Positions 1 to 64,000 of a DNA stretch of 64,000 bases are shown one piece after another. The notes beneath the pieces are model-generated. The model was given only the letters and a program-made list of their open reading frames with translations. It ran no database searches and was not told where the DNA came from. The stretch's first letter is position 1. Each line of letters begins with the position of its first letter. A program made the translations under genes and the position numbers. Source of the stretch: Chelydra serpentina (Eukaryota; Chordata; Testudines; Chelydridae). Where the stretch lies: contig JBAIAC010000128.1 of NCBI GenBank assembly GCA_037349315.1, positions 453,091 through 517,090 on the forward strand, read 5' to 3'.

Positions 1-60
1 GCCCTGTTGGGCGATAAATAAAACCACCTCGACGAGAGGCCTGGCGCTTTTTGCAGCAAA

Positions 61-420
61 TTTAAAGTGACACACACCAAGCCCCCCACACCCCATACCC
101 TGACTCCTGCACCCCCCACACCCCGACAACCCCAGTCCTGACTCCTGCACCCCCCATCCCCCTGTCCTGACTCCTGCACCCCCACATTTACCCAGCCCCA
201 CACCCCATGCCCTGACTCTTGTACTCCCCCATCCCCACCCTGAGCACCAAACGGGAGCTGCCCCAGGTCAGTGCTCCACACCCCAACCTCCTGCCCCAAC
301 CCTGAGCCCTCTCCCTCACCCTGGCTCCTGGCCAGACCCTGCACCCCAACCCCCAGCCTGCTCCTGCCCCTAACTCCCTCCCAGACCCTGCACCCCCAGC
401 CCTGTGCTCAGTACCCCCCC
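61..420. repeat. C-rich degenerate tandem repeat
   Basis: The stretch is made of imperfect repeats built on CCCTGACTCCTGCACCCCC and CACCCCATGCCCTGACT. It recurs in block A copy 2 at about 31,610-31,980. The short open frames here follow from the stop-poor composition. I see no gene. Confidence 0.75.
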
Positions 421-539
421 ACCCTCAGCTCAGTGCAGAGAGATGCAGAGAAGGGGCTAGAACCAGGGAGAAGGTAGGTACCCGCTCTATGTGGGCAGGG
501 GTGGGGGGCATCCTGTTTACCCCTCCCCAGCCCTGCTGT

Positions 540-770
540 GCTTGAGTTTACCCCCGGCCCCTCCCTTGCTCCAGGGACCAGCCCTAGCTCCCGCCCCGCT
601 GTGCTATTGACCTGGCCCCTGCCTTGCTCCAGTCAGCAGGGACTAATCCTCCCCCCATGTCCCACTGTGCTCATCTGGCCCCTGGCCCCTGCCTCGCTCC
701 AGCTGGGGACCAATCCTTCCGCCCCCAATGCCCCACAGTGCTCTTGCCCCTGGCCCCTTCATTCCACAGG
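540..770. repeat. Degenerate 60-bp minisatellite
   Basis: Three to four imperfect units contain CCCCTGCCTTGCTCCAG followed by a GGGACCAATCCT-like segment and a CCCCACTGTGCTC-like segment. Copies occur at about 32,080-32,300, and related units at 11,280-11,370 and 26,035-26,130. Confidence 0.7.
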
Positions 771-1268
771 GGGGGCCCAGAAATATGTTTGGCTCCAGGC
801 CCACAAAAACTAATCCAGCTCTGGATACCAGACTGGGATGGGGATTGCATTGGCCTTTATTTGTATTTCCAATGGCATTTCTGTGTGTGATTTCATTTTT
901 CTTTGTCGAACGGTGTTTTCTCCTGGATCTGAGATTTAACTAGAATAAGAAGAAGGCCGCAGGGCGCCAGATGGAGGAGCAGGCTGGGGCTAGGGCTGCT
1001 ATGGGAGCCCAAAATCACTTGGGCGGCGTTGGTGTTCCCCAGGAATGCTGAAGGGCGGGGCTAAGGGAGGGAGGCTTAATACTCCTCCCTATCAGTCAGG
1101 GCGGAAGACGAGGGCTGCAGGAGTGGGCAGGTTGATGAGCTGGGCCTTCTAGTGTTTGGTTGGGGATGAGGTGGGGAACGTGACCTGGAAGAGGCAGCCG
1201 CTGGCCTGTCGGGAACGGCTCAAAGGTGGAGTTAGGGACCTTGTCCTTAGCCCAGAAGGGTGTCATGC

Positions 1269-1331
1269 TCAAGACCGATCTTTTGGCTGCAGGTAATTTC
1301 CTCAGCCATGTAGTGCCCACTGCTCCACGCG
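1269..1331. repeat. Tail fragment of a truncated tRNA-iMet locus
   Basis: About 63 bases match, in inverted orientation, the DNA at 15,241-15,302, which lies at the 3' end of the iMet pseudogene at 15,283-15,346. The first ~20 bases are the 3' end of the tRNA sequence and the rest is flank, including CCTCAGCCATGTAGTGCCC. The rest of 1,000-2,680 shows no gene. It contains a segment also found at 42,674-43,160, which is part of block A. Confidence 0.7.
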
Positions 1332-2682
1332 TGGTGCTGAGACCGAACACGATGGCCTTCCCCTTCTCGTGGGGCAATAGGACGTCCCTACCGAGCCAGG
1401 AGAAGTGTGGCTTTTCTGCCGGTATTGGAAGGGGGTGGGGCACGGTGGGCTTTGAAGCCTTTTACGGCTCTACTATTGTGTTATTCAGTTTTCAGCAGGT
1501 GGCTGAGCTGGAGGGCAGGTCGGGCCTGAGGGGAATGGCGGGGCAACCACTAAGAATGCAACCGACTCTTCGGCTCATGGGACACACTGTGTCTAATCAA
1601 TGCCACAGCATTGTATCCCTGTTGGCAGAGCTGCCGTGAGGAGTGTTTTCAGCGACGAAGGCAGGTCCCCGCAGCAGTGGCTCTCCGGGGCTCTGTGGCC
1701 ATTAAACAGCGACCGTGAGTCACCAGCAGAGCGGAGGTGAGCGTGAGCTGGGCTGTGGGACCGGGATGGGCCTTGTGACGGAGTAGGGAGCGAGGTGGAT
1801 TTGGTCTGGGAGGCTTGCGGGGGAGGTTCCCTGGGACCTGCTGCATTGGGAGTGCGAGACTTTACCTGAGGCTGTAACATGAGTCAGGACGGGGGTTGGG
1901 AGGTGACACCGTTGGCTGGGAGAATGGACAAAGGCTAGAGGAGGGGCCCCGGGGGAGGGGAAGAGCCTGCTGGACGGTTTGTCGGTTTGCTTTCAGTTTT
2001 GGAGCTGGGTGGTAAAACGCAGGGAGCCCCAAGGCTGGGGTCTAAGCTCCCTGGCCCCCAGAAGGGCCCGACTGAGGGGTCCTGTTTGTACTGACAAGCT
2101 CTGTTTGGACTGTGTTCCTGGCATCCCTAATAAACCTTCTGTTCTGCTGGCTGGCTGAGCGTCACAGTGAATCCCAGGAAGAGGGGAGCAGGGCCGGACT
2201 CCCCCACACTCCGTGACGGGCCTCGATTCCGTCCTGCTGGTCTCTGGCTGAGGGCAGGCAAAGGGTGTTACTGGGGAAGTGGGAGCGGTTGTGTTTCATG
2301 TTCAGGCTTTGGTATCGGTTCCTCCAGGTTTCTCATAAGCACACAGGGACGTTAGCGGGTGCTCTCAATGCAGGATTGGATCAGATACCATCATGTGATG
2401 GGGGTGGCATTTTCCTCTTTTTCTTTCTTTCTTTTTTTTCCCCAGTGGCATTTCTGTCTGTGATTTCGGGGGTTTTTTTTGGTTTTTTTTGTTGAACGAT
2501 GTTTTCTCCTGGATCTGATATTGAACTAGAAAAAGAAGAAGCGCTCTAGGTATCAGATGGAGGAGCAGGCTGGGGCTAGGGCCGCTAAGAGAGGGAGAGT
2601 AGGAGGTTTTCTGTATGGTTTCCTGCCCTCTTTTTCTTGACTAGTTTCTCTTCTGCACCAAACTTGCACTGTTTTCATGTGG

Positions 2683-2755
2683 GCCTGGCTAGCTCAGTTG
2701 GTCGAGCATCCGACTTTTAATCTGAGGGTCCAGGGTTCAAGTCCCTGGTCAGGTG
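2683..2755 (+). tRNA. tRNA-Lys (TTT)
   Basis: The 73-nt sequence has the tRNA-Lys order with anticodon loop CTTTTAA, an intact A box (TAGCTCAGTTGG) and B box (GGTTCAAGTCC). The acceptor stem GCCTGGC pairs with GTCAGGT using G-U pairs. The anticodon stem has one C-T mismatch. No T4 terminator follows closely. It is probably transcribable, but the stem flaw makes function uncertain. Confidence 0.88.
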
Positions 2756-3597
2756 TAGGGGGTATTGTATCCCTCAAGAGGCGGTTCTTCAGTACCCTAC
2801 TAGAATTAATTTGTTTCTTTTCAGGACTTGGGCTTTCCTAGGAATGGCCATTTTCTGCAACTCCTTTTCCTACTGACTCTTCCAAGGCTTCATCTTGCTG
2901 TTGGAAATGACGTGGGAGCCTGTCTTTTGCCGGCTCGCTGCTGTGACTTGAGCGCCAGAGGGGACGTTGGATCCAGACGTCTGGCCATGCCTGGAGTAGG
3001 GAGGGGTGCGAGCTCCATTTCCTCTGAGTCGTGAAGCTGGGCTGCAGCCTGGCCTAGTCACTGGAGCGGCGTTGGTGTTCCCCAGGAATGCTGACGGGCT
3101 GGGCTAAGGGAGGGAGGCTTCATACTCCTCCCTGTCAGTCAGGGCGGAAGAGGAGAGCTGCAAGAGTGGGCAGGATATTGAGCTGGGCCTTCTAACGTTT
3201 ACAGGTTTCTCATAAGCACACAGGGCTCTTAACAGGTACTCAGTACACAGGATTGGCCCGGAAAGTGTGTATTACTCGTGACTGCATTATTCCTGTTTGT
3301 GTATTTCCAATGGCATTTCTGGCTGTGATTTCATTTCGCTTTGTAGAACGGGATTTTCGACTGGAGCCGATATTTTAATTAACCAAAAAAAAGACACAGG
3401 CTCTCCTGTCACAGCAATTACTGCCGAGGCAACGCAATAGCCTTTTCAGCACCTCCAGGCTGGTGATTTGATTCTTTCCATTGCTCCTCTGCAAAGAAGC
3501 CTTTTCCTTAACAAGCCGTTACTTGGATTGCAGACACTGGGCTCTTCCTACAAAGACATTGGCAATGATGAGCAGAGGAGACAAGAGGGACACACTA

Positions 3598-3671
3598 AGG
3601 CACCACTGGGAGTCGAACCCAGGATCTCTTCTTTACTAGACAGGCGCATTAGCCAGCTTAGCCATGGCGCC
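3598..3671 (-). tRNA. tRNA-Thr (AGT), degraded anticodon stem
   Basis: Read on the minus strand, the 74-nt body has acceptor GGCGCCA, loop CTAGTAA and T arm GGTTCGACTCC. The anticodon stem CCTGT against AGAAG has two mismatches, so folding is weakened. The duplicate at 33,870-33,943 has only one mismatch. This copy is likely a decaying gene. Confidence 0.8.
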
Positions 3672-4567
3672 TGCCTATAGAAAAGCTACGCAACCGATGT
3701 ACCTGATGCTCCCAGACAACACGTGCAAATTCCAAACCATTTCCTGCCGCCGTCGAGCTGTCTGGCTCTGCGCACAGAAAGCCACAGCCGAGGTGAGAAC
3801 GACACTCTCTTCATGCTAGCCGCTGTGATTGTACAGTGGTTCCTACGCTGCATTGTGGTCACAGCAACCTCGGCTCCACTCTGAGTAACAGTCACCTTTT
3901 CATCAGCGCCAGACGTGTCATTTCCCGCATTCCCAGACTGAGCCACAAGGAGGCTCTGTCTGTCTTGAACAAGCATTTAAAGGATTTCCCAGGAAGGTCT
4001 TTTCTGTGGAGAAGAAAGAGATCCCAGAAAGGGAGCCCGACAGATCCAGTCAGCTCAGCCAGGAAGAACTGGCAGGCCAGCCAGGAGCTCCTGGTTCCTA
4101 GAAAGGCTCTTCAGCCAGCTCTTTGGAAAGGTCGCTCTCTAGAGGCCTGGCAAGAACCACAGCCGATGCTCGCTGAGAAAGAGACGCCAAACCAGAGCTC
4201 TCCACGGCCTGCAGACATGCAGCTGTTAGGAGCTCTGGGCACAGAGAGGCCCCTGCTAGCGGAAAAAGGCTTTGGCAGAGAGTGACACTCCGGACCTCAA
4301 AGTAGCACCCGGGACCCCCATATTCCCAGCAGTGCTGTGATTCTGATCTGCTTTGTACAGTACCTCGCACAATAGGGGGTCCCAATCTCAGTCATGGTCT
4401 GTGCAGCACCTGGGAGCCCCAATCTCTGTTTCCTGATCACAGGCACTGGGAATTGGTTGAAGGAAAACTTTAGTACCTCAAAGGTTAATGCAGCCCTGTG
4501 CCTGTCCCTGCTGGTTGGCGCTGCTGCTCTCCTAAGGAGTTGGCTTGAACTAACTAAACAGTGCCAA

Positions 4568-4639
4568 TCCCATATGGTCTAGTGGTCAGGATTCCTGGTT
4601 TTCACCCAGGTGGCCCGGGTTCAATTCCCGGTGTGGGAA
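4568..4639 (+). tRNA. tRNA-Glu (TTC)
   Basis: The 72-nt gene has acceptor TCCCATA pairing with TGTGGGA, loop GTTTTCACC with anticodon TTC, and T arm GGTTCAATTCC. It is almost identical to the usual vertebrate tRNA-Glu. Downstream the expected T run is broken (AGTATTTGC), whereas the duplicate at 34,836 has TTTTT at that place. Confidence 0.95.
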
Positions 4640-4949
4640 CAGTATTTGCTGAGAGAGGAGGCAGGCCATGAAAGGAACGGGGAGGGATCCTGTCAGCAGG
4701 GGAGATGGACAGTGTTGGGAGGGGATCGCAGAAGTGGGGGTGGGGGGCAGAGGTCTGGGGGGAGATCAGGTGCTCATCATGCTCCAGCCAGAAGGGAAAT
4801 GAGCAGGAATTCTTGCTGTTCAGCCATGGACACACTTACACAATGGCACGGCAGTGAGTGTGTTGTGGAAGCTGATCTGAGAAAACAATGGGAAATGATC
4901 ACGCAGTGAGAACAGAACTAGAGTGTAGTGAGAAAAGTACATAAAGCCA

Positions 4950-4982
4950 GTAGTTGTGGCCGAGTGGTTAAGGCGATGGACT
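4950..4982 (+). pseudogene. tRNA-Ser 5' half, truncated
   Basis: Thirty-three bases match the 5' half of tRNA-Ser: acceptor GTAGTTG, the D arm with GGCCGAGTGGTTAAGG, and the start of the anticodon stem GATGGACT. The sequence then breaks into a single unit of a 57-bp repeat. The anticodon and 3' half are missing, so no tRNA can be made. The A box survives without a B box. Confidence 0.9.
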
Positions 4983-5048
4983 GTTGCTCTCTGAGAGAGA
5001 TGCTGGGTGCGTTACCCCACGTGGGCACCCAGCGTCACTGTTGCTCTC
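4983..5048 (+). repeat. Single unit of the 57-bp minisatellite
   Basis: One full unit, starting GTTGCTCTCTGAGAGAG, is followed by the first bases of a second unit at 5,040. The same junction in block A copy 2 carries 26 units (35,808-37,300). From here to 5,550 I see only G/C-rich non-coding sequence shared with 37,740-38,390. Confidence 0.88.
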
Positions 5049-5551
5049 AGGGGCTGAGTGAGTCTCACACACACACGAAAACACCCTTAGGGTGAGGTGC
5101 GGGCGGGAGCACAGCCGGCCCCTGCTCACCTAGGGCCGCCCCGCACCTCTTGGGCTGATGGCCATGGCGTCCGCGAGTATGGCTGCTCCCGGCCAGCCAG
5201 GCTCCGCTCCGGCCACAGCAGGCAGCCGGTGACCCAAGGGAGCCCAGCTAGGCTGGGGCTGGGTGCAGTGGGGGATTAGGGGGGGTGGGTGAGAGGAGAA
5301 GCCCAGACCCTGGCAGGAGCTGCACTTGGGGGAGGGGGAAGAGGAGCCACACCGGGGCAGAGAGGAGAGGCCCCGGACCCTGGCAGAAGATGTGCGGCTG
5401 AAGTCCCCGGCTCGGGAGCCCCACCCACCCTACTGGCAGAAGCTGCAGGGCTGAAGCCCTGACCCCACTCTGTGTGGAGCTGGTATCCCCATTTCTCCCG
5501 CCATCACACAGCCATGAATGGATTTAGCCTAGGAGGCAGGGTCAGGATTGG

Positions 5552-5685
5552 CCCCATTTGTCAGGTGGGATCTAGGGCACACAGAGGTGAAGTGACTTTC
5601 CCAAGGCTAAGCAGGGAGTCTGTGGCAGAGCAGAGACTCAAACCCAGAATACCTGAACCCTGTGCCTTAACCACTAGGCAACCTT
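5552..5685 (-). mobile_element. MIR-type SINE fragment
   Basis: On the minus strand the stretch reads as the tRNA-derived head and core of MIR. On the plus strand it shows CCACTAGGCA, AGACTCAAACCCAGA, GTGGCAGAGC, AAGTGACTTTCCCAAGG and CCCATTTGTCAGG in the order expected of a reversed MIR. A matching copy lies at 38,393-38,526. Confidence 0.85.
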
Positions 5686-5859
5686 CCCACCCCAGGAGGG
5701 GGAACTTCCTCTGCCACTTTGAATGTGTGGGTGGGAGCAGCCACTAGACAGAGCTGCCAGGAGGTGGGGAGCAGAGAGAGATGGGAAAAGGGACATGGGT
5801 GGGTGTAGCGGGGTGGTTACCTGCTCCTGCCCGGGAGGGGTTAAAACAGCCCTACAGAG

Positions 5860-6246
5860 GGAGCAGTCAGGGGACATGGAATGGGGGGAGGGGCTGGATA
5901 GGGTGTGGGAGTCCCAGGGGGCCTGTCAGGGGTGGGGGTGTGGCTAGGAGCCAGGGCAGTCAGGGGACGGGGGTTGGATAGTTGGAGGGGTCCCGGTGGG
6001 TGATTAGGGGGTGGGGGGGTCTCTGGAGGGGACGGTCAGGGAACAAGGAGCGGGGGGGGGGTTGGATGGGTGAAGGGTTCGGGGGGGGGCCTGTCAAGGG
6101 CGGGGGTGTGGAGACGGGTCGGGGCAGTCAGGGGACAGGTAGGGGGTAGGGCCCTAGGGAGGCACTTACAGTGGGGGAGTCTCAGGAGGGGGCAGTCAGG
6201 CGACAAGGAGCAGGGAGGTTTAGATAGGGGGTGGGGTCCAGGGGGG
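5860..6246. repeat. G-rich degenerate tandem repeat
   Basis: Imperfect units contain CAGTCAGGGGACA, GGGGGCCTGTCAGGGG and GGTCTCTGGAGGGG. The array continues at 7,250-7,340, past the LTR insertion. Copy 2 holds a longer version at 38,690-39,600. G runs on the plus strand could form quadruplexes. I see no coding support. Confidence 0.8.
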
Positions 6247-6308
6247 CAGTTGTTGTACTCAAAGTACTATGCAGGATCTTTTCAAGGGGATTAAGGCAAA
6301 ATGCCACA

Positions 6309-6314
6309 TTTATT
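6309..6314 (-). terminator. LTR polyadenylation signal AATAAA
   Basis: AATAAA on the minus strand lies 58 bases before the 3' end of the solo LTR. This is where an R/U5 boundary signal is expected. Confidence 0.55.
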
Positions 6315-6558
6315 AGTAATACAGATATCAATCAATACTCTAGCATATGCATATGATATATATATCACACTCATGCACTCACACACACACAGACACAAAC
6401 ACACTCCGTCTTGCTGTTGTTACCAACTGGTTGCTCCCCTTAACTGCACTGGCCAGGTGAGTTAGATGGGGGAGGGGTGGAGCCGGGCTTCTGCCGATCC
6501 GGATCGATGCTCCGATGGTGACAAGACGAGACCCGGGGTCCTTCTGCCAGACACCTCA

Positions 6559-6566
6559 CTTTTATA
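6559..6566 (-). promoter_or_regulatory. LTR TATA box
   Basis: TATAAAAG lies on the minus strand within the solo LTR, about 690 bases from its 5' end on that strand. It is followed 245 bases later by the polyadenylation signal. Confidence 0.55.
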
Positions 6567-7250
6567 GCAGCTTCCCTCTTATGCAAATTCACTCCAGATT
6601 CAAACTCTGGGTCTGTGTCCCTTGGTCTGTGTCCGTTGGTCTTTGTGCTGCTTTTCTCTGGGTGTTGTCCCCAGGCTGCTCAAAGAGGGTGTTACCTAAC
6701 GAAGGTGCTTGCTTCTAATCCCCAGGGCCTTCAATATGTCTGCTCTTCTTTGCCACTTGATTGTTCTTTGCTCTGGCTCCCATCCCCTCTCCAACTGTTG
6801 CAGTGTCTGGAGGTGGGTGTCTTCCAAGCCTCACTCATTCACACCTCATTCAGTCAATGGGGCAATTGATTACAGAGTGGGGGAAGATCTTATCCTACTA
6901 GCAAACAGAAACATGTTTCTTTCTACTTTAACTATACTGTCCTTAGGGGCTATAACATCTAATACAAAGTTCTCTATATAGGGATCTAATACAAAGTTCC
7001 CATATCAAATAGGGATCTAATACAAAATGGGGATCTAATACAAAGTTGTATGAAAATAGAGAGGCACAATGCCAAGTCATATAAATACAAAATAACACAA
7101 TGCAAGAAATAACACAATGCAAGATGCAATGTCATAAAGATAAAGATACTTAATACAAAATGACACAAAGATACTTAATACAAAATGACACAATGCAACA
7201 TCATAAGGATTCATAGAAATACTTAATACAGAGATTTCTCTCTACACAGT

Positions 7251-8110
7251 TAGGGGCAGGGTCCCAGGAGGGAGCAGTCAGGGGACAAGGAGCACAGGGG
7301 CTTGGGGGTTTTGAGGGGGCTGGAAGTGGGAGGGAGTGGATGGGGGCGGGGCTAGGGCAGGGCTCCCTGGGTGCACACCCTAGTGAAATGTGCTGCGCAC
7401 GCCTATGGCTGCTACAGTTATTTCATGGGCTGTCTGGGACGGGGGAAAAGCCGAGTTCACTCCAGGTGGAGGGAAAAAAGGACCCTGAAAATCTCAGGCC
7501 CTCGGGGAAACCCAACCGCTGCTACCAGGGTCTCTGAGGTGCTGGGGATCTGCACGGGACAGGGACTGTGTGAACTGTCCAGGTGGGGAATGAATAACAA
7601 TCTACAGCTAGATCCACCTCATTAAAACCGACACAGGCTAATCATGCTGCAGAGAGACGGGAAACCGGGAGCGATTCTTTGCTGTTCAGCCATAGACACA
7701 GGGACCCAATTGCACCGCAGTGAATGTGCTGGGGAAAGCCGGACTTTACAGGCAGGTGGAAATAGCAGATCCTAGAAACACCTGGAGCTCCCCACCCCAC
7801 TTCTGCCACCAGGGGCAGGGATTGAGCTGTCCACAGAGCCCCTCCCCCACACACACACACCATGGCAGCTCCCCCCAATACAGGGGAGAGGGTTGAGTGT
7901 ATCTCTGCACCCTGAGTCCAGGGCACGACTCTCTCTGACCCACACATAGAATCTGGCCCTGGTGCAAAGTGACCCCTATGAGCCAGCAACCTCCAAGAGA
8001 GCATGTGCGGGGCAGGGGCGGGGAAGGCTTCCAGTGAAGTTTATAAGCCACTGGCTGCTTTGGAAGGAGGCAGGCTCTGAGTGTGAACAGCCAGGTAATC
8101 AGGTCTGTCT
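7251..8110. other. Duplicated non-coding spacer
   Basis: G-rich repeat remnants lead into unique-looking sequence shared with 39,535-40,363. I found no tRNA, exon or mobile element here. Confidence 0.5.
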
Positions 8111-8182
8111 GGGTATGTAGCTCAGTGGTAGAGCGTGTGCTTCGCATGTATGAGGGCCTGGGTTCAATCCCCAGCATCTCCA
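8111..8182 (+). tRNA. tRNA-Ala (CGC)
   Basis: The 72-nt gene has D arm GCTCAGTGGTAGAGC, loop TTCGCAT with anticodon CGC, and T arm GGTTCAATCCC. The acceptor GGGTATG pairs with CATCTCC apart from one mismatch. TTTT follows about ten bases downstream as a pol III terminator. The duplicate at 40,364 has anticodon TGC instead. Confidence 0.92.
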
Positions 8183-8659
8183 GGTTTGCTTTTCACCTGG
8201 CTGCTCTGCTCATGCCCAGCTGGGCTGTGGTCGACCTGTCTCCCTGCACAAGTTTCAATCTGAGCAGTGAGGGCAAAGTGCCAACGGCAGGAGAGCTCTG
8301 GGGGGGTTTCACCAAATGTCCATGCAGCCCAGTGTCCTGTCTCCTGACAGTGGCCAATGCCAGGGGCCCCAGAAGAGGGAATCATCAAGTGACCCATCCC
8401 CTGTTGCCTATTCCCAGCTCCTGGCAAACAGAGGCTAGAGACGCCAGCCTGGCTAATAGCCATTGCTGGCCCTGTCCTCCATGAACGTATCTAGTTCTGT
8501 TTTGAGCCCTGTTCTAGTCTTGGCCTTCACAACATCCTCTGGGAGAAAGCTCCACAGGTCGACTGTTGTCGTGTGACCCCCTTCCCCTCCCCCACCCCCT
8601 CTAAGGCAGCGGGTTTCAAAGTTTTTTTCTGGTGAATGGAGCTGGGCATGAGGGGTTTG

Positions 8660-9030
8660 GGAGGGGCTCATGCCTGGGGCAGGGGGTTGGGGTGCAGGGT
8701 GAAGGCTGCAAGGTGGGGCAGAGAATGAGGGGTTCAGGCTGTGAGGGGGCTCTAGGCTGGGGCATGGAGTTGGGGTGCAGGGTGAAGGCTGCAGGGTGGG
8801 GCAGAGAATAAGGGATTCAGGGTGTGAGGGGGCTCAGGGCTGGGGCAGGGGGTCGGGTTGCAGGGGTGAAGGCTGCAGGGTGGGGCAGAGAATGAGGGGT
8901 TCAGGGTGTGAGGGGGGTCTCTAGGCTGGGGAAGGGGGTTGGGGTGCAGGGTGAAGGCTACAGGGTGGGGCAGAGAATGAGGGGTTCAGCGTGTGAGAGG
9001 GGGCTCTAGGCTGGGGCAGGGGGTTGGGGT
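8660..9030. repeat. 85-bp minisatellite, about four units
   Basis: Units begin near 8,682, 8,768, 8,848 and 8,933 with GGGTTGGGGTGCAGGGTGAA and contain CAGAGAATGAGGGGTTCAGG. Copy 2 of block A has about one unit at 40,676-40,760. The array has therefore expanded or contracted since duplication. Confidence 0.85.
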
Positions 9031-9273
9031 GTGGGAGGGGGTCAGGGCTCTTGGCTGGGGGTTCAGGCTCTGGTGTGCGGCCAGGTATGAGGGTCTTGGG
9101 GTGCAGGAACGGGCTCCTGGTTTGGGGAACTCAAGTCTCAGGCAGGGGATTGGGGCACATGGTTGGGGTGTGGGGTTACCTCGCGCGGCTCCTGGTCAGT
9201 GGAACAACGGGGGCGGGGGGAGTGGTTGGCAGGGAGTCAGGTGTGGGCAGATAGCCTGCCTTAGCCAGAGCCG

Positions 9274-9347
9274 GGCACCATGGCTTAGCTGGTTAAAGCC
9301 CCTGTCTTGTAAACAGGAGATCCTGGGTTCGACTCCCAGTGGTGCTT
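9274..9347 (+). tRNA. tRNA-Thr (TGT)
   Basis: The 74-nt gene has a fully paired anticodon stem CCTGT/ACAGG with loop CTTGTAA, acceptor GGCACCA pairing with TGGTGCT, and T arm GGTTCGACTCC. TTTT lies about a dozen bases downstream. The 3' flank from about 9,355 resembles a CR1 LINE tail. Confidence 0.94.
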
Positions 9348-9354
9348 TGGTGTG

Positions 9355-9560
9355 TCCCTTTTGGGGCACCTGGTATTGGCTACTGTGAGAAGAAAAGATA
9401 CAGAACTAGATGGACCTTTGGTCTAGCCCAGTCTGGCTGTTCCCATGGTTTAAATTACACTCCCAGGCACTGATAACAGAGTTATTGAAAGTATCAGAGG
9501 CGGAGCCGTGTTAGTCTGTATCTGTATCTGTGTAGCCGTGTTAGTCTGGATCTGCCATGT
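9355..9560 (+). mobile_element. CR1-like 3' tail and repeat scrap behind tRNA-Thr
   Basis: The text GGGGCACCTGGTATTGGC and AGCTAGATGGGCC-type words (here AACTAGATGGACCTTTGG) resemble the 3' end of sauropsid CR1 LINEs as I remember them. The same tail follows the Thr bodies at 23,682 and 41,016 and, in part, 31,204. A second repeat word, GCCGTGTTAGTCTG, appears twice at 9,507-9,555. Confidence 0.5.
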
Positions 9561-10266
9561 TATATCTGGATCTTGGGCTCACCAACAGGTCCTGTAGTCA
9601 CTGGGTCAGTGATCTGCCCCCCCGCATAGGGGTGTTTCCTTGCCTGGGTGAATGAGACCCCAGACTGTTGTCCCCATCCCCTGGGGTCCCATCACTCCCC
9701 TACCCAAAGACAGCTTAGTCCCCACAAGTGCTCGCAAGGCGGGGTGAGCGGCTCCTGGCGCTCCACTCCCCAGCTCCACCAGTTCTGCTCTCTCCTCCCC
9801 CGGTCTCCTGAGACTTCAGGCCTCAGCGCTGGGCTGGACCCAAGCCTGGCAGGGACTGGCAACACCCAGATACCTTCTGCCTGGGAGAGGCTCCCCACAG
9901 AGCCCACCTCGCGCTGCTGTAGGAGGGAGCCCGCAATCAGAAGCCAAAGCTCCAAACATTCCTCCCATCCTGCGTCAGACAGGGCAGCCGGATCAGCACC
10001 TTCACGGGAAGGCAGCAACAGAGGCAAGGAGACCGAGCTTCCACCTCCACCAGGTGAGAACGCAGCCATCTGGGAGGGACCTGCTATCTGCCCAGAGGCC
10101 TTTATTCCTCCAGCCTGCGGGGACAGAGGGGAGGTCAGGAAGTTGCCCCTTCAATCCCCCACACAAAAAGGCCCTTCTTAGGAAAGGCAAAATCCTGAAG
10201 GGAAAAAGTAACATCAAAGAGGACTCCCAAGAGACACATTTTTTAAGATGCTGGTGAATAGCTTAT

Positions 10267-10339
10267 CACCTGAGCAGGGACTTGAACCCTGGACCCTCAG
10301 ATTAAAAGTCTGATGCTCTACCAACTGAGCTAGCCACGC
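10267..10339 (-). tRNA. tRNA-Lys (TTT)
   Basis: The 73-nt minus-strand body has perfect anticodon (TCAGA/TCTGA) and T stems and loop CTTTTAA. The acceptor stem has two mismatches (positions 3-70 and 7-66). The duplicate at 41,981 has more damage. An (ATC)n run lies at 10,627-10,645. Confidence 0.87.
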
Positions 10340-11269
10340 TCGTGAAACCAATAAAGCAAGTTGGTGTGAAGGAGAAACTATGCAAGAAAAAGGAAGCCGG
10401 AAACAAGGGAAAACCTACTGCTCTTTCTCTCTCTTCCCAGCCCTAGCCTGGCTGGTATTATTGCTGGTTAAAAAGAGGGGAAAGTATCTGCATCTACCAG
10501 CCTTTTATAGCTGTACAAGAATCAGGCACAATACAGAGGTACCCATCTGCAGGTGCTGAATGGTTGGATTGGCTAATGCAACCTGTAGAAGTCCATGGCA
10601 CACTGGGATAGAAAGTCAACTGTACATCATCATCATCATCATCCTCATTTCAAAGGGAGAATGATAGGAAGGTTCACAATGGACTAAGTAGCTACATACA
10701 AAGCTCATTGGCTATTCATGCTCATTAGTGTCACTGTGGATTGAGCTTTTTTCCTCTCTGTCTCCCTTCTCGAACATCAGCAGTACCTTGAGCAGGTGTG
10801 GGATTGACGCCATGTACACACATTTGCAGAGGGAAAATAGAGTTGAGGTTTGTTATTTCTCACGTCCATATATTATTTATTTATTTAAAAAAACATTTTT
10901 GCTGTTAACAAGCATGTTACTTCTGGAGACACAAATCCACAGTTTGAGAACTGCAAAACTAAGAATCTCTGATGGAATCATCTAGACTGAGCACTGAGTC
11001 CCTTAGGGTAGATAGAAAGATTAACCTAAATAATCTATACAGAAGCCTGCGGAACCCCATAAGATTGGGTCCCTAAGCCATGAACTATTAGAACTCCTTT
11101 ACAAAACTTTTCTTAAACATTACATGAATATACTGTCTCATACTATAGAATTAGAATGTATAATCCCTATTCCATGATGAGCTATAACGTATCTTAATTC
11201 AAATGATCTTTAGATAGGGTTTTTTCCACAACAAGCCGATTTAAATTTAAAAAGTCATTGATTTTTATC
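10340..11269. other. AT-richer spacer without a gene
   Basis: Up to 10,799 it is the right end of block A. Beyond that the sequence is unique here. I see no tRNA, splice-flanked exon or terminal-repeat element. Confidence 0.5.
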
Positions 11270-11641
11270 CTCGCTGACAGCGGGGCATGGTGCGGGGTGT
11301 GGGGGAAGGGTTGGTCCCCAGCTGGAGCGAGGCAGGGGCCAGAGACAAGAGCAGAGCTGGAGCGAGGCAAAGTGCCGGAGTTCTCACGCTGGTCCCTTCT
11401 GACCTTAAAGGCTCTGAGTCTAACAGGGAGAGGGAAGTAAAGAGAGAATTTAAAAAACAACCAAACATTGTAATACGAGGGTGACTCCAACAGCTCACTG
11501 GATAGTCACGCCCCTTTCTTCCTCCACTGGGGGTTTAACGACCTGCTGGGATCTGGGACATTAATTCTCTCATTCCATTGGTAATCTGATACCATGTGAC
11601 TGAAATTAAACCAATTCCCAGGCAGGAAAACCTCACACCCC

Positions 11642-11713
11642 TGCATTGGCTGGGAATCGAACCCACGTCAACTGCTTGGAGGGCAGCTCTGCTCACCACT
11701 ACACCACCAATGC
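11642..11713 (-). tRNA. tRNA-Gly (TCC) with C33
   Basis: The 72-nt body has acceptor GCATTGG pairing with CCAATGC and T arm GGTTCGATTCC. The anticodon loop is CCTCCAA, so the anticodon is TCC, but the nearly universal T33 is C. TTTT follows on the minus strand within about 15 bases. The C33 change is shared with the copies at 25,674 and 49,685. Confidence 0.88.
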
Positions 11714-12658
11714 ACCTGGTGCAAGCACCTCTCCTGTGTGCCACTGATGCTTGGCAAATGACTCACCCCACAGCGCTCAGGAGCTGGCTGGAGAGGCCGG
11801 AGGCAGCCTGTCAGCTGTGAGCAGAGACAGGTCCCCAGAGTGACTGACAGGTGGGGACCTGGGCTCCACATCCCAGCCTGAGGTGGCTCCAGCCCCATCT
11901 CTGCCCTCAGAGAAGGGAAATGAAAATCAGTGACCCTAATGGCAAACGTGACCCCCGAAGGAAGGAGACAGCTCCTTCGAACGCACAGTTTGGGTTGTTC
12001 CTGCTACACAATGAGGGTTTGTTGCTGCTGCTGATTCCAGTCCTTGGGCTCTGCCCGGACAAGGAAGGATTCAGGCTGTCTCTCAAGGGAAGCAGGGAGA
12101 TGATTTTTTTGACGGCTGCCTCGTCTGAAGGGTGTTTGTCGGTCACCTTCTAATCTAGTGGGTGCTGGGTAGACGCAGGCAGCCCCCGCTCCTAACTCTG
12201 CAGTTACTTAGATGCAGACACAACCAGCTCTATGGCTGGTGACCCTACAGAGACTCTGCTGCTGATCATGAACTAGGAGCACGTCACCTTTGATTTGATT
12301 TGATTTTGTCAGAGGTTCCTGCCACCTCCAGGAGAGTTTTCAGTCCCAATGGCAACCTACTTACCCAATGTAACACAAACGAGTCCCTTCCTCCCGAGTG
12401 GACGTGGGTCTTCTTCTTCTGCACATTGTAGCCCATGTGCCTTCATATTATACCTTTGTTTAATTGATGAAAACATAAACTAGACACTTGGAGGATTGGA
12501 ACTGATTTCAGCTGAGGGACGTGTTTGCTGGGTTTTTATGCATTTGCACAGGAAAACGTTGAGTGTTTCCATTCATTTCAGTCATCCCTATTCAATGGAA
12601 TCCTGAACATAATGGAAATAGATATGCAATTGTTTTTGTTAAAGGAACACATTTGTAA

Positions 12659-12730
12659 GGGGGGCATTTGGATTTGAACCAAGGACCACTTGATCTGCAG
12701 TCAAGCACTCTACCACCGAGCTATACCCCC
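12659..12730 (-). tRNA. tRNA-Cys (GCA)
   Basis: The 72-nt body has acceptor GGGGGTA/TGCCCCC, loop CTGCAGA with anticodon GCA, and B box GGTTCAAATCC. The T stem has one mismatch and the discriminator reads C rather than the usual T. The inverted copy at 24,658 lacks both flaws. Confidence 0.88.
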
Positions 12731-12886
12731 CATGCTATTTAAAGGTGCGTCAGTGATCTTAAGGATCTTGAAGGACAGGCCCTGCCTCAGCGAGCTCCTT
12801 TTCCATTCCCAGACCACAGTGGTTTTAAAAATGGGCTTTGATTAAACTTTATATCTACATGTAGACACCACAGCTTGCACACCCAC

Positions 12887-12918
12887 CGTCAAACACTCTA
12901 CCACTGAGCTATACCCCC
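12887..12918 (-). pseudogene. tRNA-Cys 5' half between direct repeats
   Basis: The minus strand reads GGGGGTATAGCTCAGTGG and on to the 5' side of the anticodon stem, then stops matching. The half gene lies between two ~50-bp direct repeats (12,839-12,889 and 12,929-12,985), both containing TGATTAAAC and CAGCTTGC. Confidence 0.8.
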
Positions 12919-12989
12919 GTGTTGTGTGTAGTTGATTAAACATTATATATAAGTGTAAACAGAACAGCTTGCTCACCCACTGACATAGC

Positions 12990-13664
12990 TTCTCCCGCTG
13001 ACATAGCTCCCGCCTCTCCGGGAGGTGGGTTAACTACACAAATGGGACAGCTCTCTCCCATCCGCTTAGAGCATCTTCATTAGTTATGAATAAGTTGGAA
13101 ATAACCTGCCGAATGGACAGTAACCAATGCATCGAATATGGCTGTGTCTGCATTCAATAGGGGTAACTGGCCAGTGAACAGACTGTTTTGAATAACATGT
13201 ACCTCAGTTCGGATGCAGTGTCACTGACCCCGGATTGGGACTGGTCCCAACAGGGAATTTGTTTTAGCAATTTCACACGTTGCCAATTCACTCCTGCTTG
13301 GTTATACTCTAAGGGGAATGCCAGTTAGATGTTTATTACTAATCAGTTTAGGCAACATTCTCTCTCTTTGTTTTTTAATGTTTTCCAATGAGTTGTTATG
13401 GTAATTGCTATCTAACTCTGCTAAGCAGGACAAAATATTTATTTAAGAAATTTTGACTTCATATTGTTTCCTGAAATTAGTTTATTAATTTTTATTTGTG
13501 TTTGGTTAAAAAGTTGAGCAATGCCATGCACATGTGAAATGGTATATTGTTTCTGCAGTAGCCAACCCCTTACCACCATGCATTATAGTTTCAGAGACAG
13601 TTTCTGCTGCCCAGTGGTCAAAATAGCTAATGGTTTGTTTTATATCTATGTCCCAAATAGATAC
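12990..13664. other. Spacer without a gene
   Basis: The sequence is AT-rich and unique in the window. I see no tRNA, exon or element. Confidence 0.5.
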
Positions 13665-14862
13665 TCCACTGACACGTCTTTCAGTGATTCCAGCTGTTAG
13701 TGCGGGAGCCTCACTGCTAGTGCAGACTAGGCAGTTTCTTACATGAGAGACACTGTCCCAAAGCAGGACTAATGCTGAGACCTGGTGATCAGTGATCTCA
13801 GATCTGTTCGGCTGCAGCAAGACTCGAAATTGAGTCTCAATCAGCTCGGTTGTTACACAGCGAAGACCAAAAGGGTCAAATGGTGCCTGGGCCCCTTAAG
13901 AAGAACCCAGCCCATCAAGTACCAGCACTTGGCTCTCCCCTCTCTCAACTCCACTTAGCATTGTTTGGAGTCAATCCTTGCCTCTATCAGCCTGGGGGAC
14001 GGGGAGACCAGTCCTAAACAAGGGCTCCAGTGGCGCAATGGGTTAGCGCACAGTACTTATACGGCAGTGCTGAACGGGGACATGCTGAGGTTGTGAGTTT
14101 GAGCCTCACTTGGAGCACTGGTTTTCATTAACCCAATGGCTTTGCCCACTTCTTTGGCCCCATGGAACCTAGAATTCCCTCCCAGGGGACACTGAGGGGG
14201 GAGGAATCAAAAATGCCCCTTCACTTATCACCTCCTCTGCAGAGTGCAGGTCAGACACCACAAATCTACAATCCTTCCTCCCTCACCGGCCCCTATGCCA
14301 GGATCTCTCAAGCAGAGCCCAGAGCGCTGTCCATCCTTTGAGCCCCCCGACACCCTCTCAATCTTTGCTCCCCAAACCCTCCTTTCTACATGTGAAAATC
14401 CCCATTGGGGAGGGAGAGGAGCAGGGAGCCAGCAGTCTCTGTGGCAGGATTATCTACGGCAGCGCGCTGAGTGGTTGGGGGCTGAGCTACACCCCTTCGG
14501 AGCTTTTCAGGGATGAGATTTTGATGAATTGTAACACAAAGAAAATCTCTCCTGTTCGGGCCTGTTTGTCACCTTTTGCCCTTGTGCCCCCTCAGCCTCT
14601 GTTCTTCCGGATAGGGGAGGTGCAGAGACAAGCCCCAGGCTTTCTGTCACAAAGTCTGTACCCATCTCTGAAATATTGCCACTGGAGAGTATGGCTCCCA
14701 ATTCTCCCATAGAGGGATTGCAAGAGCGGCTACCCAGTTGGGCCTGGTGTCGGAGATCCAGGCTATAGGGGGCAGGGCCTATAAGGTCCCTGCCTGAGGG
14801 GAGGTCAATGCATGTGGTGGGCTGTGAGCACGACAGGTTTTAACCCTGTCCAGGTAACCCAG
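13665..14862. repeat. Duplication block D, copy 1 (Ile-TAT)
   Basis: It matches 45,087-46,300 as an inverted copy about 31 kb away, including tRNA-Ile and flanks on both sides. Conserved short open frames inside (for example 14,338-14,712) are present in both copies because the DNA is duplicated. I do not recognise a product. Confidence 0.9.
14024..14117 (+). tRNA. tRNA-Ile (TAT) with 20-nt intron
   Basis: The 94-nt gene has acceptor GCTCCAG/TTGGAGC, anticodon stem CAGTA/TGCTG and loop CTTATA interrupted after the A following the anticodon. The intron is about 14,062-14,081, the canonical place for tRNA introns. B box GTGAGTTTGAGCC is slightly altered. TTTT follows at 14,121. Intron-bearing Ile-TAT is typical of vertebrates. 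Confidence 0.92.
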
Positions 14863-15018
14863 GAACTAAGGCAGGAAATGGGGTGAGGAAGCAAGTCAAG
14901 CTGAGCAAGGCAGGAAAAAAAATTCATCTTCCTCCATGGGCCGCTCGCAATGACGTCCTTTTTGTGTGCCACGGCTGACAAACACATCCCGGCCAGAGAA
15001 GGAGAAGGTCAAAAAGGT

Positions 15019-15091
15019 GCAGAAGTACCTCAGTGGGGAGAGTGTCACACTGAAGATCTAGAGCGCCCAGGTTCAATCCCAGGCTTTGGCA
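15019..15091 (+). tRNA. tRNA-Phe (GAA), degraded
   Basis: The 73-nt body has loop CTGAAGA with anticodon GAA, T arm GGTTCAATCCC, and acceptor GCAGAAG/CTTTGGC with one mismatch. The anticodon stem (TCACA/TCTAG) has two mismatches and the D stem one. It is probably a decaying gene. Confidence 0.75.
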
Positions 15092-15282
15092 TGTGCTTTG
15101 TGTGCAGGGTTGGGCTGTTTTCTCGAAGCGCAGGGGTACCTTTAGCCACCACGAGTCCCTCCTGTCAGGCTCCCCAGCAGAAAAAGACAGTCGGGGCTTG
15201 TGCCCACCTGGGCTTTCTGTCTTCTCTTGCTCTTTCTCCACTCGTGGAGCAGTGGGCACTACATGGCTGAGGAAATTACCTG

Positions 15283-15346
15283 CAGCCAAAGGATGGTCTT
15301 GATCCATCGACCTCAGGGCTAATGGCTTCCGCTGCGCCACTCTGCT
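15283..15346 (-). pseudogene. Initiator tRNA-Met pseudogene with anticodon-arm deletion
   Basis: The minus strand starts AGCAGAGTGGCGCAGCGG exactly as initiator tRNA-Met. It then loses about nine bases spanning the anticodon arm, and resumes with GAGGTCGATGG and an altered T loop. No CAT anticodon remains. Confidence 0.88.
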
Positions 15347-15499
15347 GTGTGTGGAATGTGTCTGCAGGATCTAGTCACAGGGCAGCTGAGTTTGGCCAAG
15401 TAGGTTTTACTCCTGAAGGGATTCTGCCCAAACAATAAAATAAAATCAATATCTGTGCACAATATTTTTATTTGTCAATAAATAAATGTGGAGCCAGCA

Positions 15500-15603
15500 T
15501 AGGGTGACCAGATGTGCCGATTTTATAGGGACAGTCCCGATTTTGGGGTCTTTTTTGTATATAGGCTCCTCTTAACTCCCACCCCCTGTCCCCCCGCCCC
15601 TGC
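15500..15603 (+). mobile_element. TAGGGTGACCAG MITE, truncated
   Basis: It starts TAGGGTGACCAGATG and contains ATTTTATAGGGACAGTCC and TATATAGGCTCCT. The right terminal repeat is absent. It forms the left arm of the foldback. Confidence 0.8.
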
Positions 15604-15826
15604 CCCGCAGGTTTATTTGTTCCCCTGCAAAGAAATGACTTTCTTATGGGGAAGCAAAGGGAAGCCACAAGTGTGGTCATGTGTCCCTCCCCAACAGCGC
15701 GGGCATGTCATTGCAGAAAGGTGAAGCCTCACCACTTGGTATGTGTCCCGGGGGAGGGGGCTGCAGGGTGATCTCCCATCTCTGTGCATCCGGTAGCCTG
15801 TGCTCCCCACTGCCATGCTGGAGGCT

Positions 15827-15950
15827 TAGGGTGACCAGACAGCATGTGTGAAAAATCGGGACAGGGGGTGGGGGTTAAGAGGAGCCTATATAAAAAAAAG
15901 ACCCACAAATCGGGACTGTCCCTATAAAATCGGGACATCTGGTCACCCTA
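15827..15950 (-). mobile_element. TAGGGTGACCAG MITE, complete
   Basis: This 124-bp element has inverted ends TAGGGTGACCAGA and TCTGGTCACCCTA. The body matches the copies at 17,459 and 58,564. It has no coding capacity, as expected of a non-autonomous DNA transposon. The superfamily was not determined. Confidence 0.85.
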
Positions 15951-16041
15951 TGGAGGCTCCACATTTATTTATTGACAAATAAATTTTGCATTATTTTAAA
16001 ATATTACTCACAGACACACAAACACACCCACAAGCACACAG

Positions 16042-16113
16042 AGCAGAGTGGGGCAGCGGAAGCGTGCTGGGCCCATAACCCAGAGGTCGATGGATCGAAA
16101 CCATCCTCTGCTA
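16042..16113 (+). tRNA. Initiator tRNA-Met (CAT)
   Basis: The 72-nt gene has acceptor AGCAGAG/CTCTGCT, stem CTGGG/CCCAG, loop CCCATAA with C33 as in vertebrate initiators, and T arm GGATCGAAACC with the initiator-specific A54. One D-stem change (GCGC to GGGC) is visible. No T4 terminator is adjacent. Confidence 0.94.
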
Positions 16114-16390
16114 GCTTCTGTTGTATTACTTACAGCCCTGGAAATGTTTCAGCCGCTGCCTTTTGTTCCACATAGAAAAGAGGAGCAAATTCTCTCTGTT
16201 TACACTTCCACAGCGATGGAAGGAAGGAATAAACACCCAGCAGAGCCCGGCCCTACAGGCCCCCTGGGGCTTCCCCTGCAGTGGCCAGAGTGGCAGCGGG
16301 CCCCTTGGGCTTCCCCCTCCCCAGGGGTACAATGGGCCCTTTGGGGCTTTCCACCACCCCACACAGCAGATGGTGCTGAGGGACCCCCGG

Positions 16391-16446
16391 TGGCCAGGTG
16401 GGGTAATGCACACAGCGTCTCTCTCAGAGAGCAACAGTGACACCGG
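16391..16446 (-). repeat. Isolated unit of the 57-bp minisatellite
   Basis: On the minus strand it reads CCGGTGTCACTGTTGCTCTC and on through GTGCATTACCCCAC, the same unit that is tandemly amplified at 35,808-37,300. Here it occurs once, about 280 bases downstream of the initiator tRNA. An AT microsatellite (TATATATTATATATATA) adjoins it at 16,447. Confidence 0.8.
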
Positions 16447-17376
16447 GTATATATATTATATATATATTTATACGCAACTCCCCATAGCCTCTGCCCTGAG
16501 AACGATGCGTCCAGCTCGCTGTGTGCACAGGCAGGGACATTCTGCTAACCCCGCAGTGTAGACAGGATGATGTTAACACGGCTCTCGGGCCAGCCCTTCC
16601 CTCCTGCAGGCTGGATGCGTGGGGCGGGGATGGAGAAAGAGGAAATCTGTAACCAGCAACCCGAACCATTGCTTACCTGGGGCTGCAGCAGAACCACGGT
16701 GACATGAGAGGTATCCATGGGAACAGCAGAGCCCTCCTTTTAAAACTGATGGAGCCATGCCCCCCGCATTGCTGTGCCCCCCTAGAATTGCCCCGCCTGC
16801 TGGCTAGTCAGGGCAATGTGCTTCCCATAGAAGAGCAGTAACTGGGCTAGAGGGAAGCCAGTCAACATTTTTTGTTTCTCTGATGAAAACTGGCCCAGTC
16901 CCCGCCCCAAACCAAACTTGTCACAAATAATTGTCAACAACTGAATTTTCTGTTTGTGGCTAAGATATTGATTTTTTAAAAATATTGAAATTGGATTCAG
17001 GATTGTTGGCAAGCGTTTTTGGCAAACAAAGTTGTTAAATGACCATGTAAATGGCAACACAGTCCTGCTTCCGTGCTGGGCTCACCCCCCAGCTTGCGGG
17101 TCCAACAGCTGCAGGAGAGGAGGAGATCGGTGAAAGCTGCAGGACCCCCAGATCCATCTCTTGGGGAGCAGAGCGGCAACAGCAGCAGCAAACCCTCAGG
17201 TCCAATCACAGGCCACTGGGCACCACCGCCAGCCCCACGGACCATGGGGAAGTTAGCCCAGCATCTGATCTCAGGGACGGGCACCCACGGACCCACAGCA
17301 GCTCATCCTGCCCTGCGCAGCTCCCCCCGGATGAGGTGGATCGCTGCCAGCCCGGGGGAGAGACGCTCCCCAGCGA

Positions 17377-17627
17377 GGGTGAGCAGATGTCCTGATTTTA
17401 TAGGGCCACTTCTGCTATTTGGGGCTTTGTCTTATATAGGCACCAATTACCCCCCACCTAGGGTGACCAGACAGCAAGGGTGGAAAATCGGGACGGGGGG
17501 TCGGGGGGTAATAGGAGCCTATATTTAAAAAAGACCCTAAAATTGGGACTGTCCCTATACAAGTGGGACATCTGGTCACCCCACCCACCCCCTGTCCTGG
17601 TTTTTCAAACATGCTCTCTAGTCACCC
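17377..17627. mobile_element. Nested MITE inside a MITE of the same family
   Basis: A complete inner element (17,459-17,583) in reverse orientation, with ends TAGGGTGACCAGA and TCTGGTCACCCCA, interrupts an older plus-oriented relative. The outer parts are 17,377-17,458 (GATTTTATAGGG, TATATAGGCACC) and 17,584-17,627 (ending TCTAGTCACCCTG). Copy 2 of block B keeps only the first ~35 bases of the outer element. Confidence 0.78.
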
Positions 17628-18230
17628 TGTCCCCAGCCCAGCCAGCTGGGGGTGGTAATTCCAGCCGGCCCCTGTTGCTTGGGCTGGCTGCCGAGGAAGT
17701 GACTTACTTTCATTTTTACTTCCCCAGCACGCAGCACCCCCCCCTCAGCCCCTCACCCAACCCAGCCCTGCCGGAGGGGAGGGGGGAGAGAGGGGTGCTC
17801 CGTGTGGGGGAGGGGAAAGGGGGGTGCTCTGTAGGGGGGGAGAAGAATGGACGTTATGGTGGCAACAAAGGACACTGCCAGAGCCACCCAGCCTGCCTCC
17901 CCTCACGCCGGGGAGAGTCACACTCACAGGTGAGCTCCTCCCCCCCTTCCCAGAGACCCCAGCAGCCAATCCCCTCCCCAGACTGTGCTGCAGGCAGCGC
18001 ATTGGGCTCTCTCTAGGACCCAGCGCTGCTCTGACCTGCCCCACGGCTTCCCGTCCCTCCCGGCTCCCGGCAGAGTGTCTGGTGCCCCAGGCAGAGCGGT
18101 GCCCTACGTGCCCGTCTGTTCTGCCCATGGCTAAGGACAGCCCTGCCCCCACCTCTCTGGGAGATCTGCGGCTCCTTCCTGCAGCTGGGGATGGACCGAC
18201 ACGCCCTGAGCTGCTCCAGCTGGTTCAGTC

Positions 18231-18594
18231 TGCCCCACAGGTCACCCCAGCACCCGCTCCCTGCTCTGCCCCACAGGTCACCCCAGCACCCGCTCCCTGC
18301 TCTGCCCCACAGGTCACCCCAGCACCCGCTCCCTGCTCCGCCCCACAGGTCACCCCAGCACCCGCTCCCTGCTCTGCCCCACAGGTCACCCCAGCACCCG
18401 CTCCCTGCTCCGCCCCACAGGTCACCCCAGCACCCGCTCCCTGCTCTGCCCCACAGGTCACCCCAGCACCCGCTCCCTGCTCTGCCCCACAGGTCACCCC
18501 AGCACCCGCTCCCTGCTCTGCCCCACAGGTCACCCCAGCACCCGCTCCCTGCTCTGCCCCACAGGTCACCCCAGCACCCGCTCCCTGCTCCGGC
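18231..18594. repeat. 36-bp minisatellite, 10 units
   Basis: The unit CCCCACAGGTCACCCCAGCA plus CCCGCTCCCTGCTCTG is nearly perfect across about ten copies. The 36-bp period leaves all frames open, which explains the long predicted peptides on both strands. Copy 2 has eight units (28,777-29,065). Confidence 0.92.
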
Positions 18595-19298
18595 TCTTCT
18601 CACAGAGCCCAGGGCCAGGCTCCAGCCGCTGTCCAAACCGTCTCCACCAGGGAGATCGTCCCTTCTCCTGCCACCACGACTTCTCCTGACACCCGCGTCC
18701 CACCAGCTCACCCAGACAGGGAGGCTTTTCCGCACAGGAGGCAGATCTGCCCCCGGAGCTGTGGAACTCACTGCCACATGACAGAGGAGATCACAGGCCG
18801 GAACGACATGCAAAGCTCAGCTCTTCCCCAGAGCCATCTTCAGCCAGCGATTCTCCCTCACCGTCAGCCCCAACAAAACTCTTTGAGCCACCAGCCCGCT
18901 TCTCCCACAGCTGGGAGGGACCAAAGGCCCCAGACTGCCAAGCAGGTGAGGAGGCGTTTAACCAGGCGTTAAAGCCAGGCCTGCGGCAGCAGCCACATCC
19001 CGCCCGCTGCCAGTGCACCTGACAGAAATGTCGGCATCCCCTGTCAGGAGGCAACTGGGCAGGTCGCTGACAGAGCTGAGCCCCACCTTTCTGCAGCCAT
19101 CTTTAGAGAAGAACCCCACCCCAGAGTCACATCTCCCTCCGTCAGCACCTGATGGGGAAAAAATGTGTTGCGGGTGGTTTTGGGTAACTGTCGTCATTCA
19201 ACCCTCAATCCCCCCCTCCCTCTGTGAAAGCGGCGGCAGACAATCATTTCTCGCCCTTTTCCCTTGATTGACAGCGCGGACACAGCAGCACCGCGAGC

Positions 19299-20556
19299 AT
19301 GGAGCCCCCTGCGATCATCGCTGCACTTATGGCCGTTGTCAACACCTCGCGCCTTATCGTGCACTTTATTCTGAGGCAGATGTTGAGAACTCAGGTGAGG
19401 AGGCTAAGGCAGCGCGGTGACGACAGTGACGATGACAGGGACACAGACCTCTCTCAAAGCACGGGACCCCGCAACGTGGACGTCATCGTGGCACTGGGTC
19501 ATGTTGATGCTGTGGAATGGCGATTCTGGGCCCGGGAAACAAGCACAGACTGGTGGGACCGCATAGTGCTGCAGGTCTTGGATGAATCCCAGTGGCTGCG
19601 AAACTTTCGCATGCGTAAGGGCACTTTCATGGAACTTTGTGACTTGCTGTCCCCTGCACTGAAGCGCCAGGACATCAGGATGCGAGCAGCCCTCACAGTC
19701 CAGAAGCGAGTGGCCATAGCCCTGTGGAAGCTTGCAACGCCTGACAGCTACCGGTCAGTCGCAAATCAATTTGGAGTGGGCAAATCTACCGTGGGGGTTG
19801 CTGTGATGCAAGTAGCCAACGCAATCGTTGAGCTGCTGCTCTCAAAGGTAGTGACCCTGGGAGGCGTGCAGGTGATCATAGATGGCTTCGCTGCAATGGG
19901 ATTCCTTAACTGTGGTGGGGCTATAGACGGAACGCACATCCCTATCCTGGGACCAGACCACCAGGGCAGCCAGTACATTAACCGAAAGGGCTACTTTTCA
20001 ATGGTGCTGCAAGCACTGGTGGACCATAAAGGACGTTTTACCAACATCAACGTCGAATGGCCAGGCAAGATTCATGACGCTCGTGTTTTCAGGAACTCTG
20101 GTCTGTTTAGACGGATGCAGGAAGGTATTTACTTCCCGGACCGGAAAATAACTGTTGGAGATGTGGAGATGCCTATAGTGATCCTCGGGGACCCAGCCTA
20201 CCCGCTAATGCCCTGGCTCATGAAGCCGTACACAGGCGCCCTGGACAGTGATAAGGAGCTCTTCAACTACCAGCTGAGCAAGTGCAGAATGGTGGTGGAG
20301 TGTGCTTTCGGACGTTTGAAGGGGCGCTGGAGAAGCTTACTGACTCGCTCAGATCTCAGTGAAACCAATATCCCCATTGTGATTGCAGCTTGCTGTGTGC
20401 TCCACAATCTCTGTGAGAGCAAGGGGGTGGGAGGTTGAGGCTAATCGCCTGGCTGCTGATTACGCACAGCCAGACACCAGGGCGATTAGAAGAGCCCAGC
20501 GGGACGCGCTGCGCATCCGGGAAGCTTTGAGAGCTACCTTCCAGAGTGACCAGTGA
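19299..20556 (+). pseudogene. HARBI1-like DDE transposase, C-terminal frameshift
   Basis: This is the Harbinger transposase, the nuclease that cuts and joins the element ends. The frame is open from the ATG for 379 codons. A helix-turn-helix region spans residues ~100-165 (YRSVANQFGVGKSTV). DDE-superfamily residues appear as D210 in GGAIDGTHIP, D260 in GKIHDARVF and E334 in VVECAFGRLKG. Near 20,425 the frame shifts after ESKGVGG: the next frame continues for about 41 codons to a stop at 20,554-20,556 with the Ala/Arg/Gln-rich tail seen in this family. All catalytic residues precede the shift, so a shortened protein could still be made. It is a transposon gene, not the domesticated HARBI1 locus. 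No introns are evident. Confidence 0.9.
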
Positions 20557-20796
20557 CTCTAACGTTTGTGTAAAAATGAGGTGAACCTGCCCCTGTTTCT
20601 TTACCCTGTTAATATTGCCAATCCTCTCCAATTACCAACCCTCTTCCCCCCTTTCAAACACACCTTTACAAAGAAAATAAATGAAACATTGTTCAAGAAA
20701 ACCGTCTCTTTTATTAAGGATTTTTCAGTAAAGGGAGGAAACTGGGACGGAGGCTAGGGTGGGGTGGGGTGCGGGTGGAGGGAAGGAAAGGATGCT

Positions 20797-21304
20797 TCAA
20801 AACTTGGGGAATGACAGCCTTCTGCTACTAGAGCAGTCCGCAGGGGTGGACTGTTTGTTTCTACGGAGCCTGTCACCCCTCCTTTTTGGGACTCTGTGTG
20901 TGGGGGGGTATGGGACTTTGTGGCAGGGGAGGGTGGTTAGAGATCTGCTGCAGCGGGGCTCTGTCCTCCTGCCTCCGGTCCTGCAGAACATCTACAAGGC
21001 GCCGGAGCGTGTCCGTTTGCTCCCGCATTAGCCCAAGCAGCGTCTCAGTCACCCGCCGGTCTTCCTGCCGCCACCTGTCCTCACGAGCTTCCGTCCTCTC
21101 CTCCCGTTCGCTGGATGCTTGCGACGTGTTCTCTCTTCACTGACTCTGCTGTGCCGCCCCAGTGCGGGAGCAGTGCAGGAGTTCGGAGAACATCTCGTCC
21201 CGTGTTCGTTTCTTTCGCCGCCTGATCTGTGCCAGCCTTTGGGAGGGAGATGCCGGGGGAACCTGGGAGACACTCGCAGCTGTGGGATGAAAAAAAGGGA
21301 GTGA
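20797..21304 (-). pseudogene. Myb-like Harbinger protein, C-terminal exon
   Basis: The minus strand encodes a basic and coiled-coil tail in the order SQRLAQIRRRKKRTRDEMF, a Glu/Arg-rich stretch with EREERTEAREDRWR, then LRRLVDVLQDRR, ending with RRLSFPKF and a stop at 20,797. An in-frame stop follows MFSELLHCSRTGAAQQSQ at about 21,137, so this exon is broken. It lies downstream of, and in the same direction as, the SANT exon at 22,380-23,009. The intervening DNA is probably an intron. The protein's family role is to bind element ends and help import the transposase. Exon limits are approximate. Confidence 0.65.
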
Positions 21305-21678
21305 ATTCTTTACAAAGATACATTTCCCAGAACAATGAATGTAGTCTTTCCCTGTGAACAAGAGCATGCACACTACCTAGCACATGTGCTTTCAGTACAA
21401 GGTCGCATTTTGCATCTTTATATTGAGTGCCTGGGGCTTTGGTGTACAGATCACATGCAGGGCTGGGCAATGGAATTCGGCTAGCAGGCGGCCATGGTAA
21501 GCCGTAGACTTTTGGCTGCTGAAAGCTTAGTTAACAGCAGCGCCCTCCTTTCCCGTTCCAAGCAAAGCCCCTAGAGTTGGCCAGTTAGTGCTGTGCTTTG
21601 CGGGTTACCGTGCAGCTGCAGAAACCACAGTAACCCCAGCCATCCCCTTCTCTGGGATGGTCGGTTTAGCCTTCACCC

Positions 21679-21925
21679 CACCGCGTGGCTGTTCCCGGGA
21701 ACGATCCCTGCATGCTGCCGGCGAACCGCCCAGCATGAACTTTCCCCCTTCCCCCACCATGTGGCTGGTCCCAGGAAAGATGCCTGCATGCTGCCGGCGA
21801 ACCGCCCAGCATGAACTTTCCCCCTTCCCCCACCATGTGGCTGGTCCCAGGAAAGATGCCTGCATGCTGCCGGCGAACCGCTCAGCATTAACGGTCCATC
21901 TCCCCGCACCCACCGCGTGGCTGGA
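21679..21925. repeat. 76-bp tandem repeat in the Harbinger element
   Basis: Units begin with CACCNNGTGGCTG at 21,679, 21,755, 21,831 and, diverged, 21,911. They contain GCATGCTGCCGGCGAACCGC. The two central units are nearly identical. The array lies in the presumed intron of the Myb-like gene. Confidence 0.88.
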
Positions 21926-22003
21926 AACCGCTGGGTAGATTTTTTTAAAGGCACAGGCAAACAGTCCCCGTAATAAAATTCACCTAATTCCAACCAGGTC
22001 ACC

Positions 22004-22294
22004 ATGACTGATATCACTCTGATGAGTATTACGCAGACAGAGAAAGACCGCATGCTGCGGGAATGCCAGCAAACACTGGGGCCGTATGCCGCCAGGCTTT
22101 GCCAGGCAATGATACTGGAGTACCTGCTACTGGCCTGGCACGGAAAAGTTTCCTACCATGGAGGACGCAATAAGGCCGAACTCCCCAGAAACCTGATGCA
22201 AAGGCTTTCACAGTACCTCCAGGAGAGCTTCATGGAGATGTCCCAAGAGGATTTCTGCTCTATCCCCACACATGTTAACAGACTTTTCCAGTAG
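22004..22294 (+). CDS. 96-aa open frame antisense to the Myb-like gene intron
   Basis: I do not recognise a domain. The frame starts MTDITLMSITQTEKDRM, has a middle with ILEYLLLAWHGKVSYHGG and ends IPTHVNRLFQ before a stop. It has a balanced amino-acid composition and an amphipathic look, unlike the repeat-driven frames elsewhere. I have a memory of similar text in other chelonian Harbinger copies, but this is not checked. It could be an exon of the transposase-side gene, a third element protein, or chance. Confidence 0.4.
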   Translation: MTDITLMSITQTEKDRMLRECQQTLGPYAARLCQAMILEYLLLAWHGKVSYHGGRNKAELPRNLMQRLSQYLQESFMEMSQEDFCSIPTHVNRLFQ

Positions 22295-22379
22295 CTGCAC
22301 TGGCCACGAGTGCAGCTAAAGCGCTTAGGTCAAATTAATCATTAAAAACCCAGTTGCCGAAATGCCATTTCTACTGTAT

Positions 22380-23009
22380 TCAAAAGATATGTTTTGAACA
22401 CTGGCCTACTGATCCTTCCCCTGAATCACGGTCCGGGTTACCGCCTTGGGAGGGTTGGTAGGGGATCTCCGTCAGGGTAATGAAGAGATCCTGGCTGTCG
22501 GGGAAATCAGCGTTGAAAGCGCTGTCGACTGCCTCGTCCTCCTCCTCTCCTTCATCATCGTCCCTGTCCGCGAAAACCTCCGAGGAAGTGGCCGTTGATA
22601 ATACCCCATTGTCGGAGTCCATGGACAGGGGTTGGGTAGTGGTGGCTGCCCCACCTAGGATTGCATGCAGTGCCGCGTAGAAACGGCATGTCTGGGGCTG
22701 AGACCTGGAGTGCCCGTTGGACTCTTTGGTCTTCTGGTACGTTTGTCGCAGCTCCTTGATTTTCACGCGGCACTGCGTTGCATCCCGGCTGTATCCTCTG
22801 TCCATCGTGGCCTTGGAGATCTTCTCGTAGATCTTCGCATTCCGTCTTTTCGATCACAGCTCTGAAAGCACGGACTCTTCTCCCCACACAGCGATCAGAT
22901 CCAAGACTTCCCGATCAGTCCATGCTGGAGCCCTCTTTCTATTCTGGGATTGCATGGTCACCTCTGCTGGAGAGCTCTGCATCGTTGCCAGTGCTGCTGA
23001 GCTCGCCAT
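22380..23009 (-). pseudogene. Myb/SANT-like Harbinger DNA-binding protein, N-terminal exon
   Basis: The protein starts MASSAALATMQSS. The SANT/Myb-like DNA-binding domain follows: a Trp-containing first helix (WTDREVLDLIAVWGEE), then NAKIYEKISKA, then the recognition helix region RDATQCRVKIKELRQTYQKT, then FYAALHAILGG. The C-terminal part is acidic (DRDDDEGEEEDEAVDS). A single in-frame TGA at 22,854-22,856 interrupts helix two; the frame is otherwise continuous for 209 codons. This fits a C-to-T change at a CpG. The partner exon is at 20,797-21,304. The gene converges with the transposase gene. Confidence 0.85.
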
Positions 23010-23159
23010 GATGTCCAAACAGGAAAAGAAATTCAAATGTTCCCGGGTCTTTTCCTGTGTGGCTGGTCAGAGCATCCGAGCTCGGTCTGCTGTCCAGAGT
23101 GTCCACAGAGTGGTGCACTGTGGGATAGCTCCCAGAGCTCTTAGCATCGAATTCCGTCC

Positions 23160-23345
23160 ACACTAACCCTAATTTGACATGGCCATGTCGATTTTAGCGC
23201 TACTCTCCTCGTCGGGGAGGAGTACAGAAATCGATTTAAAGAGCCCTTTATGTCGAAATAAATAGCGTAGTTGTGTGGACAGGTGCAGGGTTAATTCGAT
23301 TTAACGCTGCTAAATTTGACATAAACTCCTAGTGTAGACCAGGCC
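23160..23345. mobile_element. Harbinger right terminal region
   Basis: The sequence TCGATTTTAGCGCTACTC and the inner words TTAATTCGATTTAACGC lead to the terminus CTAGTGTAGACCAGGCC followed by TAA. It is AT-rich and has internal inverted words, as transposon ends do. Confidence 0.75.
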
Positions 23346-23760
23346 TAAGTTTGCTGCAAAAAGCTCCAGGCCTCTCGTCGAGGTGGTTTTATTTTGTGAC
23401 CACAAAAGGGCAGTTTTGTCACCAGACGTGGCATTGCCGTGTGTGCACCAGCCGAAAGGAGGCAACCGAGGGAGCGTCGTGTGTTTTCCACAGACCTGAG
23501 CAATATAATGATCCTGAAATAACTTTGTAGTGCAGACCTGGCCATGGATTCACACACACACAGCTTGCCAGGAAACCTTCCCCTGCTCCTCTGCTTTGCA
23601 GAATCCAAACACAAGCAAAGGCCCAGGTGGGGTCTGGCAGGGAGTCAGGTGTAGGCAGACACCAGACACTAGTCACAGGCAGGCACTATGGCTTAGCTGG
23701 TCAAAGCACCTGTTTCGGAAACAGGAGATCCTAGGTTCAACTCCCAGTGGTGCCTTGTTG
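23345..23760. repeat. Inverted copy of 31,200-31,600
   Basis: The words GCTGCAAAAAGCTCCAGGCC, GTGGCATTGCCGTGTGTGCA and CTCTGCTTTGCAGAATCCAA appear here in reverse complement of 31,290-31,590. A Thr-type tRNA body lies at the end of each arm (23,682 and 31,204). Confidence 0.85.
23682..23755 (+). tRNA. tRNA-Thr body with CGG (Pro) anticodon
   Basis: The 74-nt body is Thr-type: acceptor GGCACTA/TGGTGCC fully paired with one G-U, D arm GCTTAGCTGG, anticodon stem CCTGT/ACAGG perfect, T arm GGTTCAACTCC with one stem mismatch. The loop is TTCGGAA, giving anticodon CGG, which would read the proline codon CCG. TTTT follows about 15 bases downstream. The inverted duplicate at 31,204 keeps TGT. Confidence 0.85.
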
Positions 23761-24654
23761 AGTGGCTTTTGGGGCACCTGGTATTGGCTACTGTCAGAAG
23801 AGAAGATACAGAGCTAGATGGGCCTTTGACCTAGCCCAGTGCGGCTGTTTTTATGGTTAAATTACACTCCCAGGCACTGATAACAGAGTTACTGAAAGTT
23901 TGGGAGTTAAGAGCTGATAGGTCCGTGTTCCAGGCCCCTCCCAGACGACCCCTCCCTCTGGGACAGGGGCAGGTCTGACTCTCACACCAAATGGCTCATT
24001 GGTGGAGTGTGTGGAGGGTTCCTGGGGACACAGAGGAGCTGACGTCCCTCAGAGTTAGGGGAACAAGGCAATGCGGAGTGTAAGGGTTTCACACCCTGCA
24101 CTGATGGGGCTGAGAGAATGAGCATGTGCTAGGGGCTGGGATGGGGCTGCATCGGCAGTAGAACAGGAGGCAGGTTTGGACGAGGAACCCCACTAGGTGG
24201 CCTTAACACGAGAGATATTTTGATGGCCATTAGAAATGCTACAGATCCCCAACCTGCCTTGTTCGTGCCTAAGTTTCATTTGAGCTGCTGGTGAAGAAGC
24301 AAAAGGGTTTTGGAGGGAAGAGGCAGGGCAGGAGTGGGGCTTTGGGGAGAAGGGGCAATTAAGAGTGTGGCCTCAAGTGGAAGAGGTGGGAGGAGGCCAA
24401 TGTTCGGGCACCGGGGCCTGCCACTTTTAGCGAGCTTCCGCCACTCCTGGTGGGACCTCAGGACATCTCAGCCGAGAGAGGGCGGCCAGCAGAGCAGTGA
24501 TAGGGTGGATGGCAAGTGACTGCCAATGTGGCCAGACAGCGGAGCCAGAAAGGGGCTTTCCCCCCGCTGCCTCTCGGACAGTGAGAGGTGAATCCCGCAG
24601 ATGCTACTCTGGGTCCTTCAAGACCCTTAAACTAACTCACACAACTTCAACTCT
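23761..24654. other. Spacer with CR1-like tail, no gene
   Basis: The first ~100 bases hold the CR1-like tail word GAGCTAGATGGGCCTTTG. The remainder is unique in the window and shows no gene. Confidence 0.5.
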
Positions 24655-24657
24655 CAT

Positions 24658-24729
24658 GGGGGTATAGCTCGGTGGTAGAGTATTTGACTGCAGATCAAGT
24701 GGTCCTTGGTTCAAATCCAAGTGCCCCCT
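24658..24729 (+). tRNA. tRNA-Cys (GCA)
   Basis: The 72-nt gene has acceptor GGGGGTA/TGCCCCC with discriminator T, loop CTGCAGA, fully paired T stem CTTGG/CCAAG and B box GGTTCAAATCC. It is the better preserved of the two Cys copies. Confidence 0.94.
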
Positions 24730-25673
24730 TACAAATGTGTTCCTTTAACAAAAACAATTGCATATCTATTTCCATTATGTTCAGGATTCCATTGAATAGG
24801 GATGACTGAAATGAATGGAAACACTCAACGTTTTCCTGTGCAAATGCATAAAAACCCAGCAAACACGTCCCTGAGCTGAGATCAGTTCTAATCCTCCAAG
24901 TGTCTAGTTTATATTTTCATCAATTAAACAAAGGTATAATATGGAGGCACAGGCTACAATGTGCAGAAGAAGAAGAACCACGTCCACTCGGGAGGAAGGG
25001 ACTCGTTTGTGTTACATTGGGTAAGTAGGTTGCCATTGGGACTGAAAACTCTCCTGGAGGTGGCAGGAACCTCTGACAAAATCAAATCAAATCAAAGGTG
25101 ACGTGCTCCTAGTTCATGGTCAGCAGCAGAGTCTCTGTAGGGTCACCAGCCATAGAGCTGGTTGTGTCTGCATCTAAGTAACTGCAGAGTTAGGAGCGGG
25201 GGCTGCCTGCGTCTACCCAGCACCGACTAGATTAGAAGGTGACCGACAAACACCCTTCAGACGAGGCAGCCGTCAAAAAAATCATCTCCCTGCTTCCCTT
25301 GAGAAACAGCCTGAATCGTTCCTTGTCCGGGCAGAGCCCAAGGACTGGAATCAGCAGCAGCAACAAACCCTTCAGTATGTAACAGGAACCACCCAAACTG
25401 TGCGTTCAAAGGAGCTGTCTCCTTCCTTCGGGGGTCACGTTTGCCATTAGGGTCACTGATTTTCATTTCCCTTCTCTGAGGGCTGAGATGGGGTTAGATC
25501 CACCTCAGGCTGGGATGTGGAGCCCAGGTCCCCACCTGTCAGTCACTCTGGGGACCTGTCTCTGCTCACAGCTGACAGGCTGCCTCCAGCCTCTCCAGCC
25601 AGCTCCTGAGCGCTGTGGGGGTGAGTCATTTGCCAAGCATCAGTGGCACACAGGAGAGACACTTTCACCAGGT

Positions 25674-25745
25674 GCATTGGTGGTGTAGTGGTGAGCAGAG
25701 CTGCTCTCCAAGCAGTTGACCTGGGTTCGATTCCCAGCCAATGCA
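25674..25745 (+). tRNA. tRNA-Gly (TCC) with C33
   Basis: The 72-nt body has GCATTGG/CCAATGC acceptor, stem GCTGC/GCAGT and loop TCTCCAA with anticodon TCC and C at position 33. The T arm CTGGGTTCGATTCCCAG is perfect. Confidence 0.9.
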
Positions 25746-26136
25746 GGGATGTGAGGCTTTCTTGGCTGGGAAGTGGTTTCATTTTAGTCACATGGTGTCG
25801 GTTTATCAATGGAATGAGAGAATTAATGTCCCAACTCCCAGCAGGTCACTAAACACCCAGTGGAGGAAGAAAGGGGTGGGACTATCCAGTGAGCTGTTGG
25901 AGTCACCCTCGTATTACAATGTTTGGTTTATTTTTTTTTAATTTTTCCTTTACTTCCCTCTCCCTGTTAGACTCAGAGCCTTTAAGGTCAGAAGGGACCA
26001 GCGTGATCATCTAGTGAGACCTCCTGAAATTTGCCTCGCTCCAGCTCGGCTCTTGTCTCTGGCCCCTGCCTCGCTCCAGCTGGGGACCAACCCTTCCCCC
26101 ACACCCCGCACCATGCCCCGCTGTCAGTTTCTGTCA

Positions 26137-26209
26137 TGTTTCTGCCTGGTTTCGACCCAGGGACCTCTTGCGCGTTAGGCAAACGTGATAACCACTACAC
26201 TACAGAAAC
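26137..26209 (-). tRNA. tRNA-Val (AAC)
   Basis: The 73-nt minus-strand body has acceptor GTTTCTG/CAGAAAC with discriminator A, D arm GTGTAGTGGTTATCAC and loop CTAACGC with anticodon AAC. Position 37 is G rather than A, and T54 of the T loop is G (GGGTCGAAACC), which weakens the B box. It is placed just outside block C copy 2. Confidence 0.86.
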
Positions 26210-26214
26210 TTCCT

Positions 26215-27751
26215 TCAAATGCCAGCCACTTGGCTGCTGCTCACGCTGGCACACACCGATGGGCGAACCTGGAGAAAGTGGGGCCACAGGCACGTGCCAG
26301 CTGTTTCCAGGAGTGGTGCCACACGGAGCGAGGGCGGCAGGAAGCTGCCTTAGCCCCCTTGTGCTGCCGGTGGTGGTGTCGGGGTCCCTGGGCCCTTTTA
26401 AATTGCCCGGGGGCGGCAGGCGGGACCAGGGGGGGACACTCCCAGGGCCTGACGTCGCTTTGCACAACGATCAATCTTGGCACAGGATAGTAATGAAATG
26501 GGGGCAGAAGCTAAGGACTGAAAAGCCTCCGGGTTCGTCTGTGTGCATCGACTCCGAACGGGAACGGGAACTCGACTCGCTTTGCGGCTGCGGCCGGTGA
26601 AATATCCGGACAAAGTCACCCCGGAGATTGTGACACTGGGTGTGAGGAGCCTTGGAGCTTATTACAGTGTAATTAGCATGTTACGCTCGTGTTTGTAAAG
26701 GTGGATTCCCCAAGCAATCCCAAGCTGTTCTTCCCACAGCCGGGTGATGGGGGGCAGCCGGGGATCTCTCCCAATCTGGGGGGGAATCTCTCTGGGCCCC
26801 ACTGTTAGTTCTCCATCCTATATCCCCCTAACCACGCACACCCCTCCCCCACCCATTATCAGTGTTTAGAGCGACCCCCCCTCTGTGACAGAGACTGACT
26901 GGGGCTCCTCTCAGCACGGCCCCAATGGGGAAGGAAAGAGAGTGGGGGGCAGGGGGAGTAGATGGGCAGAAGGAGTCAAATGGGGCTAAACCGGAATAGA
27001 GGAGATTTTCTTCCGGTTAAAATGTGCTGGAGTCTCGTCGCTGAAAAGCCGCATCTGGAGCGAGGGTTGAACCAGCAGCCTGTCAATGCCCAGGCAAAGG
27101 GGTGACCCCCAGAGACTGAGAACTGCCGACTGCCCCACAGGGGCTAAGACGCACCTGCCGTGGTGCCCCTGGTTGGTGCAAAGGAGACTCTTGCTGGGGT
27201 GCTGAGTTCAGGCCTTACCCGGAGCCCTGGTGTCTGTTACCCATGTAGCTTCCCCACTTGCTTTGCCTCATTCCCGTGGAAAGTGCCGTACCAGGGTAAT
27301 GGGAGTAAGTTCTAAACTGGGGAGGTTGGCTTTAGCCCTGTTCACTACACTGGGAGCTCATGTTGAGCGGCTTCTCCACGATGGCCCCTGAATCCTTTTC
27401 AGAGTCACCGCTTTCCTGGATACACTTCCCCATTCTGTAGGTGTGGCCGGCATGCCTTGTTGCTAGGTATCGGACTTTGCATTTGCCTCTGGTCAAACTT
27501 GTTTGCTTTGAATGAGCCCAGCTTGCCGAATGAGCCAGATCGCTCTGTATCACTGCCCTCTCCTCATCAGTAATTACCGCTCTGCCGGTATTTTGTCACC
27601 CACCAATCTTATCAGCAGTGATTGGATGTTTTCTCCCAATTCACTGATAAAAATTATTTTTAAAAATTAGTCCTTGAGAGCTTCTTCAGACCCTTAGTCC
27701 CCAGGTCTCTCCGAGATGGCTGAGCGTGTGGTCTCCTCCCGCGCCTGACTA
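26215..27751. other. Spacer without a gene
   Basis: The sequence is GC-rich to about 26,650 and then mixed. A tract at 27,330-27,553 and the AT patch at 27,650 show no splice-flanked open frame. I see no element with ends. Confidence 0.45.
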
Positions 27752-29634
27752 GCCTCTGCCCTGAGAACGATGCGTCCAGCTCGCTGTGTGCACGGGCAGG
27801 GACATCCTGCTAACCCCGCAGTGTCGACAGGATGATGTTAACACGGCTCTCGGGCCAGCTCTTCCCTCCTGCAGGCTGGACGCGTGGGGCGGGGATGGAG
27901 AAAGAGGAAATCTTTAACCAGCAACCCGAACCCATTGCTTACCTGGGGCTGCAGCAGAACCACGGTGACATGAGACGTATCCATGGGAATAGCAGAGCCC
28001 TCCTTATAAAACTGATGGGGCCATGACCCCCCCATTGCTGTGCCCCTCTAGAATTGCCCCCCCTGCTGGCTAGTCAGGGCAATGTGCTTCCCATAGAAGA
28101 GCAGGAACAGGGCTAGAGCCGGTCAACATTTTTTGTTTCTCTGATGAAAACTGGCCCAGTCCCCGCCCCAAACCAAACTTGTCACAGATCATTGTCAACA
28201 ACTGAATTTTCTGTTTGTGGCTAAGATATTGATTTTTTTAAAATATTGAAATTGGATTCAGGATTGTTGGCAAGCACTTTTGGCAAACAAAGTTGTTAAA
28301 TGATCATGTAAATGGCAACACAGTCCTGCTTCCGTGCTGGGCTCACCCCCCGGCTTGCGGGTCCAACAGCTGCAGGAGAGGAGGAGATCGGTGAAAGCTG
28401 CAGGACCCCCAGATCCATCTCTTGGGGAGCAGAGCAGCAACAGCAGCAGCAAACCCTCAGGTCCGATCACAGGCCACTGGGCACCACCGCCAGCCCCACG
28501 GACCATGGGGAAGTTAGCCCAGCATCTGATCTCAGGGACGGGCACCCACGGACCCACAGCAGCTCATCCTGCCCTGCGCAGCTCCCCCCGGATGAGGTGG
28601 ATCGCTGCCAGCCCGGGGGAGAGACGCTCCCCAGCGAGGGTGAGCAGATGTCCTGATTTTATAGGGCCACTTCCATGGCTAAGGACGGCCCTGCCCCCAC
28701 CTCTGTGAGATCTACGGCTCCTTCCTGCAGCTAGGGATGGACCGACACGCCCTGAGCAGCTCCAGCTGGTTCAATCTGCCCCACAGGTCACCCCAGCACC
28801 CGCTCCCTGCTCTGCCCCACAGGTCACCCCAGCACCCGCTCCCTGCTCTGCCCCACAGGTCACCCCAGCACCCGCTCCCTGCTCCGCCCCACAGGTCACC
28901 CCAGCACCCGCTCCCTGCTCTGCCCCACAGGTCACCCCAGCACCCGCTCCCTGCTCTGCCCCACAGGTCACCCCAGCACCCGCTCCCTGCTCTGCCCCAC
29001 AGGTCACCCCAGCACCCGCTCCCTGCTCTGCCCCACAGGTCACCCCAGCACCTGCTCCCTGCTCCGGCTCCTCTCACAGAGCCCAGGGCCAGGCTCCAGC
29101 CGCTGTCCAAACCGTCTCCACCAGGGAGATCGTCCCTTCTCCAGCCACCACGACTTGTCCTTGCAGCTGCATCCCACCAGCTCACCCAGACAGGGAGGCT
29201 TTTCCGTACAGGAGGCAGAGCTCCCCCTGGAGCTGTGGAACTCACTGCCACATGACAGGGGAGACCACAGGCTGGAACAACATGCAAAGCTCAGCTCTTC
29301 CACAGAGCCGTCCTCAGCCACCGATTCCCCCTCACCGACAGCCCCAGAAAAACCCTTTGAGCCACCAGCCCGCTTCTCCCACGGCTGGGAGGTATGGCCG
29401 GCAGGGCGGCACCGAAGGCCCCAGACAGCCAAGCAGGTGAGGAAGCATCAGGCGTTAAAGCCAGGCCTGTGGCAGCAGCCACATCCCGCCCGCTGCCAGT
29501 GCGCCTTACAGAAATGTTGGCATCCCCTGTCAGCGAGGCAACGGGGCAGGTCGCTGACAGAGCTGAGCCCCACCTTTCTGCAGCCATCTTTAGAGAAGAA
29601 CCCCATCCCAGAGTCACCCTCCCTCCGTCAGCAC
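27752..29634. repeat. Duplication block B, copy 2
   Basis: It is a direct copy of 16,484-19,160 lacking the ~716-bp segment that holds the nested MITE. The join lies at 28,672 inside the MITE word TTATAGGGCCACTTC. The copy lacks the Harbinger sequence on its right. Confidence 0.9.
28777..29065. repeat. 36-bp minisatellite, 8 units
   Basis: Same unit as at 18,231-18,594, with about eight copies instead of ten. The open frames on both strands follow from the 12-codon period. Confidence 0.92.
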
Positions 29635-29639
29635 CTCCA

Positions 29640-30287
29640 CGGCTGTCGCTCTGAGTGGCAGTAGGGTGATTGGGGGTGAATCCAGGGCTGGAAGTGGGGT
29701 CAGGTCAGCCTGTGAGGAGTAACCAGGTGGGGCAGACCCAGGGGGAGGCTGTGGGCTGCTGGTCGGTCGTTGGGATCAGAGCTCTAGATCAAAGCTGCAC
29801 AGCGACCTGACACCCAGGGTTACAAGGCCGACATAGCGACCCCCTTACTGGCCTCGTGAACCCCAAACCCTAGTTACTCTGGGCACTTAGGAGTCTCTGT
29901 CCCTTAATCACTTCTGGGAGCTCCCCAGCAGGCTGCGGGCGTCAGCCGCCTCCTGCCTCACAGGTGAGACTCTTGGCGCTGTGCAAGCCGCCCCCTCGCT
30001 TGCAGGCCCAGGGTAGGAAGCGGGAGGCCCGGTGCTCGCAGAAGAGGGTTTGATTAATCCACCTCTGTGTTATGGGCACAGCACAGTTCCCCTGTGTCCC
30101 TCTGCTGGCTTTTCGTAAGCAGCACCCAGCGGCCCTGGCTCCAGGCTGGTGCCTTGCGAGCTCTGGCCCTGGCAGGGAGCGGTGCAGGGGGCTGGGCCGG
30201 GGCCCTGGCAAACCAGCTGCTGGGAGGTGTCTCTGTGGTTTTGAGGCAGCAAAACATGCCCCTGAGGAAGTATCATGGGGGCACCAT
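29640..30287. other. Spacer without a gene
   Basis: GC-rich unique sequence. I see no tRNA or exon. Confidence 0.45.
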
Positions 30288-30361
30288 CGTCCCTGGGTGG
30301 GCTCGAACCACCAGCCTTTCGGTTAACAGCCGAACGCGCTGACCCATTGCGCCACAGAGAC
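30288..30361 (-). tRNA. tRNA-Asn (GTT)
   Basis: The 74-nt body is almost the standard vertebrate tRNA-Asn: acceptor GTCTCTG/CAGGGAC, stem TCGGC/GCCGA-type pairing with loop TGTTAAC, T arm GGTGGTTCGAGCCCACC. Both promoter boxes are intact. It is present once in the window. Confidence 0.96.
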
Positions 30362-30485
30362 ACACAGAAACAAAACTGCTGTTACCAAGGCTGCTGCCGA
30401 GCAGCCGGCGCATCTCCCTGCCAGCGCTGGAGCTCACAAGGCGCTAGGCCGGATGCTGGCTGCTGGATGTGGGGGTTGAAGACCC

Positions 30486-30557
30486 AGCAGAGGGGTGCAG
30501 TGGAAGCGTGCTGGGCCCGTAACCCCGAGGTTGATGGATCAGAGCCATCCTATGCTA
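30486..30557 (+). pseudogene. Initiator tRNA-Met body with CGT anticodon
   Basis: The 72-nt body follows initiator Met (AGCAGAG, GTGCTGGG, ATGGATC) but the loop is CCCGTAA, giving CGT (a threonine anticodon). The anticodon stem has one mismatch and the T loop reads ATCAGAG, losing the conserved A58. It is likely non-functional. Confidence 0.85.
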
Positions 30558-30666
30558 GGCATGTGCTTCTTTCATTTGCTCTGGGCCTTCAAGCGAGGTG
30601 GTGACCAGCAGAGCGGGGCTGAAAGCAAGAGGCAGATCTGTGCGTGGTGAGGGCCTCCTGTCCCAT

Positions 30667-31150
30667 AGACCTTAAGGTCAGAAGGGACCATTATGATCAT
30701 CTAGTCTGACCTCCTGCACAATGCAGGCCACAGAATCTCACCCACCCACTCCTGGAATAATCCTCTCAGCTACTGAAGTCCTCAAATCATGGTTTAAAGA
30801 CTTCAAGGTGCAGAGAATCCTCCAGCAAGTGACCCGTGCCCCATGCTGCAGAGGAAGGTGAAAAACCCCCAAGCTCTCTGCCGATCTACCATGGAGGGAA
30901 TTTCCTTCCCGACCCCAAATATGGCGATCAGCTGAACCCTGAGCATGTGGGCAAGACTCACCAGCCAGACACCCAGAAAAAAGTTCTCTGTAGTAACTTC
31001 TAACATCCCATCATTGACCATTGGTCCTATTTACCACTGATAATGAAAGGTCAGTTAATTGCCAAGATCATGTTATCCTATGAAACCATCCCCTCCATAA
31101 ACTTAAACTTGAAGCCAGATAGATCTTTTGCCCCCACTGCTCCCCTTGGA
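30667..31150 (+). mobile_element. CR1 LINE fragment
   Basis: It begins CTTAAGGTCAGAAGGGACC and continues with ATGATCATCTAGTCTGACC and CAGGCCACAGAATCTCACCC, words I know from the 3' region of sauropsid CR1 elements. Shorter pieces of the same start lie at 11,380-11,425, 25,970-26,035 and 49,415-49,460. It has no intact coding frame. Confidence 0.75.
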
Positions 31151-31203
31151 AGGCTGTTCTTCTGACAGTAGCCAATACCAGGCGCCTCAAAAACCACTCA
31201 ACA

Positions 31204-31277
31204 AGGCACCACTGGGAGTCGAACCCAGGATCTCCTGTTTACAAAACAGGTGCTTTAGCCAGCTAAACCATAGTGCC
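31204..31277 (-). tRNA. tRNA-Thr (TGT)
   Basis: The 74-nt minus-strand body has acceptor GGCACTA/TGGTGCC, loop TTTGTAA, perfect anticodon stem and T arm GGTTCGACTCC. TTTTT follows about eleven bases downstream. It is the inverted partner of 23,682. Confidence 0.93.
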
Positions 31278-32628
31278 TGCCTGTGGGTAAGGGAGGGAGT
31301 CTGCCCACTCCTGATTCGCTGCCAGCCCCCACCTGGGCCTTTGCTTGTATTTGGATTCTGCAAAGCAGAGGAGCAGGGGAAGTTTCCCTGGCAAGCTTCT
31401 GTGTGTGTGAATCCTTGGCCAGGTCTGCACTACAACGTTATTGCAGCATCATTATATTGCTCAGGTGTGTGGGAAACACACGATGCTCCCTCAGTCGGGT
31501 GCACACACGGCAATGCCACGTCTGGCAACAAACCTGCCCTGTTTGGGCGATAAATAAAAACCACCTCGACGAGAGGCCTGGAGCTTTTTGCAGCAAATTT
31601 AAAGTGACACATACCCAGCCCCCCACACCCCATGCCCTGACTCCTACACCCCCCACACCCCCACAACCCCAGTCCTGACTCCTGCACCCCCCATCCCCCT
31701 GTCCTGACTCCTGCACCCCCACATTTACCCAGCCCCACACCCCATGCCCTGACTCTTGTACCCCCCCATCCCCACCCTGAGCACCAAAGGGGAGCTGCCC
31801 CAGGTCAGTGCTCCACACCCCAACCTCCTGCCCCAACCCTGAGCCCCCTCCCTCACCCTGGCTCCTGGCCAGATCGTGCACCCCAACCCCCAGCCTGCTC
31901 CTGCCCCCTAACTCCCTCCCAGACCCTGCACCCCCAGCCCTGTGCTCAGTGCACCCCCACCCACAGCTCAGTGCAGATAGAAATGGGGTAGAACCAGGGA
32001 GAAGGTAGGTACCCGCTCTATGTGGGCAAGGGTGGGGTGGGGGATCCTGTTTACCCCTCCCCAGCCCATCTGCACTTGCAGTTTACCCCCAGCCCCTCCC
32101 TTGCTCCACAGACCAACCCTAGCTCCCGCCCCACTGTGCTATTGACCCGGCCCCTGCCTTGCTCCAGTCAGCAGGGACTAATCCTCCCCGCATGCCCCAC
32201 TGTGCTCATCTTCCCCTGGCCCCTGCCTCACTCCAGCTGGGGACCAATCCTCCCTCCCCAATGCCCCACCGTGCTCTTGCCCCTGGCCCCTTCATTCCAC
32301 AGTGGGGCCCAGAAATATGTTTGGCGCCGGGCCCACAAAAACTAACCCAGCCCTGGATACCAGACTGTGATGGGGATTGCATTGGCCTTTATTTGTATTT
32401 CCAATGGCATTTCTGTCTGTGGTTTCGTTTTTCTTTGTCGAACGGTGTTTTCTCCTGGATCCAATATTTAACTAGAATAAGAAGAAGGCCTCAGGGTGCC
32501 AGATGGAGGAACGGGCTGGGGCTAGGGCTGCTAAGGGAGCCAGAGTAGCAAATTTTCTGTATTGTTTCCTGCCCTCTTTTTCTTGACTAGTTTCTCTTCT
32601 GCACCAAACTTGCCCTTCTCTCATATGA

Positions 32629-32701
32629 GTTTGGCTAGGTCAGTTCGTCGAGCATCAGACTTTTCATAGCAGTGTCCAGGGTTCAAGTCCCTGGTCAGGT
32701 G
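32629..32701 (+). pseudogene. tRNA-Lys pseudogene
   Basis: It aligns with the Lys gene at 2,683, but the anticodon arm reads ACTTTTCATAGCAG, so the 3' side of the stem is destroyed. The A box is altered (TAGGTCAGTTCG). The T arm is intact. Confidence 0.88.
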
Positions 32702-33034
32702 TAGGGAAGATTATTTCCACTTGTGGTATCCCCCAAGTGCTTCAAAAAGCAGCTCTTCAGTACCCTCCTTCATGTTACTTTTTTCTTTTGAGGACTTGGG
32801 CTTTCCTAGGAAGGGCCATTCACTGCCTGGGACTGAAGGGGCGACTTCCTCACACGCCCACTGGCCTCACAGTCTGGAGGAAGAAAGGCTTCTGGGTCTA
32901 CAGCAAACCGCTGCGTGCCGACTTGTAGAGAAAATGCAGGGCTGGCCAGAGAGGCCTTGAGCAAGGGAGGAAAAAATTGGCCGCCCAGGCTCTGCTACAC
33001 TGGAAGTCAGATGACCCCCCAGGCTGTTACCACT

Positions 33035-33105
33035 GGTCCCATGGTGTAAGGGCAGCACTCAGGACTCTGAATCCTGCAATCTGAGTTCAAGTCTTGGTGG
33101 GACCT
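33035..33105 (+). tRNA. tRNA-Gln (CTG)
   Basis: The 71-nt body has a perfect acceptor GGTCCCA/TGGGACC, perfect anticodon stem CAGGA/TCCTG and loop CTCTGAA with anticodon CTG. The D loop is one base shorter than usual. T arm GAGTTCAAGTC departs slightly from the B box. No copy is present in block A copy 1. Confidence 0.9.
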
Positions 33106-33869
33106 TGGGGCAGCTCTTCTGCCATTTAACACTACTGGGTCTTCCAAGGCTTTGTCTTGCTCTCTCCAATGACGTGGGAGCCTGTCTTTTGCCTGCTCGT
33201 TGTTGTGACTTGAGCGCCGGGGGGACGTTGGATCCAGAAGGCTGCTCGTGCCTGGAGTCCTGTAGGTAGGGATGCGAGCTCCATTTCCTCTGAGTCCTGA
33301 AGCTGGGCTGCAGCCTGGCCTAGTCACTGGGGCGGCGTTGGTGTTCCCCAGGAATGCTGACGGGCTGGGCTAAGGGAGGGAGGCTTCATACTCCTCCCTA
33401 TCAGTCAGGGCGGAAGACAAGGGCTGCAAGAGTGGGCAGGATATTGAGCTGGGCCTTCTAACGTTTACAGGTTTCTCATAAGCACACAGGGCTCTTCACA
33501 GGTACTCAGTACACAGGATTGGCCCGGAAAGTGTGTATTACTTGCGACTGCATTATTCCTGTTTGTGTATTTCCAATGGCATTTCTGTCTGTGATTTCAT
33601 TTCGCTTTGTAGAACGGGATTTTCGACTGGAGCCGATATTTTAATTAACCAAAAAAAAGACACGGGCTCTCCTGTCACAGCAATTACTGCCGAGGCAACG
33701 CAATAGCCTTTTCAGCACCTCCAGGCTGGTGATTTGATTCTTTCCATTGCTCCTCTGCAAAGAAGCCTTTTCCTTAACAAGCCGTTACTTGGATTGCAGA
33801 CACTGGTCTCTTCCGTTTCCTACAAAGACATTGGCAACGATGAGCAGAGGAGACAAGAGGGACACACTA

Positions 33870-33943
33870 AGGTACCACTGGGAGTTGAACCCAGGATCTC
33901 CTGTTTACTAGGCAGGCGCGTTAGCCAGCTTAGCCATGGCGCC
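33870..33943 (-). tRNA. tRNA-Thr (AGT)
   Basis: The duplicate of 3,598. The body is 74 nt with loop CTAGTAA; the anticodon stem CCTGC/ACAGG has one mismatch. T arm GGTTCAACTCC. Confidence 0.88.
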
Positions 33944-34835
33944 TGCCTGTAGAAAAGCTCCGCAACCGATGTACCTGATGCTCCCAACACGTGCAAATTC
34001 CAAACCATTTCCTGCCGCCGTCGAGCTGTCCGGCTCTGCGCACAGAAAGCCACAGCCGAGGTGAGAACGGCACTCTCTTCATGCTAGCCGCTGTGATTGT
34101 ACAGTGGTTCCTACGCTGCATTGTGGTCACAGCAACCTCGGCTCCACTCTGAGTAACAGTCACCTTTTCATCAGCGCCAGACGTGTCATTTCCCGCATTC
34201 CCAGACTGAGCCACAAGGAGGCTCTGTCTGTCTTGAACAAGCATTTAAAGGATTCCCCAGGAAGGTCTTTTCTGTGGAGAAGAAAGAGATCCCAGAAAGG
34301 GAGCCCGACAGATCCAGTCAGCTCAGCCAGGAAGAACTGGCAGGCCAGCCAGGAGCTCCTGGTTCCTAGAAAGGCTCTTCAGCCAGCTCTTCGGAAAGGT
34401 CGCTCTCTAGAGACCTGGCAAGAACCACAGCCGATGCTCGCTGAGAAAGAGACGCCAAACCAGAGCTCTCCACGGCCTGCAGACATGCAGCTGTTAGGAG
34501 CTCTGTGCACAGAGAGGCCCCTGCTAGCGGAAAAAGGCTTTGGCAGAGTGTGACACTCCGGACCTCAAAGTAGCACCCGGGACCCCCATATTCACAGCGG
34601 TGCTGTGATTCTGATCTGCTTTGTACAGTACCTCGCACAATAGGGGGTCCCAATCTCAGTCATGGTCTGTGCAGCACCTGGGAGCCCCAATCTCTGTTTC
34701 CTGATCACAGGCACTGGGAATTGGTTGAAGGAAAACTTTAGTACCTCAAAGGTTAATGCAGCCCTATGCCTGTCCCTGCTGGTTGGCGCTGCTGCTCTCC
34801 TAAGGAGTTGGCTTGAACTCACTAAACAGTGCCAA

Positions 34836-34907
34836 TCCCATATGGTCTAGTGGTCAGGATTCCTGGTTTTCACCCAGGTGGTCTGGGTTCAATTCCCGGT
34901 GTGGGAA
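34836..34907 (+). tRNA. tRNA-Glu (TTC)
   Basis: The duplicate of 4,568, 72 nt, with all stems paired (one G-T pair in the T stem) and anticodon TTC. TTTTT follows four bases after the gene, a proper pol III terminator that copy 1 lacks. Confidence 0.95.
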
Positions 34908-35775
34908 CAGTTTTTGCTGAGAGAGGAGGCAGGCCATGAAAGCAACGGGGAGGGATCCTGTCAGCAGGGGAGATGGACAGTGTTGGTAGGGGATCGCAGA
35001 AGTGCGGGTGGGGGGCAGAGGTCTGGGGGGAGATCAGGGATGGATCCCAGCAGTGTGGGAAGTGGGCAGCATGGAGAGCACAGGCCTGGCACGGGGACTG
35101 GGGAGAGTGAACGTGTCCCTCTAAACTCACCAACGGCAGAGTAGGCAGGCTGGGAAGAAGGACGTATTTGTTGGTAAATGTCAATTTCTGTGTAAACACA
35201 CAACCCGATGGCAAAATATTTCCATTGATAATCATCAAAACTGACAGATGGGCAAAGTAAGAAACATGCTACGTGAGAACATCTCCTATTCTCATCCTAT
35301 GGGGTTCCCTGCTGCCTTCGGCACCACCATGTGGGTGTTTCATTTCCCTCCTCGTTTTCACACAGAGACACAAGTTCCTTTGCACGGATACATGAACAGC
35401 AAAATCTTCCTGTGTCCCAGGGTGAGGAAAGAAAGGAGCGACCAACCCCCTGGCAAAGCTCAGTGCCCCAGAGAAAAAGTGCCCCCTGCCATTGCAATCA
35501 CTGATGTACTGGGGATATGACGGGAAAGGGACTGTCTGAATTGTCAAGGCAGGAAATGGACAACAATCTACAGCAGCATCATTAACCACAAACACACTCT
35601 CATCATGCTCCAGCCAGCAGGGAAATGAGCAGGAATTCTTGCTGTTCAGCCATGGACACACTTACACAATGGCACGGCAGTGAGTGTGTTGTGGAAGCTG
35701 ATCTGAGAAAACAATTGGAAACGATCACTCAGTGAGAACAGAACTAGAGTGTAGTGAGAAAAGTACATAAAGCAA
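34908..35775. other. Spacer without a gene
   Basis: Sequence partly shared with 4,640-4,949, with an additional ~550 bases (about 35,040-35,600) that copy 1 lacks. No exon or tRNA is evident. Confidence 0.5.
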
Positions 35776-35807
35776 CTAGTTGTGGCCGAGTGGTTACGGC
35801 GATGGAC
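35776..35807 (+). pseudogene. tRNA-Ser 5' half, truncated
   Basis: Thirty-two bases of the Ser 5' half (CTAGTTGTGGCCGAGTGG through GATGGAC) end exactly where the 57-bp array begins. The arrangement equals 4,950-4,982 in copy 1. Confidence 0.88.
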
Positions 35808-37300
35808 GTTGCTCTCTCAGAAAGATGCTGGGTGCGTTACCCCACGTGGCCACCCAGTGTCACTGTTGCTCTCTGAGAGAGACGCTGTGTGCATTACCCC
35901 ACGTGGCCACCCAGTGTCACCGTTGCTCTCTGAGAGAGACGCTGTGTGCATTACCCCACGTGGCCACCTGGTGTCACTGTTGCTCTCTGAGAGAGACGCT
36001 GTGTGCATTACCCCACGTGGCCACCCAGTGTCACCGTTGCTCTCTGAGAGAGACGCTGTGTGCATTACCCCACGTGGCCACCTGGTGTCACTGTTGCTCT
36101 CTGAGAGAGACGCTGTGAGCATTACCCCACGTGGCCACCCAGTGTCACCGTTGCTCTCTGAGAGAGACGCTGTGTGCATTACCCCACGTGGCCACCTGGT
36201 GTCACTGTTGCTCTCTGAGAGAGACGCTGTGTGCATTACCCCACGTGGCCACCCAGTGTCACCGTTGCTCTCTGAGAGAGACGCTGTGTGCGTTACCCCA
36301 CGTGGCCACCCGGTGTCAATGTTGCTCTATGAGAGAGACGCTGTGTGCATTACCCCACGTGGCCACCCAGTGTCACCGTTGCTCTCTGAGAGAGACGCTG
36401 TGTGCATTACCCCACGTGGCCACCCGGTGTCACTGTTGCTCTCTGAGAGAGACGCTATGTGCATTACCCCACGTGGCCACCCAGTGTCACTGTCGCTCTC
36501 TGAGAGAGACGCTGTGTGCATTACCCCACGTGGCCACCCAGTGTCACCGTTGCTCTCTGAGAGAGACGCTGTGTGCATTACCCCACGTGGCCACCTGGTG
36601 TCACTGTTGCTCTCTGAGAGAGACGCTGTGTGCATTACCCCACGTGGCCACCCAGTGTCACCGTTGCTCTCTGAGAGAGACGCTGTGTGCGTTACCCCAC
36701 GTGGCCACCCGGTGTCAATGTTGCTCTCTGAGAGAGACGCTGTGTGCATTACCCCACGTGGCCACCCAGTGTCACCGTTGCTCTCTGAGAGAGACGCTGT
36801 GTGCATTACCCCACGTGGCCACCCAGTGTCACCGTTGCTCTCTGAGAGAGACGCTGTGTGCATTACCCCACGTGGCCACCCAGTGTCACTGTCGCTCTCT
36901 GAGAGAGATGCTGTGTGCATTACCCCACGTGGCCACCCGGTGCCACTGTTGCTCTCTGAGAGAGACGCTGTGTGCATTACCCCACGTGGCCACCCGGTGT
37001 CACTGTTACTCTCTGAGAGAGACGCTGTGTGCATTACCCCACGTGGCACCCGGTGTCACTGTTGCTCTCTGAGAGAGACGCTGTGTGCATTACCCCACGT
37101 GGCCACCTGGTGTCACTGTTGCTCTCTGAGAGAGACGCTGTGTGCATTACCCCACGTGGCCACCCGGGGTCACTGTTGCTCTCTGTGAGAGATGCTGTGT
37201 GCGTTACCCCACGTGGCCACCCGGTGTCGCTGTCGCTCTCTGAGAGAGACGCTGTGTGCATTACCCCACGTGGCCACCCAGTGTCACTGTTGCTGTCTGA
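35808..37300 (+). repeat. 57-bp minisatellite, 26 units
   Basis: The unit runs GTTGCTCTCTGAGAGAGACG, CTGTGTGCATTACCCCACGT, GGCCACCCAGTGTCACC. Start points at 35,808 and 37,289 differ by 26 unit lengths. Variants (CAGTG/CGGTG/TGGTG; CACC/CACT) are interspersed and partly alternate. The period is 19 codons, so a 468-codon frame stays open; it has no start context, domain or conservation argument. CACGTG occurs in nearly every unit. Confidence 0.96.
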
Positions 37301-37326
37301 GGGGAGGGGCAGATCCCTGTTGCAGA

Positions 37327-37398
37327 GTTTCTCTAGTGTCTGGTTATCACATTTGCCTGACATGCAAAAGGCCCCTGGCTTTAAACCAGGCAGAAAGT
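37327..37398 (+). pseudogene. tRNA-Val-like with GAC anticodon
   Basis: The 72-nt body has Val-type D arm TAGTGTCTGGTTATCAC and a perfect anticodon stem TTTGC/GCAAA with loop CTGACAT, anticodon GAC. The T loop (CTTTAAA) and B box are degraded and the acceptor ends do not pair (G1-G72, C7-C66). It is probably inactive. Confidence 0.82.
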
Positions 37399-38392
37399 TG
37401 AAGTTTTACTTTTCCCAGGTCCCTTAGCTGCCCAGCGAGGTTCTCCCCTTTTGGCCACTGGGATCACGCCAACCCCTGCAGGGCAGCGGGTGGGGAAATG
37501 AGCTGAGAAACGTGCCGGATAAAGCTGATGTTTCCGGCCCTCATTTTCTTGGCGACAGAGGCGTGCGCACGGGGTGTGCGGGTGTGCCCGGGCACACCCT
37601 AGTGATCTGCGGCTCGGAAGGCTGCTCCTCCCCCCTCCCCTGGGGGCTGTGTCCTAGGGGCAGCCTGCACGCAGCTGCGATCAGCTGTTTGCCGGGAAGG
37701 CTCAGATCAGCTGCGTCCTGCCTCCCTGCTCCGGCCGGGGCCGAGTGAGTCTCACACACACACGAAAACACCCTTAGGGTGAGGTGCGGGAGGGAGCACA
37801 GCCGGCCCCTGCTCACCTAGGGCCACCCCACACCTCTCGGGCTGATGGCCATGGCGTCCGCGAGTATGGCTGCTCCCGGCCAGCCAGGCTCCGCTCCGGC
37901 CACAGCAGGCAGCCGGTGACCCAAGGGAGCCCAGCTAGGCTGGGGCTGGGTGCAGTGGGGGATTAGGGGGAGGAGAAGCCTCGGACCCCAGCAGGAGCCA
38001 TGCTGGGTGGGGGAGGGGGGGAAGGTGGAGAAGCCCCAGACCACGGCAGGAGCTGCACTGGGGGCGGGGGAGAAGAGCCAAGCTGGGGCGGGGGAGGAGA
38101 AGCCGGGGTCCGGCAGGAGCCGGGGGGAGTGGGGGAGGAGAAGCCCAGACCCCGGCAGGAGCTGCACTGGGAGGTGGGGAGGGGGAGCCACACTGGGGCA
38201 GAGAGGAGAGGCCCCGGACCCTGGCAGAAGATGTGCGGCTGAAGTCCCCGGCTCGGGAGCCCCACCCACCCTAGTGGCAGAAGCTGCAGGGCTGAAGCCC
38301 TGACCCCACTCTGTGTGGAGCTGGTATCTCCATTTCCCCCACCACCGCACAGCCATGAATGGATTTAGCCTAGGAGGCAGGGTCAGGATTGG
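37399..38392. other. GC-rich spacer without a gene
   Basis: From 37,740 it matches copy 1 (5,058 on). Repeats of GGAGGAGAAGCC and CCCCAGACC occur between 37,960 and 38,220. No gene is evident. Confidence 0.5.
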
Positions 38393-38526
38393 CCCCATTT
38401 GGCAGGTGGGATCTAGGGCACACAGAGGGGAAGTGACTTTCCCAAGGCTAAGCAGGGAGTCTGTGGCAGAGCAGAGACTCAAACCCAGAACACCTGAACC
38501 CTGTGCCTTAACCACTAGGCAACCTT
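38393..38526 (-). mobile_element. MIR-type SINE fragment, copy 2
   Basis: The duplicate of 5,552-5,685, with the same reversed MIR words and few differences. Confidence 0.85.
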
Positions 38527-38689
38527 CCCACCCCAGGAGGGGGAACTTCCTCTGCCACTTTGAATGTGTGGGTGGGAGCAGCCACTAGACAGAGCTGCCA
38601 GGAGGTGGGGAGCAGAGAGAGATGGGAAAAGGGACATGGGTGGGTGTAGCGGGGTGGTTACCTGCTCCTGCCCGGGAGGGGTTAAAACA

Positions 38690-39600
38690 GCCCTACAGAG
38701 GGAGCAGTCAGGGGACGGGCAGTCAGGGGACATGGGATGGGGGCGCTGGATAGGGTGTGGGAGTCCCAGGGGGCCTGTCAGGGGTGGGGGTGTGGCTAGG
38801 GGCCGGGGCAGTCAGGGGACAGGCGGGTTGGATAGTTGGAGGGTTCCCAGGGGGTGATTAGGGGGCAGGGGGGTCTCTGGAGGGGGCGGTCAGGGAACAA
38901 GGAGCAGGGGGGGGTTAGATTGGTCAAGAGTTTGGGGGGGGCCTGTCAGGGGTGGGGGTGTGGCTAGGGGCCAGGGCAGTCAGGGGACAGGGGTTGGATA
39001 GTTGGAGGGGTCCCGGGGGCTGATTAGGGGGTGGGGGGGTCTCTGGAGGGGACAGTCAGGGAAGAAGGAGCGGGGGAGGTTGGATGGGTGAAGGGTTCGG
39101 GGGGGGCTGTCAGGGGTGGGGGTGTGGCTAGGGGCCGGGGCAGTCAGGGGACAGGGGGGTTGGATTGTTGGAGGGGTCTCTGGGGCTGATTACGGGGTGG
39201 GGGGGTCTCTGGAGGGGACGGTCAGGGAACAAGGAGCGGGGGGGGGTTGGATGGGTGAAGGGTTCGGGGGGGGCCTGTCAGGGGCGGGGGTGTGGAGAGG
39301 GGTCGGGGCAGTCAGGGGACATGGAATGGGGGGCGCTGGATAGGGCGTGGGAGTCCCAGGGGGGCTGTCAGGGGCGGGGGTGTGGAGAGGGGTCGGGGCA
39401 GTCAGGGGACAGGTAGGGGGTAGGGTCCTAGGGAGGCAGTTACAGTGCGGGGGTCTCTGGAGGGGGCGGTCAGGGGACAAGGAGCAGGGAGGCTTAGATA
39501 GGGGGTAGGGTCCTCGGGGGCAGTTAGGGGCAGGGTCCCAGGAGGGAGCAGTCAGGGGACAAGGAGCACGGGGGGTTTGGGGTTTTGAGGGGGGCTGGAA
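38690..39600. repeat. G-rich degenerate tandem repeat, long version
   Basis: Units with CAGTCAGGGGACA, GGGGGGGCCTGTCAGGGG and TCTCTGGAGGGGACGGTCAG repeat with a higher-order period of roughly 170-250 bases. Copy 1 has a much shorter array. Confidence 0.82.
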
Positions 39601-40363
39601 GTGGGAGGGAGTGGATGGGGGCGGGGCTAGGGCAGGGCTCCCTGGGTGCACACCCTAGTGAAATGTGCTGCGCACGCCTATGGCTGCTACAGTTATTTCA
39701 TGGAGTGTCTGGGACGGGGGAAAAGCCGAGTTCACTCCAGGTGGAGGGAAAAAAGGACCCTGAAAATCTCAGGCCTCAGGGAAAACCCAACCGCTGCTAC
39801 CAGGGTCGCTGAGGTGCTGGAGATCTGCACGGGACAGGGACTGTGTGAACTGTCCAGGTGGGGAATGAATAACAATCTACAGCTAGATCCACCCCATTAA
39901 CCACCCACACAGGCTAATCACGCTGCAGATAGACGGGAAACCGGGAGTGATTCTTTGCTGTTCAGCCATAGACACAGTGACCCAATTGCACCGCAGTGAA
40001 TGTGCTGGGGAAAGCCGGACTTTACAGGCAGGTGGAAATAGCAGATCCTAGAAACACCTGGAGCTCCCCACCCCACTTCTGCCACCAGGTCAGGGATTGA
40101 GCTGTCCACAGAGCCCCTCCCCCCCCACACACACACCATGGCAGCTCCCCCCCAATGCAGGGGAGAGGCTGAGTGTATCTCTGCACCCTGAGTCCAGGGC
40201 TCACACTCTCTCTGCCCCACACATAGAATCTGGCCCTGCTGCAAAGTGCCCCCTATGAGACAGCAACCTCCACGAGAGCATGATCGGGGGGTGGGGCGGG
40301 GGGGAGGCTGCTTTGGAACGAGGCAGGCTCTGAGTGTGAACAGCCAGGCCATCAGGTCTGTTT

Positions 40364-40435
40364 CGGGATGTAGCTCAGTGGTAGAGCGTGTGCTTTGCAC
40401 ATATGAGGTCCTGGGTTCAATCCCCAGCATCTCCA
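40364..40435 (+). tRNA. tRNA-Ala (TGC)
   Basis: The 72-nt body has loop TTTGCAC with anticodon TGC, T arm GGTTCAATCCC and TTTT about ten bases downstream. The first base is C rather than G and the anticodon stem has one mismatch. The block A copy 1 gene (8,111) has anticodon CGC: both read Ala. Confidence 0.9.
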
Positions 40436-41015
40436 GATTTGCTTTTCACCGTGAGCACACAGGGACGTTAGCGGGTGCTCTCAATGCAGGATTGGCCCAG
40501 ATACCATCAGTACTGGATTTACCATGGTGCCGGGTCCATGCTCTGAAGGGGCCCAACCCGGCTGCTCTCTCCACCCCCAGCTCTCTCCTGCGGAGGCAGA
40601 AGATCCTCCCCTGCCTCGCACGACCCAACGGAGCTGGGCAAGAGGGGCTTGGGAGGGGCTCAGGGCTGGGGCTGAGAGTTGGGGTACAGGGTTGAAGGCT
40701 GCAGGGTGGGGCAGAGAATGAGGGGTTCAGGCTGTGAGGGGGGCTCTAGGCTGGGGCAGGGGGTTGGGGTGTGGGAGGGGGTCAGGGCTCTTGGCTGGGG
40801 GTTCAGGCTCTGGTGTGCGGCCAGGTATGAGGGTCTTGGGGTGCAGGAAAGGGCTCCTGGTTTGGGGGGCTAAAGTCTCAGGCAGGGGATTGGGGCACAC
40901 GGTTGGGGTGTGAGGTTACCTCACACGGCTCCTGGTCAGTGGATGAACCCGGGGTGGGGGTGGGGGGTTGGTAGGGAGTCAGGTGTGGGCAGATAGGCTG
41001 ACTTAGCCAGAGCCA

Positions 41016-41089
41016 GGCACTATGGCTTAGCTGGTTAAAGCCCCTGCTTTGTAAACAGGAGATCCTTGGTTTGACTCCCAGTGGTGCTT
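41016..41089 (+). tRNA. tRNA-Thr (TGT)
   Basis: The duplicate of 9,274, 74 nt, loop TTTGTAA, one anticodon-stem mismatch and a weaker B box (GGTTTGACTCC). TTTT lies a dozen bases downstream, followed by the CR1-like tail. Confidence 0.9.
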
Positions 41090-41980
41090 TGGTGTGTCCC
41101 TTTTGGGGCACCTGATATTGGCTACTGTGAGAAGAAAAGATACAGAACTAGATGGGCCTTTGGTCTAGCCCAGTGTGGCTGTTCCTATGGTTTAAATTAC
41201 ACTCCCAGGCACTGATAACAGAGTTATTGAAAGTATCAGAGGGGGAGCCATGTTAGACTGTGTCTGGATCTGCCGTGTTAATTCTGGATTTGGGGCTCAC
41301 CAACATGTCCCATAGTCACTGGGTCAGTGATCTGCCCCCCCCCATAGGGGTGTTTCCTTGCCTGGGTGAATGAGACCCCAGACTGTTGTCCCCATCCCCT
41401 GGGGTCCCATCACTCCCCTACCCAAAGACAGCTCAGTCCCCACAAGTGCTCTCAAGGGGTGAGCGGCTCCTGGCGCTCCACTCCCCAGCTCCACCAATTC
41501 TGCTCTCTCCTCCCCCGGTACCCTGATACTTCAGGCCTCAGCGCTGGGCTGGACCCAAGCCTGGCAGGGACTGGCAACACCCAGATACCTTCTGCCTGGG
41601 AGAGGCTCCCACAGAGCCCACCTCGCGCTGCTGTAGGAGGGAGCCCGCAAACAGAAGCCAAAGCTCCAAACATTCCTCCCATCCTGCGTCAGACAGGGCA
41701 GCCGGATCAGCACCTTCACGGGAAGGCAGCAACAGAGGCAAGGAGACCGAGCTTCCACCTCCACCAGGTGAGAACGCAGCCACCTGGGAGGAACCTGCTA
41801 TATGCCCAGAGGCCTTTATTCCTCCAGCCTGCGGGGACAGAGGGGAGGTCAGGAAGTTGCCCCTTCAATCCCACACCGAAAAAGGCCTTTCTTAGGAAAG
41901 GCAAAATCCTGAAGGGAAAAAGTAACATCAAAGAGGACTCCCAAGAGACACATTTTTTAAGATGCTAGTGAATAGCTAAT

Positions 41981-42053
41981 CATCTGACCAGGGACTTGAA
42001 CCCTGGACCCACAGATTAAAAGTCTCATGCTCTACCAACTGAGCTAGCCATGG
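41981..42053 (-). tRNA. tRNA-Lys (TTT), degraded
   Basis: The duplicate of 10,267. Loop CTTTTAA and T arm are intact, but the outer two anticodon-stem pairs are lost (TGAGA/TCTGT) and the acceptor is altered (CCATGGC). It is likely decaying. Confidence 0.78.
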
Positions 42054-43606
42054 TCATGAAAACAATAAAGCAAGTTGGTGTGAAGGAGAAACTATGCAAG
42101 AAAAAGGAAGCAGGAAACAATAGGGAAAACCTACTGCTCTTTCTCTCTCTTCCCTGCCCTAGCCTGGGGCTGGGCTCATATTATTGCTGGTTAAGAAGAG
42201 GGGAAAGTATCTGCATCTACCAGCCTGTTATAGCTGTACAAGAATCAGGCACAATACAGAGGTACCCATCTCCGAGTGCTGAATGGTTGGATTGGCTAAT
42301 GCAACCTGTAGAAGTCCATGGCACACTGGGATAGAAAGTCAAGTGTACATCATCATCATCATCATCAATCATTTCAAAGGGAGAATGATAGGAAGGTTCA
42401 CAATTGACTAAGTAGCTACATACAAAGCTCATTGGCTATTCATGCTCATTAGTGTCCCTGTGGATTGAGCTTTTTTCCTCTCTGTCTCCCTTCTCGAACA
42501 TCAGCAGTACCTTGAGCAGGTGTGTGGTTCCGTCAGATGCCCGCTTAGATTTCAGGATGCTGGGAAGGTGTTTGGAGACTGTGAAAATCAAAGCTCTGTC
42601 CAGTGACTCATAGCAAAATGTGGGCATGTTCCCACCGTGCACCTTTAATCCCAGGACCGAGATGTGAGGGTTGGGCACGGTGGGCGTTGAAGCCGTTTAT
42701 GACTCTACTATTATGTTTCAAGTGTCAGCAGGAGGCTGGGCTGGAGGGCAGGTCAGGCCCGAGGGGAATGGCGGGGCAACTGCAAAGAAAAACACCGACT
42801 CTTCGGATGACTGGACACTCTGCGCCTAATTAATGCCACAGCATCGTATCCCCTTTGGCAGAGCTGCTGTGAGGAGCATCTTCAGCGACGAAGGCAGGTC
42901 CCCGCAGCAGTGGCTCTCCGGGGTTCTGTGGCCATTAAACGTCTGGCCATGGTGGGAAAACATCGTGAGTCAGCAGCAGAGCGGAGCCGGGCATGGGCTG
43001 GGATCTGAGACGTGGATGGGCCTTGATTCCATCCTGCTGGTCTCTGATTGAGGGCAGGGAAAGGGTGTTACTGGGGAAGTGGGAGCAGTTGTGTTTCGTG
43101 TTCAGGCTTTGGTATCGGTTCCTGCAGGTTTCTCGTGAGCACACAGGGACGTTAGCAGGTGCTCTCAATGCAGGATTGGCCCAGATACCATCAGTACCGG
43201 ATTTACCATGGTGCCAGGTACATGCTCTGAAGGGGCCCAACCCGGCTGCTCTCTCCACCCCCGGCTCTCTCCTGCGGAGGCAGAAGCTCCTCCCCAGCCT
43301 CTTCCCCCAGCGTGCCACGTACCCGCCCCTCCCCCCTCCCTCTCCCTCTCCCTCTCCCTGCCGCTGAACAGCTGTTTACTGGCGCAAGGGAGGGGGAGGA
43401 GTGGAGCCACATCCCAAAGAGATCCATTTTTCCTGGATCTGAGATTTAACTACAAAAAGAAGAAGGCCTCAGGGTGCCAGATGGAGGAGCAGGCTGGGGC
43501 TAGGGCTGCTAAGGGAGCCAAAGTAGCAGGTTTTCTGTATTGTTTCCCGCCCTCTTTTTCTTGACTAGTTTCTCTTCTGCACCTATCTTGCCATTTTCTT
43601 ACGTGA

Positions 43607-43679
43607 GCCTGGCTAGCTCAGTTGATCGAGTATCAGACTTTTAATCTGAGGGTCCAGAGTTCAAGTCCCTGGTCAGGTG
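43607..43679 (+). tRNA. tRNA-Lys (TTT)
   Basis: The third-copy relative of 2,683, 73 nt. The anticodon stem TCAGA/TCTGA is perfect here. The T stem has one mismatch (CAGAG/CCCTG), which also changes the B box. Acceptor GCCTGGC/GTCAGGT. Confidence 0.86.
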
Positions 43680-43986
43680 TAAAAGGCATCATGTCCTCCA
43701 AAAGGCAGTTCTTCAGTACCCTCCTTCGCACTAGTCATTTCTTTTCAGTACTTGGGCTTTCCTAGGAAGGGCCATTTTCTGCCTGTGACTAATGGGGCAA
43801 CTTTATCACATGCCCACTGGTCTCACAGTCTGGAGGAAGGAAGGCGTCTAGGTTTTCTGTGTGCAGAGAGCCAGACACCTCAAGGTCTGCAAGTTTTGAG
43901 GGAAATGGGGAACGTCTGTACTTTGGAATAGGCAGGTCTTGTCTTCGACCATCAAATGGAACAGTTGCAAATCTTTGCTTGAGGCA

Positions 43987-44061
43987 GGCACCATCGCTTA
44001 GCTGCCTAAAGCACTTGTCTAATTAAACAGAAGATCCTGGGTTCAACTCCCAGTGGTGCCT
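43987..44061 (+). pseudogene. tRNA-Thr-like, 8-base anticodon loop
   Basis: The body follows Thr (GGCACCA, GGTTCAACTCC, TGGTGCC) but the anticodon loop is CTAATTAA, one base too long, so no Thr anticodon is defined. D-arm bases are also changed. Confidence 0.85.
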
Positions 44062-44448
44062 TGGTGTATCGCTTTTGTCTCCTCTGTTCACATTTCCCTA
44101 TGTCTTTCTAGGAAACAGAAGAGGCCTCCCTTGGCAATCCAAGGAACTGCTTGCTAAGGAAAAGGCTTCTTTCAAGAGGAACATTAGAAAGAATCAAATC
44201 ACGAGCCTGGAGCTGATGAAAAGGCTGCTGTGACTGGCATTGGCAAGGCGGTGGCTTCGACTGCAATTTGTGCAACATGAGAGCCTGTGCCACACGTCCT
44301 TGTGATTCGCTGGGGATGTCTGCGCACAGAGATCCTGATAGACAATCTCTGCAGGTCTGGCGGGAAATGAAGAGTTACTCTCCTGTCACCTTCCTTTTCA
44401 TTGTCATTGATGAAAAATGGAGCAGTTGGGAGAAAAGTCCCAGACAGC

Positions 44449-44475
44449 GGCACCGTGGCTAAGCTGGCCGAGTGC
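44449..44475 (+). pseudogene. tRNA 5' fragment (Thr-like)
   Basis: GGCACCGTGGCTAAGCTGG resembles a Thr acceptor and D arm and then ends. It is too short to be sure of the isotype. Confidence 0.5.
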
Positions 44476-44609
44476 AAGAGGGGACTTGAGTGCCAGAGGG
44501 GATGTTTGATCCAGACGTCTGGCCATGCCTGGAGTCCTGTAGGTAGGGGTGCGAGCTCCATTTCCTCTGCGTCCTGAAGCTGGGCAGTCTGGCCTAGGAG
44601 GCAGCCTGA

Positions 44610-45086
44610 TGGTTAACCATGTCCCCTGCACTCCCTGGTTCTCTCCATCTGCTCCCGCTCTAGAGGCTTTTTTCTATCCCATCTCTCCTTCTCTTCTCTT
44701 CTGTGCTCTCTCTCTTCCCTGCTCCCCTTTGTTTTCTATGGGACCTGGCCCCATAGTTCTATGTTGTGCAATATTGTGTTTAACTTTCCAAATCAGCTGG
44801 GGCCTGGAGAATATTTCCAGGTGGTTGCCCCCTACGTAGATGGCAGTGATGTCTGGTGTGTCCTCACGGGGAACCAGTTCACAAAAAAGAGCCAGAAGCT
44901 GGTCCCAGTGTATCCCCCATCTGCTGTGCGGAGAGAAAATTACCTCCATCCACGGTCCATCTGCAAACCCCTTGCTGAATTATAGGTTGTGTTGGAAGCC
45001 CACTGCACAATGCTGTGCCCACAAACTCACATCCCCAGCCATAGGGGCACTTCCATATTGTGTAAATAAGGGACATAGAGGAGGAA
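44610..45086. other. Spacer without a recognised gene
   Basis: A plus-strand frame with YFQVVAPYVDGSDVW at 44,761-44,985 is open but short, unrecognised and without clear splice sites. Confidence 0.4.
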
Positions 45087-46300
45087 GCGGACAGGGTTAA
45101 AACCTGTGGTGCTTATGGGCCACCACATGCATAGACCTCCCCTCAGGCAGGGGACTTATAGACCCTGGGTCACCTGCCCCCTATAGCCTGGATCTCTGAC
45201 ACACCCAGGCCCAACTGGGTAGCCGCTCTTGCAATCCCTCTATGGGAGAATTGGGAGCCATACTCTCGAGTGGCAATATTTCAGAGGTGGATACAGACTT
45301 TGTGACAGAAAGCCTGGGGCTTGTCTCTGCACCTCCCCTATCCGGAAGAACAGAGGCTGAGGGGGTACAAGGGCAAAAGGTGACAAACAGGCCCGAACAG
45401 GAGAGATTTTCTTTCCGTTAGAATTCATCAAAATCTCATCCCTGAAAAGCTCGGAAGGGGTGTAGCTCAGCCCCCAACCACTCAGCGCGCTGCCGTAGAT
45501 AATCCTGCCACAGAGACTGCTGGCTCCCTGCTCCTCTCCCTCCCCGATGGGGATTTTCACATGTAGAAAGGAGGGTTTGGGGAGCAAAGATTGAGAGCGT
45601 GTCGGGGGGCTCAAAGGATGGGCAGCGCTCTAGGCTCTGCTTGTGAGATCCTGACATAGGGGGCGGTGAGGGAGGAAGGATTGTAGATTTGTGGCATCTG
45701 ACCTGCACTCTGCAGAGGAGGTGATTAGTGAAGGGGCATTTATGATTCCTCCCCCCTCAGTGTCCCCTGGGATGGAATTCTAGGGTCCATAGGGCCAAAG
45801 AAGTGGGCAAAGCCATTGGGTTAATGAAAACCAGTGCCCCAGGTGAGGCTCAAATTCACAACCTCAGCATGTCTCCGCTCAGCACTGACGTATAAGTACT
45901 GTGCGCTAACCCACTGCACCACTGGAGCCCTTGCTCAGGGCTCTTCTCCCCGTCCCCCAGGCTGACAGAGGCAAGGATTGACTCCAAACAATGCTAAGTG
46001 GAGTTGAGAGAGGGGAGAGCCAAGTGCTGGTACTTGATGGGCTGGGCTCTTCTTAAGGGGCCCAGGCACCATTTGACCCTTTTGGTCTTCGCTGTGCAAC
46101 AACCGAGCTGATTGAGACTCAATTTGGAGTCTTGCTGCAGACCAACAGATCTGAGATCACTGCTCACCAGGTCTCAGCATTAGTCCTGCTTGGGGACAGT
46201 GTCTCTGATGTATAAACTGCCTAGTCCGCACTAGCAGTGAGGCTCCCGCACTAACAGCTGGAATCATTGAGACACGTGTCAGTGGAGGTACCCAGACATG
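45087..46300. repeat. Duplication block D, copy 2 (inverted)
   Basis: Reverse complement of 13,665-14,862. Beyond it, 46,310-46,800 holds GC-rich sequence (GGCGCCGGTGGGTGC, then a poly-G/C stretch) with no gene. Confidence 0.9.
45835..45928 (-). tRNA. tRNA-Ile (TAT) with 20-nt intron
   Basis: The 94-nt minus-strand copy of 14,024. Exon stems are kept (CAGTA/TGCTG). The 20-nt intron differs from copy 1 at three positions. TTTT follows on the minus strand. The acceptor has one weak pair (GCTCCAG/CTGGGGC). Confidence 0.9.
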
Positions 46301-46809
46301 CCGGAACATAGGCGCTGACTTTTGTCGGCGCCGGTGGGTGCTCGCACCCCTGGGCCCACCCTAACTCCACTCCCGGCTCTGCCCCTTCCCCAAATCCCTC
46401 CCCCGCTTCCTCCCCGGGGAAAAATTGGTGGGTGAGCAGCTCCCCGCGGGCCCCCCCATCCACACCCAACTCACCTTCCGGCCAGTTCCCACCTCCCGCC
46501 GAAAAGCCGTGGTTTTTTTAGCCCAGCCGCCACCTCTCAGCTGTTCGGCATGGCGGCGGGGGGGGGGAGCGGGGGGGCGCAGGGGAAAGCGCAGTGGGGC
46601 AGCACCTCGGGGGAGGGGTTGCCTTGGTTGCTCTGTGACTTTTAAGCCTTACCTTGGAGTTATCAGCACCAGCCGCCTCTGCTTTAGGTGCCCAGAGGAG
46701 AAGAGGTGGGCCGGACTCTTCCTCCCTCCTGCCTACAGCTCACTACTAAACCTGGCCCTGGCACTTCCTTTAAGTGCTATGTGTGTAAGGGGAAGAGCTC
46801 ACTATGTGA

Positions 46810-46875
46810 GCCTGGCTAGCTCAATTGGTAGAGCGTCAGACTTTTAATCTGAGGGTTCAAGTCTGTGATCAGGCA
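46810..46875 (+). pseudogene. tRNA-Lys pseudogene with T-arm deletion
   Basis: The 5' part through TCTGAGGG is Lys with perfect anticodon stem and CTTTTAA loop. About seven bases of variable loop and T stem are then missing before GTTCAAGTC, so no T arm forms. Confidence 0.88.
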
Positions 46876-46924
46876 AAGAGACACTTTCTCCTTATGATAT
46901 TCCCCCCAGAGCTTCTGAAGGTAT

Positions 46925-47546
46925 TTCTTGAGGACCCTCCATGACTTTGGGCTGGATGCACTGCAGCTGAGGGTGCAAAAAGAGTTGGCAAATGTGATTA
47001 TAGGGCCACTGGCTGTTATCTTTGAAAAGTCATGATGTTCGGTGGAGGTCCCAGATGACTGGAAAAAGGCTACTATAGTGCCCATCTTTCAAGAAGGGAG
47101 GATGCAGGCAACTACAGGCCAGTCAGTCTCACTTCAGTTCCTGGGAAAAATCATGGAGCAGGTCCTCAAGGAATCAGTTCTGAACCACTTAAAGGAGAGG
47201 AAAGTGATCAGGAACAGTCAGCATGGATTCACCAAGGACAAGTCATGCCTGACTAACTTAATTGCCTTTTATGATGAGATAACTGGCTCTGTGGATGAGG
47301 GGAAAGCAGTGGACATGTTATTCCTTGACTTTAGCAAAGCTTTTGATACGGTCTCCACACAGTATTCTTGCCAACAAGTTAAAGAAGTATGGGCAGGATG
47401 AATGGACGGTAAGGTGGTTAGAAAACTGGCTAGATGGTCGGGTTCAATGGGTAGTGATCAATGGCTCCATGTCTAGTTGGCAGCCGGTATCAAGTGGAGT
47501 GACCCAAGGGTCGGTCCTGGGGCCGGTTTTGTTCAATACCTGTATG
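46925..47546 (+). mobile_element. CR1 LINE reverse-transcriptase fragment
   Basis: The plus strand encodes pieces of the CR1 non-LTR reverse transcriptase: VPDDWKKATIVPIF, GKIMEQVLKESVLNHLKERK, SQHGFTKDKSCLTNLIAFYD, then [13 protein letters not shown], and after a frame change [13 protein letters not shown] and [20 protein letters not shown]. The FDTVS region is the palm. At least one frameshift and loss of both ends make it a dead 5'- and 3'-truncated copy. Confidence 0.93.
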
Positions 47547-47763
47547 TGATATTGCAGGCCTGCACAACATTCGGCCCGTGGGCCGTATGCGGCTTGCGGA
47601 GGCTCTGTGTGCGGCCCGCGGGAGGCTGGCTAAAATTACAAATTACAGCTACTTCCCAAGAGTTTTTTTGCTCAACAACTTTCCTCGCATCCAGCCCTCG
47701 TCTTTCTTCTTTGGAGTAATGTGGCCCTCACCGCTTTACCAGTTGTGCAGGCCTGTGATATTG
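47547..47763. mobile_element. 201-bp hAT-like MITE with perfect 8-bp target duplication
   Basis: The element spans 47,555-47,755. Ends CAGGCCTGCACAAC and GTTGTGCAGGCCTG are exact reverse complements over 14 bases. TGATATTG flanks both sides. An 8-bp duplication and CAG-type ends are typical of the hAT superfamily. It has no coding capacity. It sits at the end of the CR1 fragment. Confidence 0.93.
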
Positions 47764-48362
47764 TATGTGTCCCTCCCTCCCTGTGTGGGAGTCTATATGT
47801 GACTCTCTTACCCTGCCAGAACATCGAGTTCAGTAAAACTCAAACTCTGGAAAAACAGGGAATACAGAGCGATGGTACATGCCCATATAACCTTAACTCT
47901 TCCCTCTAGAAGAGAATCCCTGATCGCATATGAGAACAAAGAAAGGTTTGGGGACAAATTACAGCTACTTCCCAAGAGTTTGTTTCTTCTGTAATTAATT
48001 GATCCTGGCCCCATCAATTGATCCTGGCCTGGTGTCTGGCCGTGGAATTTACTAGTTACTATTTTTATCCCAGCAGATTTAAAGATGAAACTGCTTTACA
48101 AAAGCTCCTTTATTTTAGGTTATAGAAACAGGCAACTTCCCCACCTATTTCAAGGAGATGAAATTTTCCTGACCCAGAGGGAACTTAAAATAACATGCTC
48201 AAGATCCCACATTCCTTAGGAGAAAATGAAGGGAGAAAAAAACAAAACCCACCAAACCCTTGCTGTTTCTACCCAAGTGATCAATGAGACCAGAAAGTGA
48301 GACTAGAGAAGTAAGATTGTGCAATTAACTATCTGGTACGACACTAACTCTGCAGTTACTTA
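47764..48362. other. Spacer without a gene
   Basis: It contains a second copy of the MITE-internal word ACAGCTACTTCCCAAGAG (47,961 on) but no terminal repeats and no gene. Confidence 0.45.
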
Positions 48363-48412
48363 GGCCAGGCCTACACTACCTGCCGGATCGGCGGGTAGTG
48401 ATCGATCTGTTA
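48363..48412. mobile_element. Truncated MITE end
   Basis: AGGCCAGGCCTACACTACC followed by GGATCGGCGGGTAGTGATCG looks like one end of another inverted-repeat element. The other end is not found. Confidence 0.45.
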
Positions 48413-48419
48413 GTAAGAA

Positions 48420-49110
48420 ATGTGGTGTTGGTATTGTTTAAATGTGTTTAATTGGCTGTTTTAATAGTGTGTATAAGGTAAAGGTTATGCAAATCACTGG
48501 TCTGAATGAAATCCAATATGGAGTATATCATCTGTGACTCTCGGACTCCATCTCTGTAAGCAGGCTAGCTTACTCTTAAAGACACTGGATTTCCCTGGCT
48601 CAAACCGGACTGGACTAGTTTTTCCCACCAAAAGGGCTATATAAGGACTTGCTCAGTGCCTGGGCGGGGCTGTCCATTCCCGCGGCAGCACGTGCACGGT
48701 CGGGTCTCCCTATCGCTCCAGAGCTAGAGAGAAGACACCATCTGTCCTGTAGCGAGGTTAAGGAAGGAGAGGCCTGTCCTCACTATCCCCGCCACAGCAA
48801 ACCGAATCCATTTGACCTCTGGAGGGTCCTGCTCTCCTGGTGTCCATCAGCCCGGAGGGTCTCCCTGCCTGCAACAAAATCCAACAGTCGTCGGGACTCC
48901 CCCGTAGTCCTCCTCGAAGGCTCCAAATCAGCCGGAGCGTAGAAGGTCCTGGGCTTCGCCTCTGTGTGCTGTGTCCACCGCACCTAAATCGCAGGGAAAG
49001 GTTTCTGTGTTGGGGTTTATTTACTGTTTCTCTGAATACCAAGGGAGGCTTTGTGGGTCTGAGCTTCACGCTTCTAAAGCCAGTCACTGAATCACTGTAT
49101 GGTTAAGTTT
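48420..49110 (+). mobile_element. Possible LTR or promoter-bearing repeat
   Basis: The stretch begins TGTGGTGTTGG, has GGCTATATAAGGAC at about 48,639 followed by a GC box (GGGCGGGGC), and is GC-rich downstream. This order resembles a retroviral LTR (U3, TATA, R). I could not define the end or a target duplication and no viral genes adjoin, so the call is tentative. Confidence 0.3.
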
Positions 49111-49404
49111 GAGTTTCTTCCAGTTCTCCGTACCTTTACCCTTAATATACTTACCTGTGGCACCATCTCACCTTGTCTTTCCTTCATTTTAATTACATCA
49201 CCCAGGGAGGCAGGGACACCCTTATTGTGAGCTAAATCCACTGGGGACAGATCCGGGAGGGAGCCGAGTCTGCTCTTCTGAGAAAAGGGGCTTTCCTTTT
49301 CTATCTCCCCCCCCCCCCCGAACCCACCATTTCTCTAGTACGTTCTCTCTGAAGCGTGACCTTACTCCCTGGGGTGGGTGGGGTCTTTTGGTCTGCAAGG
49401 TGCA

Positions 49405-50240
49405 ATAGGTCGCACTAGATGATCACGCTGGTCCCTTCTGACCTTAAAGGCTCTGAGTCTAACAGGGAGAGGGAAGTAAAGGAAAAAGTAAAAAAAAAAT
49501 TAACGAAACATTGTAACACGAGGGTGACTCCAACAGCTCACTGCATAGTCCCGCCCCTTTCTTCCCCCACTGGGTGTTTAACGACCTGCTGGTATTTGGG
49601 ACATTAATTCTCTCATTCCATTGATAAACTGATACAACATCCCTGCAATTAAACCAATTCCCAGCCAGGAAAACCTCACACCCCTGCATTGGCTGGGGCT
49701 TGAACCCAGGTCAACTGCTTAGAGGGCAGCTCTGCTCACCACTACACCACCAATGCACCTGGCAAAAGTCCCTCTCCTGTGTGCCACTGATGCTTGACAA
49801 ATGACTCACCCCCCACAGCGCTCAGGAGCTGGCTGGAGAGGCTGGAGGCAGCCTGTCAGCTGTGAGCAGAGACAGGTCCCCAGAGTGACTGACAGGTGGG
49901 GACCTGGGCTCCACATCCCAGCCTGAGGTGGCTCCAACCCCATCTCTGTCCTCAGAGAAGGGAAATGAAAATCAGTGACCCTAATGGCAAACGTGACCCC
50001 CGAAGGAAGGAGACAGCTCCTTTGAACGCACAGTTTGGGTTGTTCCTGCTACGTACTGAGGGTTTGTTGCTGCTGCTGATTCCAGTCCTTGGGCTCTGCC
50101 CGGACAAGGAAGGATTCAGGCTGTCACTCAAGGGAAGCAGGGAGATGATTTTTTTGACGGCTGCCTTGTCTTAAGGGTGTTTGTCGGCCACCTTCTAAGC
50201 TAGTGGGTGCTGGGTAGACGCAGGCAGCCCCCGCTCCTGG
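49405..50240. repeat. Duplication block C, copy 3 (partial)
   Basis: Direct match to 11,380-12,190, containing the Gly-type tRNA but not the Cys gene. A poly-C run lies upstream at 49,307-49,319. Confidence 0.9.
49685..49756 (-). tRNA. tRNA-Gly body with TCT (Arg) anticodon
   Basis: The 72-nt body is Gly-type: acceptor GCATTGG/CCAATGC, stem GCTGC/GCAGT and a paired T arm. The loop is CCTCTAA, so the anticodon is TCT, which reads arginine AGA. C33 is shared with the other two Gly copies. TTTT follows on the minus strand. The T loop reads TTCAAGC. Confidence 0.86.
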
Positions 50241-50432
50241 GTCTCTCCCGAAGAAATAAAGTTTGTACACAAAATCCCAAAGCTTTTCACCGAAAGGAGG
50301 GAAAGGAAATGGCCACAAGATGGCGCCAGGACATAAGGAAGGTCACACAACCCCATTCTTAGGGGAAGCCATTGTGTGTCAAGGTCCAGAATTGTTGGTC
50401 AAGATCTAGTCAATGTGGTTTATCCAGTGTGG

Positions 50433-50518
50433 GGTCCAGTGGCACAAAGGGTTAATGCGCAGTACTTATAGGGCAGTGATGCATGGCGTGATTGTGAGTT
50501 CAAGCTTCATCTGGAGCA
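50433..50518 (+). pseudogene. tRNA-Ile (TAT) pseudogene
   Basis: It aligns with 14,024 (TCCAGTGGC, GTACTTATA, TTGTGAGTT, CTGGAGCA) but is eight bases shorter. The 3' side of the anticodon stem is lost in the shortened intron region. Confidence 0.85.
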
Positions 50519-50519
50519 C

Positions 50520-51765
50520 TGGTTTTGGGAGATCTGACAGCAGCCTTCAGTGGAGTGAAAGGAGAAACCCCCAGCGCTGCACTGAGCTCCAGGCTGGTTC
50601 ATCGGGCGTGGGGGGAATTGACTTCTCAGCTGCTGAGCAGGGAGCCAGGGCACTTCTCTGGGAATGAGGGTTCCCAGCCTGACCCAGCTGCTTCCTTGCC
50701 CCCTGGGGCCCTGCCGGCTGAGACTGTCCCTGAGGCCAGGCAGCGGCTCAGTGAGCTTTCCTGGGGTCGCTGGCAGGGCAGGAATATCCCACGCTAAGGG
50801 CCTGAGTTCAGCCATGGGGAAAGGCAGCAGCTTTGCTCCCCCCTTCTAAACAGAGCTCCCAGGCCGTTCCCAACCAGGGGTCCAGAGCCCCCCCGGGGGG
50901 GGGGGCAGTGAGCAGGTTTCAGGGGTGGATTTGCCAAACTAAACCAGCCAGCAGGGCCGGCGTTAGACAGTCGTTGTGGCACGGGTGGGCTGTGGAGTTT
51001 TTATACCATGTTGGGCGGGGGCCACAGAAAGAACAAGGCTGGGAACCCGGCTCCAGGGGATCCTGGAGAATAAAGACTCCGTCCCGCTCAGTGCTGCCAA
51101 CGCTCCTGATTTTGCCTTGAGTGTGATGAGAATTGTTGTTTTCCTTAAAGCCCCAGCTCCTGGAGTCAGGGGGAGACGATGATTTCAGCCTTCGCTCTTA
51201 AAGACACAGGACGTTTCTAGCCCTTGTGGCTGTGGAGAAAGATTCACAATGTCTCCCCCCGTGCGCCCTAAAGGCTCATCAAGCAGAAGGCAAATAAAAA
51301 GATCCCAAATCTATTAATTTTACACAATCTCATGATTTCAAAGCCCATCTCGTGATTTTCGGTGAGCCTGGCTCAGGGTTTTGAACGTTTGGGGTTGGTC
51401 GTTCTGCAGCCTGAGAGCTGGGCCCCCTCCTTCCCATCCAGCGCCCCCCAGACTGTCCTAAAGCATTAACTCTTTCCTCTCCGTCACGCCGCCATAACGC
51501 AGCTGGGAATCCCCATTCCTAGACGGGCTTTTCCACACACAGTGAATCCCCCACAGGGCTGAGTCCCCACAGGGCTGTTCCGGGGGCTCCAGTCCCCCAG
51601 CCCAGGACAGACGGGGCAGTAACCTCACCTCACCCCTCTGTGACTCCCAGGGGCCCTGCAGGGACAGCAGCTCCATGCTGGGCTCTAGGCCCCCCCAAAG
51701 CACCTGGGGGGAGGGGGCAGTTCAACTCCCATGTCAGGGGGCTCCTGCTGCATGGAGATGACCAG
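50520..51765. other. Spacer without a gene
   Basis: GC-rich to about 51,060, with a poly-G run near 50,893 and GCAGGTTTCAGGGGTGG (a word also at about 57,985). No exon is supported. Confidence 0.45.
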
Positions 51766-51769
51766 ATGC

Positions 51770-52340
51770 TCACAGCCCCTCCCCCTCACACTGACTCCCC
51801 CATGGACCCTCCCCCTCACACTGACTCCCCCATGGACCCTCCCCCTCACACTGACTCCCCCATGGACCCTCCACCTCACAGCCCCTCCCCCTCACACTGA
51901 CTCCCCCATGGACCCTCCCCCTCACACTGACACCCCCATGGACCCTCCCCCTCACAGCCCCTCCCCCTCACACTGACACCCCCATGGACCCTCCCCCTCA
52001 TACTGACACCCCCATGGACCCTCCACCTCAAAGCCCCTCCCCCTCACACTGACACCCCCATGGACCCTGCCCCTTACAGCCCCTCCCCCTCACAGCCACT
52101 CCCCTCATAGACACCCCATAGCCCTCCCCTCATAGCCCCTCCCCTCCACACTGACACCCCCATGGACCCTCCCCCTCACAACCCCTCCCCCTCACACTGA
52201 CATCACCATGGACCCTCCCCCTCACAGCCCCTCCCCCTCACACTGACACCCCCATGGACCCTCCCCCTCACAGCCCCTCCCCCTCACACTGACACCTCCA
52301 TGGACCCTCCCCCTCACAGCCCCTCCCTTCACACACGCAG
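51770..52340. repeat. C-rich minisatellite, ~30-bp and 46-bp units
   Basis: Units CACTGACTCCCCCATGGACC plus CTCCCCCTCA repeat, later with an inserted CAGCCCCTCCCCCT. All frames stay open in part. Confidence 0.9.
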
Positions 52341-52851
52341 GGACTTGTTCGCTGGGCTCTGACATTACAAACCCAGGGGGGAGGTTTCTGAGGATTTACT
52401 CCCTGAGCCCCTCCCCCTCTCACCGCTCCCCTGAGTGCAGGGGGCTGGGCTCAGGCAGCCAGTTTCACCCAGGGATTTCCCAGCCCAGGCCCCCGAGTCT
52501 CCTCTGCCCGTATCTACCAGTGACACTGCGCGTGGGCGGCGGCTACAAGGGGCTCGGGGAGGCTGAACCTCCCCAAACGGAGCAAGAAATGCTGGTGGGA
52601 CGCACCCCCCTTGGAGGGGGGCTGGGCCGCTGCCTTGGGACAGACCCTCCCGAGGAGTGGGGGAGCCACCGGCACTCAGACCTCACGCACAGGCCTGGCT
52701 CTCGCCTTCAGCCCAGGCAGCCAGAGGGGCCGGGGAGCTCCCTGGCAGTCCCCCACCTCAGCCACCTCTTGCCTCACGGCCTCGGCTCCTGGCGCTCTGC
52801 TGGTCGCCCCCTTGCTTGCAGGCCCAGAGCAAAAAGAAACAAGCACCTGCC
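52341..52851. other. GC-rich spacer
   Basis: Open frames here are composition-driven. No tRNA or exon signal is present. Confidence 0.45.
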
Positions 52852-52923
52852 TAGCAGAGGATGGTTTCGATCCATCGACCTCTGGGTTATGGGCCCAGCA
52901 CGCTGCCGCTGCGCCACTCTGCT
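52852..52923 (-). tRNA. Initiator tRNA-Met (CAT)
   Basis: The 72-nt minus-strand gene keeps every stem: AGCAGAG/CTCTGCT, CTGGG/CCCAG with loop CCCATAA, and ATGGATCGAAACCAT. Only one D-loop base departs from the usual vertebrate initiator. TTTTT follows about 20 bases downstream. It is the best initiator gene in the window. Confidence 0.97.
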
Positions 52924-53588
52924 GGGTCTCTGCCTCCAGCATCCAGCACCCAGCCTCCAGCATCCACACTAGCGCCTTGCAAGCGCTGGCGCTGGCCAGC
53001 AGAGATCTCAGCCACAATGCCCCAGATGGGCAAACGCTGTGGGCTCCTGAAGCCTCTGCCCCCCTATGGATCTGGGCTTTTGTTCTTCCCTTGCTCTTTC
53101 TCAGCGAGGGGAAGGAAAGAAGCTCTCCTTCAAGCTGGAGTCACAAGGGCGAGGTAAGGATGACTTCCTGGGAGCCGGCTCCAGTTCTTTGCTCTACCAG
53201 CCGACCCACCTGGGCTTACATCCCACGACCTAGTGGATGCAAGCCCCAGGCAGTTTTTGCCTCAGTGTAGCTTGTTGGGATCAAACCTCTCTCCCCCACC
53301 TGGAGCTGATGAACATTCCTGGCTGGAGGGACACACACTCCAACGACTCAAAAGGAAAAGTGTTGATAGAAAAAAATCACAGAACTGACCCCAGAGAAGG
53401 GTGAGCTGCAAAAGGCAGAAGCAGGCAACTCATCTAGGGGAGCTGAGAGACCACGGTGAACATGGTGCAAAGGTCGCTATGTGGGAATTCACAATTGTGA
53501 TTTTAAAAACAAACAATCTTTGGCCAGCCGGAATCGAGGCATTTATTACACTTCTCTCATACGTGGATTCTCTGATTTCTAATAAGGC
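52924..53588. other. Spacer without a gene
   Basis: No tRNA, exon or element ends are recognised. Confidence 0.45.
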
Positions 53589-53939
53589 TTCAGTTATAAC
53601 TGAAGCGTTTCCCGCACTCAGGGCACGTGTAGGGTTTGTCACCCGTGTGGAGTCTCTGATGTCTGATAAGGTGTGAGCTCCAATAGAAGCGTTTCTCACA
53701 CTCAGTACACGTGTAGCGTCTCTCTTCCGAGTTGATTCTCTCGTGTGTAATAAGGTCTGAGAGGCTACTGAAGTTTTCCTCTGGCCTCTGCTGAGTCTCA
53801 CAGCGTTTTTCTTTTTCTGGGAGTGCACAACTCCCGGAAACATTCCCATTGGATATTCCTGATAACGTTCCATGTGGTTCTACTTGCTCAGCATTTTCCT
53901 GGTGGGGTGTCCCCTCGTTGTCACTCACCATCCCAACAC
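53589..53939 (-). pseudogene. C2H2 zinc-finger exon with premature stop
   Basis: The exon begins after a TCAG acceptor with a leader containing [21 protein letters not shown] degenerate finger lacking its first cysteine pair ([14 protein letters not shown]) is followed by one good finger ([28 protein letters not shown]) and the start of another ([13 protein letters not shown]). TGA then interrupts. Finger text resumes (SLIRNQRIHV) before a second TGA and decays. Confidence 0.88.
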
Positions 53940-54355
53940 CTGATCGGATACAGAGAGAATCCAGACACAGGTCACTCCCTGCACCAGAGAGAAAAGCAAT
54001 CTCAGAGAGAGGAATGGAAAAAGGTGTGAACAAACCAAAATATGTGCGGGAGAGATCAAACCTATCAGGAGCTGATTTTCCCCAAACTCTTCCCCAGAGG
54101 AGAGAGAGGAAGGGATCAATTTTGGGTGTGCATCTCACCAGAACTCTCAGGGGAAAGCGAGATTGGCGATGGATCTGCTGCCAACTGTCAGTGAGGATAG
54201 GTGGAAAGCCATGAGTGACATCTGCCTAATGATTCCACATCTGCAGGGAACAATCCTGAACTCGGAAAGCTCACAACTAGGAGAGTCTTGGTAGGGCATC
54301 CCAAATGTTTCCTGTATTCACGGACAGTTTTTAGTTGGTTTACCCAATTCCTCAC

Positions 54356-54469
54356 CTGTGCAGGCAGCTCTCGGGAGCACTTCTTTCTCAGAGCCCTGGA
54401 GGTCTGGGACCCACGGCTCTTCCCCTCATTCCAGAAGCGAGATCACATCAGGTTTGGAAACTGGAAACC
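54356..54469 (-). pseudogene. KRAB-B/linker exon, frameshifted
   Basis: A TTGAGCAG acceptor and a CAG/GTGAGG donor bound 114 bases. The start reads GFPVSKPDVIS, typical of this exon. After it a one-base change moves the expected [15 protein letters not shown] text to another frame, which also contains a TGA. Confidence 0.82.
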
Positions 54470-58563
<4,094 letters not shown>

Positions 58564-58686
58564 TAGGCTGACCAGATGTCCCGATTTTATAGGGACAGTC
58601 CTGATTTTGGGGTCTTTTTCTTATATAGGCTCCTATTACCCCCCACCCCCGTCCCAATTTTTCACATTTGTTGTCTGGTCACCCTA
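58564..58686 (+). mobile_element. TAGGGTGACCAG MITE, complete
   Basis: This 123-bp element has ends TAGGCTGACCAGATG and TGTCTGGTCACCCTA and the shared inner words ATAGGGACAGTCC and TATATAGGCTCCTATTACC. A partial right end (58,727-58,769, TTTTCACACTTGCTGTCTGG) lies just beyond, behind a GT run. Confidence 0.88.
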
Positions 58687-58769
58687 GTGTGCGTGTGTGT
58701 GTGCACTATTTGCATCCTTGTGCCACTTCCCTCTCAAATTTTTCACACTTGCTGTCTGGTCATCCTAGC

Positions 58770-60229
58770 TCCAACCTCCAAACCAGACAGTGCAAACGTT
58801 CCCATCTCCGGTGTATTTGCTGTCCCTCTTCCTCCCGCAGGAACCCACCAGCAACCCCTGATAATCCCTACCTGAACTGGCTCCTCTGCAGCCATGTCTC
58901 TCCCCTGTCCCATGGGAGGACGGGATGAACTGGAGCAAAACACGGACATTATTCTGCAGCCTGGCAGGGTGAGAAGGGCAGTTGTGGAGGTTTCAGAACA
59001 GGCTTTAATTAATTTCACAGCACGATTGCCCCAGGCGTTTTCCTGCAGACAGACACCCTAGAGTCTGCCATGCTGAGAAAATGCTCGATCTCTTTATTAC
59101 AGTGGAGACCTGGCCACTCCTGCCAGGCTAAACCCACAGAGACATTTTTCACCTCTTTTCTCCCTCCCCCCATTCTGTAACAAAGCATCTGAACACAATG
59201 CTAGAAAAAAAGCAGAGCCAAAGTATTTACTGTGGGGGATTCCCTTGGACACTGACCCCACGGCAGCAACACCCCAGTAGGAGGGATATGGAGTCAGGAA
59301 CTGGGTTTTTCCTCTGTTTGATCCTCATCTTTTCCACAGGAAAATGATTTTACCTAGGGTGCAGTAATACATCTGTCTGGGCAGATTAGAGATCTGGAAA
59401 TCTCTCTCCAAACTCTTCTCTCCCATGGCTCCTTTCAGTCTCTCTTTCTCCTTTTCCCTGTCCCCTCTCCCTGCCCGTCTGGTAGGAAAGTCCCATTCCT
59501 GGGTTGTTTGCTCCCCCATGGCTGGATTTGCTCCTGCAATTGCTAATGGGACGAGAAATGAGGGGGGAGGGTCTGTTTGAGTAGAGTCATTTTAAGGCCA
59601 GACCCCAGCATTTTCCCCTCCATTTCTCCCAGTTACCTGGAATCTCTGGCTCAGAATTTAGTATTAACAGGGCTCAGGGCTGCCCTAGGGGCTGGTGCCA
59701 GCTGGAGAAAGTCGTCACCTGGGCCGGGCAGAGAAGAAGGTTTAATTAAGGTCACTTCCCAGCACAGACCCCGCTGGGGGAGCAGCAGCTGCTAAGCCTG
59801 GTCTCCCAGATCACGCTGGAGGCTGCAGCGTCTGACCCAGGAAGCTGAACCCCAATATCCTGAGCAGAGAGGGACAGGGCGTTGGAGCAGCCTTCCCTCC
59901 TTGAGCTCTCTGGGGGGGCAGGTAATGAGAGCCCCTCCTCACAGGGGGAATTGCTGATCTCATTTGCCCCACTGTCCATCTGGAGTCACTCCTCGTCTGT
60001 CCAGGCAGTGACTCTGGATTAACAGTGGTGTCCGTGACACCAGGTTTCAGGAAGAACGAGTCCAGAGCGCTGTGGGAGAGACCGTTGTGGGGCAGAGCGA
60101 ACCCCCTTCCCCCCTCCCGCACCCCCAGATCTAGGACAAGGACTCGGGGGATGAATTTTCCCAATGGAACCGGACGTTTCCGCAGTTTTCCAGAGGGGAG
60201 AAACGCAGAATCGGTGATGTCACATTCCC
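58770..60229. other. Spacer without a confirmed gene
   Basis: Short splice-like windows occur (for example 58,876-58,970 between CTGCAG and GTGAGA) but I cannot tie them to a protein family. Confidence 0.4.
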
Positions 60230-62560
60230 AGCCCCCCGCCAGGGGCCCCCGACCCCCCCCCCAGAGCCCAGCCCCCAGCCAGGGGCCCCAGACCCCCCCC
60301 CAGAGCCCAGACCCCCAGCCAGGGGCCCCAGACCCCCCCCAGAGCCTAGTCCACAGCCAGGGGCCCCAGACCGCCCCAGAGCCCAGCCCCCAGCCAGGGG
60401 CCCCAGACCGCCCCCAGAGCCCAGCCAGGGACCCCAGACCACCCCCAGAGCCCAGCCCCCCAGCCAGGAGCCCCAGACCCCCAGCCAGGGGCCCCAGACC
60501 CCCCGCAGAGCCCAGCCCCCAGCCAGGGGCCGCAGACCCCCCCTGTCCACACCCCGAGCCAGGGGCCCCAGACCCCCCCAGAGCCCAGACCCCCAGCCAG
60601 GGGCCCCAGACCCCCCCAGAGTCCAGCCCCCAGCCAGGGGCCCCAGACCCCCCCCCCAGAGCCCAGCCAGGGACCCCAGACCACCCCCAGAGCCCAGCCC
60701 CCCAGCCAGGAGCCCCAGACCCCCAGCCAGGGGCCCCAGACCCCCCGCAGAGCCCAGCCCCCAGCCAGGGGCCGCAGACCCCCCCTGTCCACACCCCGAG
60801 CCAGGGGCCCCAGACCCTCCCAGAGCCCAGACCCCCAGCCAGGGGCCCCAGACCCCCCCAGAGCCCAGACCCCCCCGCAGAGCCCAGCCCCCAGCCAGGG
60901 GCCCCAGACCCCCCCAGAGCCCAGTCCCCAGCCAGGGGCCCCAGACCCCCCCAGAGCCCAGTCCCCAGCCAGGGGCCCCAGACCCCCCCCAGAGCCCAGC
61001 CAGGGACCCCAGACCCCCCCAGAGCCCAGCTCCTAGCCAGGGGCCCCGGACCCCCAGCCAGGGGCCCCAGCCCCCCCCCAGAGCCCAGCCCCCAGCCAGG
61101 GGCCGCAGACCCCCCCTGTCCACACCCCGAGCCAGGGCCCCAGACCCCCCCAGAGCCCAGACCCCCAGCCAGGGGCCCCAGACCCCCCCCAGAGTCCAGC
61201 CCCCAGCCAGTGGCCCCAGATCCCCCCCAGAGCCCAGCCCCCCAGCCAGGGGCCCCAGACCCCTCCCCCCAGAGCCCAGCCCCCAGCCAGGGGCCCCAGA
61301 CCCCCAGCCAGGGGCCCCAGACCCCCCCAGAGCCCGGCCCCCCAGCCAGGGGCCCCAGACCCCCAGCCAGGGGGCCCAGCCCCCAGCCAGGGGCCGCAGA
61401 CCCCCCCTGTCCACACCCCGAGCCAGGGGCCCCAGACCCCCCCCAGAGCCCAGTCCCCAGCCAGGGGCCCCAGACCGCCCCCAGAGCCCAGCCCCCAGCT
61501 AGGGGCCCCAGACCGCCCCCAGAGCCCAGCCAGGGACCCCAGACCACCAACAGAGCCCAGCCCCCCAGGCAGGAGCCCCAGAACCCCAGCCAGGGGCCCC
61601 AGACCCCCAGCCAGGGGCCAGCCCCCAGCCAGGGGCCGCAGACCCCCCCTGTCCACACCCCGAGCCAGGGGCCCCAGACCCCCCCAGAGCCCAGACCCCC
61701 AGCCAGGGGCCCCAGACCCCCCCCCAGAGCCCAGCCCCCAGCCAGGGGCCCCAGACCCCCCCCAGAGCCCAGCCCCCCAGCCAGGGGACCCAGACCCCCC
61801 CCAGAGCCCAGCCCCCAGCCAGGGGCCGCAGACCCCCCCTGTCCACACCCCGAGCCAGGGGCCCCAGAACCTCCCAGAGCCCAGACCCCCAGCCAGGGGC
61901 CCCAGACCCCCCCCAGAGCCCAGACCCCCAGCCAGGGGCCCCAGACCCCCCAGAGCCCAGATCCCCAGCCAGGAGCCCCAGACCCCCACGCAGAGACCAG
62001 CCCCCAGCCAGGGGCCCCAGACCCCCCAGAGCCCAGTCCCCAGCCAGGGGCCCCAGACCCCCCCAGAGCCCGGAGCCCAGCCAGGGACCCCAGACCCCCC
62101 CAGAGCCCAGCCCCCCAGCCAGGAGCCCCAGACCCCCAGCCCCCCCCCAGAGCCCAGCCCCCAGCCAGGGGCCGCAGACCCCCCTGTCCACACCCCGAGC
62201 CAGGGGCCCCAGACCCCCCCCAGAGCCCAGACCCCCAGCCAGGGGCCCCAGACCCCCCCCAGAGTCCAGACCCCAGCCAGGGGCCCCAGACCCCCCCCCC
62301 CAGAGCCCAGCCCCAAGCCAGGGGACCCAAACCCCCCCCAGAGCCCAGCCCCCCAGCCAGGGGCCCCAGCCCCCCAGCCAGGGGCCCCCGACCCCCCCCA
62401 GAGCCCTGAACCCCAGCCAGGGGCCCCAGACCCCCCCAAAGCCCAGATCCCCAGCCAGGGGCCCCAGTCCCCCCCAGAGCCCAGACCCCCAGCCAGGGGC
62501 CCCAGACCCCCCCCAGAACCCAGACCCCAGCCAGGGGCCCCAGACCCCCCGCAGAGCCCA
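60230..62560. repeat. 2.3-kb C-rich/G-rich minisatellite with higher-order structure
   Basis: Units of about 36-40 bp are built from CCCCAGCCAGGGGCCCCAGA, a C run and CAGAGCCCAG. A variant unit with CCTGTCCACACCCCGAGCC recurs seven times, near 60,542, 60,783, 61,115, 61,406, 61,648, 61,838 and 62,183. Segments around 60,425-60,560 and 60,665-60,800 are nearly identical. The minus strand is G-rich with many G4-6 runs. Very long open frames on both strands (up to 945 codons) are composition effects. Confidence 0.95.
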
Positions 62561-63038
62561 GCCTCTTACAAGAACTTTTATCTCCTCTCTCCAAATTGCT
62601 CTGCATTTTATAGGCTGGAGAAAACATATTGCCATGACCTCTCTGCACCTTCCAGTCTGAGAAAAATGAAGCCTGATCCTGAGCTCCTGCAGCAGCACCA
62701 GCAAGGCTGGTGAGGAAAAATGAGGACTTTGAACAAAACTAAAATGAGTATTTAACAAGGGATTTGCAAATTTTTGACCTAAGACTGGTCTCAACAAGCT
62801 TGAAATCGCTGGCTTTCAATAAATTATTGGGGGAAGGGGAGGTCTGTTAACATCCAGTTGAACAAACTATAGGATTTGGGCATGGAATTCCCAATACACA
62901 GCTTTGAAAACTTACTCCAGAGAGTCTATGCATTCCTCTAAAAAACCCTAACTGATTCATTCAACTATAGTTTCACGATTTTGAGAAACTCAAGACCTGG
63001 AATGAAATAACCGAAGAGAGACCTATTTTGAACTATAC
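62561..63038. other. Likely intron
   Basis: It lies downstream of the coiled-coil exon on the minus strand. A window at 62,567-62,660 has a TTTTTCTCAG acceptor and a GTAAGA donor on that strand, but no frame is convincing. Confidence 0.35.
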
Positions 63039-63164
63039 CTGGGAATGTGTCTCATTCTCCTCAAGTTGTGTCTTTAGTGTTTCATACTCTGCATTCAGTT
63101 GTTCCATTATTTTCTTGAAGGCATCTCTACATTTTATCAACCTTTCTTTCTCTTCGTGGAGTTT
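63039..63164 (-). CDS. Coiled-coil exon of an unidentified gene
   Basis: The minus strand has acceptor TTTCTTCCTCTAG, 126 bases open in one frame, and donor CAG/GTATAG. The 42 codons begin [20 protein letters not shown] and end EENETHSQ, phase 0 at both ends if read this way. Charged residues with Leu/Ile/Met at heptad spacing indicate a coiled coil. I do not recognise the gene. Codon use is AT-rich, unlike the surrounding repeats. Other exons should lie beyond the window on the right and perhaps to the left. Confidence 0.7.
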
Positions 63165-63594
63165 CTAGAGGAAGAAAAGCAAAACGGCTCAAACTGGTCT
63201 TAAGGTATTGCGCTTCCATTAAAACTGCCAATTCCTTTGAATCTAAGTATTTCTAATACACTCATCACCATCGTAATCTCGTACTCTCCCATAGGAATTC
63301 ATTTGAATTTACTATGGACTGGTGGTCCCAACTGTTTGACTGTTTTCATTTAACTTTCTAGGAGCTACTTTCTTTTTCAACCCCCTAAACAAGAAGGTAT
63401 ACAGAAAGAATTCAGAACTTTTTCTACAAATATCACAAAAACTACACCAATACTTAGCATGAGAAGTTGCATTTAATACCGGTGAACAAGATGTAGCCAT
63501 TAAAAAGCACACTTAGTGATGTGAAATGAGGCACAAGTGTCCAGAGTCTCTTTCGTATTAATTCTATAAACAAGGTCATGACAGCAGGCAATTA

Positions 63595-63810
63595 TACTCG
63601 ACAGAGCACTGGCCTGAAGCTCAGGAGACCTGGGCTCTATTCTTGATTCTGCCAATGGCCTGTTAAGTGAGTTTGGACTAGTCATTTCAACCCTCTGTGC
63701 CACAATTTCCCCATCTGTAAATTGGGGATAATGATACTAACCTCCTTGGTAAAGCAATTTGAGAGCTATTGATGAAAAGAGCTACATAAGAATTAGGTGT
63801 TATTATTGAT
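63595..63810 (+). mobile_element. MIR SINE
   Basis: MIR words appear in order: CACTGGCCTGAAGCTCAGGA, GACCTGGGCTCTATTC, CTCTGTGCCACAATTTCCCC, ATCTGTAAATTGGGGATAAT and the 3' part ending in GTGTTATTATTGA. It lies in the probable intron upstream of the coiled-coil exon. The remainder to 64,000 shows nothing further. Confidence 0.88.
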
Positions 63811-64000
63811 ATTACTATGTCAAATATAACGGAGGTGAATATGGTGTCATAAGCTTCTGGCTCCTACAAGATTACTTCACATTGTAGTTTGAAACAAGAT
63901 AACCTTTCTGCTGTTTGAACAAGCATAGACAAATATCAGTCTCAGAATATTAATGGCTGATCTCTGGGCACAGAGACTAACAATAATGTTGTTATTATTA

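Follow-up and report, generated by a model that had tools for sequence, protein, structure and literature searches.

It is an open question why certain vertebrate genomes contain tRNA genes by the thousand, and the turtle array described here bears on it. The window, that is the whole stretch analysed, is the right-hand 64 kb of a 517-kb contig in a genome assembly of 2.28 Gb and 806 contigs. Searches with the Rfam family RF00005 gave 27 matches in the window at the gathering threshold and, with permissive filters, 29 matches of at least 29.0 bits, so that cloverleaves at or above the gathering score, the mark of nuclear tRNA genes, are present. At least 50 bits were reached by 20 of the 29, the best being a tRNA-Asn at 68.4 bits, and three further matches scored below 29 bits (Table 1). 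ARAGORN made 27 calls, 25 of them coinciding with Rfam matches; the other two, at 60,979 and 62,269, lie inside a G+C-rich minisatellite (60,227-62,563) and were taken as false. BLAST with the 93 tRNA loci of the contig as queries added four nearly full-size degraded bodies, six fragments, half of them weak, and a SINE-like copy, and the reversed window gave no hits at the same cut-off. With the six full-size relics found by BLAST or as weaker Rfam matches, the window thus holds 41 tRNA-derived loci, 35 of them full-size or nearly so and 6 partial, plus two SINE-like copies left uncounted. A sequence-only reading had proposed 32 full-size and 6 partial bodies, 38 in all, on both strands between 2,683 and 52,923; its limits are exact. 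Its 13 isotypes were also recovered, by eye against the vertebrate consensus: we take the 29 Rfam matches to be Thr (7), Lys (5), Gly (3), Glu, Ala, Cys, Ile, iMet and Val (2 each), Asn and Gln (1 each), to which Phe (a relic) and Ser (halves) add. Of the 93 contig loci, 40 have a TTTT run, a putative Pol III terminator, no more than 20 nt beyond the 3' end, against 7.9% of random positions, and 53 lack one there. The array of many-isotype tRNA genes in the window is confirmed.

Table 1. tRNA-derived loci and duplicated blocks in the window (isotypes assigned by eye; percentages are identities)
Feature	Position	Strand	Rfam bits	Remarks
multi-isotype block	1..10800	+		direct repeat at about 31,500-42,500, with insertions and gaps
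tRNA-Lys(TTT)	2683..2755	+	55.4	
tRNA-Thr(AGT), degraded	3598..3671	-	37.8	twin at 33,870
Thr-like fragment, 40 nt	4081..4120	-		BLAST 80%, weak
tRNA-Glu(TTC)	4568..4639	+	64.5	twin at 34,836
tRNA-Ser 5' half	4950..4982	+		BLAST 33 nt, 100%; family D6
SINE-like	5623..5688	-		BLAST 98%; twin of 38,464
tRNA-Ala(CGC)	8111..8182	+	57.0	
tRNA-Thr(TGT)	9274..9347	+	67.0	
tRNA-Lys(TTT)	10267..10339	-	56.1	
Gly-Cys block	11274..12776	-		inverted copy 24,613-26,127, 94%; further partial copy 49,423-50,238
tRNA-Gly(TCC)	11642..11713	-	50.8	
tRNA-Cys(GCA)	12659..12730	-	60.7	
tRNA-Cys 5' half, 31 nt	12888..12918	-		BLAST 100%
Ile(TAT) block	13664..14851	+		inverted copy 45,089-46,287, 94%
tRNA-Ile(TAT), 20-nt intron	14024..14117	+	50.4	intron from ARAGORN
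tRNA-Phe relic	15019..15091	+	27.0	
tRNA-iMet relic	15287..15346	-		BLAST 75%
tRNA-iMet(CAT)	16042..16113	+	47.7	
Thr body, Pro anticodon CGG	23682..23755	+	63.0	
tRNA-Cys(GCA)	24658..24729	+	64.9	
tRNA-Gly(TCC)	25674..25745	+	58.0	
tRNA-Val(AAC)	26137..26209	-	57.2	
Ala-like fragment	29279..29308	-		BLAST 87% over 31 nt, weak
tRNA-iMet relic	30038..30106	-		BLAST 80%
tRNA-Asn(GTT)	30288..30361	-	68.4	
tRNA-iMet relic	30486..30557	+		BLAST 86%
tRNA-Thr(TGT)	31204..31277	-	63.5	
tRNA-Lys relic	32632..32701	+		BLAST 89%
tRNA-Gln(CTG)	33035..33105	+	54.0	
tRNA-Thr(AGT), degraded	33870..33943	-	44.5	twin of 3,598
Thr-like fragment	34349..34388	-		BLAST 80%, weak; twin of 4,081
tRNA-Glu(TTC)	34836..34907	+	61.7	twin of 4,568
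tRNA-Ser 5' half	35777..35807	+		BLAST 97%; ahead of 57-bp minisatellite
tRNA-Val relic	37327..37398	+	29.0	
SINE-like	38464..38529	-	21.7	excluded from tRNA gene count
tRNA-Ala body	40364..40435	+	52.7	
tRNA-Thr(TGT)	41016..41089	+	49.1	
tRNA-Lys(TTT), degraded	41985..42050	-	41.2	
tRNA-Lys(TTT)	43607..43679	+	52.6	
Thr body, altered anticodon loop	43987..44061	+	45.3	ARAGORN reads AAT
tRNA-Ile(TAT)-like	45835..45928	-	40.1	same long form as the copy at 14,024
tRNA-Lys with deletion, 66 nt	46810..46875	+	39.7	
Gly body, Arg anticodon TCT	49685..49756	-	56.0	
tRNA-Ile relic	50433..50518	+	21.0	
tRNA-iMet(CAT)	52852..52923	-	58.4	

The array is built of repeated multi-isotype blocks, as had been claimed, and runs from intact genes to half-genes. 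The 100 kb upstream of the window hold 61 further Rfam tRNA matches, and within these 164 kb 59% of the window is copied again (at least 300 nt), as is 76% of the whole, in both orientations and in blocks of up to 10.6 kb. Self-alignment gave 227 direct and 196 inverted matches, a large share of which come from a single minisatellite aligned out of register; they vary in length, and head-to-tail units of one length, as in a tandem macrosatellite, were not found in the 164 kb. The first block and its repeat are 89-96% identical where aligned (only 76% at 2,384-2,858), and the left flank was copied too, -2,541..1,009 corresponding to 28,991..32,541. The Ser half at 4,950 stops in the anticodon arm, at the start of a 57-bp minisatellite sequence.

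Copying extends well beyond the contig. A genome-wide search gave 1,324 matches to a 29-nt tRNA-Thr core in which 24 bases were fixed and 157 to a Gly core (neither reversed core occurs at all), counts that may still contain haplotype duplicates; positions were available for the 100 matches listed for each. The Thr locus at 9,274 has, with its flanks, at least 40 occurrences, its own included, and the 40 copies scored are at least 94% identical over 331 bp, beyond the tRNA and into the flanks. Since the copies share flanks, they arose by segmental duplication and not by retroposition. With most Rfam matches in the window at 50 bits or more and with non-tRNA flanks shared among copies, neither outcome that would have overturned the sequence-only reading, a handful of low-scoring hits or a scatter of SINEs, was borne out. 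When ten 1.2-kb pieces were sampled from the interiors of ten contigs bearing such copies, homologues of the 164 kb covered 96-100% of seven, 51% of one and 0-9% of two. Among the matches listed, Thr copies are close to an end on five long contigs (C24, C30, C59, C9 and C31), and copies on C11 and C24 are regularly spaced. To judge from these matches, the window is the edge or a small part of a much larger, genome-scale tRNA-rich expansion, which could not be seen from the window itself.

The closest known system is the tRNA domain of zebrafish chromosome 4, whose long arm is reported to carry nuclear tRNA genes in very large number, of diverse isotypes and embedded in repeats (PMC11574265, PMC11417395), many copies being apparently unneeded in both cases. 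The turtle is an amniote, however, with mosaic and inverted blocks. A giant heterochromatic, CpG-methylated domain of the zebrafish type would gather thousands of tRNA genes in one compartment; the 1,324 Thr and 157 Gly cores counted here were placed by contig. The zebrafish arm is also reported with maternal 5S clusters, whereas the 164 kb contain no 5S rRNA gene at the Rfam gathering score, at which RF00005 was the only family found. The human 1q23.3 macrosatellite (a 7.3-kb unit in 9-43 copies, as reported in PMC4041453) likewise places tRNA genes within large duplicated GC-rich sequence, but it is tandem and confined to one locus, and its nearest turtle match is the regularly spaced copies on C11 and C24; the turtle expansion is mosaic and spreads more than 1,000 Thr cores over many contigs. 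The Arabidopsis SYY cluster, as described in PMC12308677, is another redundant array, but a plant one, with two isotypes in tandem and measured expression. Published tRNA totals for turtles are 8,499 in Mauremys mutica (PMC9098631), 2,089 in Platysternon (PMC6522511), 1,595 in Pelochelys (PMC10620421) and 687 in Chelydra at a score threshold of 65 (PMC7718744); where these accounts give such numbers they stand as annotation totals and arrays are not described. Totals like that of Mauremys mutica may mirror segmental duplication and not decoding capacity.

One tRNA core found more than 1,000 times in the same genome, between flanks that can be dated, allows mutation, constraint and changes of anticodon to be measured gene by gene. 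Young pairs (flank divergence 1-6%) showed no constraint: bodies diverge no less than flanks, and among 22 such pairs, all disjoint, the body was the more diverged in 19, with non-CpG substitutions at 72/1488 sites against 297/11456 in the flanks (Fisher P = 6e-6). In older, non-independent pairs (flank divergence above 0.10) the body was less diverged in 31 of 38, which bears witness to past constraint and agrees with the gene birth and death suggested earlier. The window starting at -20 was elevated in 21 of the 22 young pairs, and control windows placed outside both the gene and the 20 nt ahead of it were higher in 5-13 of 19-22 pairs. In a held-out test, pairs were picked by one flank and compared against the other, both ways. 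The body was then at 102/1567 against 205/5638 (higher in 14/21 pairs, sign P = 0.19) and 107/1707 against 232/5933 (18/23, P = 0.011), and positions -20..-1 at 41/392 (18/21, P = 0.0015) and 54/443 (19/23, P = 0.0026), so the excess is weaker on the body than upstream. Global alignment lost the contrast (far sites 869/12047, body 99/1635, body higher in 14/22 pairs, Wilcoxon P = 0.66), with 441 of the 869 far differences coming from three pairs whose homology stops inside the flank; minus these, far sites were at 428/10414 and the body at 85/1422. At one Thr locus (38 of 40 rows), distinct non-CpG changes per site were 0.62 at -20..-1, 0.34 at -60..-21, 0.24 in the body, 0.15 at -290..-61 and 0.14 downstream; a minisatellite beyond -290 is equally variable (0.42), and in the Thr family body against all far sites gave only P = 0.086. 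Young duplicates carry a substitution hotspot that covers the body and is firmest over the 20 nt upstream, like the pattern reported for transcription-associated mutagenesis. If transcription is the cause, germline Pol III activity could be read from sequence alone in species without any RNA data.

We consider it probable that the window edges a very large segmental-duplication domain bearing tRNA genes in the turtle nuclear genome. The alignments show that blocks of up to 10.6 kb with mixed-isotype genes were copied many times over, direct and inverted, in this contig and in others, and that the copies are graded from intact to pseudogenes and halves. The copying was presumably driven by these repeats, through unequal recombination or a replication-based mechanism. 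Many copies would be, or would lately have been, Pol III templates in the germ line and would therefore be mutation hotspots, and a minority of intact copies, with genes elsewhere, would serve translation. tRNA-derived SINEs occur in turtles, and the loci at 5,623 and 38,464 look SINE-like, but that each body is a retroposed element is scarcely credible given homology running through flanks and whole blocks, an intron in tRNA-Ile, terminators in excess of chance and the many isotypes. Hardly easier to accept is an artefact of uncollapsed haplotypes or misjoins, as the number of contigs and the Thr copies near contig ends might suggest: most of the copies aligned are several per cent diverged from one another, and they stand in both orientations and different contexts within one 164-kb stretch.

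An array selected for gene dosage, such as a store of tRNA for oocytes or early embryos comparable to the repetitive maternal isodecoders reported in zebrafish, would fit the high-scoring intact bodies of many isotypes, the terminators, the report that zebrafish maternal tRNAs come from highly repetitive regions (PMC11417395) and the germline transcription that the hotspot may suggest. We hold it unlikely in view of the unconstrained young copies, the many degraded ones and the Thr anticodon, whose bases 35 (55 changes) and 36 (20) change no less often than base 47 of the variable loop (15), a yardstick whose neutrality is not proven. Ectopic gene conversion among tRNA genes, in place of mutation, is a real possibility for the gene-centred excess, if not the one we favour. 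It would account for the 29 of 89 body differences that are alleles found in other copies, for bodies more alike than flanks in old pairs and for low non-CpG consistency indices (0.42-0.53 for the body and the sequence just upstream of it, compared with 0.65-0.76 for the outer flanks and 0.50 for the minisatellite). Against it, 57 of the 89 are private derived changes (3 are neither), and distinct, not just repeated, changes are raised, above all upstream of the body. Among the private changes G>A (13) and C>T (10) are similar, so there is no strand asymmetry such as transcription damage might leave.

A bolder extension of the segmental-duplication reading, which we regard as very doubtful, is a domain of tens of Mb with about ten thousand tRNA loci, independent of the zebrafish one and transcribed in germ line or early embryo, in which transcription mutates the copies. 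Being unconstrained, it would go on yielding tRNAs that are well formed but whose anticodon has shifted (to Ile, Pro or Ala in Thr bodies and to Arg in Gly bodies, with one case amplified), and mistranslating tRNAs might hence be made in oocytes. Bodies of one isotype with the anticodon of another are reported elsewhere (PMC3923123); the turtle shifts differ in arising inside amplified copies. Non-Thr anticodons occur in 75 of the 1,324 Thr cores, with CGG in 5 genome-wide, including that at 23,682, and TCT occurs in 6 of the 100 Gly cores among the matches listed (of 157). Of the 75, 17 are TAT, at one contig end.

The window carries 41 tRNA-derived loci and two further SINE-like loci. The Rfam tRNA model (RF00005) gave 29 matches of at least 29 bits, the best at 68.4, and three more at 21-27 bits; 25 of the 27 calls made by ARAGORN fall on loci that Rfam also matched. 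BLAST of 93 tRNA loci of the contig against the window added four degraded bodies (a body being the tRNA gene itself), six fragments and one SINE-like copy, and the same 93 loci gave no match to the reversed window. The sequence-only reading, which had noted a dense mixed-isotype array built from repeated multi-isotype blocks and ranging from intact genes to half-genes, is borne out. Isotypes were named by eye, the bodies being matched to the vertebrate consensus. On that basis the ARAGORN assignments Pro, Arg, Tyr and Ile(AAT) were rejected as genuine isotypes, their bodies reading as Thr, Gly, Ile and Thr respectively, as was its Gln(TTG) at 40,363, which reads as an Ala body. The two remaining ARAGORN calls fall in a G+C-rich tandem repeat and were taken as false. 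Dispersal as SINEs was rejected as the origin of the array, since homology runs into the flanks.

Positions of features in the window (nt unless marked kb)
Feature	Position	Strand	Remarks
tRNA-derived loci	2,683-52,923	both	
Lys-Thr-Glu-Ser half-Ala-Thr-Lys block	2.7-10.3 kb		
Second copy of this block	32.6-42.0 kb		order kept; extra Gln gene and Val relic; 57-bp minisatellite grown to about 26 units
tRNA-Ser 5' halves with adjoining 57-bp minisatellite sequence	4,950-5,048; 35,777-37,301		halves about 31-33 nt, 97-100% against intact copy
tRNA-Cys 5' half	12,888-12,918		31 nt, 100%, stops in anticodon arm
36-bp tandem repeat, 98% match, two duplicated places	18,229-18,590; 28,775-29,064		10.1 and 8.1 units
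Open Harbinger-type DDE transposase ORF and Myb/SANT-like ORF	19,272-22,853	+ and -	about 2 kb between them
Thr body with CGG	23,682		
Gly body with TCT	49,685		
C2H2 zinc-finger gene fragment	53,590-54,222	-	
G+C-rich minisatellite	60,227-62,563		2.3 kb, 38-39 bp period, near contig end; two false ARAGORN calls

The assembly comprises 2.28 Gb in 806 contigs; the window occupies bases 453,091-517,090 of contig C128, and its right end is also the right end of that contig. In the 100 kb adjoining it on the left there are 61 more Rfam tRNA matches and, at gathering score, no match to any other Rfam family. Within the resulting 164 kb a second copy of at least 300 nt exists for 76% of the sequence, and for 59% of the window. 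Of the internal alignments 227 are direct and 196 are inverted; many merely pair a single minisatellite with itself out of register, and the longest extends over 10.6 kb at 96.5%. The Gly-Cys and Ile blocks of the window have inverted second copies. Both tRNA-Ser halves break in the anticodon arm, at the start of 57-bp minisatellite sequence, and a locus fetched from another contig (L086, contig C134) carries the same half.

Copies of these loci are found far beyond the contig. A Thr locus with its flanks (331 bp) has at least 40 copies at 94% or more genome-wide, a count for which the best candidates alone were scored. A 29-nt tRNA-Thr pattern with 24 fixed bases and the anticodon left free (Thr core) occurs 1,324 times and its Gly counterpart 157 times, and the reversed patterns occur 0 times each. 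Most of the measured contigs that bear Thr copies have lengths of 0.1-5.6 Mb; among the matches listed, Thr copies on the long contigs C24, C30, C59, C9 and C31 lie near one end, while C27 has a Gly copy and C57 a Lys match at interior positions. In samples of 1.2 kb taken inside ten copy-bearing contigs, homologues of the 164 kb covered 96-100% in seven, 51% in one and 0-9% in two. One of seven contigs picked by number gave only N, the other six being covered to 95%, 80%, 51%, 0%, 0% and 0%, and three chromosome-interior samples were covered to 0-10%; part of this cover may reflect ordinary dispersed repeats. Because of the core counts, the contig positions and the sample cover, the tRNA domain is probably megabases long. 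A crude extrapolation from the five Thr and two Gly cores in the 164 kb gives about 43 Mb and about 13 Mb respectively, a range that at 90 matches per 164 kb would correspond to some 7,000-24,000 loci. Between about 0.55 and 1.33 Mb of contig C11, forward and reverse Thr cores follow one another in turn, with a forward-to-forward spacing of some 56-86 kb, like a tandem macro-repeat. The best of 63 scored tRNA matches is a Thr(TGT) gene (L076, C142:1,637,045-1,637,474; 75.4 bits) whose body is quite unlike the Thr family of the array, and it is a candidate working housekeeping gene.

Divergence of body and flank was compared for 91 pairs of duplicates within the 164 kb. Where flank divergence exceeded 0.10 (38 pairs, all such pairs and not independent) the body was the less diverged part in 31. 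In 22 disjoint young pairs, with flank divergence of at most 0.06, body divergence exceeded that of the flank in 19 (p = 0.0009 by sign test), with non-CpG differences at 72/1,488 body sites versus 297/11,456 flank sites. The older pairs therefore show that these tRNA lineages were once constrained; in recent copies no constraint is visible. A sliding scan over the 22 young-pair alignments gave a single peak, formed by the body and the 20 nt upstream: the segment at -20 was higher in 21 of 22 pairs, and segments clear of this region in 5-13 of 19-22. Selecting pairs for little flank divergence might in itself bias the flank values downward, so we also picked pairs on one flank and used the other for the comparison. 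In this held-out test the body differed at 6.5% versus 3.6% for the flank (sign p 0.19), or 6.3% versus 3.9% with the other choice of flank (p 0.011), and the upstream peak persisted at 10.5% (sign p 0.0015) and 12.2% (p 0.0026). When the 22 pairs were aligned globally the contrast between body and flank was gone, half of the far differences coming from three pairs in which the flank is homologous over part of its length. In the Thr family (38 of 40 rows, the window copy and 39 fetched ones less the long-branch copies L022 and L025) distinct non-CpG changes per site amounted to 0.62 at -20 to -1, 0.34 at -60 to -21, 0.24 in the body and 0.14-0.15 further out, with 0.42 in a minisatellite beyond -290; the body did not differ significantly from all far sites (p = 0.086).

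CpG deamination alone was rejected as the cause of this hotspot. Bodies of the young pairs are indeed richer in CpG (148/1,636 versus 654/12,110 in flanks), but CpG sites differ at a similar rate in body (27/148) and flank (115/654), and it is the non-CpG sites that show the excess. According to a statement in PMC8113476, which cites Thornlow 2018, tRNA genes undergo transcription-associated mutagenesis, and mutation rates are elevated in the sequence directly beside them. The pattern in young copies fits such mutagenesis acting on bodies that have lost their protection. Two results speak against it: the private changes in the young pairs are not strand-asymmetric (13 G>A, 10 C>T), and 29 of 89 differences in the body are found as alleles in other copies, as expected from gene conversion (one of the 22 pairs, having no isotype group of three, was skipped in these counts). 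For the upstream peak we consider transcription the more likely main cause, with conversion adding to the differences in the body.

Some bodies have shifted anticodons. Base 35 is changed in 55 of the 1,324 Thr cores (27 TAT, 20 AAT and 8 others) and base 36 in 20; for comparison, base 47 of the variable loop is changed in 15 cores whose anticodon is intact. TAT copies in the terminal 1.55 Mb of contig C24 account for 17 of the 55, and the anticodon events are therefore not independent. Three fetched TAT copies score 52.8-61.4 bits and a fourth, cut at the end of its stretch, 33.5; fetched bodies with CGG and TGC score 65.2 and 50.5 bits. By these scores the fetched TAT, CGG and TGC copies are predicted to be well-formed tRNAs with a foreign anticodon. 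The four fetched Thr cores that carry TCT or TCC are degraded, and a single one of them attains the gathering score (31.3 bits); for three Gly bodies with TCT the scores are 41.0-55.1 bits.

The nearest known system is the tRNA domain of zebrafish chromosome 4. According to PMC11574265, zebrafish has 8,676 predicted tRNA genes, 60% of them on chromosome 4, heavily methylated and mostly inaccessible in early embryos; PMC11417395 reports that maternal isodecoders derive from the repetitive regions. These two papers frame the two functional rivals for the turtle array. The tRNA counts in turtle genome reports range from 687 (Chelydra, PMC7718744) to 8,499 (Mauremys mutica, PMC9098631). Among the papers listed from an open-licence library, which dealt with mitochondria, with genomes or with other subjects, we found no description of turtle tRNA arrays. 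What is new here is the scale, the mosaic build, young copies that lack visible constraint yet have a gene-centred hotspot, and anticodon-shifted bodies, one of them amplified.

Pfam scans of 10 of the 76 ORFs listed for the window, or parts of them, gave matches in three (Harbinger-type DDE transposase, Myb/SANT-like and C2H2 zinc finger) and none in the other seven. The transposase and Myb/SANT-like ORFs are paired as they are in autonomous PIF/Harbinger elements. For the transposase (19,302-20,438) all 120 matches listed, of 1,802, are from turtles, and the best, at 86%, include Chelydra and Mauremys; on this ground the genome was taken to be that of a turtle. When the ORFs of at least 110 aa in the 164 kb were searched for motifs, one proved RT-like, at 71.3-72.8 kb to the left of the window, and the zinc-finger fragment is the sole such ORF with the exact finger motif searched.
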